Assembly (NCBI RefSeq): GCF_019320115.1
Contig: NC_089581.1
Coordinates: forward strand, 93,742,802 to 93,806,801
DNA length: 64,000 nt
Source of the DNA: Miscanthus floridulus
Lineage: Eukaryota > Streptophyta > Magnoliopsida > Poales > Poaceae
Direction: 5' to 3'
Below, in pieces: positions 1-64,000 of the stretch (its first letter is position 1; every line of letters starts with the position of its first letter). The notes beneath the pieces were generated by a model that was not told where the DNA came from, made no database searches, and saw only the letters and a list, made by a program, of their open reading frames with translations. The position numbers and the translations under genes are program-made.

Positions 1-1
1 G

Positions 2-172
2 GTTGAAGTGTTAATTGAATCAGTTGGTCTTGATTGTGATCCACATGTACACCTCTATGTAAGCATAGAGGATCTAAAACGAGCGAGGGTTTTCAAGGAC
101 GTTTTGGCGCCTTGGAGGGAGGCAAAAGCAGTACACAAAAGACATGGGCTGACCTCTTTAGTCAGAGTGTAA
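2..172 (+). CDS. Partial open frame of unknown identity at window edge
   Basis: An open frame enters from the left edge and ends at TAA 170-172, giving about 56 residues with no internal stop (it includes DCDPHVHLYVSIEDLKRARV). I do not recognise the family. It lies directly upstream of the Athila-type LTR at 318 and could be the 3' end of a host or transposon ORF, or chance. No start codon or domain is visible, so this is only a pointer to what lies left of the window. Confidence 0.2.
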   Translation, partial: VEVLIESVGLDCDPHVHLYVSIEDLKRARVFKDVLAPWREAKAVHKRHGLTSLVRV

Positions 173-317
173 AACACTTTGAGCCCTTACTACTCCATGG
201 ATGCATCTAGCTCCAACTCTTCCTAGTGGTCGGCACCATCCCAGGGCACCATCAGCGAGAAGAACATTGGCTTCTAGCGGAGGAGGCTATAATAGGAGGG
301 GGCCAGCCCATCCCATG
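173..317. other. Unassigned flank of the Athila LTR
   Basis: 145 bases between the edge frame and the first LTR. I see no recognisable feature. The five bases before the LTR are CCCAT. No matching duplication could be paired with confidence because the right side of the composite element is rearranged. Confidence 0.3.
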
Positions 318-1769
318 TGTTGACGGTAGTTAACAACCATTATAAACCATCAATATAACATGAATAATCAAATAAATATAATCACCAGCGAAGGATTAGG
401 GGGTTAAACTAACAAATTCCATGAGTTTTGGTGAATTTGTATTTTCTGCAGGGTTTATTCATAAAATCATCAAGGTGGACCTACATGTTAGATTTAATCA
501 CGCTTATCCATAGCAAAATGGACACCAGAAGATTCTAGAAGACTCAAGAGGACTCCATGCCAAGGCAGAGGGGCAAAGGCTGCCAAGTGGGGCCGTCCGA
601 CCCCACCTTTAGTCCGCCCGACCCCCTAGGGCCCACATGTCAGCCCCTCCTTTCGAATGTCAGTTTCTCCACCGCCTCCTAGGTTGCGTCTACATCATCC
701 TTTAAACTCGGTTTGGTCCAAGGGCTCACATTGGATGCTCTGGCCTATATATATCAGCCACTGCCACCCCTTGAGGCATATTGCATAAGTCATTTGAGAA
801 AATAGAAACCCCAATCATCCTCAGACCTCCACCATATTCTAGGGCATAGCTAGTTAGGCTAGGTCTATAGGGAGGCAAGTAGGCTTCAGCTGGGATTCCC
901 ATCATGTCAAGAGCGTGGTTTGGTATAATCTTTAGTACCCCCTCTCTTTTGTACCTCCATTATTTTTATATGCTAGGTACAATTGTTATGACAATATTAG
1001 TATTCATCTTATTCATGTTCTTTGTTATAATGTTCAATGTCTACTTTGATTATATACTTAGTATAACTAGTTTATTATTATGTTTATGCATAAGTTCGTA
1101 TAGCGCTCACTCTAAAGTACACGGGGTGGGTGGTAGACATTGTGTAAGCATGGTGCTTATACGTTGTTTACCTATGGATACACCCTATATTCTGGGTCAT
1201 TGTGGTAGATCTTGGATGTGACACTCCCATTGAGTCCTTTGTATTCCACTCCTTGAATATAGGCAGTACGTAGGGTCTGGTTACGAAGGAAGAGCAAGCT
1301 CTGTTCTTAATCTTCCTTAGTAATATCGCTTATGTGTAGATATGAGGATGATCTTAGCAATGACTACTAGGTACAATTGCACTAATCAATGTATGCTTCG
1401 ACTTGTAATTAAGAATAACTTAGGAATTATTTCTCTAATATTCTACCTGACCATGGTAATGCCATAGAAAGGAGTACTCTGAGTGATTTATCATTATCAT
1501 TGATCAATACTTATCATATATATATATTATCCTATGACTTACCCCTGTTATGAGTAGAACATTGGTTATGGTTTATTTCTCCTTCAATACTATAAGTAAT
1601 AAATACATGTCCATGCTAGACCTTCCTTGTGCTAAAAATATAAATAACGATACCTAGAATACTCTCGGGTAAAGTGCTATAATGGTATATTTTCTATGCG
1701 CTTGCAGATCCTTTTCAATCATATATTTATATAGATATTTAAAATAAATGACATGTTAATAAATACCAA
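318..1769 (+). repeat. LTR 1 of degenerate Athila-type Ty3/gypsy element
   Basis: Starts TGTTGACGGTAGTTAAC and matches the LTR at 8070 (TGTTGATGGTAGTTAAC) along its length, including the shared phrases about 'tgagttttggtgaat', the GGCCCACATGT-rich block and a TATATATAT box at 746-754. The right LTR ends in CA at 9300. Here similarity runs to about 1769 and then jumps straight into gag-like sequence that corresponds to about 9912 of the second copy, so the primer-binding site and the gag N-terminus are deleted. The 105-aa hydrophobic frame at 904-1221 inside it is not considered a gene. Confidence 0.75.
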
Positions 1770-2560
1770 TATGGGTCTTGTTAGGAAAACCTCAATGCGT
1801 CTTAATACAGCTTCAGGAGGTTCGTTCTTGTATGTCTCCACCAATTCGGGGAGAAGCATTCATACCAAAATATTTGAGAACACCCCTGAAGAAGTAGAAA
1901 AGAAGCCATTAGAGGAGGATCCCAGATAGTTGAACCTAAATCCTTACTAGACCCATCACCAACTTAAGCTGTCCCAAATCCTAAACCATCGGAAAAGGAG
2001 GAAACTCCAATTTTGGATTTTATACTTGAATTTGAGGTTGGACCTTTTGATGAATATGGAAACACCTTGAAATACCATACCATAAGGAGACCCTAGAAGT
2101 CTAGGAAATCATCATTGCATGAAGAACCTTTAGACCCATCTGAGGAAGCTTTCCTTAAAAAGACTACGAAAGAGCTAGTATCTATTATAAGCAATGAATG
2201 GATAGAAGAATCAGAGCTTTTCTCTGATGTGATTCACTTAAATTCACCTTCTATATCCATTCGTTGCAAATTAATAAAGCTCATTTCGAATGCTCTTTAC
2301 AATCTAGTCATGGGTGTTAACATCATGTCTACATCTTTTGCTCATGATTTATTAAAACACATGCCATTAACACCAGCAACAAAGTTATTGAAAAATCTTT
2401 CAGGATACCTCTCCCAAGTTTGGGAATACTTTATATCCTCCCTATCCCGGTAAAAGGAACTAAAGTTCATTTGAGCTTCTATCTTTGATATTATGTAGTT
2501 TGACCTGTTGATAGGACAACCAATTGAAAGACTTATCCAAGAGAGACAAACTGGGAAGTT
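1770..2560 (+). pseudogene. Athila-type gag C-terminus and aspartic protease remnant
   Basis: Frame pieces at 2115-2453 and onward align with the corresponding part of the second Athila copy (about 9912-10300) and extend beyond it. The segment around LYNLVMGVNIMSTSFAHDLL, followed by a glycine/leucine-rich stretch and FDLLIGQPIERLIQE (about 2496-2540), has the shape of the retroviral-type aspartic protease of Athila elements. The catalytic D-S/T-G is not recognisable, since the corresponding place reads N-L-V. Stops and frame changes abound. This is a dead element. The second copy lacks this protease section by deletion. Confidence 0.6.
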
Positions 2561-2866
2561 GAATATAAGACTTGGGAAAAACTTTAAGCTTTCTATACCC
2601 ATTACTCATTCTCTAAATGCTAAGAGTGAGCCAATTCCCGAAGAAGACCCATTGGAAGAGGTTAAGGTTGCATCTCTTGATGACTTGATTGAATCCAACC
2701 TTGAAGATGATGCCCAGTTCTTCATCGAGGAGGAAGAAGAAAATCCTACGGAGTCTGAACCTCTAGATGATTGGCTAGAACCACCTAAGCCCACCATTGA
2801 GCTTAAACCCCTACCTTCTGGTCTTAGATATGCTTTTCTTAATAATGATCAGGATTCTCCTGTGAT
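2508..2866 (+). pseudogene. Athila-type protease/RT linker, acidic
   Basis: An open frame of about 120 residues with a very acidic run (EEEEENPTESEP) and the sequence PTIELKPLPSGLRYAFLNND, which in Athila elements immediately precedes the reverse transcriptase. The same linker occurs at 10311-10520 in the second copy. The frame is interrupted at 2867 by the hAT MITE; beyond 3061 the homologous sequence resumes. Confidence 0.6.
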
Positions 2867-3061
2867 CAGTGTTTTCCTAAATGCTAAACGGTAAATAGTC
2901 AGTCACCTACCGTTTAGCCATTATTCAGGCAAAACGTCCCATTAAATGGGCTAAACGGCCAATTAAACGGGGTAAATGGGTGATTAAACAGAAATGGCGC
3001 ACCACCGTGTAGCGTTTACACGATGTTTAAATGGGCTAAATGACCGTTTAGGCGAACAATG
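2867..3061. mobile_element. hAT-type MITE, 195 bp, with 8-bp target duplication
   Basis: Begins CAGTGTTTTCC and ends GCGAACAATG, fitting the CAGTGTT...-type termini of hAT elements. It is flanked by CCTGTGAT at 2859-2866 and 3062-3069, a perfect 8-bp direct repeat. The homologous Athila copy at about 10516 shows the empty site (CCGATGATCATAAG), which confirms the insertion. The interior is rich in TAAACGG and its complement CCGTTTA, so it can fold back on itself. There is no coding capacity, so it is non-autonomous. Confidence 0.85.
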
Positions 3062-3644
3062 CCTGTGATCATAAGTAATAAACTTTGTCAAGAAGAATCC
3101 CTTCGCCTGCTAACTGTCCTAGAAAAGCATTGTTCGGCTTTTGGCTACTCGCTCCAAGACCTTAAGGGAATCAACCCTGCTCTTTGTACCCATCGTATCC
3201 CTACATATCATGATTTCATACCTTCGAGGGAGCCCCAACATAGGCTTAACAATGTGATGAGATAGGTTGTTAAGAAAGAAAGTTTTGAAACTCCTAAACG
3301 TCGGGATCATCTATCCTATGCCGCATAGTGAGTGAGTAAGCCATGTTCAAGTTGTGCCTAAAAAGGGAGGCATGACTGTTGTTAAAAATAAAAAGAATGA
3401 ATTAAACCCCCAAAGAATCGTCACTAGGTGGCGGATGTGTATTGACTACCAAAAACTTAACAAGGCAACCAAGAAAGATCACTTTCCATTGCCCTTCATT
3501 GATGAAATGTTGGAGCGACTAGCAAATCACTCTTTCTTTTATTTCCTTGATGGGTATTTAGGCTATCACCAGATTCTGATTCATCTAGATGACCAAAGCA
3601 AAACCACCTTTACATGTCCATATGGAACTTATGTTTATTGTGAA
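3062..3644 (+). pseudogene. Athila-type reverse transcriptase fragment (copy 1)
   Basis: Continuation of pol after the MITE. Recognisable blocks are QVVPKKGGMTVVKN-type sequence (about 3345-3385), GWRMCIDY-like RWRMCIDYQKLN (about 3427-3465), DHFPLPFIDEMLERLANHSF (about 3477-3540), GYLGYHQILIH and TTFTCPYGTY. These are RT palm/fingers motifs typical of Athila-lineage Ty3/gypsy elements. A frame change near 3265-3350 and stops disrupt it. Similarity ends at about 3640, before the catalytic YxDD region, so no active site is present. Confidence 0.8.
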
Positions 3645-4094
3645 CCACCACCATGCCTACAGTGCTGCCATGGCTAGCACAGTAGCACCATGTCTCACCA
3701 TGCCATGACATGGCCACAAGACCATGATGACAACCACGCACAGATGTGTTCCACAAGATGGTGTAGCTTGCAAGCCAAGTTAGTAGGACCTCCCTCAGGC
3801 TCACGACCCTTTAGTCAAGAGAACCTTCTTCTTTGTATATGCCCTAGCCCTAAACTCTATATAAGGGTAGCCAGGGCACCCATCTTGGGGATCCAACTCT
3901 CATTCATTCATTCTTACTCCATAGAAGGGCTTCGTCCACAGTCAGGTTTGAGCCCAATGCACTTTATTTTCATATGTTTTGCTTTCAACCAAATTGAAAA
4001 TCCTTTGATAAAACAACTTTAAAACCTAAGGAATGATTATTTCAGTCATGACTTGAGGATTGATTGACTTAATACTTTTCATGGAAGTCTTGCT
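3645..4094 (+). promoter_or_regulatory. Unassigned promoter-like segment, possibly a truncated LTR
   Basis: Sits between the truncated Athila RT and the truncated Tat-type fragment and matches neither. It contains CTATATAAGG at 3857-3866, followed by a GC-moderate stretch and then an AT-rich tail, which is the layout of an LTR or a pararetroviral promoter. No terminal TG...CA pair or partner copy is visible in the window. The 110-aa frame at 3690-4022 has no recognisable domain and I do not call it a gene. Confidence 0.3.
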
Positions 4095-4109
4095 ACTATT
4101 GGGAACTTA

Positions 4110-5020
4110 TTATTGTCCCAAGGTGGTCGATGGCCTCTTGCTCCATCATTGTTGTCGTCGTCTAGCTTTTGAGCCTGGAACTTCTTAGCCAAGCCAAGGC
4201 AGTCCTTCATCTTATGCTTGCTGTTCTTATGGAGGGGGCATGGGCCTTTGAGGATCTTCTTGTACTGTTCATCATAGTTGCGCTTGGTGTGAGGTTCATC
4301 AACGGCGGCGATAATGTGGTCTGGTCGGCGGCGGTGATATTGACCAAATTTGGATCCTTCTGGCCGATCACGGCCATTGTCCCAATGGTAACTGCGGTCA
4401 TCATAGCGGTAGTCACTATGGCATCAGTCATCGAGTCACTCGTCGCTGCGGTGAGTTGGGCGATGAGTGCCCGCATCCTCATTGAAATGTACTTTAGCTT
4501 CTTCGGCGTCGGTGTACTGATCGGCGGTCATAATCATCTCACCAATCCCCTTAGATGGCTTGCGATTGAACTTAGAGCAGAGGTTACAGTGATGGAGTCC
4601 TTGGATGAATGCGGTGATGACCTCTACTTCCATGATGTTGGGAATAGAATTCCTCATCTTAGAAAAGCGTCCGATGTAGCTATGGAGGAGCTCAGATGAC
4701 TTCTAGTAGATGTAGTTTAGATCATGCTTGGTGCTTGGCTGAGTACACGTAGCCAGGTAGTTATCGGTGAAGACCTTCTTTAGCTCTTCCCAAGATCCAA
4801 TGGAGTCTGGGGCAAGGCTTGTGAACTAGTTCATCGCAGTTGGCATGAGCATGATGGGAAGATAGTTCGCTATGATGCTTGTATCTCCTCCAACGGTGCA
4901 CACAGTAGTGGCATAGGCTTGTTGCCACTGTGTGGGGTTCATCCATCCCTCATAGGGCTCGACCCTAGTGATTTTGAAACCATGGGTCCACTAGAGTGTT
5001 TGGAGTGCCCTCATGAATGC
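4110..5020 (-). pseudogene. Tat/RIRE2-type gag remnant
   Basis: On the minus strand, successive frames give a capsid-like region (EGWMNPTQWQQAYATT, then ELLHSYIGRFSKMRNSIP), the stretch VITAFIQGLHHCNLCSKFNR and a basic Cys/His region with KGPCPLHKNSKHKMKDC (about 4190-4260). These are characteristic of grass RIRE2/Tat-lineage gag. Several stops and at least two frame changes separate them. The last block resembles the nucleocapsid Cys/His tract but does not form an exact CX2CX4HX4C. No function is expected. Confidence 0.65.
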
Positions 5021-6439
5021 TCGGGCCCTTCATGATCGTCGCCGTCATGATCTATGGCATTGCCGATGTTGATTGTCTGGAGGGCTGAGTCCAGATTACT
5101 GAACTCTTGCTCGTATTCTTGATGGTGGCATACTTCTTCATGGCAAGAGAAATGATGCTCGTCGATATGTCATCACACGTCTCGGAGATTATTGAGGTGT
5201 GCTCGGATGTCCTGGTTGACTTCTTGGTTGTGTTTGTGAGGGTGGTCGATGCAGTTGCCCCTAGCTCCCCCTAGAGAGGTTGTCCATTGTCATGGTGCTG
5301 GTCGGCGAAATGACATTGTCTAGGGCTGCGATTAGATCTTGGCATGGTAGATCGGTGAATCAAGCTCGTCGGGTAGGAAGGTCTCTAATCCTGGCAGATC
5401 TCATTAACCTGGTAGTGCGCCACTTTAAGCATGGTGACGATCTTGGCGACCTCTGGTGTTTGTGGGAGCCAGGGGAGCTTATTGGCAGCCACGAACAAGT
5501 TGATGCTTGGGGTCTTGTAGATGTCATGGTCATCAACACGGACAAATTCATCCTCGAGGTTGCATTGGAGTGGGCGTGGCCTTCCTTGTGAGTCAAGCTG
5601 ATCATTGTGAGCAGCCTTGGCTAGCACAAGGGCTGCCTCATTTGCTTGGCACTATGCATGGTTGACATTCCTATTGACGCGAGCAGCACGGTCCTCCTCG
5701 GTTTCCCCATCCCATGGGGGGCTATCGATGCTGACATTGAAAATTCCGCCACCACGGAAGGGAGGGAAAGGAGGTTATATGGTGGTGGTTTTGGTGACTA
5801 TCTCCGTAGAGCCCTAGGACTCAGAGTCTGGATTTTCCTCCAGGATGGTTTGGAGGGAGGCTTCGGGGCATCGACCGATGTGTAGCATGTTGACAGTCGG
5901 TGAGAGCTGGTCAGCGATTTGGTCGGCAAGAGGATGGATATCTCCAACCTGTTCGGCAAATTTGCCCCTAGGGCATCTTGATTGGTGGCAGTGATGCTGG
6001 TGAGCCCAAAGGGTAGGGCCACAACCCCTAGAGTTTCCTGATTAGCCTTTGATAGATCTAGGTCAGAGGGTGGTCAGCACTAAACTAGAGTGGTCAGAGC
6101 TGATTCCATGATGGAGAGGCAATCGGTGAGCTTCTAGCCAACCTGATAGATGGATGTGATCAGATCATCAATATTGATTTGCCTCCTCGGGTAGCGGGGC
6201 AGCGAGCGGCAAATTGTCGATGAAGACGACCTTAGATGTGGTTCCGAGATTAGATATACAGTCGCAGGTGTTGGGGAGATCGGCGTGGAATCAATCTACA
6301 CCAGCTTGATGAGCTCTCTAACTTCGCTAGCATTGATGATCTAGGAGATCGATCTGACTGTGAAGATATGCCGAGCTGTGGAAGTGACGAAGAGCCTACA
6401 AAACATACCATCTTGTTTGACATGGAAACAACACACACA
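5021..6439 (-). other. 5' region of the Tat-type fragment
   Basis: About 1.4 kb between the gag core and the primer site on the minus strand. It contains broken frames in both directions and a run of acidic/basic gag N-terminal-like codons on the minus strand, but no domain I can name. The plus-strand frames at 5280-5591 and 5646-5885 and minus-strand frames at 5360-5627 overlap one another and look like chance or shadow. Confidence 0.4.
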
Positions 6440-6459
6440 CCCCTACCTAGCGTGCCAAC
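6440..6459 (-). other. Primer-binding site region of the Tat-type element
   Basis: Minus strand reads TTGGCACGCTAGGTAGGGG directly inside the LTR. This resembles the TTGGCGCGCCAGGTAGGGG primer region common to grass RIRE2-type elements, with two transition differences. The tRNA identity is not assigned. Confidence 0.55.
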
Positions 6460-6932
6460 TATCGACAGAATATTGTCTACAGTCCTCCGAGGGGTATCCC
6501 ACAAAGGTAGATTGAGTGGTAGAGATGCGTGTAATCAAGAACAAGAAGGCAATAGAGACACAAGAGTTAGACAGGTTTGGGCCATCAGCACGATGTAATA
6601 CGCTATCCCTGTGGTCTGTTGGTTTCTATTGGCTATCATATGACATTGCATGTGTTTTGATGGGGTCCCTGCCCGCCTTATATAGTCTGGGGGGTAAGGT
6701 TACAAGTCGGTTAGATCTAGGAGATAACCGGAAAGTAATAACAAATTACAGGAATTATGGGATTATACGTATCCTAATAGATCTCGTAATATCTTCAAGA
6801 TATCTTTCCGGTGTCTTGCGGGATGCGCCGAGCAGCACCATGCTCTGCAAGGCTTTGTCTTATGGGCTGGGCCACCCCTAGGGGCGCAACCCATGTGTTA
6901 TGTCGTGGGTATCTAGGGTCGTACCCCCCACA
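6460..6932 (-). repeat. 5' LTR of the Tat-type element
   Basis: On the minus strand it starts TGTGGGGGGTACGACCC at 6932 and ends near the primer site at 6460 (terminal CA now TA), 473 bp. A TATA box (CTATATAAGG on the minus strand) lies at 6676-6685. The partner LTR is absent from the window. Confidence 0.65.
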
Positions 6933-8069
6933 CTTAAGTTGTTGTGAAATGAGATATAGTAAAATAATAAGAACTTTATTCTTGATGTCTCATTATTGGA
7001 GAATTTTATTTCAAAAAGTAAAATGAATAGCTACACCTCTCCTTTGTGGTAAAGCAATGCCCTACCAGAGCTGAACATAATATGATAGACTAAAAAACCT
7101 TCTACATATACTACTTGTCATTGTATTGAGTTTGGTCAAATCTTGTGACCCTTGTTAAGAAACTTATCATGCTCTCAAGATCAAGATCACATACACTCCA
7201 CATATATGTGCTGCTCCTACACTGGGAGTATGCAAAAACATGTTTTCCATCCACCCAAAAATGTTCTACTGCTATATTAGGAATAGACACAAAAATATGA
7301 TTGTTAGGATAAATGCTCCAAGTTCTTGTAAATGTCTCTCTTGAAAAGTTTTAATTGTAGAAAAAGAGGCATGGGCTATGCAAGAGTTATTCAGAAAAAA
7401 GAAAAAATATTGAAAAATGGACAAGTGTCCATGATATCCAAATCAATGGGTATTTAGATGGCCGTCTGAAAAAAGAAGAAGAAAAAAGAGATAAATAAGA
7501 TAGCCCATGTTTTCTTGCAAAGTGTTTTTCAAGTTTTAATCAAGAGAGATATATTTCAAGGAGCATAGTAGAATTAGGTTAGCCACCACATATATACCCA
7601 CACACATACACATCTTGGTCTAAGAGTATGATATTTTTCTCCTTGGATCCTTGTTTGACTTTACAATATATGCAATTCAAGTTTGTTCTCATATCTATCC
7701 CTACCTGAGCTCCACATAAGCTTTTTAGAAGTAGGTAAAAAGAAGGCAAAGTCATCATTACCTTGGTGAGGATCCAAAAATACCATATATATAGAGTGAT
7801 TTGAGAGTACTACAAAAGGATAAGGTAAGCTATGTTTTGTTTTCAAAAATCTTAAAATGTTTCTCCAATTGACTTCACTAAAGGAAGATGGTGATCTATT
7901 TTAAGCTATTCCATTCTTCAACCACCCAAAGTTTCATAGTAGACACTTTGAATCCTATAGTGCATGCATGACTAGGAATAGTTTTATGTTGATGACTTGT
8001 CCTAAGGTTATGTTTTGAGTAATCCATCCTTTTATCAAGGACGAGTAAATGCCTAAGTGTGGGGGAGTT
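6933..8069 (+). other. 3' non-coding region of the Athila element with polypurine tract
   Basis: AT-rich, stop-laden sequence without a credible ORF, lying upstream of the 8070 LTR. Just before the LTR it reads AAGTGTGGGGGAGTT (about 8055-8069), the purine-rich plus-strand primer typical of Athila elements. The preceding 'aaggacgagtaaatgcc' context is also usual there. Any env-like ORF once present is no longer recognisable. Confidence 0.55.
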
Positions 8070-9300
8070 TGTTGATGGTAGTTAACATTCATCATAAACC
8101 ATCAATATAACTTGCATAAATGGCTAAAATAGATCACCAACATATACTTTGGGGTTTTCACTAACAAATTTTATGAGTTTTGGTGAATCTGTGTTTCCAG
8201 TAGGATTTAATCAGAAAACCATCAAGGAGGACCTATTCGTCAAAGGAAATTACGGAATTCCACCACATAAACAGCGTGGGAAGACTCTAGAAGACTCTAG
8301 GAGGCTCTCCACTAAAGCAGAGCCTGTGCACCTGACATGTGGGGCCGGCAGGCCCCACATGTAGGCCGGCCAGCCTATGGGCACCCATGTCGCATCCTGT
8401 TGCTATGTCGGTTCTCCACCGCCTTAAGGATTGCATCTTTGCTATTTATTCAAGTCGGTTTGATCCAAGGGCTCTAGATTGATGCTCTAGCCTATATATA
8501 CCTGCTTGCACCCCCTCCATTGCATGCCAAGTTTGATCCTGAGAGCTAAAAAGCTAGAAACCCTAATTCATATTTCCACCAAGATTAGAGCTAGCAATCA
8601 AGAGAAGATTAGTCCTCAATAGGATCTAGTCTTGTATTAGAGATAGAGATAGAGTGAGAAGGAAGAGTTTTGGAGGAGTCCTATCCTATCGGTGCTATCT
8701 CTATGGCTTGTACCCTGACAGAATCAAGTTCTTCTTGAGCTTGCTTCTAAGATTTCTCTAGTAATCGACTTCTAATTCAAGTAAGCATCTTGTTCATATT
8801 GTTCTTTAGGTTTCCAACTCTCTTTTGAGTACTTTAATCCTTGTAGCTCCTGGGTTAAAGTAGTATTCATAGTGTAAGAGTGGTGCTTAGACTCAGTTTC
8901 TCGTGGATGTACCCTATTTTTCGGATTGGTGGTAGCTCGCGAGGGTGACTCTTATAGCCTCATTGAATCCTTTGTAGTCCACCTCCTGTTAGTAGGCCTA
9001 GCAAGACTTTGTTACTATAGGAAACATACTCTGCCTATGTTTTCTCTAGTAATATCCCTAGAATTGAGTAATAGAATACAAAGCTTATCAAAGTTAGAAC
9101 TAGAAGACCTCTACGATCTCCTCTATGCTCCTATTATCTAGCCTTGATTGTGAAGTTGGGTTAAGTTAGATTTGGTTATTCTCACACACGTTTCCTCGAG
9201 TTCAATATAAAACTGGGTACTTTTGGTGAAGTGCTACATTGGTATAACATCCATGCGATTGCAAATTATTCTATGTGCATTAATTTATACCAAACAAGCA
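8070..9300 (+). repeat. LTR 2 of the Athila-type element
   Basis: 1231 bp with TGTTGATGG...AAGCA ends. It matches the LTR at 318-1769. A TATA box (TATATATA) lies at 8493-8500. It is followed directly by a primer-binding site and gag-like sequence, so it acts as 3' LTR to the region on its left and as 5' LTR to the region on its right. The two LTRs are strongly diverged and carry indels, so the arrangement is old. Confidence 0.8.
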
Positions 9301-9304
9301 TTTC

Positions 9305-9322
9305 TAGTGCCATTGCTAGGGA
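9305..9322 (+). other. Degenerate tRNA-Asp-type primer-binding site
   Basis: TAGTGCCATTGCTAGGGA lies four bases after the LTR and resembles the TGGCGCC...-type primer site of Athila elements (13 of 18 positions). All five differences are C-to-T or G-to-A transitions, consistent with deamination of a methylated repeat. Confidence 0.55.
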
Positions 9323-9398
9323 AACGATTGTTGAGTTAACTTTGAACCTAGCTTATCCTTGTATCATTATTCTTTATCTTTTCCTTTCCTTTTACCAT

Positions 9399-10300
9399 GG
9401 ATCTAGAATCCACCCCTAACTAACAATATGGTGCACCTACGAGCGCACACCTATAGCCACAAGAATCTTCAAAGCCTATCCTAACACCTAGCTATGAGCT
9501 GCGCCCACATTTAATTAACATGGTTCAGGATCTACCCTTTTTAGGTGAAGATGATGAAAACTCCTATTCCCACCTAAATGAGTTTGAGCAAACCTGTGCA
9601 AGCCTACACATAGCAGGCATGTCAGATGAAACCTTACGATGGAAGCTTTTTCCTTTCTCTTTGATGGGAAAAGCTAAACATTGGTACAATCTCACCATAG
9701 GGAGCAGACAAGGAGATTGGGAAGCCTTGTGTTCTAGCTTTTGCTTGCAATTCTTTCCCATCTCTAGGGTAGTCTGCCTTCATTCTGAGGTTCTATCTTT
9801 TAAATAAAAAGAAAAAGAATCTCTAGGCATGGCTTGGGAATGCTTTAGCGCTCTCATTAATACTGGCCCTGACCTTGCCATTTAAGACCCCATTCTTCTT
9901 GAACACTTCTATATGGGTCTTGATATGAAAACCTCAAGGCATCTTATATGGCTTTAAAAGGGTCGTTCTTGCATGTCTCCACCTATTTGGGGAGAAGCAT
10001 TCTTACAAAAATCTTTGAGAACACCCCTGAAGAAGTAGAAAAGAAGCCATTAGAGGAGGAATCCTAGATAGCTGAACCTGAATCCTTATCACACCCATCA
10101 CCAACTTCAGCTGTCCCAAATCCTTAACCACTAGAAAAGGAGGAAACTCCAATTTCAGATTTTATGCTTGAATTCGAGGATGGACTTTTTGATGAATATG
10201 GAAACACCTCGAATTACCACACCATAAGGAGACCCCCAGAAGTCTACAAAATCATCATTGTATGAAGAACCTTTAGACCCATCTAAGGAAGCTTTCCTGA
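9399..10300 (+). pseudogene. Athila-type gag remnant (copy 2)
   Basis: A likely original start is the ATG at 9399 (MDLES), which runs into a stop. A frame change leads to the 95-aa frame at 9520-9807. That frame holds the gag core (NSYSHLNEFEQTCASLHIAGM, LRWKLFPFSLMGKAKHWY), the Athila-type capsid signature. Past 9807 the homology continues with stops (PDLAI, LLEHFYMGLD) and a proline/glutamate-rich tail. At about 10296 the sequence jumps over the protease region present in copy 1, a deletion of about 0.5 kb. Confidence 0.7.
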
Positions 10301-10310
10301 GGAAGACCCA

Positions 10311-11074
10311 ATGGTAGAGGTTAAGGTTGCATCTCTTGATTATTTGATTAAACCCAACCTTGAAGATGATGCGCCGTTCTTCATTAAGAAGGAAGAAGAA
10401 AATCCTATAGAGTTTGAATCTCTAGATGATTTGCTAGAACCACCTAAGCCCACCATTGAGCTTAAACCCCTACCTTCTGGTCTTAGATATGCTTTTCTCA
10501 ATAATGATCAGGATTCTCCGATGATCATAAGTGATAAACTTTCTCAAGAAGAATCCCTTCGCCTGCTAACTGTCCTAGAAAAGCATTGTTTGGCTTTTGG
10601 CTACTCGCTCCAAAACCTTAAAGGAATCAGCCTTGCTCTTTGCACCCCTCGCATCCCTATAGATCCTGATTCTATACCTTCTAGGGAGCCCCAACGTAGG
10701 ATTAACAATGCGATGAGAGAGGGTGTTAACAAAGAAGTCTTAAAACTCTTGCATGCTGGGATCATCTATCCTATGCCACATAGTGAGGGGGTAAGCCCTA
10801 TTCAAGTTGTGCCTAAAAAGGGAGGCATGACTGTTGTTAAAAATGAAAAGAATGAATTAATTCCCCAAAGAACTATCACTGGGTGGTGGATGTGTATTGA
10901 CTACTAAAAACTTAACAAGGCAACCAAGAAAGATCACTTTCTGTTGCCCTTCATTGGTGAAATGATGGAGTGACTGGCGAATCACTCTTTCTTCTATTTC
11001 CATGATGGGTATTTAGGTTATCACTAGATTCTGATTCATCCAGATGACCAAAGCAAAACCACCTTTACATGTAC
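10311..11074 (+). pseudogene. Athila-type reverse transcriptase fragment (copy 2)
   Basis: A 198-residue open frame (10311-10907) covers the acidic linker (PTIELKPLPSGLRYAFLNND), ESLRLLTVLEKHCLAFGYSL and the RT fingers (GVSPIQVVPKKGGMTVVKNE, GWWMCIDY), ending at a stop in place of the residue after CIDY. Homology continues through NKATKKDHF, LANHSFFYF and QSKTTFTC to 11074, where it is cut off by pararetroviral sequence. The catalytic YxDD is beyond the break. Copy 1 breaks within about 20 bp of the same point. Confidence 0.8.
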
Positions 11075-12375
11075 CCATGCTAGAGTCCTTGATTTGATGT
11101 TTGCAACATCAATCATTCGAGCATGGAAGACCATACCAAAGAATATCTAGAAGGATATATCTAGAAGGATAAGACCGTGCGCTATGGAGGACTACACAAA
11201 AGGAATATACAATCACCCTACTATAGCTAGGACAATTATTGAAGCATGTAGCTCTATCCAGTTGTCCAGGCAACAGTAAGAAGGAATAATTGAAGACTTT
11301 GCCAAGGCTCCTTCAGATGATAAGCATGAAGGACACTCCCTTCGTGCTATAAAGCGAGACGCCGAGCGCATTCGTGAAGTCATCAATCGAAGAAGCAAGA
11401 GCCAAGCATCACCAGCCTCAGACACACACTCTCATCCACCACCCACTCTACTAACTCCCCACTCACACATACACCATGAATACATGATCTTAGAAGGACT
11501 CTAAGAATCATCCACCATTAGTAGTAATCATCCATTACCATTGTATCACTCCACCTTTGTAAATTAGAGAATAAAGGAGGTCCCATGATCTTCCTGTGCT
11601 TGTAAGGTAATCCCTAAGGTTTGTGCTAAGTGCTTGGGGTTTCCTAAAAGGAAAAGCCATATGTAAGCTTGCTCTATGGAAATGAATTAAGCCTTCCTAT
11701 TTTAATCCCTGCCTTCCTTTAAGCTCGTTCATATGGGGCGATGTCTCTATGCTAGGGACCCTAGAGGAGAGACCTCTGCATGTGTTGTTCTCGTGTTAGC
11801 CCTGGTAGCGGCGTTTGTAGAGAACCCTGTGTGTGCAAAGAAGTGTTCCCTTTAGGTGGAACTGCCTGGGGAGATGATAGAGCCTAAGTCCTATGTGTGC
11901 GTGGCTGTGGATAGCGAGGGAGGAGACCAAGTTAGCCAAGTTCCAAAGCGAGTTAGTGATGCATACGGTGAGTACCGAGTAGGACTGTCACAAGCATAGT
12001 TGCACGACTGGCTAAACTGTTGGTCTCACCAGCCTGTAAAAGATCCTCAGAAATATTTATCCGCATAAGAATATTCACTAAGCACTCTCATAACTAATTG
12101 CGAAAGCGACATCATGCCACATTTGTAGAGGCCTCATGCCTTGAATAGTAAAGTGGTTAAGCAACTCCCGGGTGAGTGCTCGCGCACTGTTCATATCCTG
12201 AATCTAAATAGTAACCTCAAATTTGAATAGTGAATGCTGAATTTGAATAGTAATTCAAAATTTTAGAATCTGAATTTTGAATCCATTTGGGTTCTCTATG
12301 AATACAGCCCCCTGTACGCAGTGGTATCAGAGCCTAATTATTAAATTTCTAATTTAAAGGATTTACTATAATCTG
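11075..12375 (+). promoter_or_regulatory. EPRV intergenic region, copy 1 (promoter, poly(A) signal, leader)
   Basis: Closely similar to 59316-60660. Order of signals: TATAAA at 11348-11353, AATAAA at 11570-11575 (about 220 bp downstream, the spacing expected for a terminally redundant pregenomic RNA), a long leader, and a tRNA-Met primer site at 12322. A leader ORF starting ATG 11733 (MGRCLYARD) stops after 40 codons at TAG 11853. The left end at about 11075 abuts the Athila RT and marks the viral integration or recombination junction. A short duplication (atatctagaagg, twice, near 11144-11170) is private to this copy. Confidence 0.75.
12322..12337 (+). other. EPRV minus-strand primer site (tRNA-Met), copy 1
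   Basis: TGGTATCAGAGCC at 12322-12334 matches the initiator tRNA-Met complement used by caulimovirids. It lies 54 bases before the first viral ATG at 12376. Confidence 0.8.
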
Positions 12376-12499
12376 TTGAAGATTAAAAAGTTACATTATT
12401 TAAACTTAGAAGTTAATACAGGAAAGACAGACAATACTAAAGAGAATATAAATATATGGTGCAGACTAAATAGCTCTAAAGAACATACTTGGCATACCA
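12376..12499 (+). pseudogene. EPRV unit B first ORF, N-terminal piece
   Basis: The viral frame opens at ATG 12376 (MKIKKLHYLNLEVN), just after the primer site, and is cut at 12499 by the minus-strand chromovirus. The rest of the open frame to 12870 is LTR sequence read through by chance. The viral sequence resumes at 27940. The piece is too short to assign; by position it is the N-terminus of the protein that continues into the coiled coil at about 28040. Confidence 0.6.
12495..12499. repeat. Target-site duplication TACCA (left) of the minus-strand chromovirus
   Basis: TACCA at 12495-12499 is repeated exactly at 27935-27939, immediately outside the two LTR termini (TGAAGCG... and ...GTTACA). 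Confidence 0.9.
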
Positions 12500-15400
12500 T
12501 GAAGCGACCTGATTTCCACGAAGGGAAATCCACAGAGTCGAAGTGTAATAAGACCATTGTAGATCATATTACCCAAATTTCTAGTCGAATACCACATCCA
12601 TACAATGATAATATCAGAGTACAAATAGTACGGAATTACATAATTTACTACATCGCCGCATTGGCGGAATCAAAAGTAGCATTCATTCAGAACAGCTTGA
12701 AGATAAGATCACCAAACTCGAGCGTAGGCACGAACCCATTATCCGTCAAACTCCTTAGAGCTATACTCCTCAGTAGAACCTGTGTGCCAAAATTTATCAG
12801 TATGATTTGTACTGGCCAATCCCACCCTATGAGCTTTGCTTTGTGGAAATTGGATGCATGTCAGATATAATCAAAAGGAACCTATGAGGCTGGGGTTTCC
12901 TATGCAGTAGCATATCAAGTATATAATAATAGTTCGTCAAGTTTTAACACCATTCCCACACACCATCCACCCCATTTCCTTCCCCGAGCTAGGTTTCAAT
13001 CCTAGGATCGATATACCACCATCTCCACACCATCACCATACCATCGCTCAGTCGACAGGCCAACTCCCTCTCGGCACTGTCTCAAGGCCCGTAGCCCCTG
13101 GCTACGATTGACACTCTCCCACGGGGGAAGAAGAGAAGGACTCATCTCACTATCTAGTTTAAGCGAAACCCAGGAAAGGTCCATAGCCGACAAGTCGGCA
13201 CATGTATCAATCGATCAACCATACACTCTGCAGAGGTTTTACATAACCACAAGATCTACCTTCCTCGCTGACCGTCGTCAACTGGGCTGATTCTGGCCGC
13301 TAGCTAGCCTAGGATAATGCCACTCTACCATTCAGCCTTGGTACACCCCAAGTCTAGTCTGGGGTGGCTGAAACTGTGAGTCATGAGCCAGGTCCACAAG
13401 GTCTCCATGAAGTCTCAGAAGGGTGTGGGGGAAATCCTCCATGCCCCGTACCTCCTTACACTGTCCGCTATCAACCTAGCAGTAGTGGCAATATCCTACC
13501 AAGTAGTCCGGCCAACCCGCACCATATAGGGCAAGTGGTACGTAAGGCTTCCTGGTGAATCTAAGTACTAGTAAGTCCTTAGGGTTGACCAAGCCAGAAT
13601 GTCTTCATCAGGGTTTCCATTTACCGTGGCACCATAGCACCTCCACCCCAGGCTCCTCCCATCATAGGTTCACACCTAGGGTCACCTCATATACCATTTA
13701 CCCACCATAGGTATCCATTCCAGGGGTGCCTAGGTAGCACCACATGGCATGACTTGCCCTAGGCTCATCATATACTCCAACTTGGTCGACACAACCCTCA
13801 CCCTCCACACACCCAAGTCACACACGCAGCACTCTCCCCATAGTCTAGATAACACCAGTTTCCACCACGCGTCAATGTAGTATAAGCGTAGTAGAAGTAT
13901 GAGCAATGAAATATAGCAGCAAGCATGTGTCTAGCCTAATAGCAGGGTATGCAGGGGTAAGGTTGCGTTAAGGTAAAGGCCACCAAGTAAGCATACTACC
14001 ATGCAAGTCCTATCATAGTATGATTATAATAGTAAAGTAAAGCAATAGTAGTTCTATATTAGCCATGCATAATAGGTGCTATGAGATTGGGTGGGATGTG
14101 GCACCTTCAGTGTAGTCGTCTCTGTTCTCCTCACGGTACTCACGGTCCTCGTCCGTCAGGTTCTCTGAGTCTGCAACGATCGTATTATAGTCGCGTTAGC
14201 GACGTCTATAGAATAGCACAAAGAAGCAATGAAATTTCAAAAGAGCCAAATGCACTCAAACATGGGTTCATTATGTAAAGCTCGATTTTAGATGAATTTT
14301 GGTCCTGGTTTTATATTTTTCTGAGGTCGTATGAATTAGTTATGAATTTCTGAAGTTTAAATCATTTCTAAAAATGGAAAAGGCCGAATTAATTCTAGGC
14401 TGACACGTGTCACGCTATGACTGGTCCACATGGTCATGCTGACATCATTGTCTCGGTTCTGAGCTGATAGGTGGGGTCCAGCTCACGTTAGCATGACGTC
14501 AGCATGACGTCATCAACGACATTAGTTTCGATAGGTGGGTCCAGGGGCTCTTGGGTCACTGACATGTGGGTCCAGTCAAAGTCAATGCTAGTCAACAGGC
14601 GAGTCAATGGTCAATGGTCAATGGACAGGGTCACTGACATGTGGGGCCAGGGCTGCTAACGTCAGTAGCTGATGTCATCATGGCGTTAGCATGATGTCAC
14701 CCCGGCTGTGTTGGCTTCTGACATGTGGGTCCCATGTGATGTCAGCATCTGACATATGGGTCTAGAGTGTCTGTGCCACTAACATGTGGGGCCAGGTCAA
14801 CGGTCAACATTGATCGGTCAATGGTCAACATGGGCCAGGTCCAAACTAGGCCGGTTGGGCCTAGATACGGGCTGGGCTTTGGCCCGCCATGTGGCATGCT
14901 ATGGTGCTGCCATGTCACATCCTTGGGCCTCTACTGGGCTTCGTTTCTAGGCTGTGGGCGTGAGCGTGGCTCACGGTGGACCAAGAGGCGCTGGTCTATG
15001 GACCTAAGGCAGGGTGCATGGTGGACCAAGTCCACCTCTCTTTCCTCAGGCATGGTCTATGAGCACCGGGTTCATGCGTGGGTGGCCAGCGAGGGGAATT
15101 TCCCCTGTTTCTCCTACGGCCGTGCACTTGCCAGTGGCGAGCTCATTGGATGAGCCCCCACGATGGCGCTGGTGTCCAATTGAGGAGGGGAAAAGTTCCC
15201 TCACACCATGGTGACTACGATGGTGGGGGGCCGACTAATGGTTAAGGCTTCCCAGGGCTCTGGCCATGGCGAACGGTGGATCAGCATGGCGGTGCTCGTT
15301 GATGAGTCACAGACAGGGTGATGTGGTGGCTGGAAGCTTGCTTGGTAGGGCGCGTTAGCTCCCTGTGGCTCCAGTGAACGGGGCGGATGAGTCAAGGAAG

Positions 15401-17005
15401 CTCCAGGCACTTCCAGGGGTCCTAGCCATGGTGGTGGTGCATGGTGGAACTCCGGCCGGTGGTTTGGTGCTTATGGCTGGGGCGCTGTGGTCGGCTATCG
15501 ATGACTCAGTCTACGCGACTATCCTCCAGACGTCACTGTGATCCTCTATGGCCGTGTTCTAGTCCGACGAGGTGGCCGGGTGCGTGAGTGGTGGTGCACG
15601 GCATGACGGCGGCATCGTGAGTGCAGCATGCACGCGCTCTGCTATGGCGTCCAAGGGCTTAGAGGTGGTCATGGGTGTGCGCATGAGTGTGCTATGCTTA
15701 TGTGCCTAGAGGCCGGAGATGGCCTTGGCCTACGCGCTCATGGTATGGAGCGCCATGGCCGGAGTAGCAAAGTCCGGCGGCAAGCAGGGGAGAGTCGAGC
15801 GCTCACCGTAGGTGTCATGGAAGATTGGATGGTGATGCAGTGGTGAGTTACGGCCATGTAGCTCCAGAAGTAGCGCAGTGTCGTGCAGCGTCGTGGCGTC
15901 GGCTCCTACTCCAGTGGCTTCGGAGGTGTTCCGATGGCGCCTCCTTCTTTCTCCTCCCTCTCCCTTCCTTCTTCCTCTCCTTTCTCTGGCTCGGGTGTGC
16001 ACGGGATGGCCACAAAGTGGTGGCGGGGCATTGAGAGCTTAGGGCACCAGGGCCAGGGCTTTATAGCCGATCAGGGAATAGCGGAGCCCGGTGATCGGCG
16101 GATGGGGAACAAGGGCGATCGAAGGCACGAGCTTGCATCCAATGGCCACGAGTGGTTGTGTGGGCACGGCGCCAAGGAGACAGGGCCATGCCCCGGGCAT
16201 GACCCCCTGGCCTGCTCCTGCTAAGGCTGTTGGGGCTTGGTTAGAGGCATGAGCGGCGTGGGGGTGGAAGACGACACTGTGGACGGGGGTGGCTGACATG
16301 CGGGGCCCGTGTGGTAGCGGTAGCAAGGGAAGGCGGGGAGGTGTGTGGGCGTGAGTAGCACACTGGCTGGCTTGCTGGGCCTACGCAAGCTTGTGGGCCG
16401 GCCTGTTGCGGCTGTGCGTGGGTCAGTGAAGCCAGGAGGGCGAGTCTGGGCCAGTTGGTTGCTTGGGCTAGCTTAGACTTTTCCTTTTTCTATTTTTCTT
16501 TTCTTCTCCTTTGTTTGAATTCAAATTTGATTTGAAATTCGAATTCCAAATTGGTGCACCATATTCATTGGAGTTTTAGATATGAGGTCCACAACATACT
16601 TATATAAATATTAGGAATTTATTTAGCTATTTTGTATAACAAAAATAGGTGTAGTTTTGTTATACAAAAATAGAATTAATTTTCTCTTTAAACCCTTATT
16701 CCTTGGTTTGAGTAATAATTACTTTTATGGTGTGTTTCTTTAAAGAAGTTGTTAAGCATAACATAAGGCAAATGGAAATCCAAATCACAAGTTGAGTTAA
16801 CAATATATGCTATGTTTCATTTCTTAGTATTTAAATAAACATGATTAACAATGGCATGCCATGCTTGTGTGATGAATGAGGTTGGGGTTAGACCTAATGC
16901 ATCTCTTAGGTTGGATTTCTATACATGACACTCATCAACGCATGGGAGTTTTAAGAAAAATTTTGTAGTTGGTATTTTTAGTGTATGGATTTTTGGGTTG
17001 TTACA
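12500..17005 (-). repeat. 3' LTR of the minus-strand chromovirus (4506 bp)
   Basis: Plus strand begins TGAAGCGACCTGATTTCC and ends GGGTTGTTACA. It matches 23394-27934 throughout. It holds a GC-rich block (about 14850-16450) flanked by AT-rich ends, and a cluster of GTCAA (inverse W-box) and ACGT-core motifs at about 14400-14840. Plus-strand frames in the GC block (for example 14767-15153, 15883-16224) are not supported as genes. Confidence 0.9.
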
Positions 17006-17020
17006 GTCCTACTCCCTTAA
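17006..17020 (-). other. Polypurine tract of the minus-strand chromovirus
   Basis: On the minus strand AAGGGAGTAGGAC lies directly before the 3' LTR (TGTAAC...), the expected plus-strand primer position. Confidence 0.65.
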
Positions 17021-17049
17021 TAGAATCTCGTCCCCGAGATTAAAGCGTA

Positions 17050-20000
17050 ACGTACTCTTCAAAGAGGTAAGGATATCATAGCTAGAGGTCAGACTCTTTC
17101 TCCCATGTTGCCTCTCTCTCCGTGTGATTGCTCCATTGGATCTTGCACATAGGAATGGTCTTGCTTCGGGTCTCTTTGGTATCTCGACCCAGAATTCTGA
17201 TAGGATGTTCTTTATACTCAAGTGTATCTTGAATGTCAAGTGTATCAGTTGGAACTACTTCATCGGGCACTCTCAAACACTTGCGTAGCTGTGAGACATG
17301 GAATACGGGATGTACACCCATCAATTCCTTAGGTAGCTCAAGTTTGTAGGCGAGCTTCCCAATCCTCTTGCAAATCTTGTATGGGCCAACAAATCTAGGT
17401 GCAAGCTTTCCTTTCACATGGAATCTAACAGTTCCACGTAGCGGGGATACCTTGAGATAGACAAAATCTCCCACATTGAACTCTAGTTCTCTTCTTCTTT
17501 TGTCAGCATAGCTCTTGTATCGACTTTGAGCAATCCTCAAATTCTCCTTCACTTGAGCAACTCCTTCTTCGGCATCTTGAATTTTAGCGGAGTCAAAGAA
17601 CGACCTTTCTCCTAGTTGGGACCACATCAAAGGTGTCTTGCAAGGTCTGCCATACAGAGCTTCAAATGGCGACATCTTGATACTGGCTTGGTAGCTGTTG
17701 TTGTAAGAGAACTCTACATAGGGTAGGCATTTCTCCCAATCAGAGCCATAATTCAGTACACTAGCGTGAAGCATGTCTTCTAAGATCTGATTTACTCGCT
17801 CTGTCTATCCATCTGTTTGTGGGTGATAAGCGGTACTAAAATCAAGTTTGGTTCCAATGGGCTTGTCCAGAGCTTCCCAAAATTAGGACACAAACTGAGG
17901 ACCATGATCAGATACAATACTAGAAGGAGCTCCATGCAGTATGAGAATATGCTCAACATATAGATCTGCTAATTTTTCGGCATTGGTCTTGGTCTTAACT
18001 AGTACAAAGTGTGCAATCTTGGTCAAATGATCGACAATCACCCAGATGGAATCATTGCCTTTCTATGAACAGAGCAATCCAACTATGAAATCCATGGATA
18101 TGCTCTCCCATTTCCACTTAGGAACGTCAAGAGGCTTAAGCAATCCTGCAGGCCTTTGATGTTCAGACTTGACTCTATTGTAGGTGTCACATCATGCCAC
18201 ATGTCCTGCAATGTCTGTCTTCATGCCCTTCCACCAGAAGTGTTTCTTCAAGTCTTGGTGCATCTTTGAACCTCTAGGGTGAATACAGTACTTGGAATCA
18301 TGAGCTTCTGACAGAATTTCCTCTCGTAGTACTAGATCAGATGGAACATAGATTCTATTCTTGAACCAGATGGTTCCTTGTTCATCTTCCTAGTGGTTGG
18401 TCTTATAGCCTAGTTTCATCAGACCACGGAGATATTCGATCTCTTCACAACTTTTCTGAGCTTGATGGATACGATCTATGAGATCATACTGTATGCGAAG
18501 CTCATTCAACTAGCCATGCGATAGTATCTCTAGTTGGAAATCATCAATCTCTTCCTTGAGCTTAGGTGGTATGGATTCAGTGATCAAAGTGTGATAGTAA
18601 CTCTTGCGACTAAGAGCACCTATGACTACATTAGCTTTTCTCGGATGATAGTGGATTTCTAGGTCATAATCTTTGATCAACTCTAGCCATCGGTGTTGCC
18701 TCATATTTAGATCTTCCTGAGTGAAAAAGTACTTCAAGCTCTTGTGATCCGTATAGATATCACACTTGTTGCCTATCAAGTAGTGTCTCCAGATCATCAA
18801 GGCATGCACAACTGCTGCTAACTCAAGATCATGGGTTGGGTAACGGTTCTCATGTTCTTTCAACTATCGAGACGCATATGCTATCACTCTTCCATCTTGC
18901 ATCAGTACACAACCAAGTCCTTGATGGGATGCATCACAATAGACCACAAAATCTTTGCTGATATTAGGCAATGCTAGCATAGGAGTTGTGGTAAGCTTCT
19001 GTTTCAATTCCTAGAAGCTTTGTTCACACTCGGGCATCCATTCAAACTCCTTAGTCTTCTTCAGAAGGTTGGTCATTGGACGGGCTATCTTGGAGAAGTT
19101 CTTAATGAATCGGCAATAATATCCAGCCAATCCCAAGAAACTTCTGACTTCTATCACATTACGTGGTTGATCCCACTCTTTCACAGCTTCAATCTTGGCT
19201 AGGTCAACTATGACACCTTCAGCTGATAGTACATGGCCTAGGAAGGCAACTTCCTGTAGCCAAAATTTGCATTTACTAAACTTTGCATAGAGCTAATGTT
19301 GGGCTAGTTTCTCAAGCACCATTCTTAGATGATGTTCATGTTCCTCCATGGTGGATGAATAGACAAGGATGTCATCAATGAATACTAACACAAACTTATC
19401 AAGTTCATCCATGAAAACCTTATTCATCATGTTCATGAAGTATGCTGGAGCATTTGTGAGTCCAAAGGACACCACGGTGAACTCAAACTACCCATACCTA
19501 GTCATGAAAGCTGTCTTCGGGATGTCACTCTCTCAAATCTTCATCTGATGATAGCCGGATCTAAGATCAATCTTGGAGAAATACTTGGCACCTCGAAGCT
19601 GATCAAGCAGATCATCAATCCTTGGCAGGGGTACTTGTTCTTGATGGTGACTACATTCAAGTTCTGGTAATCAATGCACATTCTCATTGAGCCATCCTTC
19701 TTCTTAACAAACAGAACAGGGGATCCCTAGGGTGAAGCATTGGGTCTGATATATCCCTTCGAGATGAGCTCATCAAGCTATTTCTTGAGCTCGGCCAGTT
19801 CATCAACTGACATGCGATAGGGTCTCTTGGCAATGGGTCCTATTCCTAGCAAAAGATCAATGATGAACTCTACATCACGGTCTGGTGGCATACCCGGTAA
19901 TTCTTTAGAGAATACATCGGGATAGTCTCTGACCACAGGCACATCATGTACTATCTTCTCCTCTTTCTGTGATTCTGAACTAGTTTTAAGGGCACACAAG

Positions 20001-20450
20001 ATAGAGGTGGACTTTCTAGACTGGGGTTCACATCTAATGACCTAGCCTGATGGGTGGGTCGCTTGGACATATCTAGGTGAACATGATATGATACCTCGGT
20101 GAATGGTTAACCAATCCATACCTAAGATGACATCTAGGTTTGTGGAAGGTAGCAGGGTTAGGTCGGCTTTAAAGATAAGACCCTCAATGGTAAGACTCAC
20201 TCCCTTACAGATGTGGGTGCATTTTAGGTCTCCTAAAGGTGAACTGGTGATGATAGGCTTTTCACGTGGGGTTACAGGCAGGTTATGTTCTCATGCAAAC
20301 TTGGATGATATGTAAGAACAAGTTGCTTCAGAGTCAAATAGAACTGATGTAGTATTGCCATTAACTAAAAGCATACCATACACAACGTCAGGGGCAGCCT
20401 ATGCTTCCTCGGTGTCCAGATGGTTGAGACGTCCTTGGGTAGTAGATCCC
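17050..20450 (-). pseudogene. Chromovirus pol remnant: PR-RT-RNase H-integrase-chromodomain
   Basis: Minus-strand pieces in order. The protease at about 20340-20050 has its active-site triad changed to D-S-E. RT spans 19999-19290, with RDYPDVFSKELPGMPPDRDV at the start and an intact FIDD at 19382-19371. RNase H covers 18960-18510 ([31 protein letters not shown]). The integrase core is decayed at about 18450-17780, and an integrase C-terminus runs 17774-17082 (SYNNSYQASIKMSPFEALYG, HPVFHVSQLRKCL). It ends in a chromodomain-like tail (IPMCKIQWSNHTEREATWE). In-frame stops include TAGs at places where the family has an invariant Gln, such as the QTDGQTERV context near 17805. Not functional. Confidence 0.85.
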
Positions 20451-20479
20451 TTGAGCTGAGACTTCTAAGCAGTAGAGTT

Positions 20480-21679
20480 CTGCGGGCACTCAGCGGCTTT
20501 GTGACCTAGTTGGCCACAAGCAAAGCAGGTGAAAGGTGTACCGCCTATAGAGGTTGGCGCGGTTGCCTTCCAGTTTCTAGTGCTTGGTGCGGAGCGGTTC
20601 TGTGCTGGGCGTTCATTCGCTGAGCAGGGACGGTTGAAACGGTCCTGAGTGTTGTGGTTCTAAGCATAATGATCCTAGGTGTAACGATCCTGAGTAGGGC
20701 GGGAGTATTTGGCTATGTAGCCTCCACTACCCCTACTCGATCTAGGGTTGTCATCCCTATTGTGGCGAGAGCGTTCCCTGGATGGTGCATCTCTACGGAA
20801 CCTCTTGCGATCACGACCACGGAATGACTCCTCAGGCTTATGCTTCCCCTCCTTGTACTCCTCTCTAGCTTCAGCGCGATCCTTCTTGATCTAGATGCAG
20901 CAATCCACCAGAGCACGCAATGTGTTACTCTCAATACCGCCAAACTTTAGCTTGATGTGCGGGTTAAGTCCCTTGCGGTAATAGTACAGCTTCTCCTTCT
21001 TAGAGTTCACAACATAGGAAGGTGCATAGCGAAGAAGATTGGTAAAACGAGTAGTGTACTCAGTCACCCTGTCCTTTCCCATCTTGATGTTGTGGAACTC
21101 CTCAGCTTTGGCCTCCATGATACCCTTGGGAATGTGATACTCAGTGAATGCTTTGGCGAACTCATCCCACAAGATGTTGGTAGGGTCCTCATGGGAATCA
21201 CTGAAACTGTCCCACCAGGCATGTGCTGCACCTGTGAGCTGGTGTGCGGCTGCTCCAACACACTCATCGTCGGTGAAAGTAGTGAGGTCAAGCTTCTTCT
21301 CCATCTCCTTGAGCCAGTCATCAGCTACAAGTGGGTCAGGGTTGGTGCCATCATAGGTAGGTGGCCTTAGCTTTAGAAATCCTTCCAGCTTCCTTTGGAA
21401 GTCATTCTGCTGACCTCCCTAGCGACAGTTTGCTCCATTAACCAGAGCTGCAAGAAGTTGGGTCTGTTGTGCCATCACTTCTGCTAGGTTTGGTGGTGGT
21501 GGTGGAGGAAGGTTCTCCTCAGGCGGTGGGGTATTCTCCAGGTTGAAGGGTATCCCTCCACATCCATGGCCATGGCCATGGCCATGGTTGTTGCCACCAC
21601 GCCCCCCATTTGGTTCAACTGGTTTAGGGGTGGGCGCACGTCCATGGTTCATTAGGTGATTAGATCGGCGGTTCGACAT
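20480..21679 (-). pseudogene. Chromovirus gag remnant with zinc knuckle
   Basis: Starts at the ATG on the minus strand at 21679 (MSNRRSNHL), preceded in frame by MLQ. The N-terminus has a GHGHGHG tract and a proline run. A core at 21304-20891 (AHAWWDSFSDSHEDPTNILW, TTRFTNLLRYAPSYV) is the retrotransposon gag domain. A perfect CX2CX4HX4C knuckle (C-FA-C-GQLG-H-KAAE-C) lies at 20527-20486. Frame changes near 21400 and 20890 and stops in the linker prevent expression of a whole protein. Confidence 0.85.
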
Positions 21680-22004
21680 CTGCAACACGGATCATAGAGA
21701 ATTTAGTGTTTGTGCCATAAGTGCTTATAATTCAATATGATTACATGATTTTGATGATTTAAAGAAAAACATTTATACTATCCAACACTCATTACAAAGA
21801 AGCAATAAGATTCATAAGATGCAATAAGATCCAAAATATTCATTATATGGGTTTTATTACATAGCATCATCTCTAGTAGTTACACTTGAAGACGTGCGGG
21901 AATTGTACTATGCATAATGTCTCATAATACATCTCATAAGGGGTACATCATGGGGTACAACTTACAAAAACTACTAACATGACTCTTGACCACGCAGGGT
22001 CATC

Positions 22005-23228
22005 CTACTCTAACTCGTACACCACAGCTGGGATACGACTATTCTCGATCTCAATCTCCTCATCAGACTTATGAAGTCAGGACACGTACTTCAGGGCCTC
22101 GGCGAGCTCCTCAGTAGGCTTGGCTCCAGGTAGGGTAGGGCAGGTGTCTAGGTTAAGGCGAGTCAGGGCTAACTTGAACTCCTCTACCCTAGGCTTCATC
22201 CTGCTGTGAATCTCCTTGGGCAGCTGATCCCACATACCCTTCATCTCCTTGAGGCGCTTCCTATCAGACTTCTACTAAGCCTGCCATGTCCTCTCACACT
22301 TGTCTTGTAGGTACTCGGTCTGCTTGAGTGCCTTGATCAGGTGACCCTGGTTGCGAATGGCTTTCTTCCTAAACTCCTCTAGCTCTTGAGTCATGGTCTT
22401 GTTCCGAGATTGGATCTTCAGCATATCAATCCCCTTGGATCTCTCTCTGTCTCCTCTACGGTTGAACTCGGCCTTCTTATCACCCAACTCTCTCTGCAAC
22501 TCCAAGACCTTGCTGTCGAGGTAGCAGTTCCTATTGCCTAGGTCAGCAACCTTGTCCTATAAGTCTGCAACCTCGGTTCTATGGACTTCTTCACGATAGT
22601 TGAGCTCGGCCTGTAGCTTGGCAACTGTCTCTAGTAGACTAGCTCACTCCTATGCTCCCTATGAGTCTTGCTCCTGGTACTCCCACTAAAGGGCCTGGTC
22701 CTGATGTCTCCTCTGCTCTAGCTGGGTCATGTACCTATCCTGCTCCAGTAGGTGGATAGCTGAGACACAAAGGCATCTGTCCTCCTTAGCAAAGATAACT
22801 CTGCCGGCTGCGTAGCTCTGCTCACTAGGGGTAAGGCTAAGGTCAAGGGCCTAGGGAAGTAGATGGAACTCTATTGTCTTCAGGTGCTCATAGTGGTCCC
22901 TCATCACTTTGCAAAGTGCCTTGTGTGAGATAGCTTGCAGTCCCTCCTCGACTATGTCCTCTATAGTCAACTCAGTGAAAGCTAGGACAGAAGGTAAGGT
23001 AGTGCTCGCTGGGAACTCGACTGAGGTGACAATCGGTCCTTTGATTCCTCCTTACTAAGCTAGCTTCCTGATGCAGGTGACCTTGACAAGCTTGTCTAGG
23101 ACACCTAACGTGATGAGAACTTAGCAGAGGGTCTATGCAAAACCCCCGAGCTCATGTAGGTCGAAGGTAAGCTTGGCATGGTCCAGGGGTAGCGGTCCTA
23201 GAGGCGGCCAATCAACGTTCGTTGCCAT
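22005..23228 (-). pseudogene. Extra ORF upstream of gag in the chromovirus, coiled-coil protein
   Basis: Read on the minus strand, one frame of 407 codons runs from ATG at 23228 (MATNVDWPPLGPLPLDHAKL) to TAG at 22007-22005. It lies 150 bp downstream of the primer site and about 325 bp before the gag start. Several in-frame stops interrupt it, but no frameshift is needed. The C-terminal half is heptad-like and highly charged (ELQRELGDKKAEFNRRGDRE, QELEEFRKKAIRNQGHLIKA, 22505-22275), predicting a long coiled coil; the end is acidic. I do not recognise a family. The young chromovirus at 37168 has no equivalent between its primer site and gag. It may be an accessory ORF captured or evolved by this lineage. 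Confidence 0.6.
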
Positions 23229-23377
23229 CTGCATGTTTTAAGGAATGGGTGTTAGCAGGTCATTAATAGATAAGCCTTGCATAAAAGTAAATGCAGGGTC
23301 GGTATATAACCAAAAGAAGGGCTGTTCACGTCCTATTCTATCGTCCATTTCTAAGGGTTTCATCCTATGGTCAAGTA

Positions 23378-23391
23378 TGGCTCTGATACCA
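23378..23391 (-). other. Primer-binding site of the minus-strand chromovirus
   Basis: Minus strand TGGTATCAGAGCCA, the initiator tRNA-Met complement, two bases inside the 5' LTR end at 23394. Confidence 0.9.
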
Positions 23392-23393
23392 AC

Positions 23394-26300
23394 TGAAGCG
23401 ACCTGATTTCCGCGAAGGGAAATCCATAGAGTCGAAGTGTAATAAGACCATTGTAGATCATATTACCCAAATTTCTAGTCGAATACCACATCCATACAAT
23501 GATAATATCAGAGTGCAAATAGTGCAGAATTACATAATTTATTACATCACCGCATTGGCGGAATCAAAAGTAGCATTCATTCAGAATAGCTTGAAGTTAA
23601 GATTGCCAAACTCGAGCGTAGGCACGAACCCATTATCCATCAAACTCCTCAGAGTTATACTCCTCAGCAGAACCTGTGTGCTAAAATTTATCAGTATGAT
23701 TTGTACTGGCCAATCCCACCCTATGAGCTTTGCTTTGTGGAAATTAGATGCATGTCGGATATAATCAAAAGGAACCTATGAGGCTGGGGTTTCCTATGCA
23801 GTAGCATATCAAGTATATAATAATAGTTGGTCAAGTTTTAACACCATTCCCACACACCATCCACCCCATTTCCTTCCTCGAGCTAGGTTTCGATCTTGGG
23901 ATCGATATACCACCATGTCCACACCATCACCATACCATCGCTCAGTCGACAGGCCAACTCACTCTTGGCACTGTCTCAAGGCCCGTAGCCCCTGGCTACG
24001 ACCGACACTCTCTCACAGGGGAAGAAGAGAAGGACTCATCTCACTATCTAGTTTAAGCGAAACCCAGGAAAGGTCCATAGCCGACAAGTCGGCACATGTA
24101 TCAATCGATCAACCATACACTCTGCAGAGGTTTTACATAACCACAAGATCCGCCTTCCTCGCTGACCGTCGTTAACTGGGCTGATTCTAGCCACTTGCTA
24201 GCCTAGGATAATGCCACTCTACCATTTAGCCCTGGTACACCCCAAGTCTAGTCTGGGGTGGCTGAAACTATGAGTCATGAGCTAGGTCCATAAGGTCTCC
24301 ATGAAGTCTTGGAAGGGTGTGGGGAAATCCTCCACACCCCGTACCTCCTTACACTGTCCGCTATCAACCTAGCAGTAGTGGCAATATCCTACCAAGTAGT
24401 CTGGCCATCCCACACCATATAGGGCGAGTGGTACGTAAGGCTTCTCGGTGAATCTGAGTACTAGTAAGTCCTTAGGGTTGACCAAGACAGAATGTCTTCA
24501 TCCGGGTTTCCATTTACCGTTCCACCATAGCACCTCCACCCCGGGCTCCTCCCATCACAGGTTCACACCCAGGGCCACCTCATATACCATTTACCCACCA
24601 CAGGTATCCATTCCAGGGGTGCCTAGGTAGCACCACATGGCATGACTTGCCCTAGGCTCATCGTATACTCCAACTTGGTCAACACAACCCTCACCCTCCA
24701 CACACCCAAGTCACACACGCAGCACTCTCCCTATAGTCTAGATAACACTAGTTTCCACCACGCGTCAATGTAGTATAAGCATAGTAGAAGTATGAGCAAT
24801 GAAATATAGCAGCAAGCGTGTGTCTAGCCTAATAGCAGGGTATGTAGGGGTAAGGTTGCGTCAAGGTAAAGGCCACCAAGTAAGCATACTACCCTGCAAG
24901 TCCTATCATAGTATGATTATAACAGTAAAGTAAAGCAATAGTAGTTCTATATTAGCCATGCATAATAGGTGCTATGAGATTGGGTGGGATGTGGCACCTT
25001 CAGTGTAGTCATCTCCGTTCTCCTCATGGTACTCATGGTCCTCGTCCATTAGGTTCTCCTTCGAGTCTGCAACGATCGTATTATAGTCGCGTTAGCGACG
25101 TCTATAGAATAGCACAAAGAAGTAATGAAATTTCAAAAGAGCCAAATGCACTCAAACATGGGTTCATTGCGTAAAGCTTGATTTTAGATGAATTTTGGTC
25201 CTAGTTTCGTATTTTTCCGAGGTCATATGAATTAGTTATGAATTTCTGAAGTTTAAATCATATCTGAAAATGGAAAAGGCCGAATTAATTCTGGGTTGAC
25301 ACGTGTCACGCTGTGACTGGTCCATGTGGCATGCTACGTCAGCATGATGCCAACATGATGTCATCATCTCAGTTCCGAGCTGACAGGTGGGGTGCAGCTG
25401 ACGTCAACATGACGTCATCAATGTCATCAGTTCCGATAGGTGGGTCCAGGGGCTCTTGGGTCACTGACATGTGGGTCTAGTCAAAGTCAATGTCAGTCAA
25501 TGGGTGAGTCAATGGTCAATGGTCAACGGTCAATGGTCAGGGTCACTAACATGTGGGGCTAGGGCTGCTGACGTCAGCAGCTGATGTCATTGTGATGTCA
25601 GCATGACGTCACCCCGGCTGTGTTGGCTTATGACGTGTGGGTCTCGTGTGACGTCAGCATGATGTCAGCATCTGACATGTGGGTCTAGAGTGTCTATGCC
25701 ACTGACATATGGGGCCAAGTCAACGATCAACGTTGACCGGTCAATGATCAACACGGACCGGGTCCAAACTAGGCCGGTTGGGCCTGGATACGGGCTGGGC
25801 TTTGGCCCGCCATGTGGCATGCTATGGTGCTACCACGTCACGTCCTTGGGCCTCTACTGGCGTCGTTTCTAGGCTGTGGGCGTGAGCATGGCTCACGGTG
25901 GACCAAGAGGCGCTGGTCTATGGACCTAAGGCAGGGTGCATGGTGGACCAAGTCCACCTCTCTTTCCTCAGGCATGGTCTATGAGCACCGGGTTCATGCA
26001 TGGGTGGCCAGCAAGGGGAATTTCCCCTATTTCTCCCACGGCCGTGTTGTTGCCGGTGGCGAGCTCGTTGGGTGAGCCCCCATGGTGGCGCTGGTGTCCA
26101 ATTGAGGAGGGGAAAAGTTCCCTCATGCCGTGGCGACTACGACGGTGGGGGTCGACTGATGGTTAAGGCTTCCTAAGGCTCTTGCCATGGTGAATGGTGG
26201 ATCGGTATGGCGGTGCTCGTCGGCGAGTCACGGACAGGGCGATGTGGTGGCTGGAAGCTTGCTTGGTGGGGTGCGTTAGCTCCCTGTGGCTCCAGTGAAC

Positions 26301-27934
26301 GGGGCGGATGAGTCAAGGAAGCTCTAGGCGCTTCCAGCGGTCCTAGCCACAATGGTGGTGCATGGTGGAACTCCGGTCGGTGGTTCAGTGCTCATGGCCG
26401 GGGCGCTGCGGTCGGCTATCGATGACTCGATCTATGTGGCTGTCCTCCAGACATCACTGTGATCCTCTACGGCCGCGTTCTAGTCCAGCGAGGTGGCTGG
26501 GTGTGCGAGTTGTGGTGCACGGCATGACGACGACATCATGAGCGCGGCGTGCACACGCTCTGCTACGGCGTCCAAGGGCTCGGAGGTGGTCGCGGGTGTG
26601 CACATGAGTGTGCTGTGCTTGTGTGCCTAGAGGCCGGAGATGGCCTTGGCCTACACACTCATGGTATGGAGCGCCATGGCCAGAGTAGCAAAGTCTGGCG
26701 GCAAGCAGGGGAGAGTCGGGTGCTCACCATAGGTGTCATGGAAGATTGGATGGTGACGCAGTGGCGAGTTGCAGCCATGTAGCTTCGGAAGCAGCGCAGT
26801 GCTGTGCAGCGTCATGGCATCGGCTCCTGCTCCGGCGGCTTTGGAGGTGTTCCGATGGCGCCTCCTTCTTCCTCCTCCCTCTCGCTTCCTTCTTCCTTGC
26901 CCTTCTCTGGCTCGAGTGTGCACGGGATGGCCACAAAGTGGCGGCGGGGCGTTGAGAGCTCAGGGCACCAGGGCCAGGGTTTTATAGCCGATCGGGGAAC
27001 GGCGGAGCCCGGTGATCGGCGGATGGGGATCAAGGGCGATCGGAGGCGCGAGCTTGCATCCAATGGCTGCGAGTGGTTGCGTGGGCGCAGCGCTAAGGAG
27101 ACAGGGCCATGCCCCAGGCGTGACCCCCTGGCCCACTCCTACCAGGGCTATTGGGGCTTGGTCGGAGGCATGAGCGACGTGGGGGAGGAAGACGACACTG
27201 TGGATGGGGGTGGCTGATGTGCTGGGGCCCAGTGTGGCAGCTGACAGCAAGGGAAGGCGGGGAGGCGCGTGGGCAGTGAGCAGCGCAGCTGGCTGGCCTT
27301 GCTAGGCCTAGCACGAGCTCGTGGGCCAACCTACTGTGGCTGTGCGTGGGCCAGCGAAGCTAGGAGGGCGAGTCTGGGCCAGTTGGTTGCTTGGGCTGGC
27401 TTAGACTTTTCCTTTTTCTATTTTTCTTTTCTTCTCCTTTGTTTGAATTCAAATTTGGTTTGAAATTTGAATTCCAAATTGGTGCACCATATTCATTGGA
27501 GTTTTAGATATGAGGCCCACAACATTCTTATATAAATATTAGGAATTTATTTAGCTATTTTGTATGACAAAAATAGGTGTAGTTTTGTTATACAAAAATA
27601 GAATTAATTTTCTCTTTAAACCCTTATTCCTTGGTTTGAGTAATAATTACTTTTATGGTGTGCTTTCTTTAAAGAACTTGTTAACCATAACATAAGGCAA
27701 ATAGAAATCCAAATCACAAGTTGAGTTAACAATATATGCTATGTTTCATTTGTTAGTATGTAAATAAACATGATTAACAATGGCATGCCATGCTTGTGTG
27801 ATGAATGAGGTTGGGGTTAGACCTAATGCATCTCTTAGGTTGAGTTTCTATACATGACACTCATCAACACATGGGAGTTTTAAGAAAATTTTTGTAGTTG
27901 GTATTTTTAGTGTATGGATTTTTGGGTTGTTACA
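23394..27934 (-). repeat. 5' LTR of the minus-strand chromovirus (4541 bp)
   Basis: Same termini as the 3' LTR (plus strand TGAAGCG...GTTACA). It contains the W-box/bZIP motif cluster at about 25290-25760 and the GC-rich block at about 25760-27400. TSD TACCA follows at 27935-27939. Overlapping frames on both strands in the GC block (for example 26804-27217) reflect base composition rather than genes. Confidence 0.9.
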
Positions 27935-27939
27935 TACCA

Positions 27940-28283
27940 CTCATGGACAGATAAACTAAATAGTTGATTTGATACATAACTTTACATATCTTGGGGAAAG
28001 AGGCATGATGAGCTAGAACTAAAATTTGACAGACTACAAATGGAACATAAGCACCTTGAAGAGCAATATTCAGCTACCAATAATAAATTAGAATTAGCTT
28101 TACAAATTTTAGAAGAGAGTAAAGTTTCTCTAGGAAGAATTAGTCAGAATAGTGGTTATATTAAAAAAGATATAACTTATCTATATAAAAGATTGATAAT
28201 ATTAATATTGTTGAGCATAACAAAGAAATTGTGTTATCATCAGCAGGAATAGTTGAGTCTGCTAGATCTTTAAATTCAGAAAG
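27940..28283 (+). pseudogene. EPRV unit B coiled-coil segment upstream of movement domain
   Basis: The viral sequence resumes after the TSD. The frame at 28040-28252 holds KHLEEQYSATNNKLELALQI and ILEESKVSLGRI, a charged heptad-like stretch, and the reading continues in another frame to about 28270. By position it is between the first ORF start (12376) and the movement domain. Such coiled coils in caulimovirids mediate virion-associated or movement protein oligomerisation; that role here is inferred. Frame changes near 28250 break it. Confidence 0.55.
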
Positions 28284-29304
28284 ATGGAAGTATCTGAGAG
28301 CCTCTCTAGAAGAGACAAGTCACTCCAGTTAGTAAATAGAGACATAAGACCTCTAGGTTTTAAAGATAAACTAAAAGAAGGATGTGATGATATTGAAACC
28401 TTAGAAGAAATGATAGACGTAGAAAGAGATCTTGAAAGATATCAGAAAGATACTTTAAGAAAAATAAGGCCTCAACAAATATATCAAATGTGTTGGTTTG
28501 AAAATAAAAATGGATTATATAGAATATCTAGAGAAGTAGAATTAAGTGTATTGACAGAACTAGTTATGCTAAGAATTGTTAGTAAGCAATTTGAGAATGC
28601 TTTTAAAATATTCAAGGTATAAATATATACATCAAGGAATGTATATCATTGGAATTAAAGGAATGACAAGGAAAAAACTAGGAACTAAGGTGTTAATAAC
28701 TTTATTAGATAAAAGATGGGACTCAAGAAACAAAGCAGCATTAGGATTTTTAGAAGGTGATATGAATGAAAATATGTTGATAACATATATAGCTCCAGAT
28801 TTAATAATGCTAGTTAAAGAATTTATAGATAAGATGGCATTCAGGATTTCAGACTAAAGGATATGAAGAATTTAAAGGGATGAATCTATTAGTAAGCATA
28901 GAATTTATAGGAAGGTTAACCAACAGAAGTGGAACCAGATATAAGGTAAATGTGAACAATGTTGTAGAAAGTATGCAATCTAAAGGTATAAAATTTATGA
29001 GTCCTCTAAAAATAAGTTCCGAAGAAAGAGTAGGAGAAGAATGGAATATAAGCTCTTCAATAGAACCAAAAATTTTTAAACAACCTAAAGATTACATAAG
29101 CTATGAAAATAATAGAGGGATGACTAGTATTAGGTTTGTAGATTATAAAGAACAAAGTTTAGATGATTTAGAAGCATCCAGTTTAGAGGCAAAAATAGAA
29201 GAAAATAGAAGGCATAGCATATGTGAATTTATGGAAAAATTAGATATAGATAATGAAATAAAGCATTATGAGCAAAAGTTAAGCAAAATTCATGATGAAT
29301 ATAA
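28284..29304 (+). pseudogene. EPRV movement protein (30K superfamily) remnant, plus start of shared module
   Basis: Three overlapping pieces in three frames (28284-28622, 28576-28857, 28880-29304). The middle one carries LGTKVLITLLDKRW and the last LVSIEFIGRLTNRSGTRYKV, fitting the core of the caulimovirid 30K-type movement protein with its conserved LxD and downstream Gly. That protein forms tubules through plasmodesmata. From about 29232 (MEKLDIDNEIKHYEQKLSKI) the sequence matches the start of the unit A ORF at 60668, so this end belongs to the module shared by both units. It is cut at 29304 by the copia insertion. Two frameshifts make it non-functional. Confidence 0.7.
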
Positions 29305-30557
29305 TGTAGGGTTATGAGGATGTTACGCTAGCCGGAAAAACAAAAATTCAACCTCATAAACCAGGATCTACTGCTAGTTATAGATCACAGGATTACCACT
29401 AGACGTGCAGGTGCAGCGGAAGTGACTTGATGTAGTCAAACGCGTCATAGCAGTGTCGTGTAGTTGCAAGGTCATCCGTACATCCATCCCCTTCATGTGG
29501 TTCATCCTTGTGCTCTAGATGCAGCACCTCCGAGGTATCCACACGTATAGGGAGGAAGCGTCACTGCCTCTGGACTGCTAGGTCCACGAGGAGCAACAGG
29601 CGCTGGCGTAGGATGAGCAGTGGTGGCTGCTAAAAAGGCAGTGGGATACCAAGCCCCGTTGCCCACCCCACTTATTTATAGGCGTCCCTAATGAGCTCCT
29701 GAGTTGGAGGCCCATTAGTAATCCTAAGCCTTGTCTAACTCGGATCCAATCCGAATTAGGCTTCCAGCCCCTTAAGCGTGCGACCCTATGGGTTCACGCA
29801 CACATAGACGTGGCCCGAGTACTCCTACTTGGCCATTAGTTGATAGCGGCCTCTAGCAAGGCATGTCAACTCCTATGTGTACGCAAAGATCATATCAGAC
29901 GAACCACCACAAAACCACATACTTGTTATTCCCTTGCCTCATGATATTTGGTCCAACTCATAGGTTAACACTTACTCCAAGCACGACCATGCATTTCTTG
30001 ATCTAATCATTAGAGTGATCTAGTGATATCTCTCTCATATATAGAGAGGGGCAAATTCCATCTTGATTGTCTTTGTCTCATAGCATGTTTCCCGACAAAC
30101 CCGAAAACCACCTTTATAACTACCCTATTACGGAGTAGCGTTTGATAGTCCCTGAGTAGGTCATTTCACATCTTGAATACATACAATAATCTCAAGTCTA
30201 AGGACATAACGTACATGACGTGAATAGAGATAATAACAACATCTTACGTTGGGTCCGTCCAGCCCCATGTCATACATGTGCCCACATTATTAGTATGACA
30301 TCTCCATGTCTATGACTTGTGAAACATAGTCATCAACTAATAATGTGCTAATCCATTATTCATGTGTGTCCTCACACAAACTCTGACCAGGGACAACATT
30401 ATAATAACCATACAAGTAAAAGAGTTTCACAAACAATTCATATAATTGCTAATCGATACAGGTTGTCTTTATTGGAAATTCAATGAACTCATAATATATC
30501 ATGGATACAAGGCAATATAATCATCTCTATGATTATCTCTAGGGCATACTCCCAACA
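29305..30557 (-). repeat. 3' LTR of the copia element (1253 bp)
   Basis: Minus strand starts TGTTGGGAGTATGCCC at 30557 and ends at 29305; plus strand reads TGTAGGG...CCCAACA. TATAAATA on the minus strand at about 29680-29673. It matches 35906-37155. Confidence 0.9.
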
Positions 30558-30570
30558 ATCTCCCACTTGC
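30558..30570 (-). other. Polypurine tract of the copia element
   Basis: Minus strand GCAAGTGGGAGAT lies immediately before the 3' LTR, a usual copia plus-strand primer. Confidence 0.75.
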
Positions 30571-30639
30571 ACTAGAGTTAATCTCGAACATATCTAATAC
30601 CCATAGCTCTCATGTGCGCCTCATGCTTAGGCTGTGGAA

Positions 30640-33600
30640 GAGCCTTTGTCAAAGGATCTGCAACATTCAAATTTGTGTGTATCTTGCACATCTTGATCTC
30701 ATCTTATCTAACGAACTCTTGAATGAGGTGAAATTTCCACGGTACATGTTTATTCTTTTGGTGATTCCTTGGCTCCTTAGCCTGCGCAATTGCCCCATTG
30801 TTGTCACAATGTAGATTCAATGGGCTGGACACATTCGGAAACACACCAAGTTCAATGAGGAACCTCCTCATCCAAACACCTTCCATCACAGCTCTAGAAG
30901 CTTCAATGTACTCAGCCTCTACTATAGAATCAGTCACCGTCTCTTGCTTGGAACTTTTCCAACTTATAGCACCACCATTTATTGTGAACACAAAACCTGA
31001 TTGAGAATGTGAATCATCCATGTCAGTTTGGAAGCTAGCATCGGTGTAACCATTTACAACGAGCTCCTCCTCACCTCCATAGATTAGGAACACATCTTTA
31101 GTCCTTCTCAAGTACTTAAGAATATTTTTAACAAGTGTCTAGTGACTCTCTCCTAGATCAGCTTGGTACCTGCTCACACCACTTAGAGCATATGAGACAT
31201 CTGGGCGAGTACATATCATGGCGTACATGATGGAACCAACTACCGAGGCGTATGGAACCTTACTCATGCGCTTCCACTCATCAACTGTCGAAGGACACTG
31301 TTTATCGCTAAAGCGCGTACCATGTGACATAGGCAAGAACCTTTCTTGGACTGTTCCATGTTGAATCGTTTCAACACCTTGTCAATGTACGTATCTTGGC
31401 TTAATCCTATAAGCCTCTTCGATCTATCTCTATAGATCTTGATGCCCAAAATGTATGCTGCTTCTCCTAAATCCTTCATAGAAAAATTATTATTCAGTGA
31501 AGTCTTTACGGATTGCAACATAGGAATGTCATTCCCAATCAATAATATGCCATCCACATACAAGATCAGAAATACAACAACACTCCCACTTTCCTTCTTG
31601 TAAACACAAGGTTCTTCTTCATTCTGACGGAAGCCAAACCCTTTGACCACTTCATCAAAACGAATGTTCTAACTCCGAGATGCTTGCTTTAACCCATAAA
31701 TGGATTTCTGAAGCTTGCAAATTTTTCTAGCATTGTTTGGATCAACAAAACCTTCGGGCTGTATCATATACACGTTCTCAACCAAATTTCCATTTAGAAA
31801 GGCTGTTTTAACATCCATCTACCATATCTCATAATCGAAATAAGCAGCTATTGCTAGAATGATCCGGATAGATTTAAGCATTGCTACCGGTGAGAAAGTC
31901 TAAACATAGTCAATTCCTTGAGCTTGCCAAAAACCCTTTGCAACAAGTCGAGCTTTATAGATGTGAACATTTCCATCCATATCCTTTTTCATTTTATAGA
32001 TCCATTTGCACTCTATGGGTCTAACCCCATCAGGCGGGTCAACCAAGTTCCAAACTTGATTGTTTCCCATGAAATCTATCTCGGATCTCATGGCACTTTG
32101 CCATTTCTCAAAATCTAGGTCCTTCATTACTTCTGCATAAGTTGCAGGTTTGTCATCGTCTAACAATAACAAATCCCCACTGCAACTCATGGATTCTTGC
32201 TGACCTTCGTGGTTGTGGCGGTGTTTCTATTGCCACGGGTATCTCAACTTGTTCTGCTACATTAGCATCACTCGTAGAGTCCTTCCCAACTAGCTCATCT
32301 TGAACTTCTTCAAGATACACCTTCTGTCCACTTTTCTCTCTTTTGAGAAACTCTTTCTCTAAGAAAACACCGTTTCGAGCAACAAACACTTTGCCCTCTG
32401 ATCGGTTGTAGAAGTAATACCCTAAAGTTTCCTTCGGATATCCCACGAAAAAGCATTTGTCTGATTTGGGTGTTAGTTTATCGGTCATAAGTTGTTTGAC
32501 ATAAACTTCATAACCCCAAATTTTCAGAAAAGACAAACTGGGACTCTTACCAGTCCACATCTCATGTGGTGTCTTAACTACTGACTTAGATGGTACCCTA
32601 TTCAATGTGAAAGTGGCTGTTTCTAGAGCGTATCCCCAAAATAATAACGGTAGGTCTAACTGGCTCATCATAGACCAAACCATGTCCAACAAAGTTCGAT
32701 TATGTCACTCGGACACAGCCATTTCTCTGAGGCAGTTCTAGGTGGCAGTAAGCTATGGAACAATTCCGCAACTCTTTAGATGATTGCTAAACTCATGGCT
32801 CAAATATTCGCCTCCACGATCAGATCGCAAAGCCTTAATTTTCTTGCCACTGTTGATTCTCTACTTCACTCTGAAACTCCTTGAACTTTTCAAATGTCTC
32901 AGACTTATGTTTCATTAAGTAGACATAGCCATATCTACTAAAGTCATCAGTGAAGGTTATGAAGTATTGGAATCTGCCTCTTGCTAGTCATACTCATTGG
33001 CCCGCACACATCAGTATGTATGAGTTCTAGCAAGTCTGTCCGCCCTCTCAGGAAAACCTATGAAAGGCATCTTGGTCATCTTGCCTAGTAGGCAAGCCTC
33101 ACATGTCTCGTATGATTCAAAATCAAACGAAGTTAAAAGCCCATAAGAATGTAGCCTCTTCATGCGATTCTCACTTATATGACCTAAACAACAATGCCAC
33201 ATATAGGTAGGACTTAACTCATTAAGCCGAGGCCTTTTAGCACTTATATTATAGATAGGAGCATCTTCAAGATTAAAAATAAATAACCCATTCACAATGG
33301 ATGCAGAAGCCACAAACATGTCATTTTTAGAGATCACACAACCATTGTCTTTACTCACAAATGAATAACCATCCTTCATTAAACATGAAGGTGACACAAT
33401 GTTTCGACTTAAACTAGGAACAAAATAACAATTATTCAACTCCATAATAAATCCTGATGGGAGGTGGAGTTGCATCGTCCCGACGTTCAACACAGCAACT
33501 CTTGCATTATTGCCCACATGGAAATCAACTTCTCCCTTTTCCATGCTTCTACTTCTTATCATTCCTTGCATCGTATTGCAAATATGAGCAACCGATCCGG

Positions 33601-33664
33601 TATCAAATACCCAAGAATTAATATAAGAATTAGCAAGGAAAATGTTCAGTAAGATAAACAACAA
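30640..33664 (-). pseudogene. Copia pol remnant: protease-integrase-RT-RNase H
   Basis: Minus-strand pieces in order: protease with intact D-T-G (WVFDTGSVAHIC, 33664 onward), the pre-integrase Cys/His block (MWHCCLGHISENRMKRLHS), degraded integrase (to about 32150, including LLFWGYALETATFTLNRVPS), RT start (32190-31900, ARLVAKGFWQAQGIDYV), RT core (31650-31264) and RNase H (31111-30704, GYTDASFQTD, SSKQETV). The RT catalytic YVDD reads YVDG (Gly codon at 31551-31549), so polymerase activity would be lost even without the stops. Frameshifts lie between all pieces. Confidence 0.85.
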
Positions 33665-33719
33665 GTGTACAAGCTGTGGGAGTACCTTTACTGCTATGAT
33701 CCTTTATGGATTCCAGGTA

Positions 33720-34535
33720 CAGCTTGTAGTTCCTCTTCTAGTGACCTTTCCCATGATAATGAAAGCACTCAGCATCAGCAGTTGGTCTAGCCTTGGGCGC
33801 AAGTGGGTTTGGCTTAGAGATCTCATCTTTAGCCTTGCCCTTTTTCTTCTTCCAAGAATTGCCCTTCTTCTTAAACTTAGGCTTGTTTTGGACCGCCATC
33901 ACATGGCAACTGCCATCACCTTTCTTGATGTTGGCCTCTGCTGTTTTAAGCATGCCACATAATTCATTCAAGCCCTTCTCTGCCCCATGCATATGGTAGT
34001 TCACGATGAAATTTTCATAGCTAGGCAGAAGAGATGTGAGAATAAAATCAGTAGCTAATTCAGAGCCAATTGGGAAGCCTAGCTTCTCCAACCTCTGAGT
34101 GTAACCAACCATTTTGATCACATGTGGCCCAACTAGTTGCGCCCTCTGCTAGCTTGGTTTTAGCAAAAGCCTTTGAGACATTGAACCTTTCAGTCCTGGC
34201 TTGAGTCTAGAATATATCATTGAGTGCCACGATCATATCGTGCGCTGCATGGTTATTGTCAAACTGACAATCAGTAGATCTAGGTTCCATACAAGCAAGC
34301 ATAAGGCAACTCACTTCAAGATCAGCATCACATGCTTTCTTGTAAGCGTTTTTCTTTGCAGCAGGTGCATTATCAGCAGGCTCATCTGGTAATGGGGTAT
34401 CTAGAATTTCTTCCTTTTTCTCAGCCCTGAGAACAATTCTCAGGTTGCGGATCCAATCCGCATAGTTTGTTCCATTCAACTTATCTTTCTCAAGAATTGA
34501 ACAGCAAAGTAAATGGTTGATTGCTAGGCAGCCAT
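33720..34535 (-). pseudogene. Copia gag remnant
   Basis: Two main pieces. 34479-34207 (MNGTNYADWIRNLRIVLRAE, then a DEPADNAPAAKKNAYKK linker) is the N-terminal copia gag domain. 34121-33738 continues to a basic linker and the nucleocapsid knuckle. The knuckle has lost two cysteines to tyrosine and a tryptophan to a stop. An upstream ATG at 34535 is out of frame with the rest. Confidence 0.8.
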
Positions 34536-35890
34536 TTATCTACAACAAAAGTAATGCAAAATACTAAGACAATGTATCCAAGACATAGTAAACAATATTA
34601 AACCTTTAATATAATCTACTCCCACTAAAATCAATATCCCTCTATTGAAACTTAGTGATTCAAGACCCACAACTAACAAGTCTACTAGTGAGCTTTAGCA
34701 TCACCGCTAAAAGACATGGTAGATTGGTAAGCAACTCTTTGCTAATCATATCACATATGACTCTTGTTGTCGGGTAGCATCTCTATGCTTTGGTGCCCAA
34801 CTACTCATGCTCCAAGGTCCCTAACCATTAGGATGACCTTGTCCAAGTAACCAACCCTTCTGCTGTAAGTATTCGATACGAACCTGTCTAGTCAAGGAAA
34901 ACCAGTGGCACCCTAATTTCATAGACCCACCACCAATTGTACAAGACACATGATAGTGCAAGGTTTGGGGAAGCATTTTAACTTAAACATTGCTAAGGGA
35001 TCATTCTACTTCACCATCACATGTAGACAAAAACATTATCGCACGTGAAAGTGGAACATAGTAAGAACGACATTAACACAGATATGACATGGTATAGCCC
35101 AATGTTCCTTTGGGGATCTCCTTCTCCATCAAATTGTTCCTCATGATGATCTCCATCTCCATGATCCATGTATGCCATCCTTCAGTGATGAGTCCACCAA
35201 GACTAGCTATCACTAACGCAAGGCAGTGAAGAAAATTACAGTCACGGATAGGATCATCACAGTTTGGCACGCAGGCCATCACATCAAATTGACAATATCT
35301 TTGTGGCTCTAGCCATATTGTCATACTCATGACATGCAAGCCATGAATTAATTACATACATGCATCACATACACATAAGGGCTATACCAGTCACAAATTC
35401 CTGCAAAACAGAGTTAACCGATTCCAACGTCTAATCTTAAAACATCGAAAACACCATCTTCCTGGCCGTTTTTTGCAAATCTAATTCAGCGAAACTGCCA
35501 ACGGCGGTGAGAATTGGATGTAAATTTTTTTCTCTACAATTTTCATATAGAGTTCATCTCAATCCAAGGTCGTATGCAAAAGTTATGGCTATTTTACTGA
35601 ACAACACTTTTTCTTGCACCCGGCGCCTGGCGCCCGGCAGTAGATCCAATCTATCACCGTTGCGCATCACATGCGCTCAGCACTTGACCTAGGTTCGATT
35701 CGATCAATCTAATTGATCTCCATCTTGCCATGACTGGATTTACATGTATCACTTAGATGGCGGAATTCCGACCAGTACGAGTAGATCGTTACAAGACCAA
35801 CACGGTAAAATCACGAACCATGATCAGAGACTCATCTATAACCGCTCATATCTCCATATGCACTCATCCAAACCTATAACAACACAGTAA
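34536..35890 (-). other. 5' untranslated region of the copia element
   Basis: About 1.35 kb between the 5' primer site and gag, AT-rich with no frame that resembles a protein. The minus-strand 88-codon frame at 35073-35339 has no recognisable domain. Confidence 0.5.
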
Positions 35891-35904
35891 CATCTTTGAT
35901 ACCA
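35891..35904 (-). other. Primer-binding site of the copia element
   Basis: Minus strand TGGTATCAAAGATG, an initiator tRNA-Met-like complement, one base inside the 5' LTR. Confidence 0.85.
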
Positions 35905-35905
35905 C

Positions 35906-37155
35906 TGTAGGGTTATGAGGATGCTACGCTAGCTGAAAAACAAAAATTCAACCTCATAAACCAAGATCTACTGCTAGTTATAGATCACGGGATTACCACT
36001 AGACGCGCAGGTGCAGCAAAAGTGACTCGATGTAGTCGAACGCATCATAGCAGTGTCGTGTAGTTGCAAGGTCGTCCGTACGTCCATCCCCTTTGTGCGG
36101 TTCATCCTTGTGCTCTAGATGCAGAACCTCCGAGGTATCCACACATACAGGGAGGAAGCGTCGTGCCTCCGGACTGCTAGGTCCACGAGGAGCAATAGGT
36201 GCAGGCGTAGGATGAGCAGCGGCGGCTACCAAAAAGGCATGGGATACCTAGCCCCATTGCCCACCCCACTTATTTATAGGCGTCCCTAATGAGCTCCCGA
36301 GTTGGAGGCCCATTAGTAACCCTAAGCCTTGTCTAACTCGGATCCAATCCGAATTAGGCTTCTAGCCCCTTAAGCGTGCGACCCTATGGGTTCACGCACA
36401 CATAGACATGGCCCGAGTACTCCTACTCGGCCATTAGTTGATAGCGGCCTCTAGCAAGGCATGTCAACTCCTATGTGTACACAAAGATCATATCAGACGA
36501 ACTACCACAAAACCACATACTTGTTATTCCCTTGCCTCACGATATTTGGTCCAACTCATAGGTTAACACTTAATGCAAGCACGGCCTTGCATTTATTGAT
36601 CTAATCATTAGAGTGATCTAGTGATATCTCTCTCATATATAGAGAGGGGCAAATTCCATCTTGATTGTCTATGTCTCATAGCATGTTTTTCGACAAACCT
36701 AAAAACCACCTTTATAACTACCCTGTTATGGAGTAGCGTTTGATAGTCCCTGAGTAGGTCATTTCACATCTTGAATACATACAACAATCTCAGGTCTAAG
36801 GACATAACGTACATGACGTGAATAGAGATAATAACAACATCTCACGTTGGGTCAGTCTAGCCCCATGTCATACATGTGCCCACATTATTAGTTTGACATC
36901 TCCATGTCTATGACTTGTGAAGCATAGTCATCAACTAATAATGTGCTCATCCATTATTCATGTGTATCCTCACACGAACTTTGACCAGGGACAACATTAG
37001 AATAACCATACAAGTAAAAGAGTTTCACAAACAATTCACATAATTGCTAATCGATACAGGTTGTCTTTAATGGAAATTCAATGAACTCATAATATATCAT
37101 GGATAGAAGGCAATATAATCATCTCTATGATTATCTCTAGGGCATACTCCCAACA
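35906..37155 (-). repeat. 5' LTR of the copia element (1250 bp)
   Basis: Minus strand TGTTGGGAG... from 37155 to ...CTACA at 35906. TATAAATA on the minus strand at 36278-36271. Compared with the 3' LTR, differences are mostly C/T and G/A, about 5% in the outer 150 bp by eye. Confidence 0.9.
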
Positions 37156-37167
37156 TACAAAACCTCT
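37156..37167 (+). other. 12-bp EPRV remnant between the copia and chromovirus insertions
   Basis: TACAA (copia TSD) followed by AACCTCT, whose last five bases CCTCT form the left TSD of the chromovirus. It aligns with about 60730-60740 of unit A, showing that both elements hit the shared viral module within a few bases of each other. Confidence 0.75.
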
Positions 37168-40100
37168 TGTAACACCCTAGGTGTTAGGCTTGCATAATTG
37201 CACTTGCATCACATGAGCATGAGCATCATCATCTCATTCATAAGCATCATATCATTATGAATATTATCATTTCATGTGTGTCTTTATTTGAACTGCTTGG
37301 TTTATGCTAGCAATTGTGTGTGCTCTTGGGTGGTCTATACAAATGTGTGTCAAATGTCCTCTTAAACCACTTAGCCACACTTAGTTTGTCTTTAGCAACA
37401 ATGTTCATGTTGACCATCGTACCTAATTACACTTCTAAGTAATAGTTGGACTTGTGTTGACCCTAGAGCTCTTATCTTTGACTGTTTAAAAAGTACAACT
37501 TAGAGTGTTTGCATGTCTAAGCAGCCTAAAGCAAAGTTGTAGAAAATTTTATCTGGAACAAACTTTGTTTAGAGGTCAAGTCATGAAAATGTGTGGAACA
37601 GTCTCAAACATGGCCCACAAGTCAGAATTGGGGCTGATTCTACACTTAGAAATTTTCTAAGTCCTAAAGCTGAATTACAGTTTCTTGAGCTGATGTTGGG
37701 AGCGCTGTATCTCACTAACCAAGCTAAATCAGCCCGAGCTCCTATTACAAGAATTGTAGTTCTCATATGGATGACCAACTTTGTCAACTTAACCTAGAGC
37801 TAGATCGGCACCGTTTAAGAGCTAATGATCGTCAAAAACTCGCTGTCAGGCTCCATCATTGTTTCTCTGAATCGCGTCTACAGTGCTTCGGCCGGTCAGT
37901 CATGGCCGACCGAGCTCAGGCCGCGCGCGCCAAGTGGCGGCAGTATGCCGGCGTTGGCCCCGTGGGTCAGGTCATTGCGGACACGACGACGCCACGCGCC
38001 CCTCAGCTCGCCTATTTGCTTCGCCAAGCGCGTCTGGCCTCGTCAGTTCGCGCCGAACCGAGCCGCAGCCGCTCGCCATTGCCGGCCAGGTCTCCGCCGC
38101 CACCTCGCTCTCGCGCCATTGCAAAATCGCGTTGCCCAGCTAGCTCCAAGCTCCGCCGCGACCTCCTCTTGCTCGTCGTCGCCTCCACGCAGCCAGTAAA
38201 TCCCTGGTGAGGCCGCTTTCGGCATTTCCGCGCCGTCGCAACCTCGTCGGAGGTGAGCCCGCCGTGGCCAACCACCACCAGAGCTCCCTCCTTCCTTTCT
38301 CTCCCATCCCTCGTGGTTGTTGCGAGCTCCCGATGCTCACTCCTGGCTTAGGTCAGTCCGCCATGGCCGTAGTTGGCCGGCATACCTTGCGCAGCGCCGC
38401 CGCAAGCACCATTGCCGACGGCGACCTTCTCCTCGGTAGCTAGGAAGCCCGTTTTCTTCTCCCATCGGTGCGAGGCAGTGAGCTGAGCACGTTGGTGCCT
38501 CACCCTTCGCCGGAGGAGCCACCGGCGGCGAACTGCGCCACCGCCGTTCCTCCTCCCCTGTTTTCTCTCACTGGCGCGCGGGGTCCGCTTGTCAGCTGCC
38601 GTGGCTGAGGCGGGAGCCCAGCTGGGCCGCCTGCGCCGCGTCGTGGGCCGCGCCAGTCTCGCTCGCGGGCCGTCGTTCCTCGGGCCGGCCCAACAGCTGT
38701 GGATGTGTTTATTTCTTATTTGTTTTGTTTGTTTTATTTCACAGTTTGGCATATAGATTCAAAAATGTGTATCTCCTAGTATATACATCCAAATGCTATG
38801 GTTCTAATTTTGTTAAGTTCCTGGTCTTGTCTAGTATTTAATAAAAATATTATATGAGCACATGTTTTAGAAAGTCTGGATAAATTAAATAGGATTGTGA
38901 AATGTGTTTTTGGGTACATGCAAACTTGTTTAAATTTTATCTTGAGTTTCTGTGGTCCAAAAATTATGAAATTTTGTGGGTCCTCTATTTTGGTGTAGTA
39001 GAGTCTCTGGTTAAAATTTCAGAGCTAGTGCATATGTAGTTTTTAAGTTATAGAATTTCCTTTTATTAATGGGTGGATCTTGTGTGAATTTTCATAATTT
39101 TTATATAGATCCAGTGAAGGTAAAATTTGGTGAGTAAGGTTCTTATACTAGAATGAGGCTAGGAAAAATGTGAAATCTATTGCTTGACACTTTTCATTAG
39201 GGTTTCCTAATTATGCTAAAAATGGACATACCACTTGTTATTTTAGGTACAGCAAGTTCTGCTTGCTCAATGACTTTGAAAATTTTATGGTAGTCTATGT
39301 GAAGCATGAGATAGCTACTGTAATTTTTGTAGATTTTTATGAATAGTTTTACTATATATTGCTTTAATCACCTAATTAATTAAATAAATTAGAAAAGGGT
39401 AATAAATAATTTATTTAGAAGTTGGCACTATACTTTCTAGTGTTCCTCTGGTGTGTGAAACAAGTTGGTAAACTTTGTTTGGTCAAATTAGGCTTTTGCC
39501 TCATCAGTAAATAATTAAGTTAGTAACCCTGTCAATTCTGGACAGATTCTAGATTTACTGGAATTCAGTTTGGTTAACATAAGAATCATGCTGTGATGTT
39601 TACAAATGAATTGTAGAGGATTTCATGAGCTTTCCAGAATGTCCTCTTGCAAGTCATTTGGATTTATAGAACTCTGGTTATGATTGAGTTAAGTGACTAC
39701 TTGTTGCATATGAAACTTTAACTGTTATTTCAAGTATGTCTTTACTATTCTAAGTTCATGGTACTGTTCCTAGGTGATAGGTCCTTAACTGAAGATGAGC
39801 ATCTTTATCTTAGGTTATGCAAGTTAGGTAAGTTAATCTTGTTCTTTCAGTTAAGTTAGAAATATGCTTAAAGTGATTTGAATAGGGTTAGTCTTACTCG
39901 GTAAACGAGTGTCCAGTAATGCGTTCGTAAACACTCACTACGATCCATTCATACATGGATATACATTCCATCATCATCTTCCATCTCTTGTGCATGCACG
40001 ATTCTTACTATGCATATGCATGCAATAGGTGTTCCGGAGGGAGTCACGCTTCTGGAATTCGAGCCAGTACTTCCGGAGGAGCAGCAGCAAGCTCAGGAGC

Positions 40101-41704
40101 AGGAGGTGCAAGCCCCCGAAGAAGGAGTCAGCGAAGAAGTTCTTGAGTGCCCCGATCACCAACCTTCATCTTTTCTGAAAGGCAAGCCCCGGAGCATTCT
40201 AAGACTCCTATGTTTTCAAAATGGTTACTTTGAGTATCTTTATTTATTGATGCATTAAGTGATAGGAATTGGATGCGAACACTTGTTGCATATATACTTA
40301 TTCCTTGGCCAGTACACGTACCCTGAATCCTATTTAGGTCCAGGAGCGAATCAAAGCTTAGCCATGCTTAGACCGGTAAAAGTCAGGTGATTTCCTGTCA
40401 CCTGCATATTAGAAAAATGTCTGGTCCCGGTTGGCTATAATTGCTATCGTGGAGAATAACCATGTGGTTAATAATGAATTGTGACCGAGCGGGAGGTCAA
40501 TAGAGAAGCAACAAGGCAAGGAGGTCTTGGTTGTGGATCTATCCCCGTCTGTGTCGGTTAAGGACCGATTCGCTGTACGTCCTCATGTCATGTTGAACGC
40601 ATGCCTATCACTTAGTTGGCCGGATAACTCGTTCCGACCGCGAAGCCGAGTAGCTCAACTCAGGCCGGAAGACCGAGAAGTGAAAGTGCGCACCCTGGCG
40701 GTAGTAAGGATGTGCGGGGAGCTATTGGCGTAAGTCCGAGGTGAGATTGACCACCTGGCAGAGTGGACTCCCTGAGGGTGCGGCGCTGCTCGGAGCCGCG
40801 ATTTCTGAGATGTACCAAAGGTGACCTAAGGCTGCCTTCGCGAGGTATGCCTGGGTTTGTGTTAGGAATACCCCTCCAGCTGGATAGGAATCGATTCGAA
40901 TCGCCGTCTCTCCCGGATAGTGAGAACTTGACTGAGCAGCGGCAACGTAGATGCACTTAATTGAACTTGATGGTTAAAGTGATGATGATGATACCACATT
41001 TTACCGGATATGGTTACTAATGTTTGGAGTTAATCAATTGCTTGCTCTAGTACAGGTGCTAATCTAGTTGATAGGTTAATATTGTTAAATTGCTGCTTAC
41101 TCATAAACTTAATTATGCTCTCGTATCACTAAAGCGTTTTTGCAAAATGGTTGTCAAGCTAGATCCACCGATAAAGTCTTGCATAATCCTTGGTGTCATT
41201 TATTTCTGGTTTACGACGGGTAAGTCTAGCTGAGTACCTTCTCGTACTCAGGGTTTATTTCCCCTTGTTGCAGATGACGTGCTATATAACGGCTACTGCA
41301 AGTATTGTCTCCACCCTGCGGGGGATGAAGACTAGATCATGGGCATGATCATCTATGTTTTCTCATCTTACTGCTTTTGCTGGATATGACTATGGTACTG
41401 GCTTGTATTTGAACTAAGTGTGTGTGATGGCGTTAAACTACTTTGCTTCCGCTATTTGTGAACTCGTTTTGTAATAACTATGTGTACTCTGATGTATGTG
41501 GTACTTATGAACTACTTGTGAAATGGATGTAACATGTGGCTTGTTATGTTGAATTACTGTGATCTTGGTTGTATGCAAGTTGGTTTGAAATCCTTCGTGG
41601 TTTCAGTTGACTACCGGGTTTATATGGGTTCAAGTATGACGGTTTGATCACTCCGGTGATTGCTTTTGTACTTGTGCTCTTATAAATTGGTCGGTTCTGT
41701 TACA
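37168..41704 (+). repeat. 5' LTR of the young chromovirus (4537 bp)
   Basis: TGTAACACCCTAGG...TTCTGTTACA. It has AT-rich flanks around a GC-rich block (about 37870-38700). Near the 3' side are two hairpins: CAGGTGA/TCACCTG with a 7-base loop at 40384-40404, and TGAGTAC/GTACTCA with a 6-base loop at 41231-41250. The second sits between a GTAAGT at 41220 and a TTGTTGCAG at 41265-41273. Frames such as 37767-38210 and 40010-40258 lie inside. Confidence 0.95.
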
Positions 41705-41706
41705 GC

Positions 41707-41720
41707 TGGTATCGGAGCTA
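41707..41720 (+). other. Primer-binding site of the young chromovirus
   Basis: TGGTATCGGAGCTA, two bases after the LTR; an initiator tRNA-Met-type complement with two differences from TGGTATCAGAGCCA. Confidence 0.85.
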
Positions 41721-42781
41721 GATTCAACATTAAACATGTCATATGTGTATTTAAAACAAAAGCTTTTGTTTGCAAAAATCAGTTTTGACAAAATTATAGT
41801 TATCATTATATAGGTGATCAAATCTGAAATTTTACCTAAGTGCCAGTTGTCATATCCTCTATGCCCAAATAAGGACTTTCAGGTGGCTTATTTAAGTAAT
41901 AACTTTTGGGGGGTAATTGCTTTCATTTTATTTCGTCGTCCATACGGCGTGCTATTGTATGGATGCCATCCGTTTGGGTGGTAATGTATGGATCAATTGC
42001 CTCTACGCCCAGGTAAAGTGAGTTGGGAGAGCATGACCGTCTAACTGTCGGTCTAGGGGAGAGTTAGTTTTGGTTACCAGAATGTTTACATGTTGCACAC
42101 ATGTACATATGAAGGTACTTAATTGTGGGTGTATCAATCGGGTAGCTTTGGATACCGAAGTATATATATCCGGGGATGTATATATGGAAAGTATCTTAGT
42201 TTACTGCTTTCATTGCATACTTATTTCTTTTGTTGGGATGGGCTGCAATGAAATTTTCTGCAGGTACACTAACAACGCAACGCGTAGCTCGACTAGATAC
42301 GTATATGAGAGAACGTATGTATGCCACCGTCTATGTCGCTAGAATGATAAATTTTCTTAAGATTCGTGAGGACGTACGGAACGTGCATGCATCATGTTTA
42401 CTCATGCCATTACATTTTTGCATCACTCCCTCCCTTATCTAATTATTCCATTATAGTTTCTCATCCTTTAAGGTAATCCTCTCACACCCAAGTTGCCATG
42501 CTACCACTGATGGCCGCACTACCACTACCGCCCTGGAGCAGTCTCGTTATACTTAGATGAAATTTCTGAAACTTGAAGTTGATCAAAAATTTGGCATATG
42601 AGTGGCTGCATCGCATGATGGTGCGGAGTAAAGTTATGGCGATGTTATGAGGATGAATTATTGTGCCTCTGTTTATTGTACGAAATTAAATTCTCCAATA
42701 AGTTCAGTTGGGCATAATTCTACAATCCGTCTGCATTATATCTGACATCGTCCATCATTACTCACAAATGCGCTTCTACAG
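41721..42781 (+). other. 5' untranslated leader of the young chromovirus
   Basis: About 1.06 kb from primer site to gag ATG. Short frames (42070-42342, 42230-42442) have no domain and no counterpart in the older chromovirus. There is no equivalent of the coiled-coil ORF found upstream of gag in the minus-strand chromovirus. Confidence 0.6.
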
Positions 42782-44674
42782 ATGTCGCGCAATCTGCGTT
42801 CAGGCCGTGGTGGGGGTAGTGGCGATGATGATCTTCCACCGCCACCTTCGCCCACACCGTCTGATCTGTTGGCCATGCTCGTGGAAGGTCAGCGTGCGTT
42901 GGGGGATGCCATGCGTACCATGGCCCAGCATCAAGCCCAAGGCCGCAATCAACGTCAGGGACCAGAGCCCAACCAGTTTAGTGATTTCAAGGAATTCCAA
43001 GATACCAAGCCACCCATCTTCAAGGAAGCTGAAGAGCCGCTCCAAGCAGAAGAGTGGCTGAACACGCTTGAGCACAAGTTCCGTTTGCTCAGGGTGACAG
43101 AGCAGATGAAGGCGGAGTATGCTTCGCATCAGCTACAAGGGCCAGCAGGTATATGGTGGCGACATTATCGGTCCACACTACCAGAAAATGCCCAGATCAC
43201 TTGGAATCGATTTCAGGAGGCTTTCAAGAGTCATTATATTCCTCCCGGGTTGATGGCCATCAAGCACAATGAGTTTATGAAGTTGGTGCAGGGCACCAAG
43301 ACACTTACTGAATATCTTCATGCCTTCAACCATCTGGCAAGGTATGCTCCAGAATTTGTTGATTCAGAAGCTAAGAAAATCGCCAGCTTTAAGAGAGGGC
43401 TTAGTCCCAAACTGATGAAGTCCATGGGGAACAACAAAAGTGTCACTTTCAATGAGTTCGTAAGTGATGCTCTTACTCAAGAGAATAACGATAATGTCTA
43501 TGCCGCTTCCAAAAGTCGCAAGAGGATCTTTGAGGCAGGTGTCTCTCAGGCTAGAGCTCCGGTAGCGAAGACTCAGTTTCGCCCACCGACTACAGCCGTT
43601 CGGTATAGGCCGCCACAAACAAAGAACCAGGCAAAGACTGGGTTCAAGAAGGCATTCACTGTACCTCTTCCAAAGGGTACCACAGGACCTGGAAATTCTT
43701 TTGTTCCGCCAGCTAATAGGCCCTGCTGGAATTGTGGCAGGACAGGTCATTGGTCCAAGAATTATCCGTATCCTCAGAAGAACAATCAGAAGCAAGGGAA
43801 TTCTGGTGCTCGTCAAGGACATGTTAACTACACCAACGTGACCGAGATACCCTCAGGAGAGGTAGTCACCGCGGGTAAGTTTCTTGTGAATCACCATCCG
43901 GTAGTTGTTCTATTTGATTCTGGCGCTTCGCATTCATTTATGAGTCCAGCTTTTGCATCAAAATACAATCAGAAGGTAATTACAGTATCCACGGGTAGTT
44001 ATTGCATTAGTGCAGCTGGAAGTAATATTTCGACCAATCAAATAGTGCTGGGGGTAAGGATTGAAATAGAGGGCCGCGTGTTTATGGCCGATGTGGTAGT
44101 CCTACCGGGATTAGGGATAGATGTAATCCTGGGAATGAAGTGGATGAGCGGTCATGGAGTGCTCATCGATACTTCCACTAGGGTCGTTATGTTGAGGGAT
44201 CCTGTTAGCAATGAAGCCTTCCTTGTGCCACTTCCCAGAGAGCTGGAACTCCACAACACTGCTAATGCTATCCAGACCCCGAGAATCGAGGAAGTCCCAG
44301 TAGTGTGTGAATTTCCAGATGTATTTCCTGATGATCTACCTGGTTTACCGCCGGATCGAGATATTGAATTCAAGATCGAGTTAGTACCGGGCACTGCACC
44401 TATTTCTAGAAGGCCTTATAGGATGCCGCCCAATGAGTTAGCAGAGCTTAAAGTTCAGTTGCAAGATCTGTTAGAGAAAGGTCTTATCCGACCTAGTGCT
44501 TCTCCCTGGAGTTGTCCTGCTATATTTGTGAAGAAGAAGGACAAGTCATTGCGCATGTGCGTGGATTATCGTCCACTCAATGCGGTGACCATCAAGAACA
44601 AGTACCCATTGCCCCGCATTGATATTTTGTTTGATCAGTTGTCTAAGGCAAGGTATTCTCTAAAATTGATCTGA
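42782..44674 (+). CDS. Chromovirus gag-PR-RT N-terminus (frameshifted gag-pol, part 1)
   Basis: 630-residue frame starting [11 protein letters not shown] proline-rich N-terminus is followed by the gag/capsid domain at about residues 75-255 ([48 protein letters not shown]), a basic linker, a nucleocapsid knuckle at residues 315-328, the protease with [11 protein letters not shown] (catalytic Asp 379, nt 43916) and [10 protein letters not shown], and the start of RT ([40 protein letters not shown]). The knuckle is CX2CX4HX4Y: its last Cys is Tyr328. The frame ends at TGA 44672 because of an apparent one-base loss near 44655-44665, after which pol continues in the next frame. The ATG at 42782 is the first in frame and fits the family start. 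Confidence 0.9.
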
Positions 44675-47208
44675 GATCTGGTTATCATCAGATAAAGATT
44701 AGACCGGAGGATGTGCCTAAGACCGCTTTCTCCACCAGATACGGGTTGTATGAGTATCTGGTTATGTCTTTCGGCCTGACCAATGCTCCGGCATACTTCG
44801 TATATCTGATGAATTCAGTGTTCATGGAAGAACTGGACAAATTTGTAGTTGTCTTCATCGATGACATCTTGGTCTTTTCTGTAAATGCTGAAGAACATGC
44901 CGAGCATCTGAGAGTTGTTTTATCCAGGCTACGGGAGCATAAGCTTTATGCCAAGTTCAGTAAATGTGAGTTTTGGCTTAAGAAAGTACCTTTCTTAGGT
45001 CATGTGTTGTCCGATGAAGGGATTTCGGTTGATCCGTCTAAGGTGCAAGAAGTCATGAATTGGAAAGCACCAACTTCAGTACATGAGATCAGAAGTTTCC
45101 TTGGTTTGGCTGGGTATTATCGTCGATTCATCCCAGATTTCTCTAAGGTAGCCAAGCCCATGACCAGGTTGCTCCAAAAAGATGTGAAGTTTGTTTGGAC
45201 TCCAGAGTGTGAGACTGCTTTTTGCACTTTGAGGACCTTGTTGACATCAGCTCCTGTGTTGGCACAACCTGACATCGAGAAACCTTTTGATGTGTTTTGT
45301 GATGCATCAGGTACTGGTTTAGGATGTGTCCTTATGCAGGAAGGTCGAGTTATCGCCTATGCCTCACGTCAGCTAAGGAAGCATGAAGCTAATTATCCAA
45401 CTCATGATCTTGAGTTAGCTGCGGTTGTGCATGCTTTGAAGATCTGGAGGCATTACTTGCTCGGTAACGTGTGCCATATTTATACCGATCATAAAAGTCT
45501 CAAGTATATCTTCACTCAACCGGAATTGAACATGAGACAGAGAAGGTGGCTAGAGTTGATTAAAGATTATAACTTAGAAGTTCATTATCATCCAGGTAAA
45601 GCAAATGTTGTTGCCGATGCTTTGAGTAGGAAATCCCACTGTAATTCTCTCTTGGAGGCAGATTATCATTTGACACATCTGTTACATCCTGCTGTGTTGC
45701 ACAGTATTACCCTTAGTTGCTCTCTAGAAAGTAAGATCATTGAGCTTCAGAAAACCGATGTGGGTGTGTTCCACATCAAAAGAAAGATAAAGGAACAAGA
45801 GACAAAGCACTTTCGTATTGATGAGAAGGGTGTTCTATGGTTTAAGGACAGATTAGTAGTACCGAAGGACAAAGAGCTTAGAAACCAAATCTTAGGAGAA
45901 GCTCACTCATCCAAGTTATCTATCCACCCAGGAAGTAGTAAAATGTATCAAGATTTGAAATCTCGCTTTTGGTGGACAAAGATGAAGAAAGAAATCGCAG
46001 CTTATGTTGCAAGGTGTGACAATTGTTGTAGAGTCAAAGCAATTCACATGAAGCCGGCTGGACTTCTCCAACCATTGTCTATACCAGGATGGAAGTGGGA
46101 AGAGATTAGTATGGATTTTATTGTTGGACTTCCCCCTACCCAAAAGAATTTTAATTCCATATGGGTGATTGTGGATCGTTTAACAAAGTCTGCTCATTTC
46201 ATACCAGTTAGGGTTGACTATCGGCCAAGTGACTATGCTGAGCTATATTTTAACCAGATAGTACGTCTCCATGGTGTTCCTAGGACCATTGTATCTGACA
46301 GAGGACCTCAGTTCACCGCTCGTTTTTGGGAACAACTGCATAAGATGATAGGGACCAACTTAGTTAGAAGTTCTGCTTATCATCCCCAAACCTCCGGACA
46401 GACAGAGCGGGTAAATCAAATATTGGAAGACATGTTAAGAGCTTGTGTCATATCATCCAAAGGTTCATGGGATAAGTGGTTACCCTTGGCTGAATTTTCC
46501 TATAATAATAGTTATCAAGAAAGCATCAAGATGGCCCCTTTCGAGGCGTTGTATGGTCGCAAGTGTAGAACTCCTTTAAACTGGGTTGAATCTGGAGAAA
46601 GGAGATACTACGGCATTGATTTTGTCGAAGAAGCTGAACAACAAGTCCGCACTATCCAAAAACATATGAAAGCCGCTCAAGCTAGGCAGAAAAGCTATGC
46701 GGATAAAAGAAGGAAGCCCATTGAGTTTGAAGTGGGTGATCACGTTTATCTGAAGGTATCACCGATGAAAGGTGTGCAGCGATTCGGAGTGAAGAGAAAG
46801 CTTGCACCCAGGTATGTAGGTCCATATCCGATCATAGAGAAGAGTGGGAATGTAGCTTACAAGATAGAGTTACCTTACGAGATGAGAGCTATCTTCAATG
46901 TGTTTCATGTATCTCAATTGAAGAAATGTCTCCGTGTTCCCGAGGAAAGAGTTTCACTTCGAGATGTCAAGTTGAAATCAGATTTATCCTATGAAGAAAG
47001 ACCAGTGCGGGTTATCGACACAAGAGAAAGAGTAACCCGGAATCGTGTGGTCAGGTTCCACAAGGTTATGTGGAGTAATCAGGGTAGTGAGAGCGATGCA
47101 ACGTGGGAGAGGGAAGATTATTTGAAGGATGTATACCCTACCTTTTATTCAAAATGGTACGCTTTTCAAATCTCGGGGCGAGATTTTTATAAGGGGGGAG
47201 GGCTGTAA
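44675..47208 (+). CDS. Chromovirus pol, part 2: RT-RNase H-integrase-chromodomain
   Basis: A continuous frame; its first ATG is 44713 ([20 protein letters not shown], 831 residues), but the RT homology begins a few residues earlier at the frameshift. Domains counted from 44713: RT with FIDD at residues 48-51; RNase H at about 190-312 ([31 protein letters not shown]); integrase zinc region ([10 protein letters not shown] ... CDNCC); DDE core ([33 protein letters not shown]); and an integrase C-terminus. A chromodomain-like tail ([20 protein letters not shown]) could direct insertion to heterochromatin. The last codons lie in the polypurine tract (KGGGL) and the stop TAA lies inside the first bases of the 3' LTR. 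Confidence 0.92.
47190..47203 (+). other. Polypurine tract of the young chromovirus
   Basis: TAAGGGGGGAGGGC immediately before the 3' LTR, overlapping the end of the pol frame. Confidence 0.85.
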
Positions 47209-50200
47209 CACCCTAGGTGTTAGGCTTGCATAATTGCACTTGCATCACATGAGCATGAGCATCATTATCTCATTCATAAGCATCATATCATTATGAATAT
47301 TATCATTTCATGTGTGTCTTTATTTGAACTGCTTGGTTTATGCTAGCAATTGTGTGTGCTCTTGGGTGGTCTATACAAATGTGTGTCAAATGTCCTCTTA
47401 AACCACTTAGCCACACTTAGTTTGTCTTTAGCAACAATGTTCATGTTGACCATCGTACCTAATTACACTTCTAAGTAATAGTTGGACTTGTGTTGACCCT
47501 AGAGCTCTTATCTTTGACTGTTTAAAAAGTACAACTTAGAGTGTTTGCATGTCTAAGCAGCCTAAAGCAAAGTTGTAGAAAATTTTATCTGGAACAAACT
47601 TTGTTTAGAGGTCAAGTCATGAAAATGTGTGGAACAGTCTCAAACATGGCCCACAAGTCAGAATTGGGGCTGATTCTACACTTAGAAATTTTCTAAGTCC
47701 TAAAGCTGAATTACAGTTTCTTGAGCTGATGTTGGGAGCGCTGTATCTCACTAACCAAGCTAAATCAGCCCGAGCTCCTATTACAAGAATTGTAGTTCTC
47801 ATATGGATGACCAACTTTGTCAACTTAACCTAGAGCTAGATCGGCACCGTTTAAGAGCTAATGATCGTCAAAAACTCGCTGTCAGGCTCCATCATTGTTT
47901 CTCTGAATCGCGTCTACAGTGCTTCGGCCGGTCAGTCATGGCCGACCGAGCTCAGGCCGCGCGCGCCAAGTGGCGGCAGTACGCCGGCGTTGGCCCCGTG
48001 GGTCAGGTCATTGCGGACACGACGACGCCACGCGCCCCTCAGCTCGCCTATTTGCTTCGCCAAGCGCGTCTGGCCTCGTCAGTTCGCGCCGAACCGAGCC
48101 GCAGCCGCTCGCCATTGCCGGCTAGGTCTCCGCCGCCACCTCGCTCTCGCGCCATTGCAAAATCGCGTTGCCCAGCTAGCTCCAAGCTCCGCCGCGACCT
48201 CCTCTTGCTCGTCGTCGCCTCCACGCAGCCAGTAAATCCCTGGTGAGGCCGCTTTCGGCATTTCCGCGCCGTCGCAACCTCGTCGGAGGTGAGCCCGCCG
48301 TGGCCAACCACCACCAGAGCTCCCTCCTTCCTTTCTCTCCCATCCCTCGTGGTTGTTGCGAGCTCCCGATGCTCACTCCTGGCTTAGGTCAGTCCGCCAT
48401 GGCCGTAGTTGGCCGGCATACCTTGCGCAGCGCCGCCGCAAGCACCATTGCCGACGGCGACCTTCTCCTCGGTAGCTAGGAAGCCCGTTTTCTTCTCCCA
48501 TCGGTGCGAGGCAGTGAGCTGAGCACGTTGGTGCCTCACCCTTCGCCGGAGGAGCCACCGGCGGCGAACTGCGCCACCGCCGTTCCTCCTCCCCTGTTTT
48601 CTCTCACTGGCGCGCGGGGTCCGCTTGTCAGCTGCCGTGGCTGAGGCGGGAGCCCAGCTGGGCCGCCTGCGCCGCGTCGTGGGCCGCGCCAGTCTCGCTC
48701 GCGGGCCGTCGTTCCTCGGGCCGGCCCAACAGCTGTGGATGTGTTTATTTCTTATTTGTTTTGTTTGTTTTATTTCACAGTTTGGCATATAGATTCAAAA
48801 ATGTGTATCTCCTAGTATATACATCCAAATGCTATGGTTCTAATTTTGTTAAGTTCCTGGTCTTGTCTAGTATTTAATAAAAATATTATATGAGCACATG
48901 TTTTAGAAAGTCTGGATAAATTAAATAGGATTGTGAAATGTGTTTTTGGGTACATGCAAACTTGTTTAAATTTTATCTTGAGTTTCTGTGGTCCAAAAAT
49001 TATGAAATTTTGTGGGTCCTCTATTTTGGTGTAGTAGAGTCTCTGGTTAAAATTTCAGAGCTAGTGCATATGTAGTTTTTAAGTTATAGAATTTCCTTTT
49101 ATTAATGGGTGGATCTTGTGTGAATTTTCATAATTTTTATATAGATCCAGTGAAGGTAAAATTTGGTGAGTAAGGTTCTTATACTAGAATGAGGCTAGGA
49201 AAAATGTGAAATCTGTTGCTTGACACTTTTCATTAGGGTTTCCTAATTATGCTAAAAATGGACATACCACTTGTTATTTTAGGTACAGCAAGTTCTGCTT
49301 GCTCAATGACTTTGAAAATTTTATGGTAGTCTATGTGAAGCATGAGATAGCTACTGTAATTTTTGTAGATTTTTATGAATAGTTTTACTATATATTGCTT
49401 TAATCACCTAATTAATTAAATAAATTAGAAAAGGGTAATAAATAATTTATTTAGAAGTTGGCACTATACTTTCTAGTGTTCCTCTGGTGTGTGAAACAAG
49501 TTGGTAAACTTTGTTTGGTCAAATTAGGCTTTTGCCTCATCAGTAAATAATTAAGTTAGTAACCCTGTCAATTCTGGATAGATTCTAGATTTACTGGAAT
49601 TCAGTTTGGTTAACATAAGAATCATGCTGTGATGTTTACAAATGAATTGTAGAGGATTTCATGAGCTTTCCAGAATGTCCTCTTGCAAGTCATTTGGATT
49701 TATAGAACTCTGGTTATGATTGAGTTAAGTGACTACTTGTTGCATATGAAACTTTAACTGTTATTTCAAGTATGTCTTTACTATTCTAAGTTCATGGTAC
49801 TGTTCCTAGGTGATAGGTCCTTAACTGAAGATGAGCATCTTTATCTTAGGTTATGCAAGTTAGGTAAGTTAATCTTGTTCTTTCAGTTAAGTTAGAAATA
49901 TGCTTAAAGTGATTTGAATAGGGTTAGTCTTACTCGGTAAACGAGTGTCCAGTAATGCGTTCGTAAACACTCACTACGATCCATTCATACATGGATATAC
50001 ATTCCATCATCATCTTCCATCTCTTGTGCATGCACGATTCTTACTATGCATATGCATGCAATAGGTGTTCCGGAGGGAGTCACGCTTCTGGAATTCGAGC
50101 CAGTACTTCCGGAGGAGCAGCAGCAAGCTCAGGAGCAGGAGGTGCAAGCCCCCGAAGAAGGAGTCAGCGAAGAAGTTCTTGAGTGCCCCGATCACCAACC

Positions 50201-51740
50201 TTCATCTTTTCTGAAAGGCAAGCCCCGGAGCATTCTAAGACTCCTATGTTTTCAAAATGGTTACTTTGAGTATCTTTATTTATTGATGCATTAAGTGATA
50301 GGAATTGGATGCGAACACTTGTTGCATATATACTTATTCCTTGGCCAGTACACGTACCCTGAATCCTATTTAGGTCCAGGAGCGAATCAAAGCTTAGCCA
50401 TGCTTAGACCGGTAAAAGTCAGGTGATTTCCTGTCACCTGCATATTAGAAAAATGTCTGGTCCCGGTTGGCTATAATTGCTATCGTGGAGAATAACCATG
50501 TGGTTAATAATGAATTGTGACCGGGCGGGAGGTCGATAGAGAAGCAACAAGGCAAGGAGGTCTTGGTTGTGGATCTATCCCCGTCTGTGTCGGTTAAGGA
50601 CCGATTCGCTGTACGTCCTCATGTCATGTTGAACGCATGCCTATCACTTAGTTGGCCGGATAACTCGTTCCGACCGCGAAGCCGAGTAGCTCAACTCAGG
50701 CCGGAAGACCGAGAAGTGAAAGTGCGCACCCTGGCGGTAGTAAGGATGTGCGGGGAGCTATTGGCGTAAGTCCGAGGTGAGATTGACCACCTGGCAGAGT
50801 GGACTCCCTGAGGGTGCGGCGCTGCTCGGAGCCGCGATTTCTGAGATGTACCAAAGGTGACCTAAGGCTGCCTTCACGAGGTATGCCTGGGTTTGTGTTA
50901 GGAATACCCCTCCAGCTGGATAGGAATCGATTCGAATCGCCGTCTCTCCCGGATAGTGAGAACTTGACTGAGCAGCGGCAACGTAGATGCACTTAATTGA
51001 ACTTGATGGTTAAAGTGATGATGATGATACCACATTTTACCGGATATGGTTACTAATGTTTGGAGTTAATCAATTGCTTGCTCTAGTACAGGTGCTAATC
51101 TAGTTGATAGGTTAATATTGTTAAATTGCTGCTTACTCATAAACTTAATTATGCTCTCGTATCACTAAAGCGTTTTTGCAAAATGGTTGTCAAGCTAGAT
51201 CCACCGATAAAGTCTTGCATAATCCTTGGTGTCATTTATTTCTGGTTTACGACGGGTAAGTCTAGCTGAGTACCTTCTCGTACTCAGGGTTTATTTCCCC
51301 TTGTTGCAGATGACGTGCTATATAACGGCTACTGCAAGTATTGTCTCCACCCTGCGGGGGATGAAGACTAGATCATGGGCATGATCATCTATGTTTTCTC
51401 ATCTTACTGCTTTTGCTGGATATGACTATGGTACTGGCTTGTATTTGAACTAAGTGTGTGTGATGGCGTTAAACTACTTTGCTTCCGCTATTTGTGAACT
51501 CGTTTTGTAATAACTATGTGTACTCTGATGTATGTGGTACTTATGAACTACTTGTGAAATGGATGTAACATGTGGCTTGTTATGTTGAATTACTGTGATC
51601 TTGGTTGTATGCAAGTTGGTTTGAAATCCTTCGTGGTTTCAGTTGACTATCGGGTTTATATGGGTTCAAGTATGACGGTTTGATCACTCCGGTGATTGCT
51701 TTTGTACTTGTGCTCTTATAAATTGGTCGGTTCTGTTACA
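47204..51740 (+). repeat. 3' LTR of the young chromovirus (4537 bp)
   Basis: Exact length match and about 99.8% identity to 37168-41704, offset by 10036. The same hairpins recur at 50420-50440 and 51267-51286. Ends TTCTGTTACA, followed by TSD CCTCT. Confidence 0.95.
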
Positions 51741-51745
51741 CCTCT

Positions 51746-52098
51746 ATGATATGTCAATTGGCTGCTATAAGAGAAAAAGAACTTTACTTTAGATTAGAGT
51801 TATATAGACTTAATAACATCAAGAAAGATGAGAGTTAAATAATAAGAAATTTAGCACTCCAATAAAGAAAAATGAATTTGTATCAAAACAAATAGAAAAT
51901 AGGGTAAGGGAAACCCAAAAAGAATTAGAACATAGCAAAGATAAGATAAAAGACATAGAAGATAATGATATAAGCAAAGAGGAGCAATGAGAAATTAATA
52001 ATAAGTTTTTATTAGAAATCTAAGAAGAAGAGGATGAAGATACAATTGAGATATGCAGTAACTTAGTAAGTCTCATAAACCCCTTAGAAAATAAAGAG
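51746..52098 (+). pseudogene. EPRV unit B, shared module continued (acidic linker before capsid)
   Basis: Begins just after the TSD in a frame reading IREKELYFRLELYRLNNIKK (about 51768-51830), almost the same as unit A at about 60767-60830. An A-rich, acidic stretch follows with several stops. It includes KEEQ-stop-EINNKFLLE (about 51977-52020), which matches EEEQWEINNEFLLE in unit A. The stop is TGA where unit A has TGG. The module's function is unknown; it bridges movement protein and capsid here. Confidence 0.65.
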
Positions 52099-52870
52099 TT
52101 GCCTAAAAATAATGCTATAGAAGCAGTGGAAATAGATCCAAGTTCATCAAAAAGAAGACGAGGTCCTAAAATAAAGATAGAAGGAGAAGAAGATAGAACA
52201 ACTAGAAAACCAGGAACTTGGCCACCAGAAAAAGAACCTGCATATACATATATCCCTGGACAATATAAGCATATGGGTTCAAAAAGAAGAGAATTTGAAA
52301 AGAAGGTACAATTCCATAATTATAGAAGCGATGGTGCTATATTAAATTTAGCAGCACATGATCCTATAGATTGGTCAAATATAATTAGCGTATAGAAAGG
52401 ATTGATAGTCCAAAAGTATATACAAAATCAGCATAATATTGGAAATAGAGTAGAAGATATGATTACATATTTAGAAACATTTTTAGGAGAATCAGTCAAA
52501 GTGTTATGGGAACAATGGGTAGAGGCTTTCCCTAACCATTATGCCCAATCAAAAATGGCTGGTAGTAACCCATATAATTGTGCAAATATTATATCAAGCA
52601 TTGTAATAGGTGAAGATCCTGAATTAGGATTTACTATTTTATAGAATGAAAGATTAAAAGAAATAGAAAAATTGTCACTAACAAGCTAGAAAGGAATAAA
52701 AGAATTTTCTCAACACTATTTGTATAATGCTACGACTGCCAAGCAAGGATATAACCAAGGTATAGTTGAAAGATATTTTAATAAATTACCAGATCTTTAG
52801 GTTCTATGATATTCGAAGAATATAAAAAAGAAACTAATGGTAGAGAATATAATATCTCTCAGGCTATAGC
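52099..52870 (+). pseudogene. EPRV capsid protein remnant, N-terminal and core part
   Basis: One frame interrupted by stops (52393, 52642 and later). A basic cluster SSKRRRGPKIK near 52142-52172 looks like a nuclear localisation signal, as seen in pararetrovirus capsids. Then come PGTWPPEKEPAYTYIPGQYK, DPIDWSNIISV, and a helical core (NRVEDMITYLETFLGESVKV; YFNKLPDL at about 52776) matching the retroviral-type capsid of caulimovirids. It is cut at 52870 by the solo LTR and resumes at 57511. Particle assembly is the family role; this copy cannot make a full protein. Confidence 0.7.
52866..52870. repeat. Target-site duplication of the solo LTR (left, ATAGC)
   Basis: ATAGC at 52866-52870 corresponds to ATAAC at 57506-57510, four of five bases matching; the mismatch is a transition. 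Confidence 0.75.
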
Positions 52871-55800
52871 TGTAACACCCTAGGTGTTAGCCTTGCATAA
52901 CTTGACTTGCATAGCATGAGCATGATCATCAAGCATTCATATATAAGCATTTACACTTGAAACATTTGATTGAAACATATGCAACATTTCTTATTATTTC
53001 ATGTTTCCATGTGTATATGCATATGATCATGAGTGAATACATGTAGACGGTTGATATGAGTCACAAAAACATGTTAGCAACACTTAGGTTAGCAAATGGA
53101 ACATTGTTCATGAATGTCACCTTTCATGACCAAGCACTTAAGTGATGTTAGATGTGTTGACCTGGATAGCCCTATATGTGACCAATGCATGAAATGATTG
53201 TATGACCTTGCAATTAGCTTAAACATGTTTAGAGTATCAATATGAACAACTTTGATATTTATGGTTAGGGGTAAATAGGTCACTAAGCCCTAGTTTGATT
53301 GTATACCATCTTTTGAATGTAACATGTTTGACCAAGTTTGAACTATGTGCTAGAGACCTTGCATGGAGGTGGCCACTAAAGCAAAGTTGTAGTGTTTGGC
53401 AAGAGGAACAACTTTTGTTTTGGGTCATTGACTAGTTTAGCTCCTAACATGCTTGATTGAGGCTCACAAAAATCAGCAAATCAACCTTTTCAACACTTAG
53501 CAATTTTTCTAAGTCCTAAGAGCTGACAGTGTTGACAAGCTCACTTTTGAGATGATTTTACACACTAACCGTTGTGAATTAGCACATGATCCTTTAAGAA
53601 CAAATGGAACTGGTACATAGAGCTACAAGTTTGTTATTGACTATTTTCGATTTGGCTACACGGTTTGAGAGATCGGGCTTCACGAAAACCCGCTGTCAGA
53701 CCTTGCATTGCTTAACTGACGAACTGAATCGCCGTTCTTCAGTGGCCGACTCCGGTAGAGCTCACGCGTCGTGTGGAGGCAAGCACGGCTGCATATCACC
53801 GGCACCCTACCCTGTGTGGCCAAGCCAGGCCAAGGCTAGCCTTATCACCTCTAGCACCCGCCCGCACTGCCCTGCGCTCGCCATTTTCATTTTCTTGGCC
53901 TTCTTGTTCGCCGCAACAGTAGCCGCAGCACCGAGCGCTCGCCGCCGGTGCCATTATCGGCGCTAGCTTGCCCTCGCCGCTCCTTCACCTTTGCAACCCC
54001 TCCACCATCTTCCTCGAGCCTCACCGCGTCCACCCGTGCTCACTGACCATGCTCAGTAAGCTTCCGCACCATGCTTGACTTTGCTGGAGCATCACCGCCG
54101 AGGCCGTCACCATGGTTGGAGCACCTCTGTCCACCATTGGCCGTGCAATCTTGTGCGCTAGGTCCACCTGAGTCCGTAGAAGCTCGTCCACGCATTAGAT
54201 TGAGTCGCCATGGCCTCCACCGGCATAGCGCCGTTGTCCAGCTCCGCTGAGCTGCCATGGTCGCCGCCATCGTCGTTAGCGCCGGCGGGAGGCCCAACCA
54301 AGTAGCTCAATCGGTGCGCTAGGTCGTGGGGGTCATGTCATGTTGATGCCATCATCGGTGAAGCTCGCCGTTGACGAGCCATGGCCGTGCAATGTCGCGC
54401 AGTGCCGCTGCCCTGTTCTGAGTCACTGACGCATGGGGTACACTGTCAGGAGGGACCCGGCTGTCAGCGACTGGAGCAAATAGGATAGGTTAGTTGTTTA
54501 CAGATTTGGTAGAATCTTTGAAATTTGATAAGTTGGGCTATGTAGATTCAAAAATTGTGGAATAAACTTGGTAGTGTTCCTTAGGAAGTGTAGTATTTAG
54601 GGAAAATATAATCTTGACACTTGCAGTATAATTTTTGGAGGATTTAAATTGAAACTTGGAATGTGTTTTTGAATGTATGTAAACTTGTTTATTTTATATC
54701 TAGAGTTCCTGTTCTCCAAAAATTATGAAATTTTTGTGGTAAGCTGTTCTTGTCATGTATGAACTCTGGTAAAAGTTTGAGAGTCAGTGCATGTATAGAT
54801 TTGTAGTTATAGATTTTTCTTTTATAATTAGGTAATCCTTGTATGATTTTTTATAAATTAATTATGAATCCAATATTCATGAAATTTGTTGGAGGTTATC
54901 CTAGTACCATATGCATGTTAGGAAAAATATAAAATCTATTTCTTGACACTTTTCACTAGGGTTTTCTATTTTTGCTATTGTAAGCCTTTCTGCCTTGTGA
55001 TTTTTGTATAGAATGTTCTACTTGGTAAAATGGCATGAAACTTTTACAGTAGTCTTTTGGTAGCATTAGTAAGGCACTGTAAATTTTTGAGAATTTATGA
55101 TCGACATTTATTATATGTTTATTATTTAACCTAAGTATCAAAATAAAATAATAAGGGCATTTAAATAAATAGTTTGGGCTTCACCATTAGGTTTTCTTGG
55201 GTGTAATTGGTATGTGTAAACTGTTGGTAGACTTTGTATTGTCAAACTTTGAATGCTTACATGAAGTAAAAGTATTGTTGCTTTATAATGCGAATTGGAA
55301 GAGTTTTCGGATAGATTTGGTAGTTTGGTATGTTGCTTGGTAAAAATGGTGTTTGCTGTAAAAATGGTTAATAACAAAGTTGTAGAAAACTTCTTAATGT
55401 ATCTTGTGTTAAAATTTCAGAGCAATAGGCCAAGGGGTTTAGGAGTTATGGCTGTGCAAAGTTAGTATTTCCGAATTTCCTTACTCTCTGGAATTTCTGG
55501 ACAGCACTGGGTTGCTTGTCTGTTTTGATTAAGATAAATTGTGAATTAGCTTTTGGTGATTAAATAATAGTTGTAGACAATTTTATAATCTTTCCATAAA
55601 GTCCAAGATCACAGCATTTGGATAAGTAGAACTTCAGTTATGAGTAAAATGATTAGCTGCTGTGTGGTGATATAGTAGATGCATTGATGAAGTAGTTAAT
55701 TGAATAATCAAGAAGAGATATGCACATACTCAGTAACACATGATATACTTGTTATTCCTTAAACAACATGCTGTTAAGAATACTTACAAGAATGCATTCC

Positions 55801-57505
55801 TTACTGATCATGCAACTATACTTGTCAACATATACGCATTCGCAATACCTTATACCATATTCATGCATCTAGGACCGGAGGAAGAAATAATGTTGCTGTA
55901 GTTCGACGAAGCAGAGGAAGGGGACCAGCAGGAGAATCCTCAAGCCGCAGCTCCCAAAGGCGAGGAGCAGAATCCAGAAGAGCTTCCGGAGTGTCCTGAT
56001 CACCGCCCCCACGTCCTTTCTGAAAGGAAAGCCCGGGAGCATTCTAAGTCTCCCAATATTTTACAAATGATTACTTAAATTCTTATGATTGTTGCATTAG
56101 GTTATAAGAGTTGAATGGAACCACTTGATGCATATAAAGTCCTTGTCCAGATATATACACCGTAACCCTATGTTGGTCCAGGATCGAATATATGCTTAGC
56201 CATGCTTAGACCGGTAGAAGTCGGGTGATTTCCTATCACCTGCGAGATATAGGTGGATACCGGAGCATGGTTGGCTATATTTGCTATCATGGAACAGAAT
56301 CATGGGGTAAAAGAAAATCAAGGCCAGGCGGAGTCTATGCGTAGGTTGACTCATGTGATTCCATCTGTGCTGATTAAGGACCGTACTATTGTTGGCGCTT
56401 CTGATAAGATTGAACGCATGCCTATTATTTAGCTGGCCGGATAACTCGTTCCGACTGCAAAGCTGAGTAGCTCAACTCAGGCCAGGTCTCGTTCAGTTGT
56501 GCGCTCCTTGCAGGGAACCAAACTGAGCCCAAGGGCAGGGTAGGCCTGAACGTCTTGGCATTTGGTGTCCTCGATTGTGCGGTGCGGTACGAACCCGAGA
56601 AATGTGTACCTGAGTTGGACCAAAGGTGACCTAAGGTGACTAATGATCTGGTCTGCCTGGGTTTGTGTTAGGAATAAATTCCCAGCTAGTTGAAATCGAT
56701 TTGAATCGCCGTCTCTCCCGGATAGTGAGAAACTTGGCTAGTCCCAGCATCGTAGTAACTGTGTTATGGAACATGATGGTTCGAATGAATATGGAATTAC
56801 AATACCAGCTATGGTTACTACTGTATGCTTTTAAAATGATATACCACATGTTTGGCATAGGATATTTGCTAATTTAGAGGTGGATAGTTATAATTAACTT
56901 GATAATGGGACTATAATTGTATAACAGAGTTAATTGCTTTTATGCAAAATGTTGTTAAGCTATCTCCACTTATACAACCTTGCATGATCCTTGGAGTCCT
57001 TTTTATTTCTGGTTTATGACAGGTAAGTCTAGCTGAGTACCTTCTCATACTCAGGGTTTTATTTCCCATTGTTGTAGATGGCACTGTGTATCATGGTTAT
57101 TGCAAGAGTTGCTTCTATCCTGCTGTGGATGAGGAGTATGCCTTGGGCAGGCTTCTTATTTAATCCCTCTACATGCTTTTATGGACTATGATCGTACTTC
57201 GGCACTGTATTAAACTATGTTGGAAACTTTACTTTCAAACTTAATTTGCTTCCGCTTCTGTTATCAAACTTGGTTTGTAATAACTTTGTTTCATACTCTG
57301 ATGATGAAAATATATCTGTGAACTTTATGTAATATGTGACATGTATGTTGAATCATGTACGATCTTGGTTGTTGTAAATCGTTTATCGAGACCCATCGTG
57401 GTACTCGACGGACTACCGGGTTTATATGGGTTCAAGTATGACAGTGTGACCGCTTGTAGGCTGCCATTGTACTTGTACTCTTATAAATTGGTTAGTTCTG
57501 CGACA
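52871..57505 (+). repeat. Solo LTR of a divergent relative of the young chromovirus (4635 bp)
   Basis: Starts TGTAACACCCTAGGTGTTAG and ends GTTAGTTCTGCGACA, parallel to the 37168 LTR (TGTAACACCCTAGGTGTTAG ... GGTTCTGTTACA). The same order of landmarks is present: GC-rich block (53690-54480), the GAGTGTCCTGATCAC segment (about 55990), the CGGGTGA/TCACCTG hairpin (56222-56242), CGCCGTCTCTCCCGGATAGTGAGAA (about 56707), and the GTAAGT...TGTAG segment with its hairpin (57023-57077). No internal region is present, so it is a product of LTR-LTR recombination. The overall divergence is large. It interrupts the EPRV capsid frame. Confidence 0.9.
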
Positions 57506-57510
57506 ATAAC

Positions 57511-58411
57511 ATTTGCTTTCAAATAGTTAAGAAAAATATGCACGAACATACAAGCCCAAAGATCAATGAAACAATTAGATTATAATTTTTGCAATAAAAT
57601 AGTCCAAATACCATTGACATATGGAGAAGAGAGATCTAGAAACAAGAAATATCCTGATAATTATAAGAAAGGAAATGTAAGGACAAAGAGACATTATTTT
57701 CTAAGAAGATCAGACAATAGAGCTCCATTCCTCCATAAGAGAAATGTGAGAAGATATAATCCTAGGAAAAATTATGATAGTACATGTAGATGCTTTATTT
57801 GCAACTCGCTAGATCATTTAAGCAAAACATGTCCTAACAAAGACAAGAAAAGGTATTCTAATAAGCAAGAAGAACAAGAAAAGGTTCAAATAATAGATAG
57901 TGTGAATGAAAATATTTTAGTCTTTGATGATGATATAATGGATGATGAATTGATATACTCAATTATAGAAACATATGAAATAGAATATGATGAAGAAAAA
58001 GAATCAAGTGATGAAGAGTTAGACTTAATTGATGACTTAGCAGGATTAAAGATAGAAATGATGGATCAAATAAATTATGAACAAAAGTGGGATCATAAAA
58101 AAGATGATTCTAATATAAAATGTGTATTTTGCATATATTATCAAGATCCAACAAAAAGAGCAACATGTAGGTTATGTTTAAGACAAGCATGTATGTCATG
58201 TCTAAAACAGCAAAGTGATATAAAAAATGGCTCAGAAGCTGAGATACTATATGAGGATAATAAAGTGCAATCAGAAAAAGAAGTAATTCTAGAGGAAAAA
58301 GGAAACAAATATTTAAACAATATTCTACAAGAGTTTCTCATTCCTAGATTAAGTTTTAAGACTGAACAAATTTTGTCATACTTTACTCATGATATTATAG
58401 ATCTTATCTAG
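57511..58411 (+). pseudogene. EPRV capsid C-terminal part: zinc knuckle, acidic linker and Cys-rich module
   Basis: The capsid core resumes and gives a 281-residue frame from 57566. A perfect CX2CX4HX4C knuckle (C-FI-C-NSLD-H-LSKT-C) lies near 57787-57830, preceded by an Arg/Lys-rich stretch for nucleic-acid binding. A long acidic segment follows (about 57895-58080). Then comes a second Cys module, CX2CX11CX2CX4CX2C, at about 58122-58203. That spacing is the one described for the coat proteins of badnaviruses and tungroviruses. The frame ends at TAG 58409. The first part carries a TAG at 57523-57525. Confidence 0.78.
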
Positions 58412-59315
58412 AAGAAATATGCTGAAAGGCATTACAAAACCTTTCATGATATACAAAACTATTTTATGAAATTATACCAAGGTAAAGAAAGGCATCTAGG
58501 AATAATTGTGAATTCAAATACTTTTCCTTTACTTCATCTTGATGATAAACTAATTGTTAAGCCTCATCAAAGATTCTTAATATTGAGGGTTGATATAAAT
58601 TTAAAATATTTCAGAAGTATACAAAGAAATATTGGAGCTAATATCTCTATACAAACTATTATTGATCATGGGTTAGTCTATGATATATATGGTACTCTTG
58701 AAGAAATTTTCCAATCAGACCTTGGAATAGCTATCAAAGAAGCCTGTAAGAAATTAGCATGTATTCAAGGGAAATACAAAAATAAGTTTTGTTTTAATCC
58801 ACCAAAATTTACACAACCAATAAGACTAGCATGCCATGATATATATATCACAAGGGATCATACAAATTTACTACTACATGGACTTCAGACTCATGGCAAA
58901 ATTACAAAGAGATATTCATAAAAGACACGAATCATGCTAACTGGAGAATTTTCAGTGAAGCAAAAGAATTAGAAGGAATACCAAATTTGCTCCTGAATAT
59001 TATATGATGTACCAAAATAAAATAATAAAAGTATTTTTGTGAGAATACTATGGAACATATAGTATAATACAAAGAGAGGTTGGTAGACTAAAGACTAGTT
59101 ATGGCAAAGAATGTCAATTACAAAAAGAATATCATGAATTATTGTCCTGGTATGAAATATGGCAACCTAAAGAAGTGGACAACGAAGAAAATATTGGTGA
59201 ATCATAAGAAGAGTCAATACAGATTCAATTCAATGTCAATATACATACAAAAAAATATACTCCATATGTTGATAAGGTGTTATCAACAATTTGGCAGGGG
59301 AAATATAATACTACA
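58412..59315 (+). pseudogene. EPRV unit B C-terminal domain of unknown function
   Basis: After the stop at 58409 the same frame continues (ERHYKTFHDIQNYF), reopening as a 151-residue frame 58466-58921 (RHLGIIVNSNTFPLLHLDDK, RFLILRVDINLKYFRSIQRN, GLVYDIYGTLEEIF). Further coding-like sequence to about 59310 requires frame changes and passes several stops (for example SYGKECQLQKEYHELLSWYE). No protease (D-T/S-G), RT (YxDD) or RNase H motif is present, although in monopartite relatives those domains would follow the Cys module. I do not recognise this domain. It ends where the second intergenic region starts. Confidence 0.55.
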
Positions 59316-59965
59316 TGCCAGAATCCTTGATTTGATGTTTGCAACATCAATCATTCAGGCGTGGAAGACCATACCAAAGAATATTCAAAAGGATAAGACC
59401 GTGCGTTATGGAGGACAGTGCAAAAGGAATATACAGTCACCCTACTGTAGCCAGGACAATTATTGAAGCACGTAGCTCTATCTAGCTATCCAGGCAATAG
59501 TAAGAAGGAATAATTGAAGACATCGCCTCAAAGGCTCTTTTAGATGATAAGCATGAAGGACACTCCCTTCGTGCTATAAAGCGAGATGCCAGGTGCATTC
59601 GAGAAGGCATCGATCGATCGAAAGAAGCAAGAGCAAGCATCACTAGCCTCAGACACGCACTCTCATCCACCACCCACTCCACCAACTCCCCACTCACACA
59701 TACATCATGAAGACATGATCTCAGAAGGACTCTGAGAATCATCCACCATTAGTAATAATCATCCATTACCATTGTATCACTCCACCTTTGTAAATTAGAG
59801 AATAAAGGAGGTCCCTGTGATCTTCCTACTGCTTGTAAGATAATCCCTAAGGTTTGTGCTAAGTGCTTGGGGTTTCCCAAAAGGGAAAGCCATATGTAAG
59901 CTTGCTCTGTGGAAATGAATTAAGCTTTCCTGTTTTAATCCCTGCCTTCTTTTAAGCTCGTTCAT

Positions 59966-60217
59966 ATGGGGCGATGTCTCTATGCTAGGGACACTAGAGG
60001 AGAAACCTCTGCGTGTGTTGTTCTCATGTTAGCCCTGCTAGCGACGTTTGTAGAGAACCCTATGTGCGCAGAGAAGTGTTCCCTTTGGGTGGAACTGCCT
60101 GGGGAGACAATAGAGCTTGAGTCCTGTGTGTGCGTGGCTATGGATAGCAAGGGAGGAGACCGGGCTAGCCTGGTTCCAAAGCGAGCTAGTGATGCATACT
60201 ATGAGTACCAAGTATGA
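59966..60217 (+). CDS. Small leader ORF in the EPRV intergenic region
   Basis: 83 codons (MGRCLYARDTRGETSACVVL), with a hydrophobic segment at about residues 17-29 (ACVVLMLALLATF) and a Cys-containing acidic tail. The same ATG and first 39 codons are present in copy 1 (11733-11855), where the codon after CSL is TAG instead of TGG. It sits between the poly(A) signal and the primer site, in what would be the pregenomic RNA leader, a place where caulimovirids carry short ORFs that affect ribosome movement. Whether it encodes a used peptide is unknown. Confidence 0.35.
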   Translation: MGRCLYARDTRGETSACVVLMLALLATFVENPMCAEKCSLWVELPGETIELESCVCVAMDSKGGDRASLVPKRASDAYYEYQV

Positions 60218-60429
60218 CTGTCACAAGCATAGTCGCACGATCGGCCGAACTGTTGGTCTCGCCAGCCTGCAAAAGATCCTCAGAAATATTTATCCGCATA
60301 AGCACATTCACTAAGCACTCTCATAACTAATCATGAAAGCGACATCACGCCATATTTGTAGAGGCCCCGTGCCTTGAATATTACAGTGGTTGAGCAACTC
60401 CCGGGTGAGTGCTCTGCACTATTCACATC

Positions 60430-60500
60430 ACGAATTTGAATAGTAACCACGAATTTGAATAGTGAACGCCAAATTTGAATAGTGCTATGAATAGTAACTC
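60430..60500 (+). repeat. Short tandem-like GAATTTGAATAGT repeats upstream of the primer site
   Basis: About four imperfect copies of a unit of 17-20 bp (ACGAATTTGAATAGTAACC type) lie just upstream of the primer site. The related tract in copy 1 is at about 12200-12260. Role unknown; possible RNA structure or recombination-prone element in the leader. Confidence 0.6.
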
Positions 60501-60565
60501 GAAATTTTAGAATCCAAATTTCGAATCCATTCAAGTTCTCTATGAATACAGCCCCCAGTATGCTG

Positions 60566-60581
60566 TGGTATCAGAGCCTGG
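60566..60581 (+). other. EPRV minus-strand primer site (tRNA-Met), copy 2
   Basis: TGGTATCAGAGCCTGG at 60566-60581, the initiator tRNA-Met complement, 87 bases before the unit A ATG at 60668. Confidence 0.85.
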
Positions 60582-60667
60582 TTATTAGATTTTGAATTTA
60601 AGGGATTTACTTATATTGCCAAGTTTAAACAAGTTGCCTAGTATAACCTTAGTCAAATACTTTACTT

Positions 60668-61092
60668 ATGGAAACTTTAGATAGTTATATTCAATATTAT
60701 GAGAAAAAATTAAGTAAGATTCCTAATGAATATAATACATCTATGTTATGTGAATGGTTTGCCATAAGAGAAAAAGAACTTTATTTTAGACGAGAGTTAT
60801 ATAGACTTAATAACATCAAGAAAGATAGAGAACTAAAAATAAATATTTTAAAGCACCTGTTGTGATAAAGAAACAAGAAGATGAGTTAAAAACTAAAGAG
60901 AAAGAGCCTCATAAAGTTAAAGAAATTGTGCAGATAAATAATAGTGAATAGATTACAAATGAAGAAGAGCAATGGGAGATTAATAATGAGTTTTTATTAG
61001 AAAGTTATGAAAAAGAAGAAAATAATGCTCAGAGTTACCAAGATTTTATAGACTCTTTAGATGATGAAGAGTTATACAATCTAGATAATGCA
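60668..61092 (+). pseudogene. EPRV unit A, shared N-terminal module
   Basis: Frame from ATG 60668 (METLDSYIQYYEKKLSKIPN) to TGA at 60863, then an acidic/lysine-rich continuation in a shifted frame with a stop near 60949, including EEEQWEINNEFLLE (about 60964-61005). It matches unit B across 29232-29304 plus 51746-52030, where it lies between movement protein and capsid. Here it follows the primer site directly, so the movement domain is absent. It leads into an acidic stretch (SLDDEELYNLDN) and the Cys module, so the capsid core and zinc knuckle are absent too. Confidence 0.7.
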
Positions 61093-61500
61093 ATGGAAGG
61101 GTTAGATATAATATCTAAAAATATTAATAGTTCAATAGAAACAAAAATAGAATTAATGAATCAAGAAGACTATGAGCATGATTGGATAAAAGGAAGAGGT
61201 GATTATAATATAAAATGTGCTTTCTGCATATATTATCCTAGTCAGAAAAATAGATCCACATGCAGCATATGTTTAAAGCAAGCATGTTCCTTATGTTTAA
61301 GAACCAATAACCAAAAATGGAGATAGGAAGTAGAACTAGAATCAGAAGATAAATTATTAGCAAGCAGAGTCAGAAATCTAGAGAATAGAATAAATAGCTT
61401 AGAAGCAGAATTAGAAGAGCTAAAGAGTAAAATAGAACTCAATGAAGCTAATAAGATAGAAGAAAATTATAAAGGTCTTACCGAGTTAAAGGATCAAGCA
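61093..61500 (+). pseudogene. EPRV unit A Cys-rich module and coiled coil
   Basis: The frame at 61093-61326 contains C-AF-C then 11 residues, C-SI-C-LKQA-C-SL-C, the same CX2CX11CX2CX4CX2C module as in unit B (about 61217-61298). After an in-frame TAG (61324) the frame continues with a strong heptad pattern (RVRNLENRINSLEAELEELK, about 61366-61425), a predicted coiled coil, up to the protease. In unit B the sequence after the Cys module is unrelated. The module may bind zinc; its role is unproven. Confidence 0.7.
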
Positions 61501-62175
61501 ATGGTAAATAAAAAAAATGATAAAGCATTACAATTAAAAGAAGCCATAATAAACTTTGGTAGCAAATATATAGTTAGATTACCATTTAAAGAGATTATAG
61601 GAATAAGAGTACCTATAAAAGTAAAATTAACGTCTAATATCTCCTATAAAATATTAGCATTAGTAGACACCAGTTGTACAAAAAATATTATACATGATAA
61701 ATATTTTGTAAAATGTCCATAAATAGTTCATACAATAGATCAAGATAAAGTAGAAATGTCTACTGATATGTCTGGAATAAAAAAGGTTCATAATCAACTA
61801 GCTTATGATGTTGAAGTACAAATAAATAACATAAAATATATAATGGATGAAATTAAAATAAGAGATCTATCTATGATACATGATGATATAATATTAGGAT
61901 TAAGATTTTTACAATTCTCCTTACAAACAACCATCATACATGAGCAAGGTATAACATTTATTCCTTATCAAGACAGTATTCCATATATAACAGAAGTACG
62001 AAAGACTATAAACTCTAATCCAGAAAAGACCAATCTAGAACTCCAAAGATCTGATGAAAAGGTCCTTGATAATCATATAGATGAAGAGCTAGGTGAAAAT
62101 ATTGAAGATTTTCATATAGCAAACTCAGTGCATAGAATGTATCAGTATGCAATCATTAGCACCAAATTGGTATAG
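61501..62175 (+). pseudogene. EPRV aspartic protease remnant
   Basis: Same frame as the Cys module, stops at 61720 and 62173. The active-site region reads ALVDTSCTKNII with the Asp codon at 61666-61668; the invariant Gly of D-T-G is Ser here. A second half with DDIILGLRFLQ (about 61882-61914) matches the hydrophobic-hydrophobic-Gly flap/strand pattern of retroviral proteases. It would process the viral polyprotein. After about 62150 the coding continues in the next frame, so a frameshift separates protease and RT. Confidence 0.75.
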
Positions 62176-63019
62176 AGATATAAAATCTAAAAAGGATATA
62201 GATAAAATTGTAAGAAGATTAGAAGATATTCAGATAATTGGAGAAATACCAATGAAGCATTGGGATAAAAATGGTATAATATGTAAGATCAACCTAATAA
62301 ATCCTGACTATATAATCAAGACAAGTCATATAGAAGTAACACCTAAAGATATAGAAGAATTTAAGATGCATATCGAAGAATTACTAAAATTAGGAGCTAT
62401 AAGAGAAAGCCGAAGTCCTCATAGATCAGCTTTATTTATAGTTAGAAATTATGCTGAAATGGCTAGAGGAAAGTCAAGAATGGTTATTAATTATAAAAGA
62501 CTAAATGATAATACTATAGATGATGCTTATAATATCCCAAATAAGCAAGAATAGATAAATAGAATACAAGGAAGTAAATATTTCTCAAAATTTGATTTAA
62601 AAGCTAGGTTTTGGCAAGTAAAAATGGTAGAAGAATCAATAGAATGGACTACTTTCATATGTCCTCAAGGTCATTTTGAATGGCTAGTAATGCCCTTAGG
62701 ATTAAAAAATGCCCCTACATTATTTCAAAGAAAAATGCAAAATATTTTTAATGAAAATCAAGAATTCATATTAGTTTATATTGATGACTTATTAGTTTTC
62801 TCAAAATCCTATAAAGAGCATATAGCTCATTTGGAAACTTTCCTTAGAAAGGTAGAACAACATGTGTTAATATTGTCTAAAAGGGAAATGGAGATATGTA
62901 AGGAAAATATAATTTTTTTAGGTCATGAAATAGGAGAGGGAAAATTTTATTTACAAGATCATATTGCAAAGAAAATCTTAGAATTTCCAGATGTCATGAA
63001 TGATAAGAAAACCCTGTAG
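62147..63019 (+). pseudogene. EPRV reverse transcriptase remnant
   Basis: One frame with stops at 62552 (TAG) and 63017 (TAG). Motifs in order: ELLKLGAIRESRSPHRSALF (fingers), SRMVINYKRLND, FSKFDLKARFWQVKM, FICPQGHFEWLVMPLGLKNA and the catalytic YIDD at 62777-62788, followed by FLGHEIGEGKFYLQ. This is caulimovirid RT rather than Ty3/gypsy; no integrase follows RNase H. The catalytic aspartates are intact, but the stops truncate the product. Confidence 0.85.
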
Positions 63020-63616
63020 CAATTCTTAGGAATAGTAAATTATGCTAGAAATTATATTGAAAATTTAGCTAAGCTAGCTGGTCCATTATATGCAAAATTA
63101 AGAAAAAATGGGCAAAAACATTTTAATTCTGAAGATATAAAGTTAGTAAGAACTATTAAAGAAAAGATCAAAGATTTAAAACCCCTAGAGTTACCATTAG
63201 ATGATAATTATTTCATTATAGAGACAGATGCATCCAAGTTAGGATGGGCTATAATATTAAAGCAAAAACCACAAAAGTACTCTCCAAAGTTAGAAGAAAA
63301 AATATGCAGGTATGCTTCAGGAAAATATAAGCTAAAAGCAATAAACAATACAGATAGGGAAATTTTAGCTGTTATCAATGCAATAAATGCTTTTAGATTA
63401 TATCTAGGATTTAAAGAGTTTACAGTTAGAACAGACTGTGAAGCCATATGCAGATACTACAATAAAGTCAATAGTAAGAAAAATTCAACTAGGCGATGAG
63501 TTCTATTTGAAGATATTATTACTAGAAATAGTTATAAAGTAATATTTAAGCATATAAAAGGTAAAGATAATACATTGCCTGATATATTTTCACGATCTTC
63601 TATTTTGCAGGAATGA
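63020..63616 (+). pseudogene. EPRV RNase H remnant
   Basis: Continues the RT frame. The connection (QFLGIVNYARNYIENLAKLA) leads into RNase H with FIIETDASKLGWAI (first Asp near 63227), TDREILAVINAINAF, VRTDCEAICRYY and GKDNTLPDIFSR, so all four acidic positions look present. An in-frame TGA lies at 63496 and the natural end is TGA 63614-63616, overlapping the next ATG. It would remove the RNA strand during reverse transcription. Confidence 0.83.
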
Positions 63617-64000
63617 AGAGAGGAACAAGCCCTATTAGGGGTGAATGTTTTAGCTTTGAAATTGATAATAAGTTAAGAATTTTTCCACCAAATACTTATA
63701 AATTCAAGCCTCGAGACCATATTGTTCTAGATGATATACAAGAATGCATCCTAGACAATTTCTGGTTCTAATATAACAATAAAAGAGAAGATAAAGGTTA
63801 TATGCTAGCAATATTAAATAGTCTGGTTGAATATTTTCATATGATTAATGGGAAAATACAACCAAAAGAACCATCTAGCAATATAGAGAAAAAACCCATA
63901 TGTGTTATATATAGGGGGAAAACACCAGGAATTTATATATCATTTGAAGAAGTTATAGCTCAGTAGATAGAAAAAGAAAAAGATGGAGGAGTGTCTTGGA
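63613..64000 (+). pseudogene. EPRV viroplasmin/transactivator-like ORF, partial
   Basis: ATG at 63613-63615 overlaps the pol stop (ATGA). The frame has stops at 63769 and 63964 and runs off the window. The stretch CVIYRGKTPGIYISFEEV (63901-63954) fits the RNase H1 N-terminal/viroplasmin fold found in caulimovirus ORF VI transactivator proteins. Those proteins build inclusion bodies and promote reinitiation on polycistronic RNA. Assignment rests on this motif and on position after RNase H. The upstream 90 residues are not recognised. Confidence 0.55.

What the first reader, a model, noticed from the sequence alone, without database searches (positions are those of the whole stretch)
11075..64000. 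Two complementary pararetroviral units sharing one intergenic region: possible bipartite genome
Unit B (movement protein, capsid, no PR/RT/RH) and unit A (PR, RT, RH, viroplasmin-like ORF, no movement or capsid) lie head to tail, each preceded by the same promoter-leader-primer region of about 1.3 kb. Domain content is complementary rather than overlapping. A bipartite layout has been proposed for some endogenous florendoviruses; this locus has badnavirus/tungrovirus-like features, so it could widen that observation. The alternative is two deletion derivatives of a monopartite virus joined by recombination.
Basis: partly seen in the sequence, partly recalled or inferred. Interest (0 to 1): 0.88.

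Follow-up and report, generated by a model that had tools for sequence, protein, structure and literature searches.

The report
Fossil two-part plant virus in grass
The genome of this grass, probably a Miscanthus, carries many fossil copies of an old plant virus whose genes seem to have been split between two DNA circles, one for spread and packaging and one for copying, which shared and exchanged the same control region.

Summary
Unit B (ORF1, movement protein, capsid, zinc domains, no protease/RT/RNase H) and unit A (protease, RT, RNase H, viroplasmin-like ORF, no movement protein or capsid) lie head to tail at 11092-64000, each behind a 1.3 kb intergenic region with the same primer site. 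Nested LTR elements split unit B. The ORF at 58412-58920 is an 'SFKTE' domain; MP lies at 28279-29238.

It is not local. In the 2.68 Gb host (probably Miscanthus) the best-scoring places, 40 of 41 for A's junction and 40 of 40 for B's, span it. Of copies read, 16 of 19 protease copies follow linker-zinc directly and 3 sit at inverted joints; none has capsid upstream. All 24 Zn2B copies run into SFKTE. Where coding overlaps, A and B are separate clades (64-70% across, 90-94% within), yet their intergenic regions are intermixed (medians 76% across, 75-78% within).

This fits two co-replicating DNAs exchanging control regions. Such pairs are known for florendoviruses, and a B-like partner (eRTBVL2) in rice; a complementary pair on the orendovirus side is a new variant. 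An unsampled autonomous helper is not excluded.

The parts
11092..12367 (+). Intergenic region IR(1) before unit B; primer site TGGTATCAGAGC at 12322-12333
   Evidence: 84-92% identical to IR(2); primer site
12380..12498 (+). Unit B ORF1, first piece (rest at 27933-28278)
   Evidence: 93% to ORF1 of copy L018
12494..27934 (-). LTR retrotransposon inserted in ORF1 (integrase end at 17085-17804 on the minus strand)
   Evidence: LTRs 91.7% identical over 4563 columns; SH3_Tf2-1 6.6e-26
27933..28278 (+). Unit B ORF1, second piece
   Evidence: 90% to L018 ORF1
28279..29238 (+). Unit B movement protein gene
   Evidence: 95-96% to the same stretch of L018; PF01107 above cut-off in copies L011 and L022; no MP match for the window's own ORF piece
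29240..29304 (+). Unit B MP-CP linker, first piece
   Evidence: 97% to L018
29305..37155 (-). Copia LTR retrotransposon inserted in the linker
   Evidence: LTRs 94.7%; RVT_2, gag_pre-integrs
37168..51743 (+). Ty3/gypsy LTR retrotransposon, young
   Evidence: LTRs 99.8%; gag, PR, RT, RH and integrase-type domains
51740..51962 (+). Unit B linker, second piece
   Evidence: 90% to L018
51963..52862 (+). Unit B capsid, N-terminal and middle parts
   Evidence: 93-94% to L018; PF22909 E 1.7e-18 in L018; no match for the window piece 52396-52641
52866..57530 (+). Degraded LTR-type element inserted in the capsid gene
   Evidence: 69% identical to parts of the LTR of the 37-51 kb element; boundaries and strand approximate
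57533..58030 (+). Unit B capsid end and first zinc knuckle (CCHC)
   Evidence: PF22909 3.6e-4 and zf-CCHC 0.025, both below the curated cut-off; present in all 19 fetched B loci
58030..58330 (+). Unit B second zinc domain, CX2CX11CX2CX4CX2C
   Evidence: ORF listing; 24 of 24 Zn2B copies run into SFKTE
58330..59250 (+). SFKTE domain in the place of PR-RT-RH
   Evidence: motif RLSFKTEQILSYF; homologues; no Pfam family
59330..60650 (+). Intergenic region IR(2) before unit A; primer site at 60566-60577
60669..60950 (+). Unit A linker (homologue of the MP-CP linker)
   Evidence: median 69.9% DNA identity to B linkers
60950..61330 (+). Unit A second zinc domain, joined to the linker with the capsid missing
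   Evidence: 40 of 41 match rows span linker-zinc
61330..62170 (+). Unit A aspartic protease (two window ORFs)
   Evidence: Peptidase_A3B E 0.0028 in copy L036, below cut-off
62170..63020 (+). Unit A reverse transcriptase
   Evidence: RVT_1 1.6e-29
63020..63600 (+). Unit A RNase H
   Evidence: RT_RNaseH 5.5e-15
63610..64000 (+). Unit A last ORF (ORFz-like), viroplasmin-like motif; continues to L009:395
   Evidence: Cauli_VI 0.076 here; 2.6e-4 and above cut-off in the rice relative P0171

Best explanation
These are fossils of an ancient two-component (bipartite, or obligately paired) pararetrovirus on the orendovirus/eRTBVL side of the Caulimoviridae. Shown: two unit types, about 5.43 kb (A) and 5.7-5.8 kb (B) where tandem copies are undamaged, with recurrent in-frame junctions and complementary genes, many dispersed copies, mixed arrays, deep coding divergence between A and B, and intermixed intergenic regions with one primer site. 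Inferred: both DNAs were transcribed from the same promoter-leader region. Unit A's protease/RT/RNase H copied both RNAs from the shared tRNA-Met primer site; unit B's capsid packaged both and its movement protein moved both between cells. Both zinc domains may have bound the shared leader. Recombination during co-infection kept the intergenic regions alike while the coding parts diverged. Double-strand-break repair captured mixed concatemers into chromosomes. The SFKTE domain is an accessory function of unknown nature.
For: Recurrence: 40 of 41 match rows span linker-Zn2A and 40 of 40 span Zn2B-SFKTE, best-scoring places only. Context: 16 of 19 unique protease copies follow linker-Zn2A, 3 sit at inverted joints, 0 have capsid; 24 of 24 Zn2B copies run into SFKTE. 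Junctions are in frame: open in one frame in 9 of 14 A copies and 10 of 22 B copies. Tandem A spacing 5426 and 5454; B spacing 5777 in L018 and 5699. Coding overlap: median A-B identity 69.9% (linker) and 64.1% (Zn2) against 89.6-94.2% within, each unit one side of a branch. Intergenic region: A-B 75.7%, within 74.8-78.1%; 9 label changes against a shuffled mean of 9.0, at least 4 forced by strong branches. Linker dN 0.23, dS 1.43 between A and B, 6 pairs, so selection held after the split. Mixed loci: 11 of 100 clusters hold both; 17 of 88 A points lie within 20 kb of a B point, 0.07 expected under uniform placement. Apparent A/B recombinants L019 and L024. Matching joints in other records: Setaria P0004 for B, P0170 for A.
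Against: Only the best 40 of 139-339 first-look candidates per probe were scored, and they are those most like this window, so a diverged or rare full-length virus would be missed. Mutual need cannot be shown from fossils. P0021 (protease-SFKTE) and the published eRTBVL2 show that related partial viruses can live beside an autonomous virus. 12 of 22 B and 5 of 14 A junctions are no longer open (decay). Other same-strand A spacings occur (3778, 6074, 7064), as does a shorter B spacing where the intergenic region is cut (L011). Zn2 dN/dS is only about 0.5. Intergenic identities range from 49 to 96% and the tree has few strong branches (5 of 20). P0170 may be a spliced gene model. Uniform placement is a generous null if integration has hot spots.
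Confidence: 0.7

Rival explanations
1. A and B are two non-autonomous (satellite-like) deletion derivatives that both lived on an autonomous full-length orendovirus, which was rarely or never captured in this genome.
For: The described rice eRTBVL2 was paired with an autonomous eRTBVL (PMC5491270). Rice ORFz and RT relatives exist (P0171, P0056), and the natural ORFs P0013, P0016 and P0021 show SFKTE joined at several different points.
Against: No full-length arrangement among 16 + 24 informative copies or in the 40 x 40 spacing test, both limited to the best-scoring places. The domain sets are complementary, so no helper is needed; a helper's intergenic region would also have had to be homogenised.
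Confidence: 0.24
2. Two deletion derivatives of one monopartite virus were joined by recombination at or after integration at this locus only.
For: Illegitimate A/B joins do occur in arrays: L047 fuses RT to Zn1, and there are several inverted joints.
Against: The same junctions at dozens of dispersed places; A and B coding overlap 30-36% diverged.
Confidence: 0.02
3. Host processes (segmental duplication, TE-like spread) multiplied one rearranged integrant, so copy number says nothing about viral replication.
For: Arrays are clustered and partly inverted (C10, C7). Some copies surely are local duplicates.
Against: A places lie on 20 contigs and B places on 18; unit-length tandem periods fit viral concatemers; intergenic regions group independently of the coding parts. 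Flank redundancy was not tested.
Confidence: 0.04

Closest known systems
eRTBVL2 and eRTBVL of rice (Chen et al. 2017, PMC5491270; outline, passages, Results parts 1-2 of 3, section 9 and Discussion part 1 of 2 read)
   Same: An RTBV-like MP-CP genome without RT that carries an SFKTE domain; intergenic regions shared with and exchanged with the RT-bearing partner.
   Different: There the RT partner was autonomous (MP, CP, PR, RT). Here the RT unit lacks ORF1, MP and CP, and unit B lacks the protease that eRTBVL2 kept.
Bipartite florendoviruses: OsatBV, VvinBV, VvinDV, Sorghum virus components A and B (Geering et al. 2014, PMC4241990; passages read), with the grass pairs restudied as ePVCVL/ePVCVL2 by Chen 2017
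   Same: Two complementary components with nearly identical intergenic regions and compound insertions; the non-Oryza RT component likewise lacks MP and CP; SFKTE in the other.
   Different: Florendoviruses are another branch. In the Oryza pair both components carry a protease; here it is in A only. Here the RT is in a grass clade with rice and Aegilops proteins and the last ORF has a viroplasmin-like motif.
Orendovirus (Aegilops tauschii virus) / eRTBVL (PMC5766536 and PMC6179347, passages; PMC526188, abstract and outline)
   Same: RT within the grass clade, ORFz-like ORF after RNase H.
   Different: eRTBVL is described as one circular genome with all essential domains.
Rice tungro bacilliform virus and badnaviruses
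   Same: Two Cys domains between CP and PR, weak bacilliform-type protease match, tRNA-Met primer site (hallmarks recalled).
   Different: Monopartite; no SFKTE domain (recalled).

Membership tests
Caulimoviridae | 30K movement protein | tested here: met
   PF01107 3.6e-6 in L022 and 1.1e-5 in L011, above cut-off; not matched by the window's own ORF piece
Caulimoviridae | Capsid with CCHC zinc knuckle | tested here: met
   PF22909 1.7e-18 in L018; zinc knuckle below cut-off, motif present
Caulimoviridae | RT-RNase H nearer caulimovirid than Ty3 enzymes, no integrase | tested here: met
   RT 1.6e-29; best PDB match 8r0s 'Enzymatic polyprotein' 5.4e-68 against Ty3 2.9e-39 (that 8r0s is a caulimovirus enzyme is recalled); no integrase hit in the unit A ORFs scanned
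Caulimoviridae | tRNA-Met primer site in the intergenic region | tested here: met
   24 sites within 2 mismatches of TGGTATCAGAGC, before both A and B; match to tRNA-Met recalled
Orendovirus / eRTBVL | RT in the clade of Aegilops tauschii and rice elements | tested here: met
   18-row grass clade, SH-aLRT 100, in a tree of 42 chosen of 120 listed proteins plus unit A; that the UniRef protein is the type virus is assumed
Orendovirus / eRTBVL | ORFz after RNase H with TAV-like motif | tested here: met
   Cauli_VI above cut-off in rice P0171, below it in P0145 and the window; ORF of L034 50% identical to P0171 over 73%
Orendovirus / eRTBVL | One genome with MP-CP-PR-RT-RH | tested here: not met
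   0 of 19 protease and 0 of 24 Zn2B copies read
Florendovirus | RT groups with florendoviruses | not testable with these tools
   no reference florendovirus sequence at hand
Florendovirus | ORF2 without homology to other caulimovirid proteins | tested here: not met
   relatives of the last ORF match Cauli_VI
eRTBVL2-type non-autonomous virus (for unit B) | MP and CP, no RT/RH, SFKTE domain | tested here: met
eRTBVL2-type non-autonomous virus (for unit B) | Protease retained | tested here: not met
   no protease between Zn2 and SFKTE
Bipartite retroelement | Complementary components, shared intergenic region, compound insertions | tested here: met
Bipartite retroelement | Mutual dependence | not testable with these tools
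   needs a bench test; referred

The most novel reading that the evidence does not exclude
A truly bipartite reverse-transcribing virus of the tungrovirus/orendovirus side, with movement and capsid on one circle and protease-RT on the other, circulated among panicoid grasses for long enough to diverge 30-36% in coding overlap while its regulatory regions evolved in concert. Divided genomes then arose repeatedly in plant pararetroviruses, in grasses with an SFKTE-bearing partner.
Probability: 0.55. Interest if true: 0.75.

Novelty: new variant of a known kind. Interest (0 to 1): 0.62.

Why it matters
Divided genomes are almost unknown in reverse-transcribing viruses; the cases I found in print are fossil florendoviruses and the paired rice fossils. 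A clean complementary pair in a different branch, with signs of intergenic-region exchange, would make genome division a repeated outcome rather than an oddity. It gives a large fossil record (139-339 first-look candidates per probe) for testing how two components stay matched, and it points to the SFKTE domain as a recurrent partner module whose function is open.

Tried and rejected
Reading 58412-58920 as movement protein: rejected, the MP domain lies between ORF1 and the linker. A structured leader hairpin: RNA fold z -1.7 with 20 shuffles, not significant. The bacterial-type promoter scan gave no clear excess, 4 against 2.8. Structure of the SFKTE domain: mean pLDDT 42, not used and not searched. 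Viral contig scans for SFKTE and RT gave nothing. Named exogenous reference viruses for the RT tree were not available. The host is named only from chromosome number and size (inference). P0013 (viroplasmin-SFKTE) first suggested that SFKTE was the old end of ORF4; most ORF4 relatives listed are too short to hold it, so this is left open. One paper search failed.
Full report
What is in the window. The window is G000:C2:93742802-93806801 of a 2.68 Gb plant genome. About 19 large contigs and grass relatives suggest a Miscanthus (inference). Two similar intergenic regions (84-92%) lie at 11092-12367 and 59330-60650, each with the primer site TGGTATCAGAGC. After the first comes unit B, split by four LTR-type elements: ORF1, movement protein, linker, capsid with CCHC knuckle, second zinc domain, SFKTE domain. 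After the second comes unit A: linker, second zinc domain, protease, RT, RNase H, and a last ORF with a viroplasmin-like motif, ending about 585 bases past the window. The window's own broken ORF pieces of MP and mid-capsid gave no Pfam match; those two are named from aligned copies. LTR identities of 91.7%, 94.7% and 99.8% put the first insertion at roughly 3 million years if a recalled rate of 1.3e-8 per site and year holds, so the virus is older than that.

The movement protein is at 28279-29238. The ORF at 58412-58920 lies in the SFKTE domain; the window carries RLSFKTEQILSYF. SFKTE is the name given by Chen et al. 2017 (PMC5491270) to the domain that stands in place of RT/RH in eRTBVL2 and is also in ePVCVL. 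Of 24 homologous proteins found, 6 hold SFKTE exactly and 10 hold SFKT; 14 show no such motif, and in the alignment many of these begin downstream of it. I could not compare with the rice SFKTE sequence itself.

The arrangement recurs. I fetched 19 of the 39 other B places with flanks (L010-L028) and 12 stretches upstream of the 39 other RT places (L035-L046), plus L009, L029-L032, L047 and L048. In the combined map there are 24 Zn2B copies, the window and the L047 fusion included; all run into SFKTE and none into protease. There are 20 protease N-terminal rows. L034 and the minus-strand row of L035 are one copy, leaving 19; 16 show linker-Zn2A-protease, 3 sit at inverted joints, and none has capsid upstream. 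By whole-genome search 40 of 41 match rows span the linker-Zn2A probe (339 first-look candidates, 40 scored); the 41st covers 410-661 only and is an inverted joint. 40 of 40 rows span at least 666 of 671 bases of the Zn2B-SFKTE probe (221 candidates). Searches (Zn1; 225 candidates; RT; 148; PR; 139) also scored 40 each. No Zn1-RT pair lies at the roughly 2 kb that I estimate for a monopartite genome. The scored places are those most like this window and full-length matches rank first, so a diverged full-length virus could be missed.

The units were replicating genomes. Tandem A copies on C7 are 5426 and 5454 bases apart; tandem B copies 5777 (L018) and 5699. Other same-strand spacings also occur: A 3778, 6074 and 7064, and a shorter B repeat in L011 where most of the intergenic region is missing. 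The deletion junctions are in frame: open across the joint in 9 of 14 A and 10 of 22 B copies, the rest decayed. In the linker shared by both, dN 0.23 and dS 1.43 between A and B (6 pairs) point to selection after the split. A wider extraction, which seems to include a hybrid copy, gave dN 0.29, dS 1.24 for the linker (20 pairs) and dN 0.37, dS 0.70 for Zn2 (130 pairs).

Coding parts diverged, control regions mixed. In the linker (15 A, 18 B rows) and second zinc domain (16 A, 21 B rows) A and B each form one side of a branch, median identity 69.9% and 64.1% across against 89.6-94.2% within (the A-type linkers of hybrids L019 and L024 count as A there). The 200 bases before the primer site are 75.7% identical across and 74.8-78.1% within (medians of wide ranges, 49-96%). 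On their tree (13 A, 7 B, 3 hybrid rows) the labels need 9 changes, shuffled mean 9.0. Only 5 of 20 inner branches are strong, and two rows (L010, L030) are long, but the strong branches alone force at least 4 changes. Chen et al. read the same pattern as concerted evolution by recombination during mixed infection. L019 and L024 begin like A (A-type linker, no ORF1 or MP) and go on as B; L010 also lacks ORF1 and MP but its linker type is unclear. L047 is a non-homologous RT-to-Zn1 fusion.

A and B were captured together. Clustering the listed places within 20 kb gives 100 clusters: 52 A only, 37 B only, 11 both. Of 88 A points (some the same copy seen by two probes) 17 lie within 20 kb of a B point; uniform placement would give 0.07. 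Hot spots would raise that expectation.

Kinship. A tree of unit A's RT with 42 proteins that I chose from the 120 listed puts it in an 18-row clade (SH-aLRT 100) whose named members are Setaria, Panicum, Paspalum, wheat, Aegilops tauschii and rice, apart from Solanum, Cajanus, Glycine, Tanacetum, Taraxacum, Dendrobium and Zingiber rows; about half of its rows are unnamed. The last ORF of copy L034 is 50% identical over 73% to rice Os08g0437566, whose Cauli_VI match passes the cut-off. A short TAV-like motif in eRTBVL ORFz is mentioned in PMC6179347 (passages). Florendovirus ORF2 is said to lack such homology (PMC10377300, passages). So the virus is placed near Orendovirus/eRTBVL, but the one-genome feature of that group is not met here. 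Setaria P0004 is colinear with unit B from zinc domain to SFKTE (72% over 357 columns). P0170, a UniRef protein whose species was cut off in the listing, is colinear with unit A across the linker-zinc joint (48% over 132 columns) but may be a spliced gene model. P0021 joins protease to SFKTE, as described for eRTBVL2.

What is known. Geering et al. 2014 (PMC4241990, passages) described bipartite florendoviruses in grape, rice and sorghum. Chen et al. 2017 described eRTBVL2 beside an autonomous eRTBVL, and complementary ePVCVL/ePVCVL2. In the papers seen I found no complementary pair on the orendovirus side. The searches were made; passages of PMC9719215, PMC13308828, PMC13233458 and PMC10641527 were also seen. 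One search failed, and subscription papers and preprints are not held.

Mechanism. Shown by sequence: complementary genes, common primer site and intergenic region, mixing of intergenic regions between units, joint capture. Inferred: A supplies copying enzymes to both, B supplies coat and movement to both, and the shared leader is what the common proteins recognise. The chief rival is an unsampled autonomous helper.

Noticed in passing
37168-51743: A young Ty3/gypsy element with 99.8% identical LTRs and two long overlapping ORFs (42746-44674, 44647-47208) carrying gag, protease, RT, RNase H and integrase-type domains.
   Followed up: partly
1769-11072: Repeated blocks of 88-91% identity (1769-3617 against 9911-11072) look like an old LTR pair whose right end abuts the virus at about 11072.
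   Followed up: no
L047 (C14:18518400-18521400): Unit A up to RT probe position 382 fused directly to unit B at the first zinc knuckle, a non-homologous A/B join.
   Followed up: yes
L019, L024, L010: B copies without ORF1 and MP; L019 and L024 start like unit A and look like A/B recombinants, L010 is unclear.
   Followed up: partly
P0013, P0016, P0021: SFKTE domain joined to a viroplasmin-like ORF, to an A-type linker-zinc stretch and to protease in database records: the module has been joined at several points.
   Followed up: partly
L009, L016 against L022, L029: Two forms of the 3' end of unit A, joining the shared tail at about position 331 or 58 of the SFb probe.
   Followed up: no
G000 C10:23602054-23674969 and C7:127783882-127806224: Inverted arrays of unit A copies; on C10 spacings of 18.94 and 22.74 kb each occur twice, which suggests later local duplication.
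   Followed up: no
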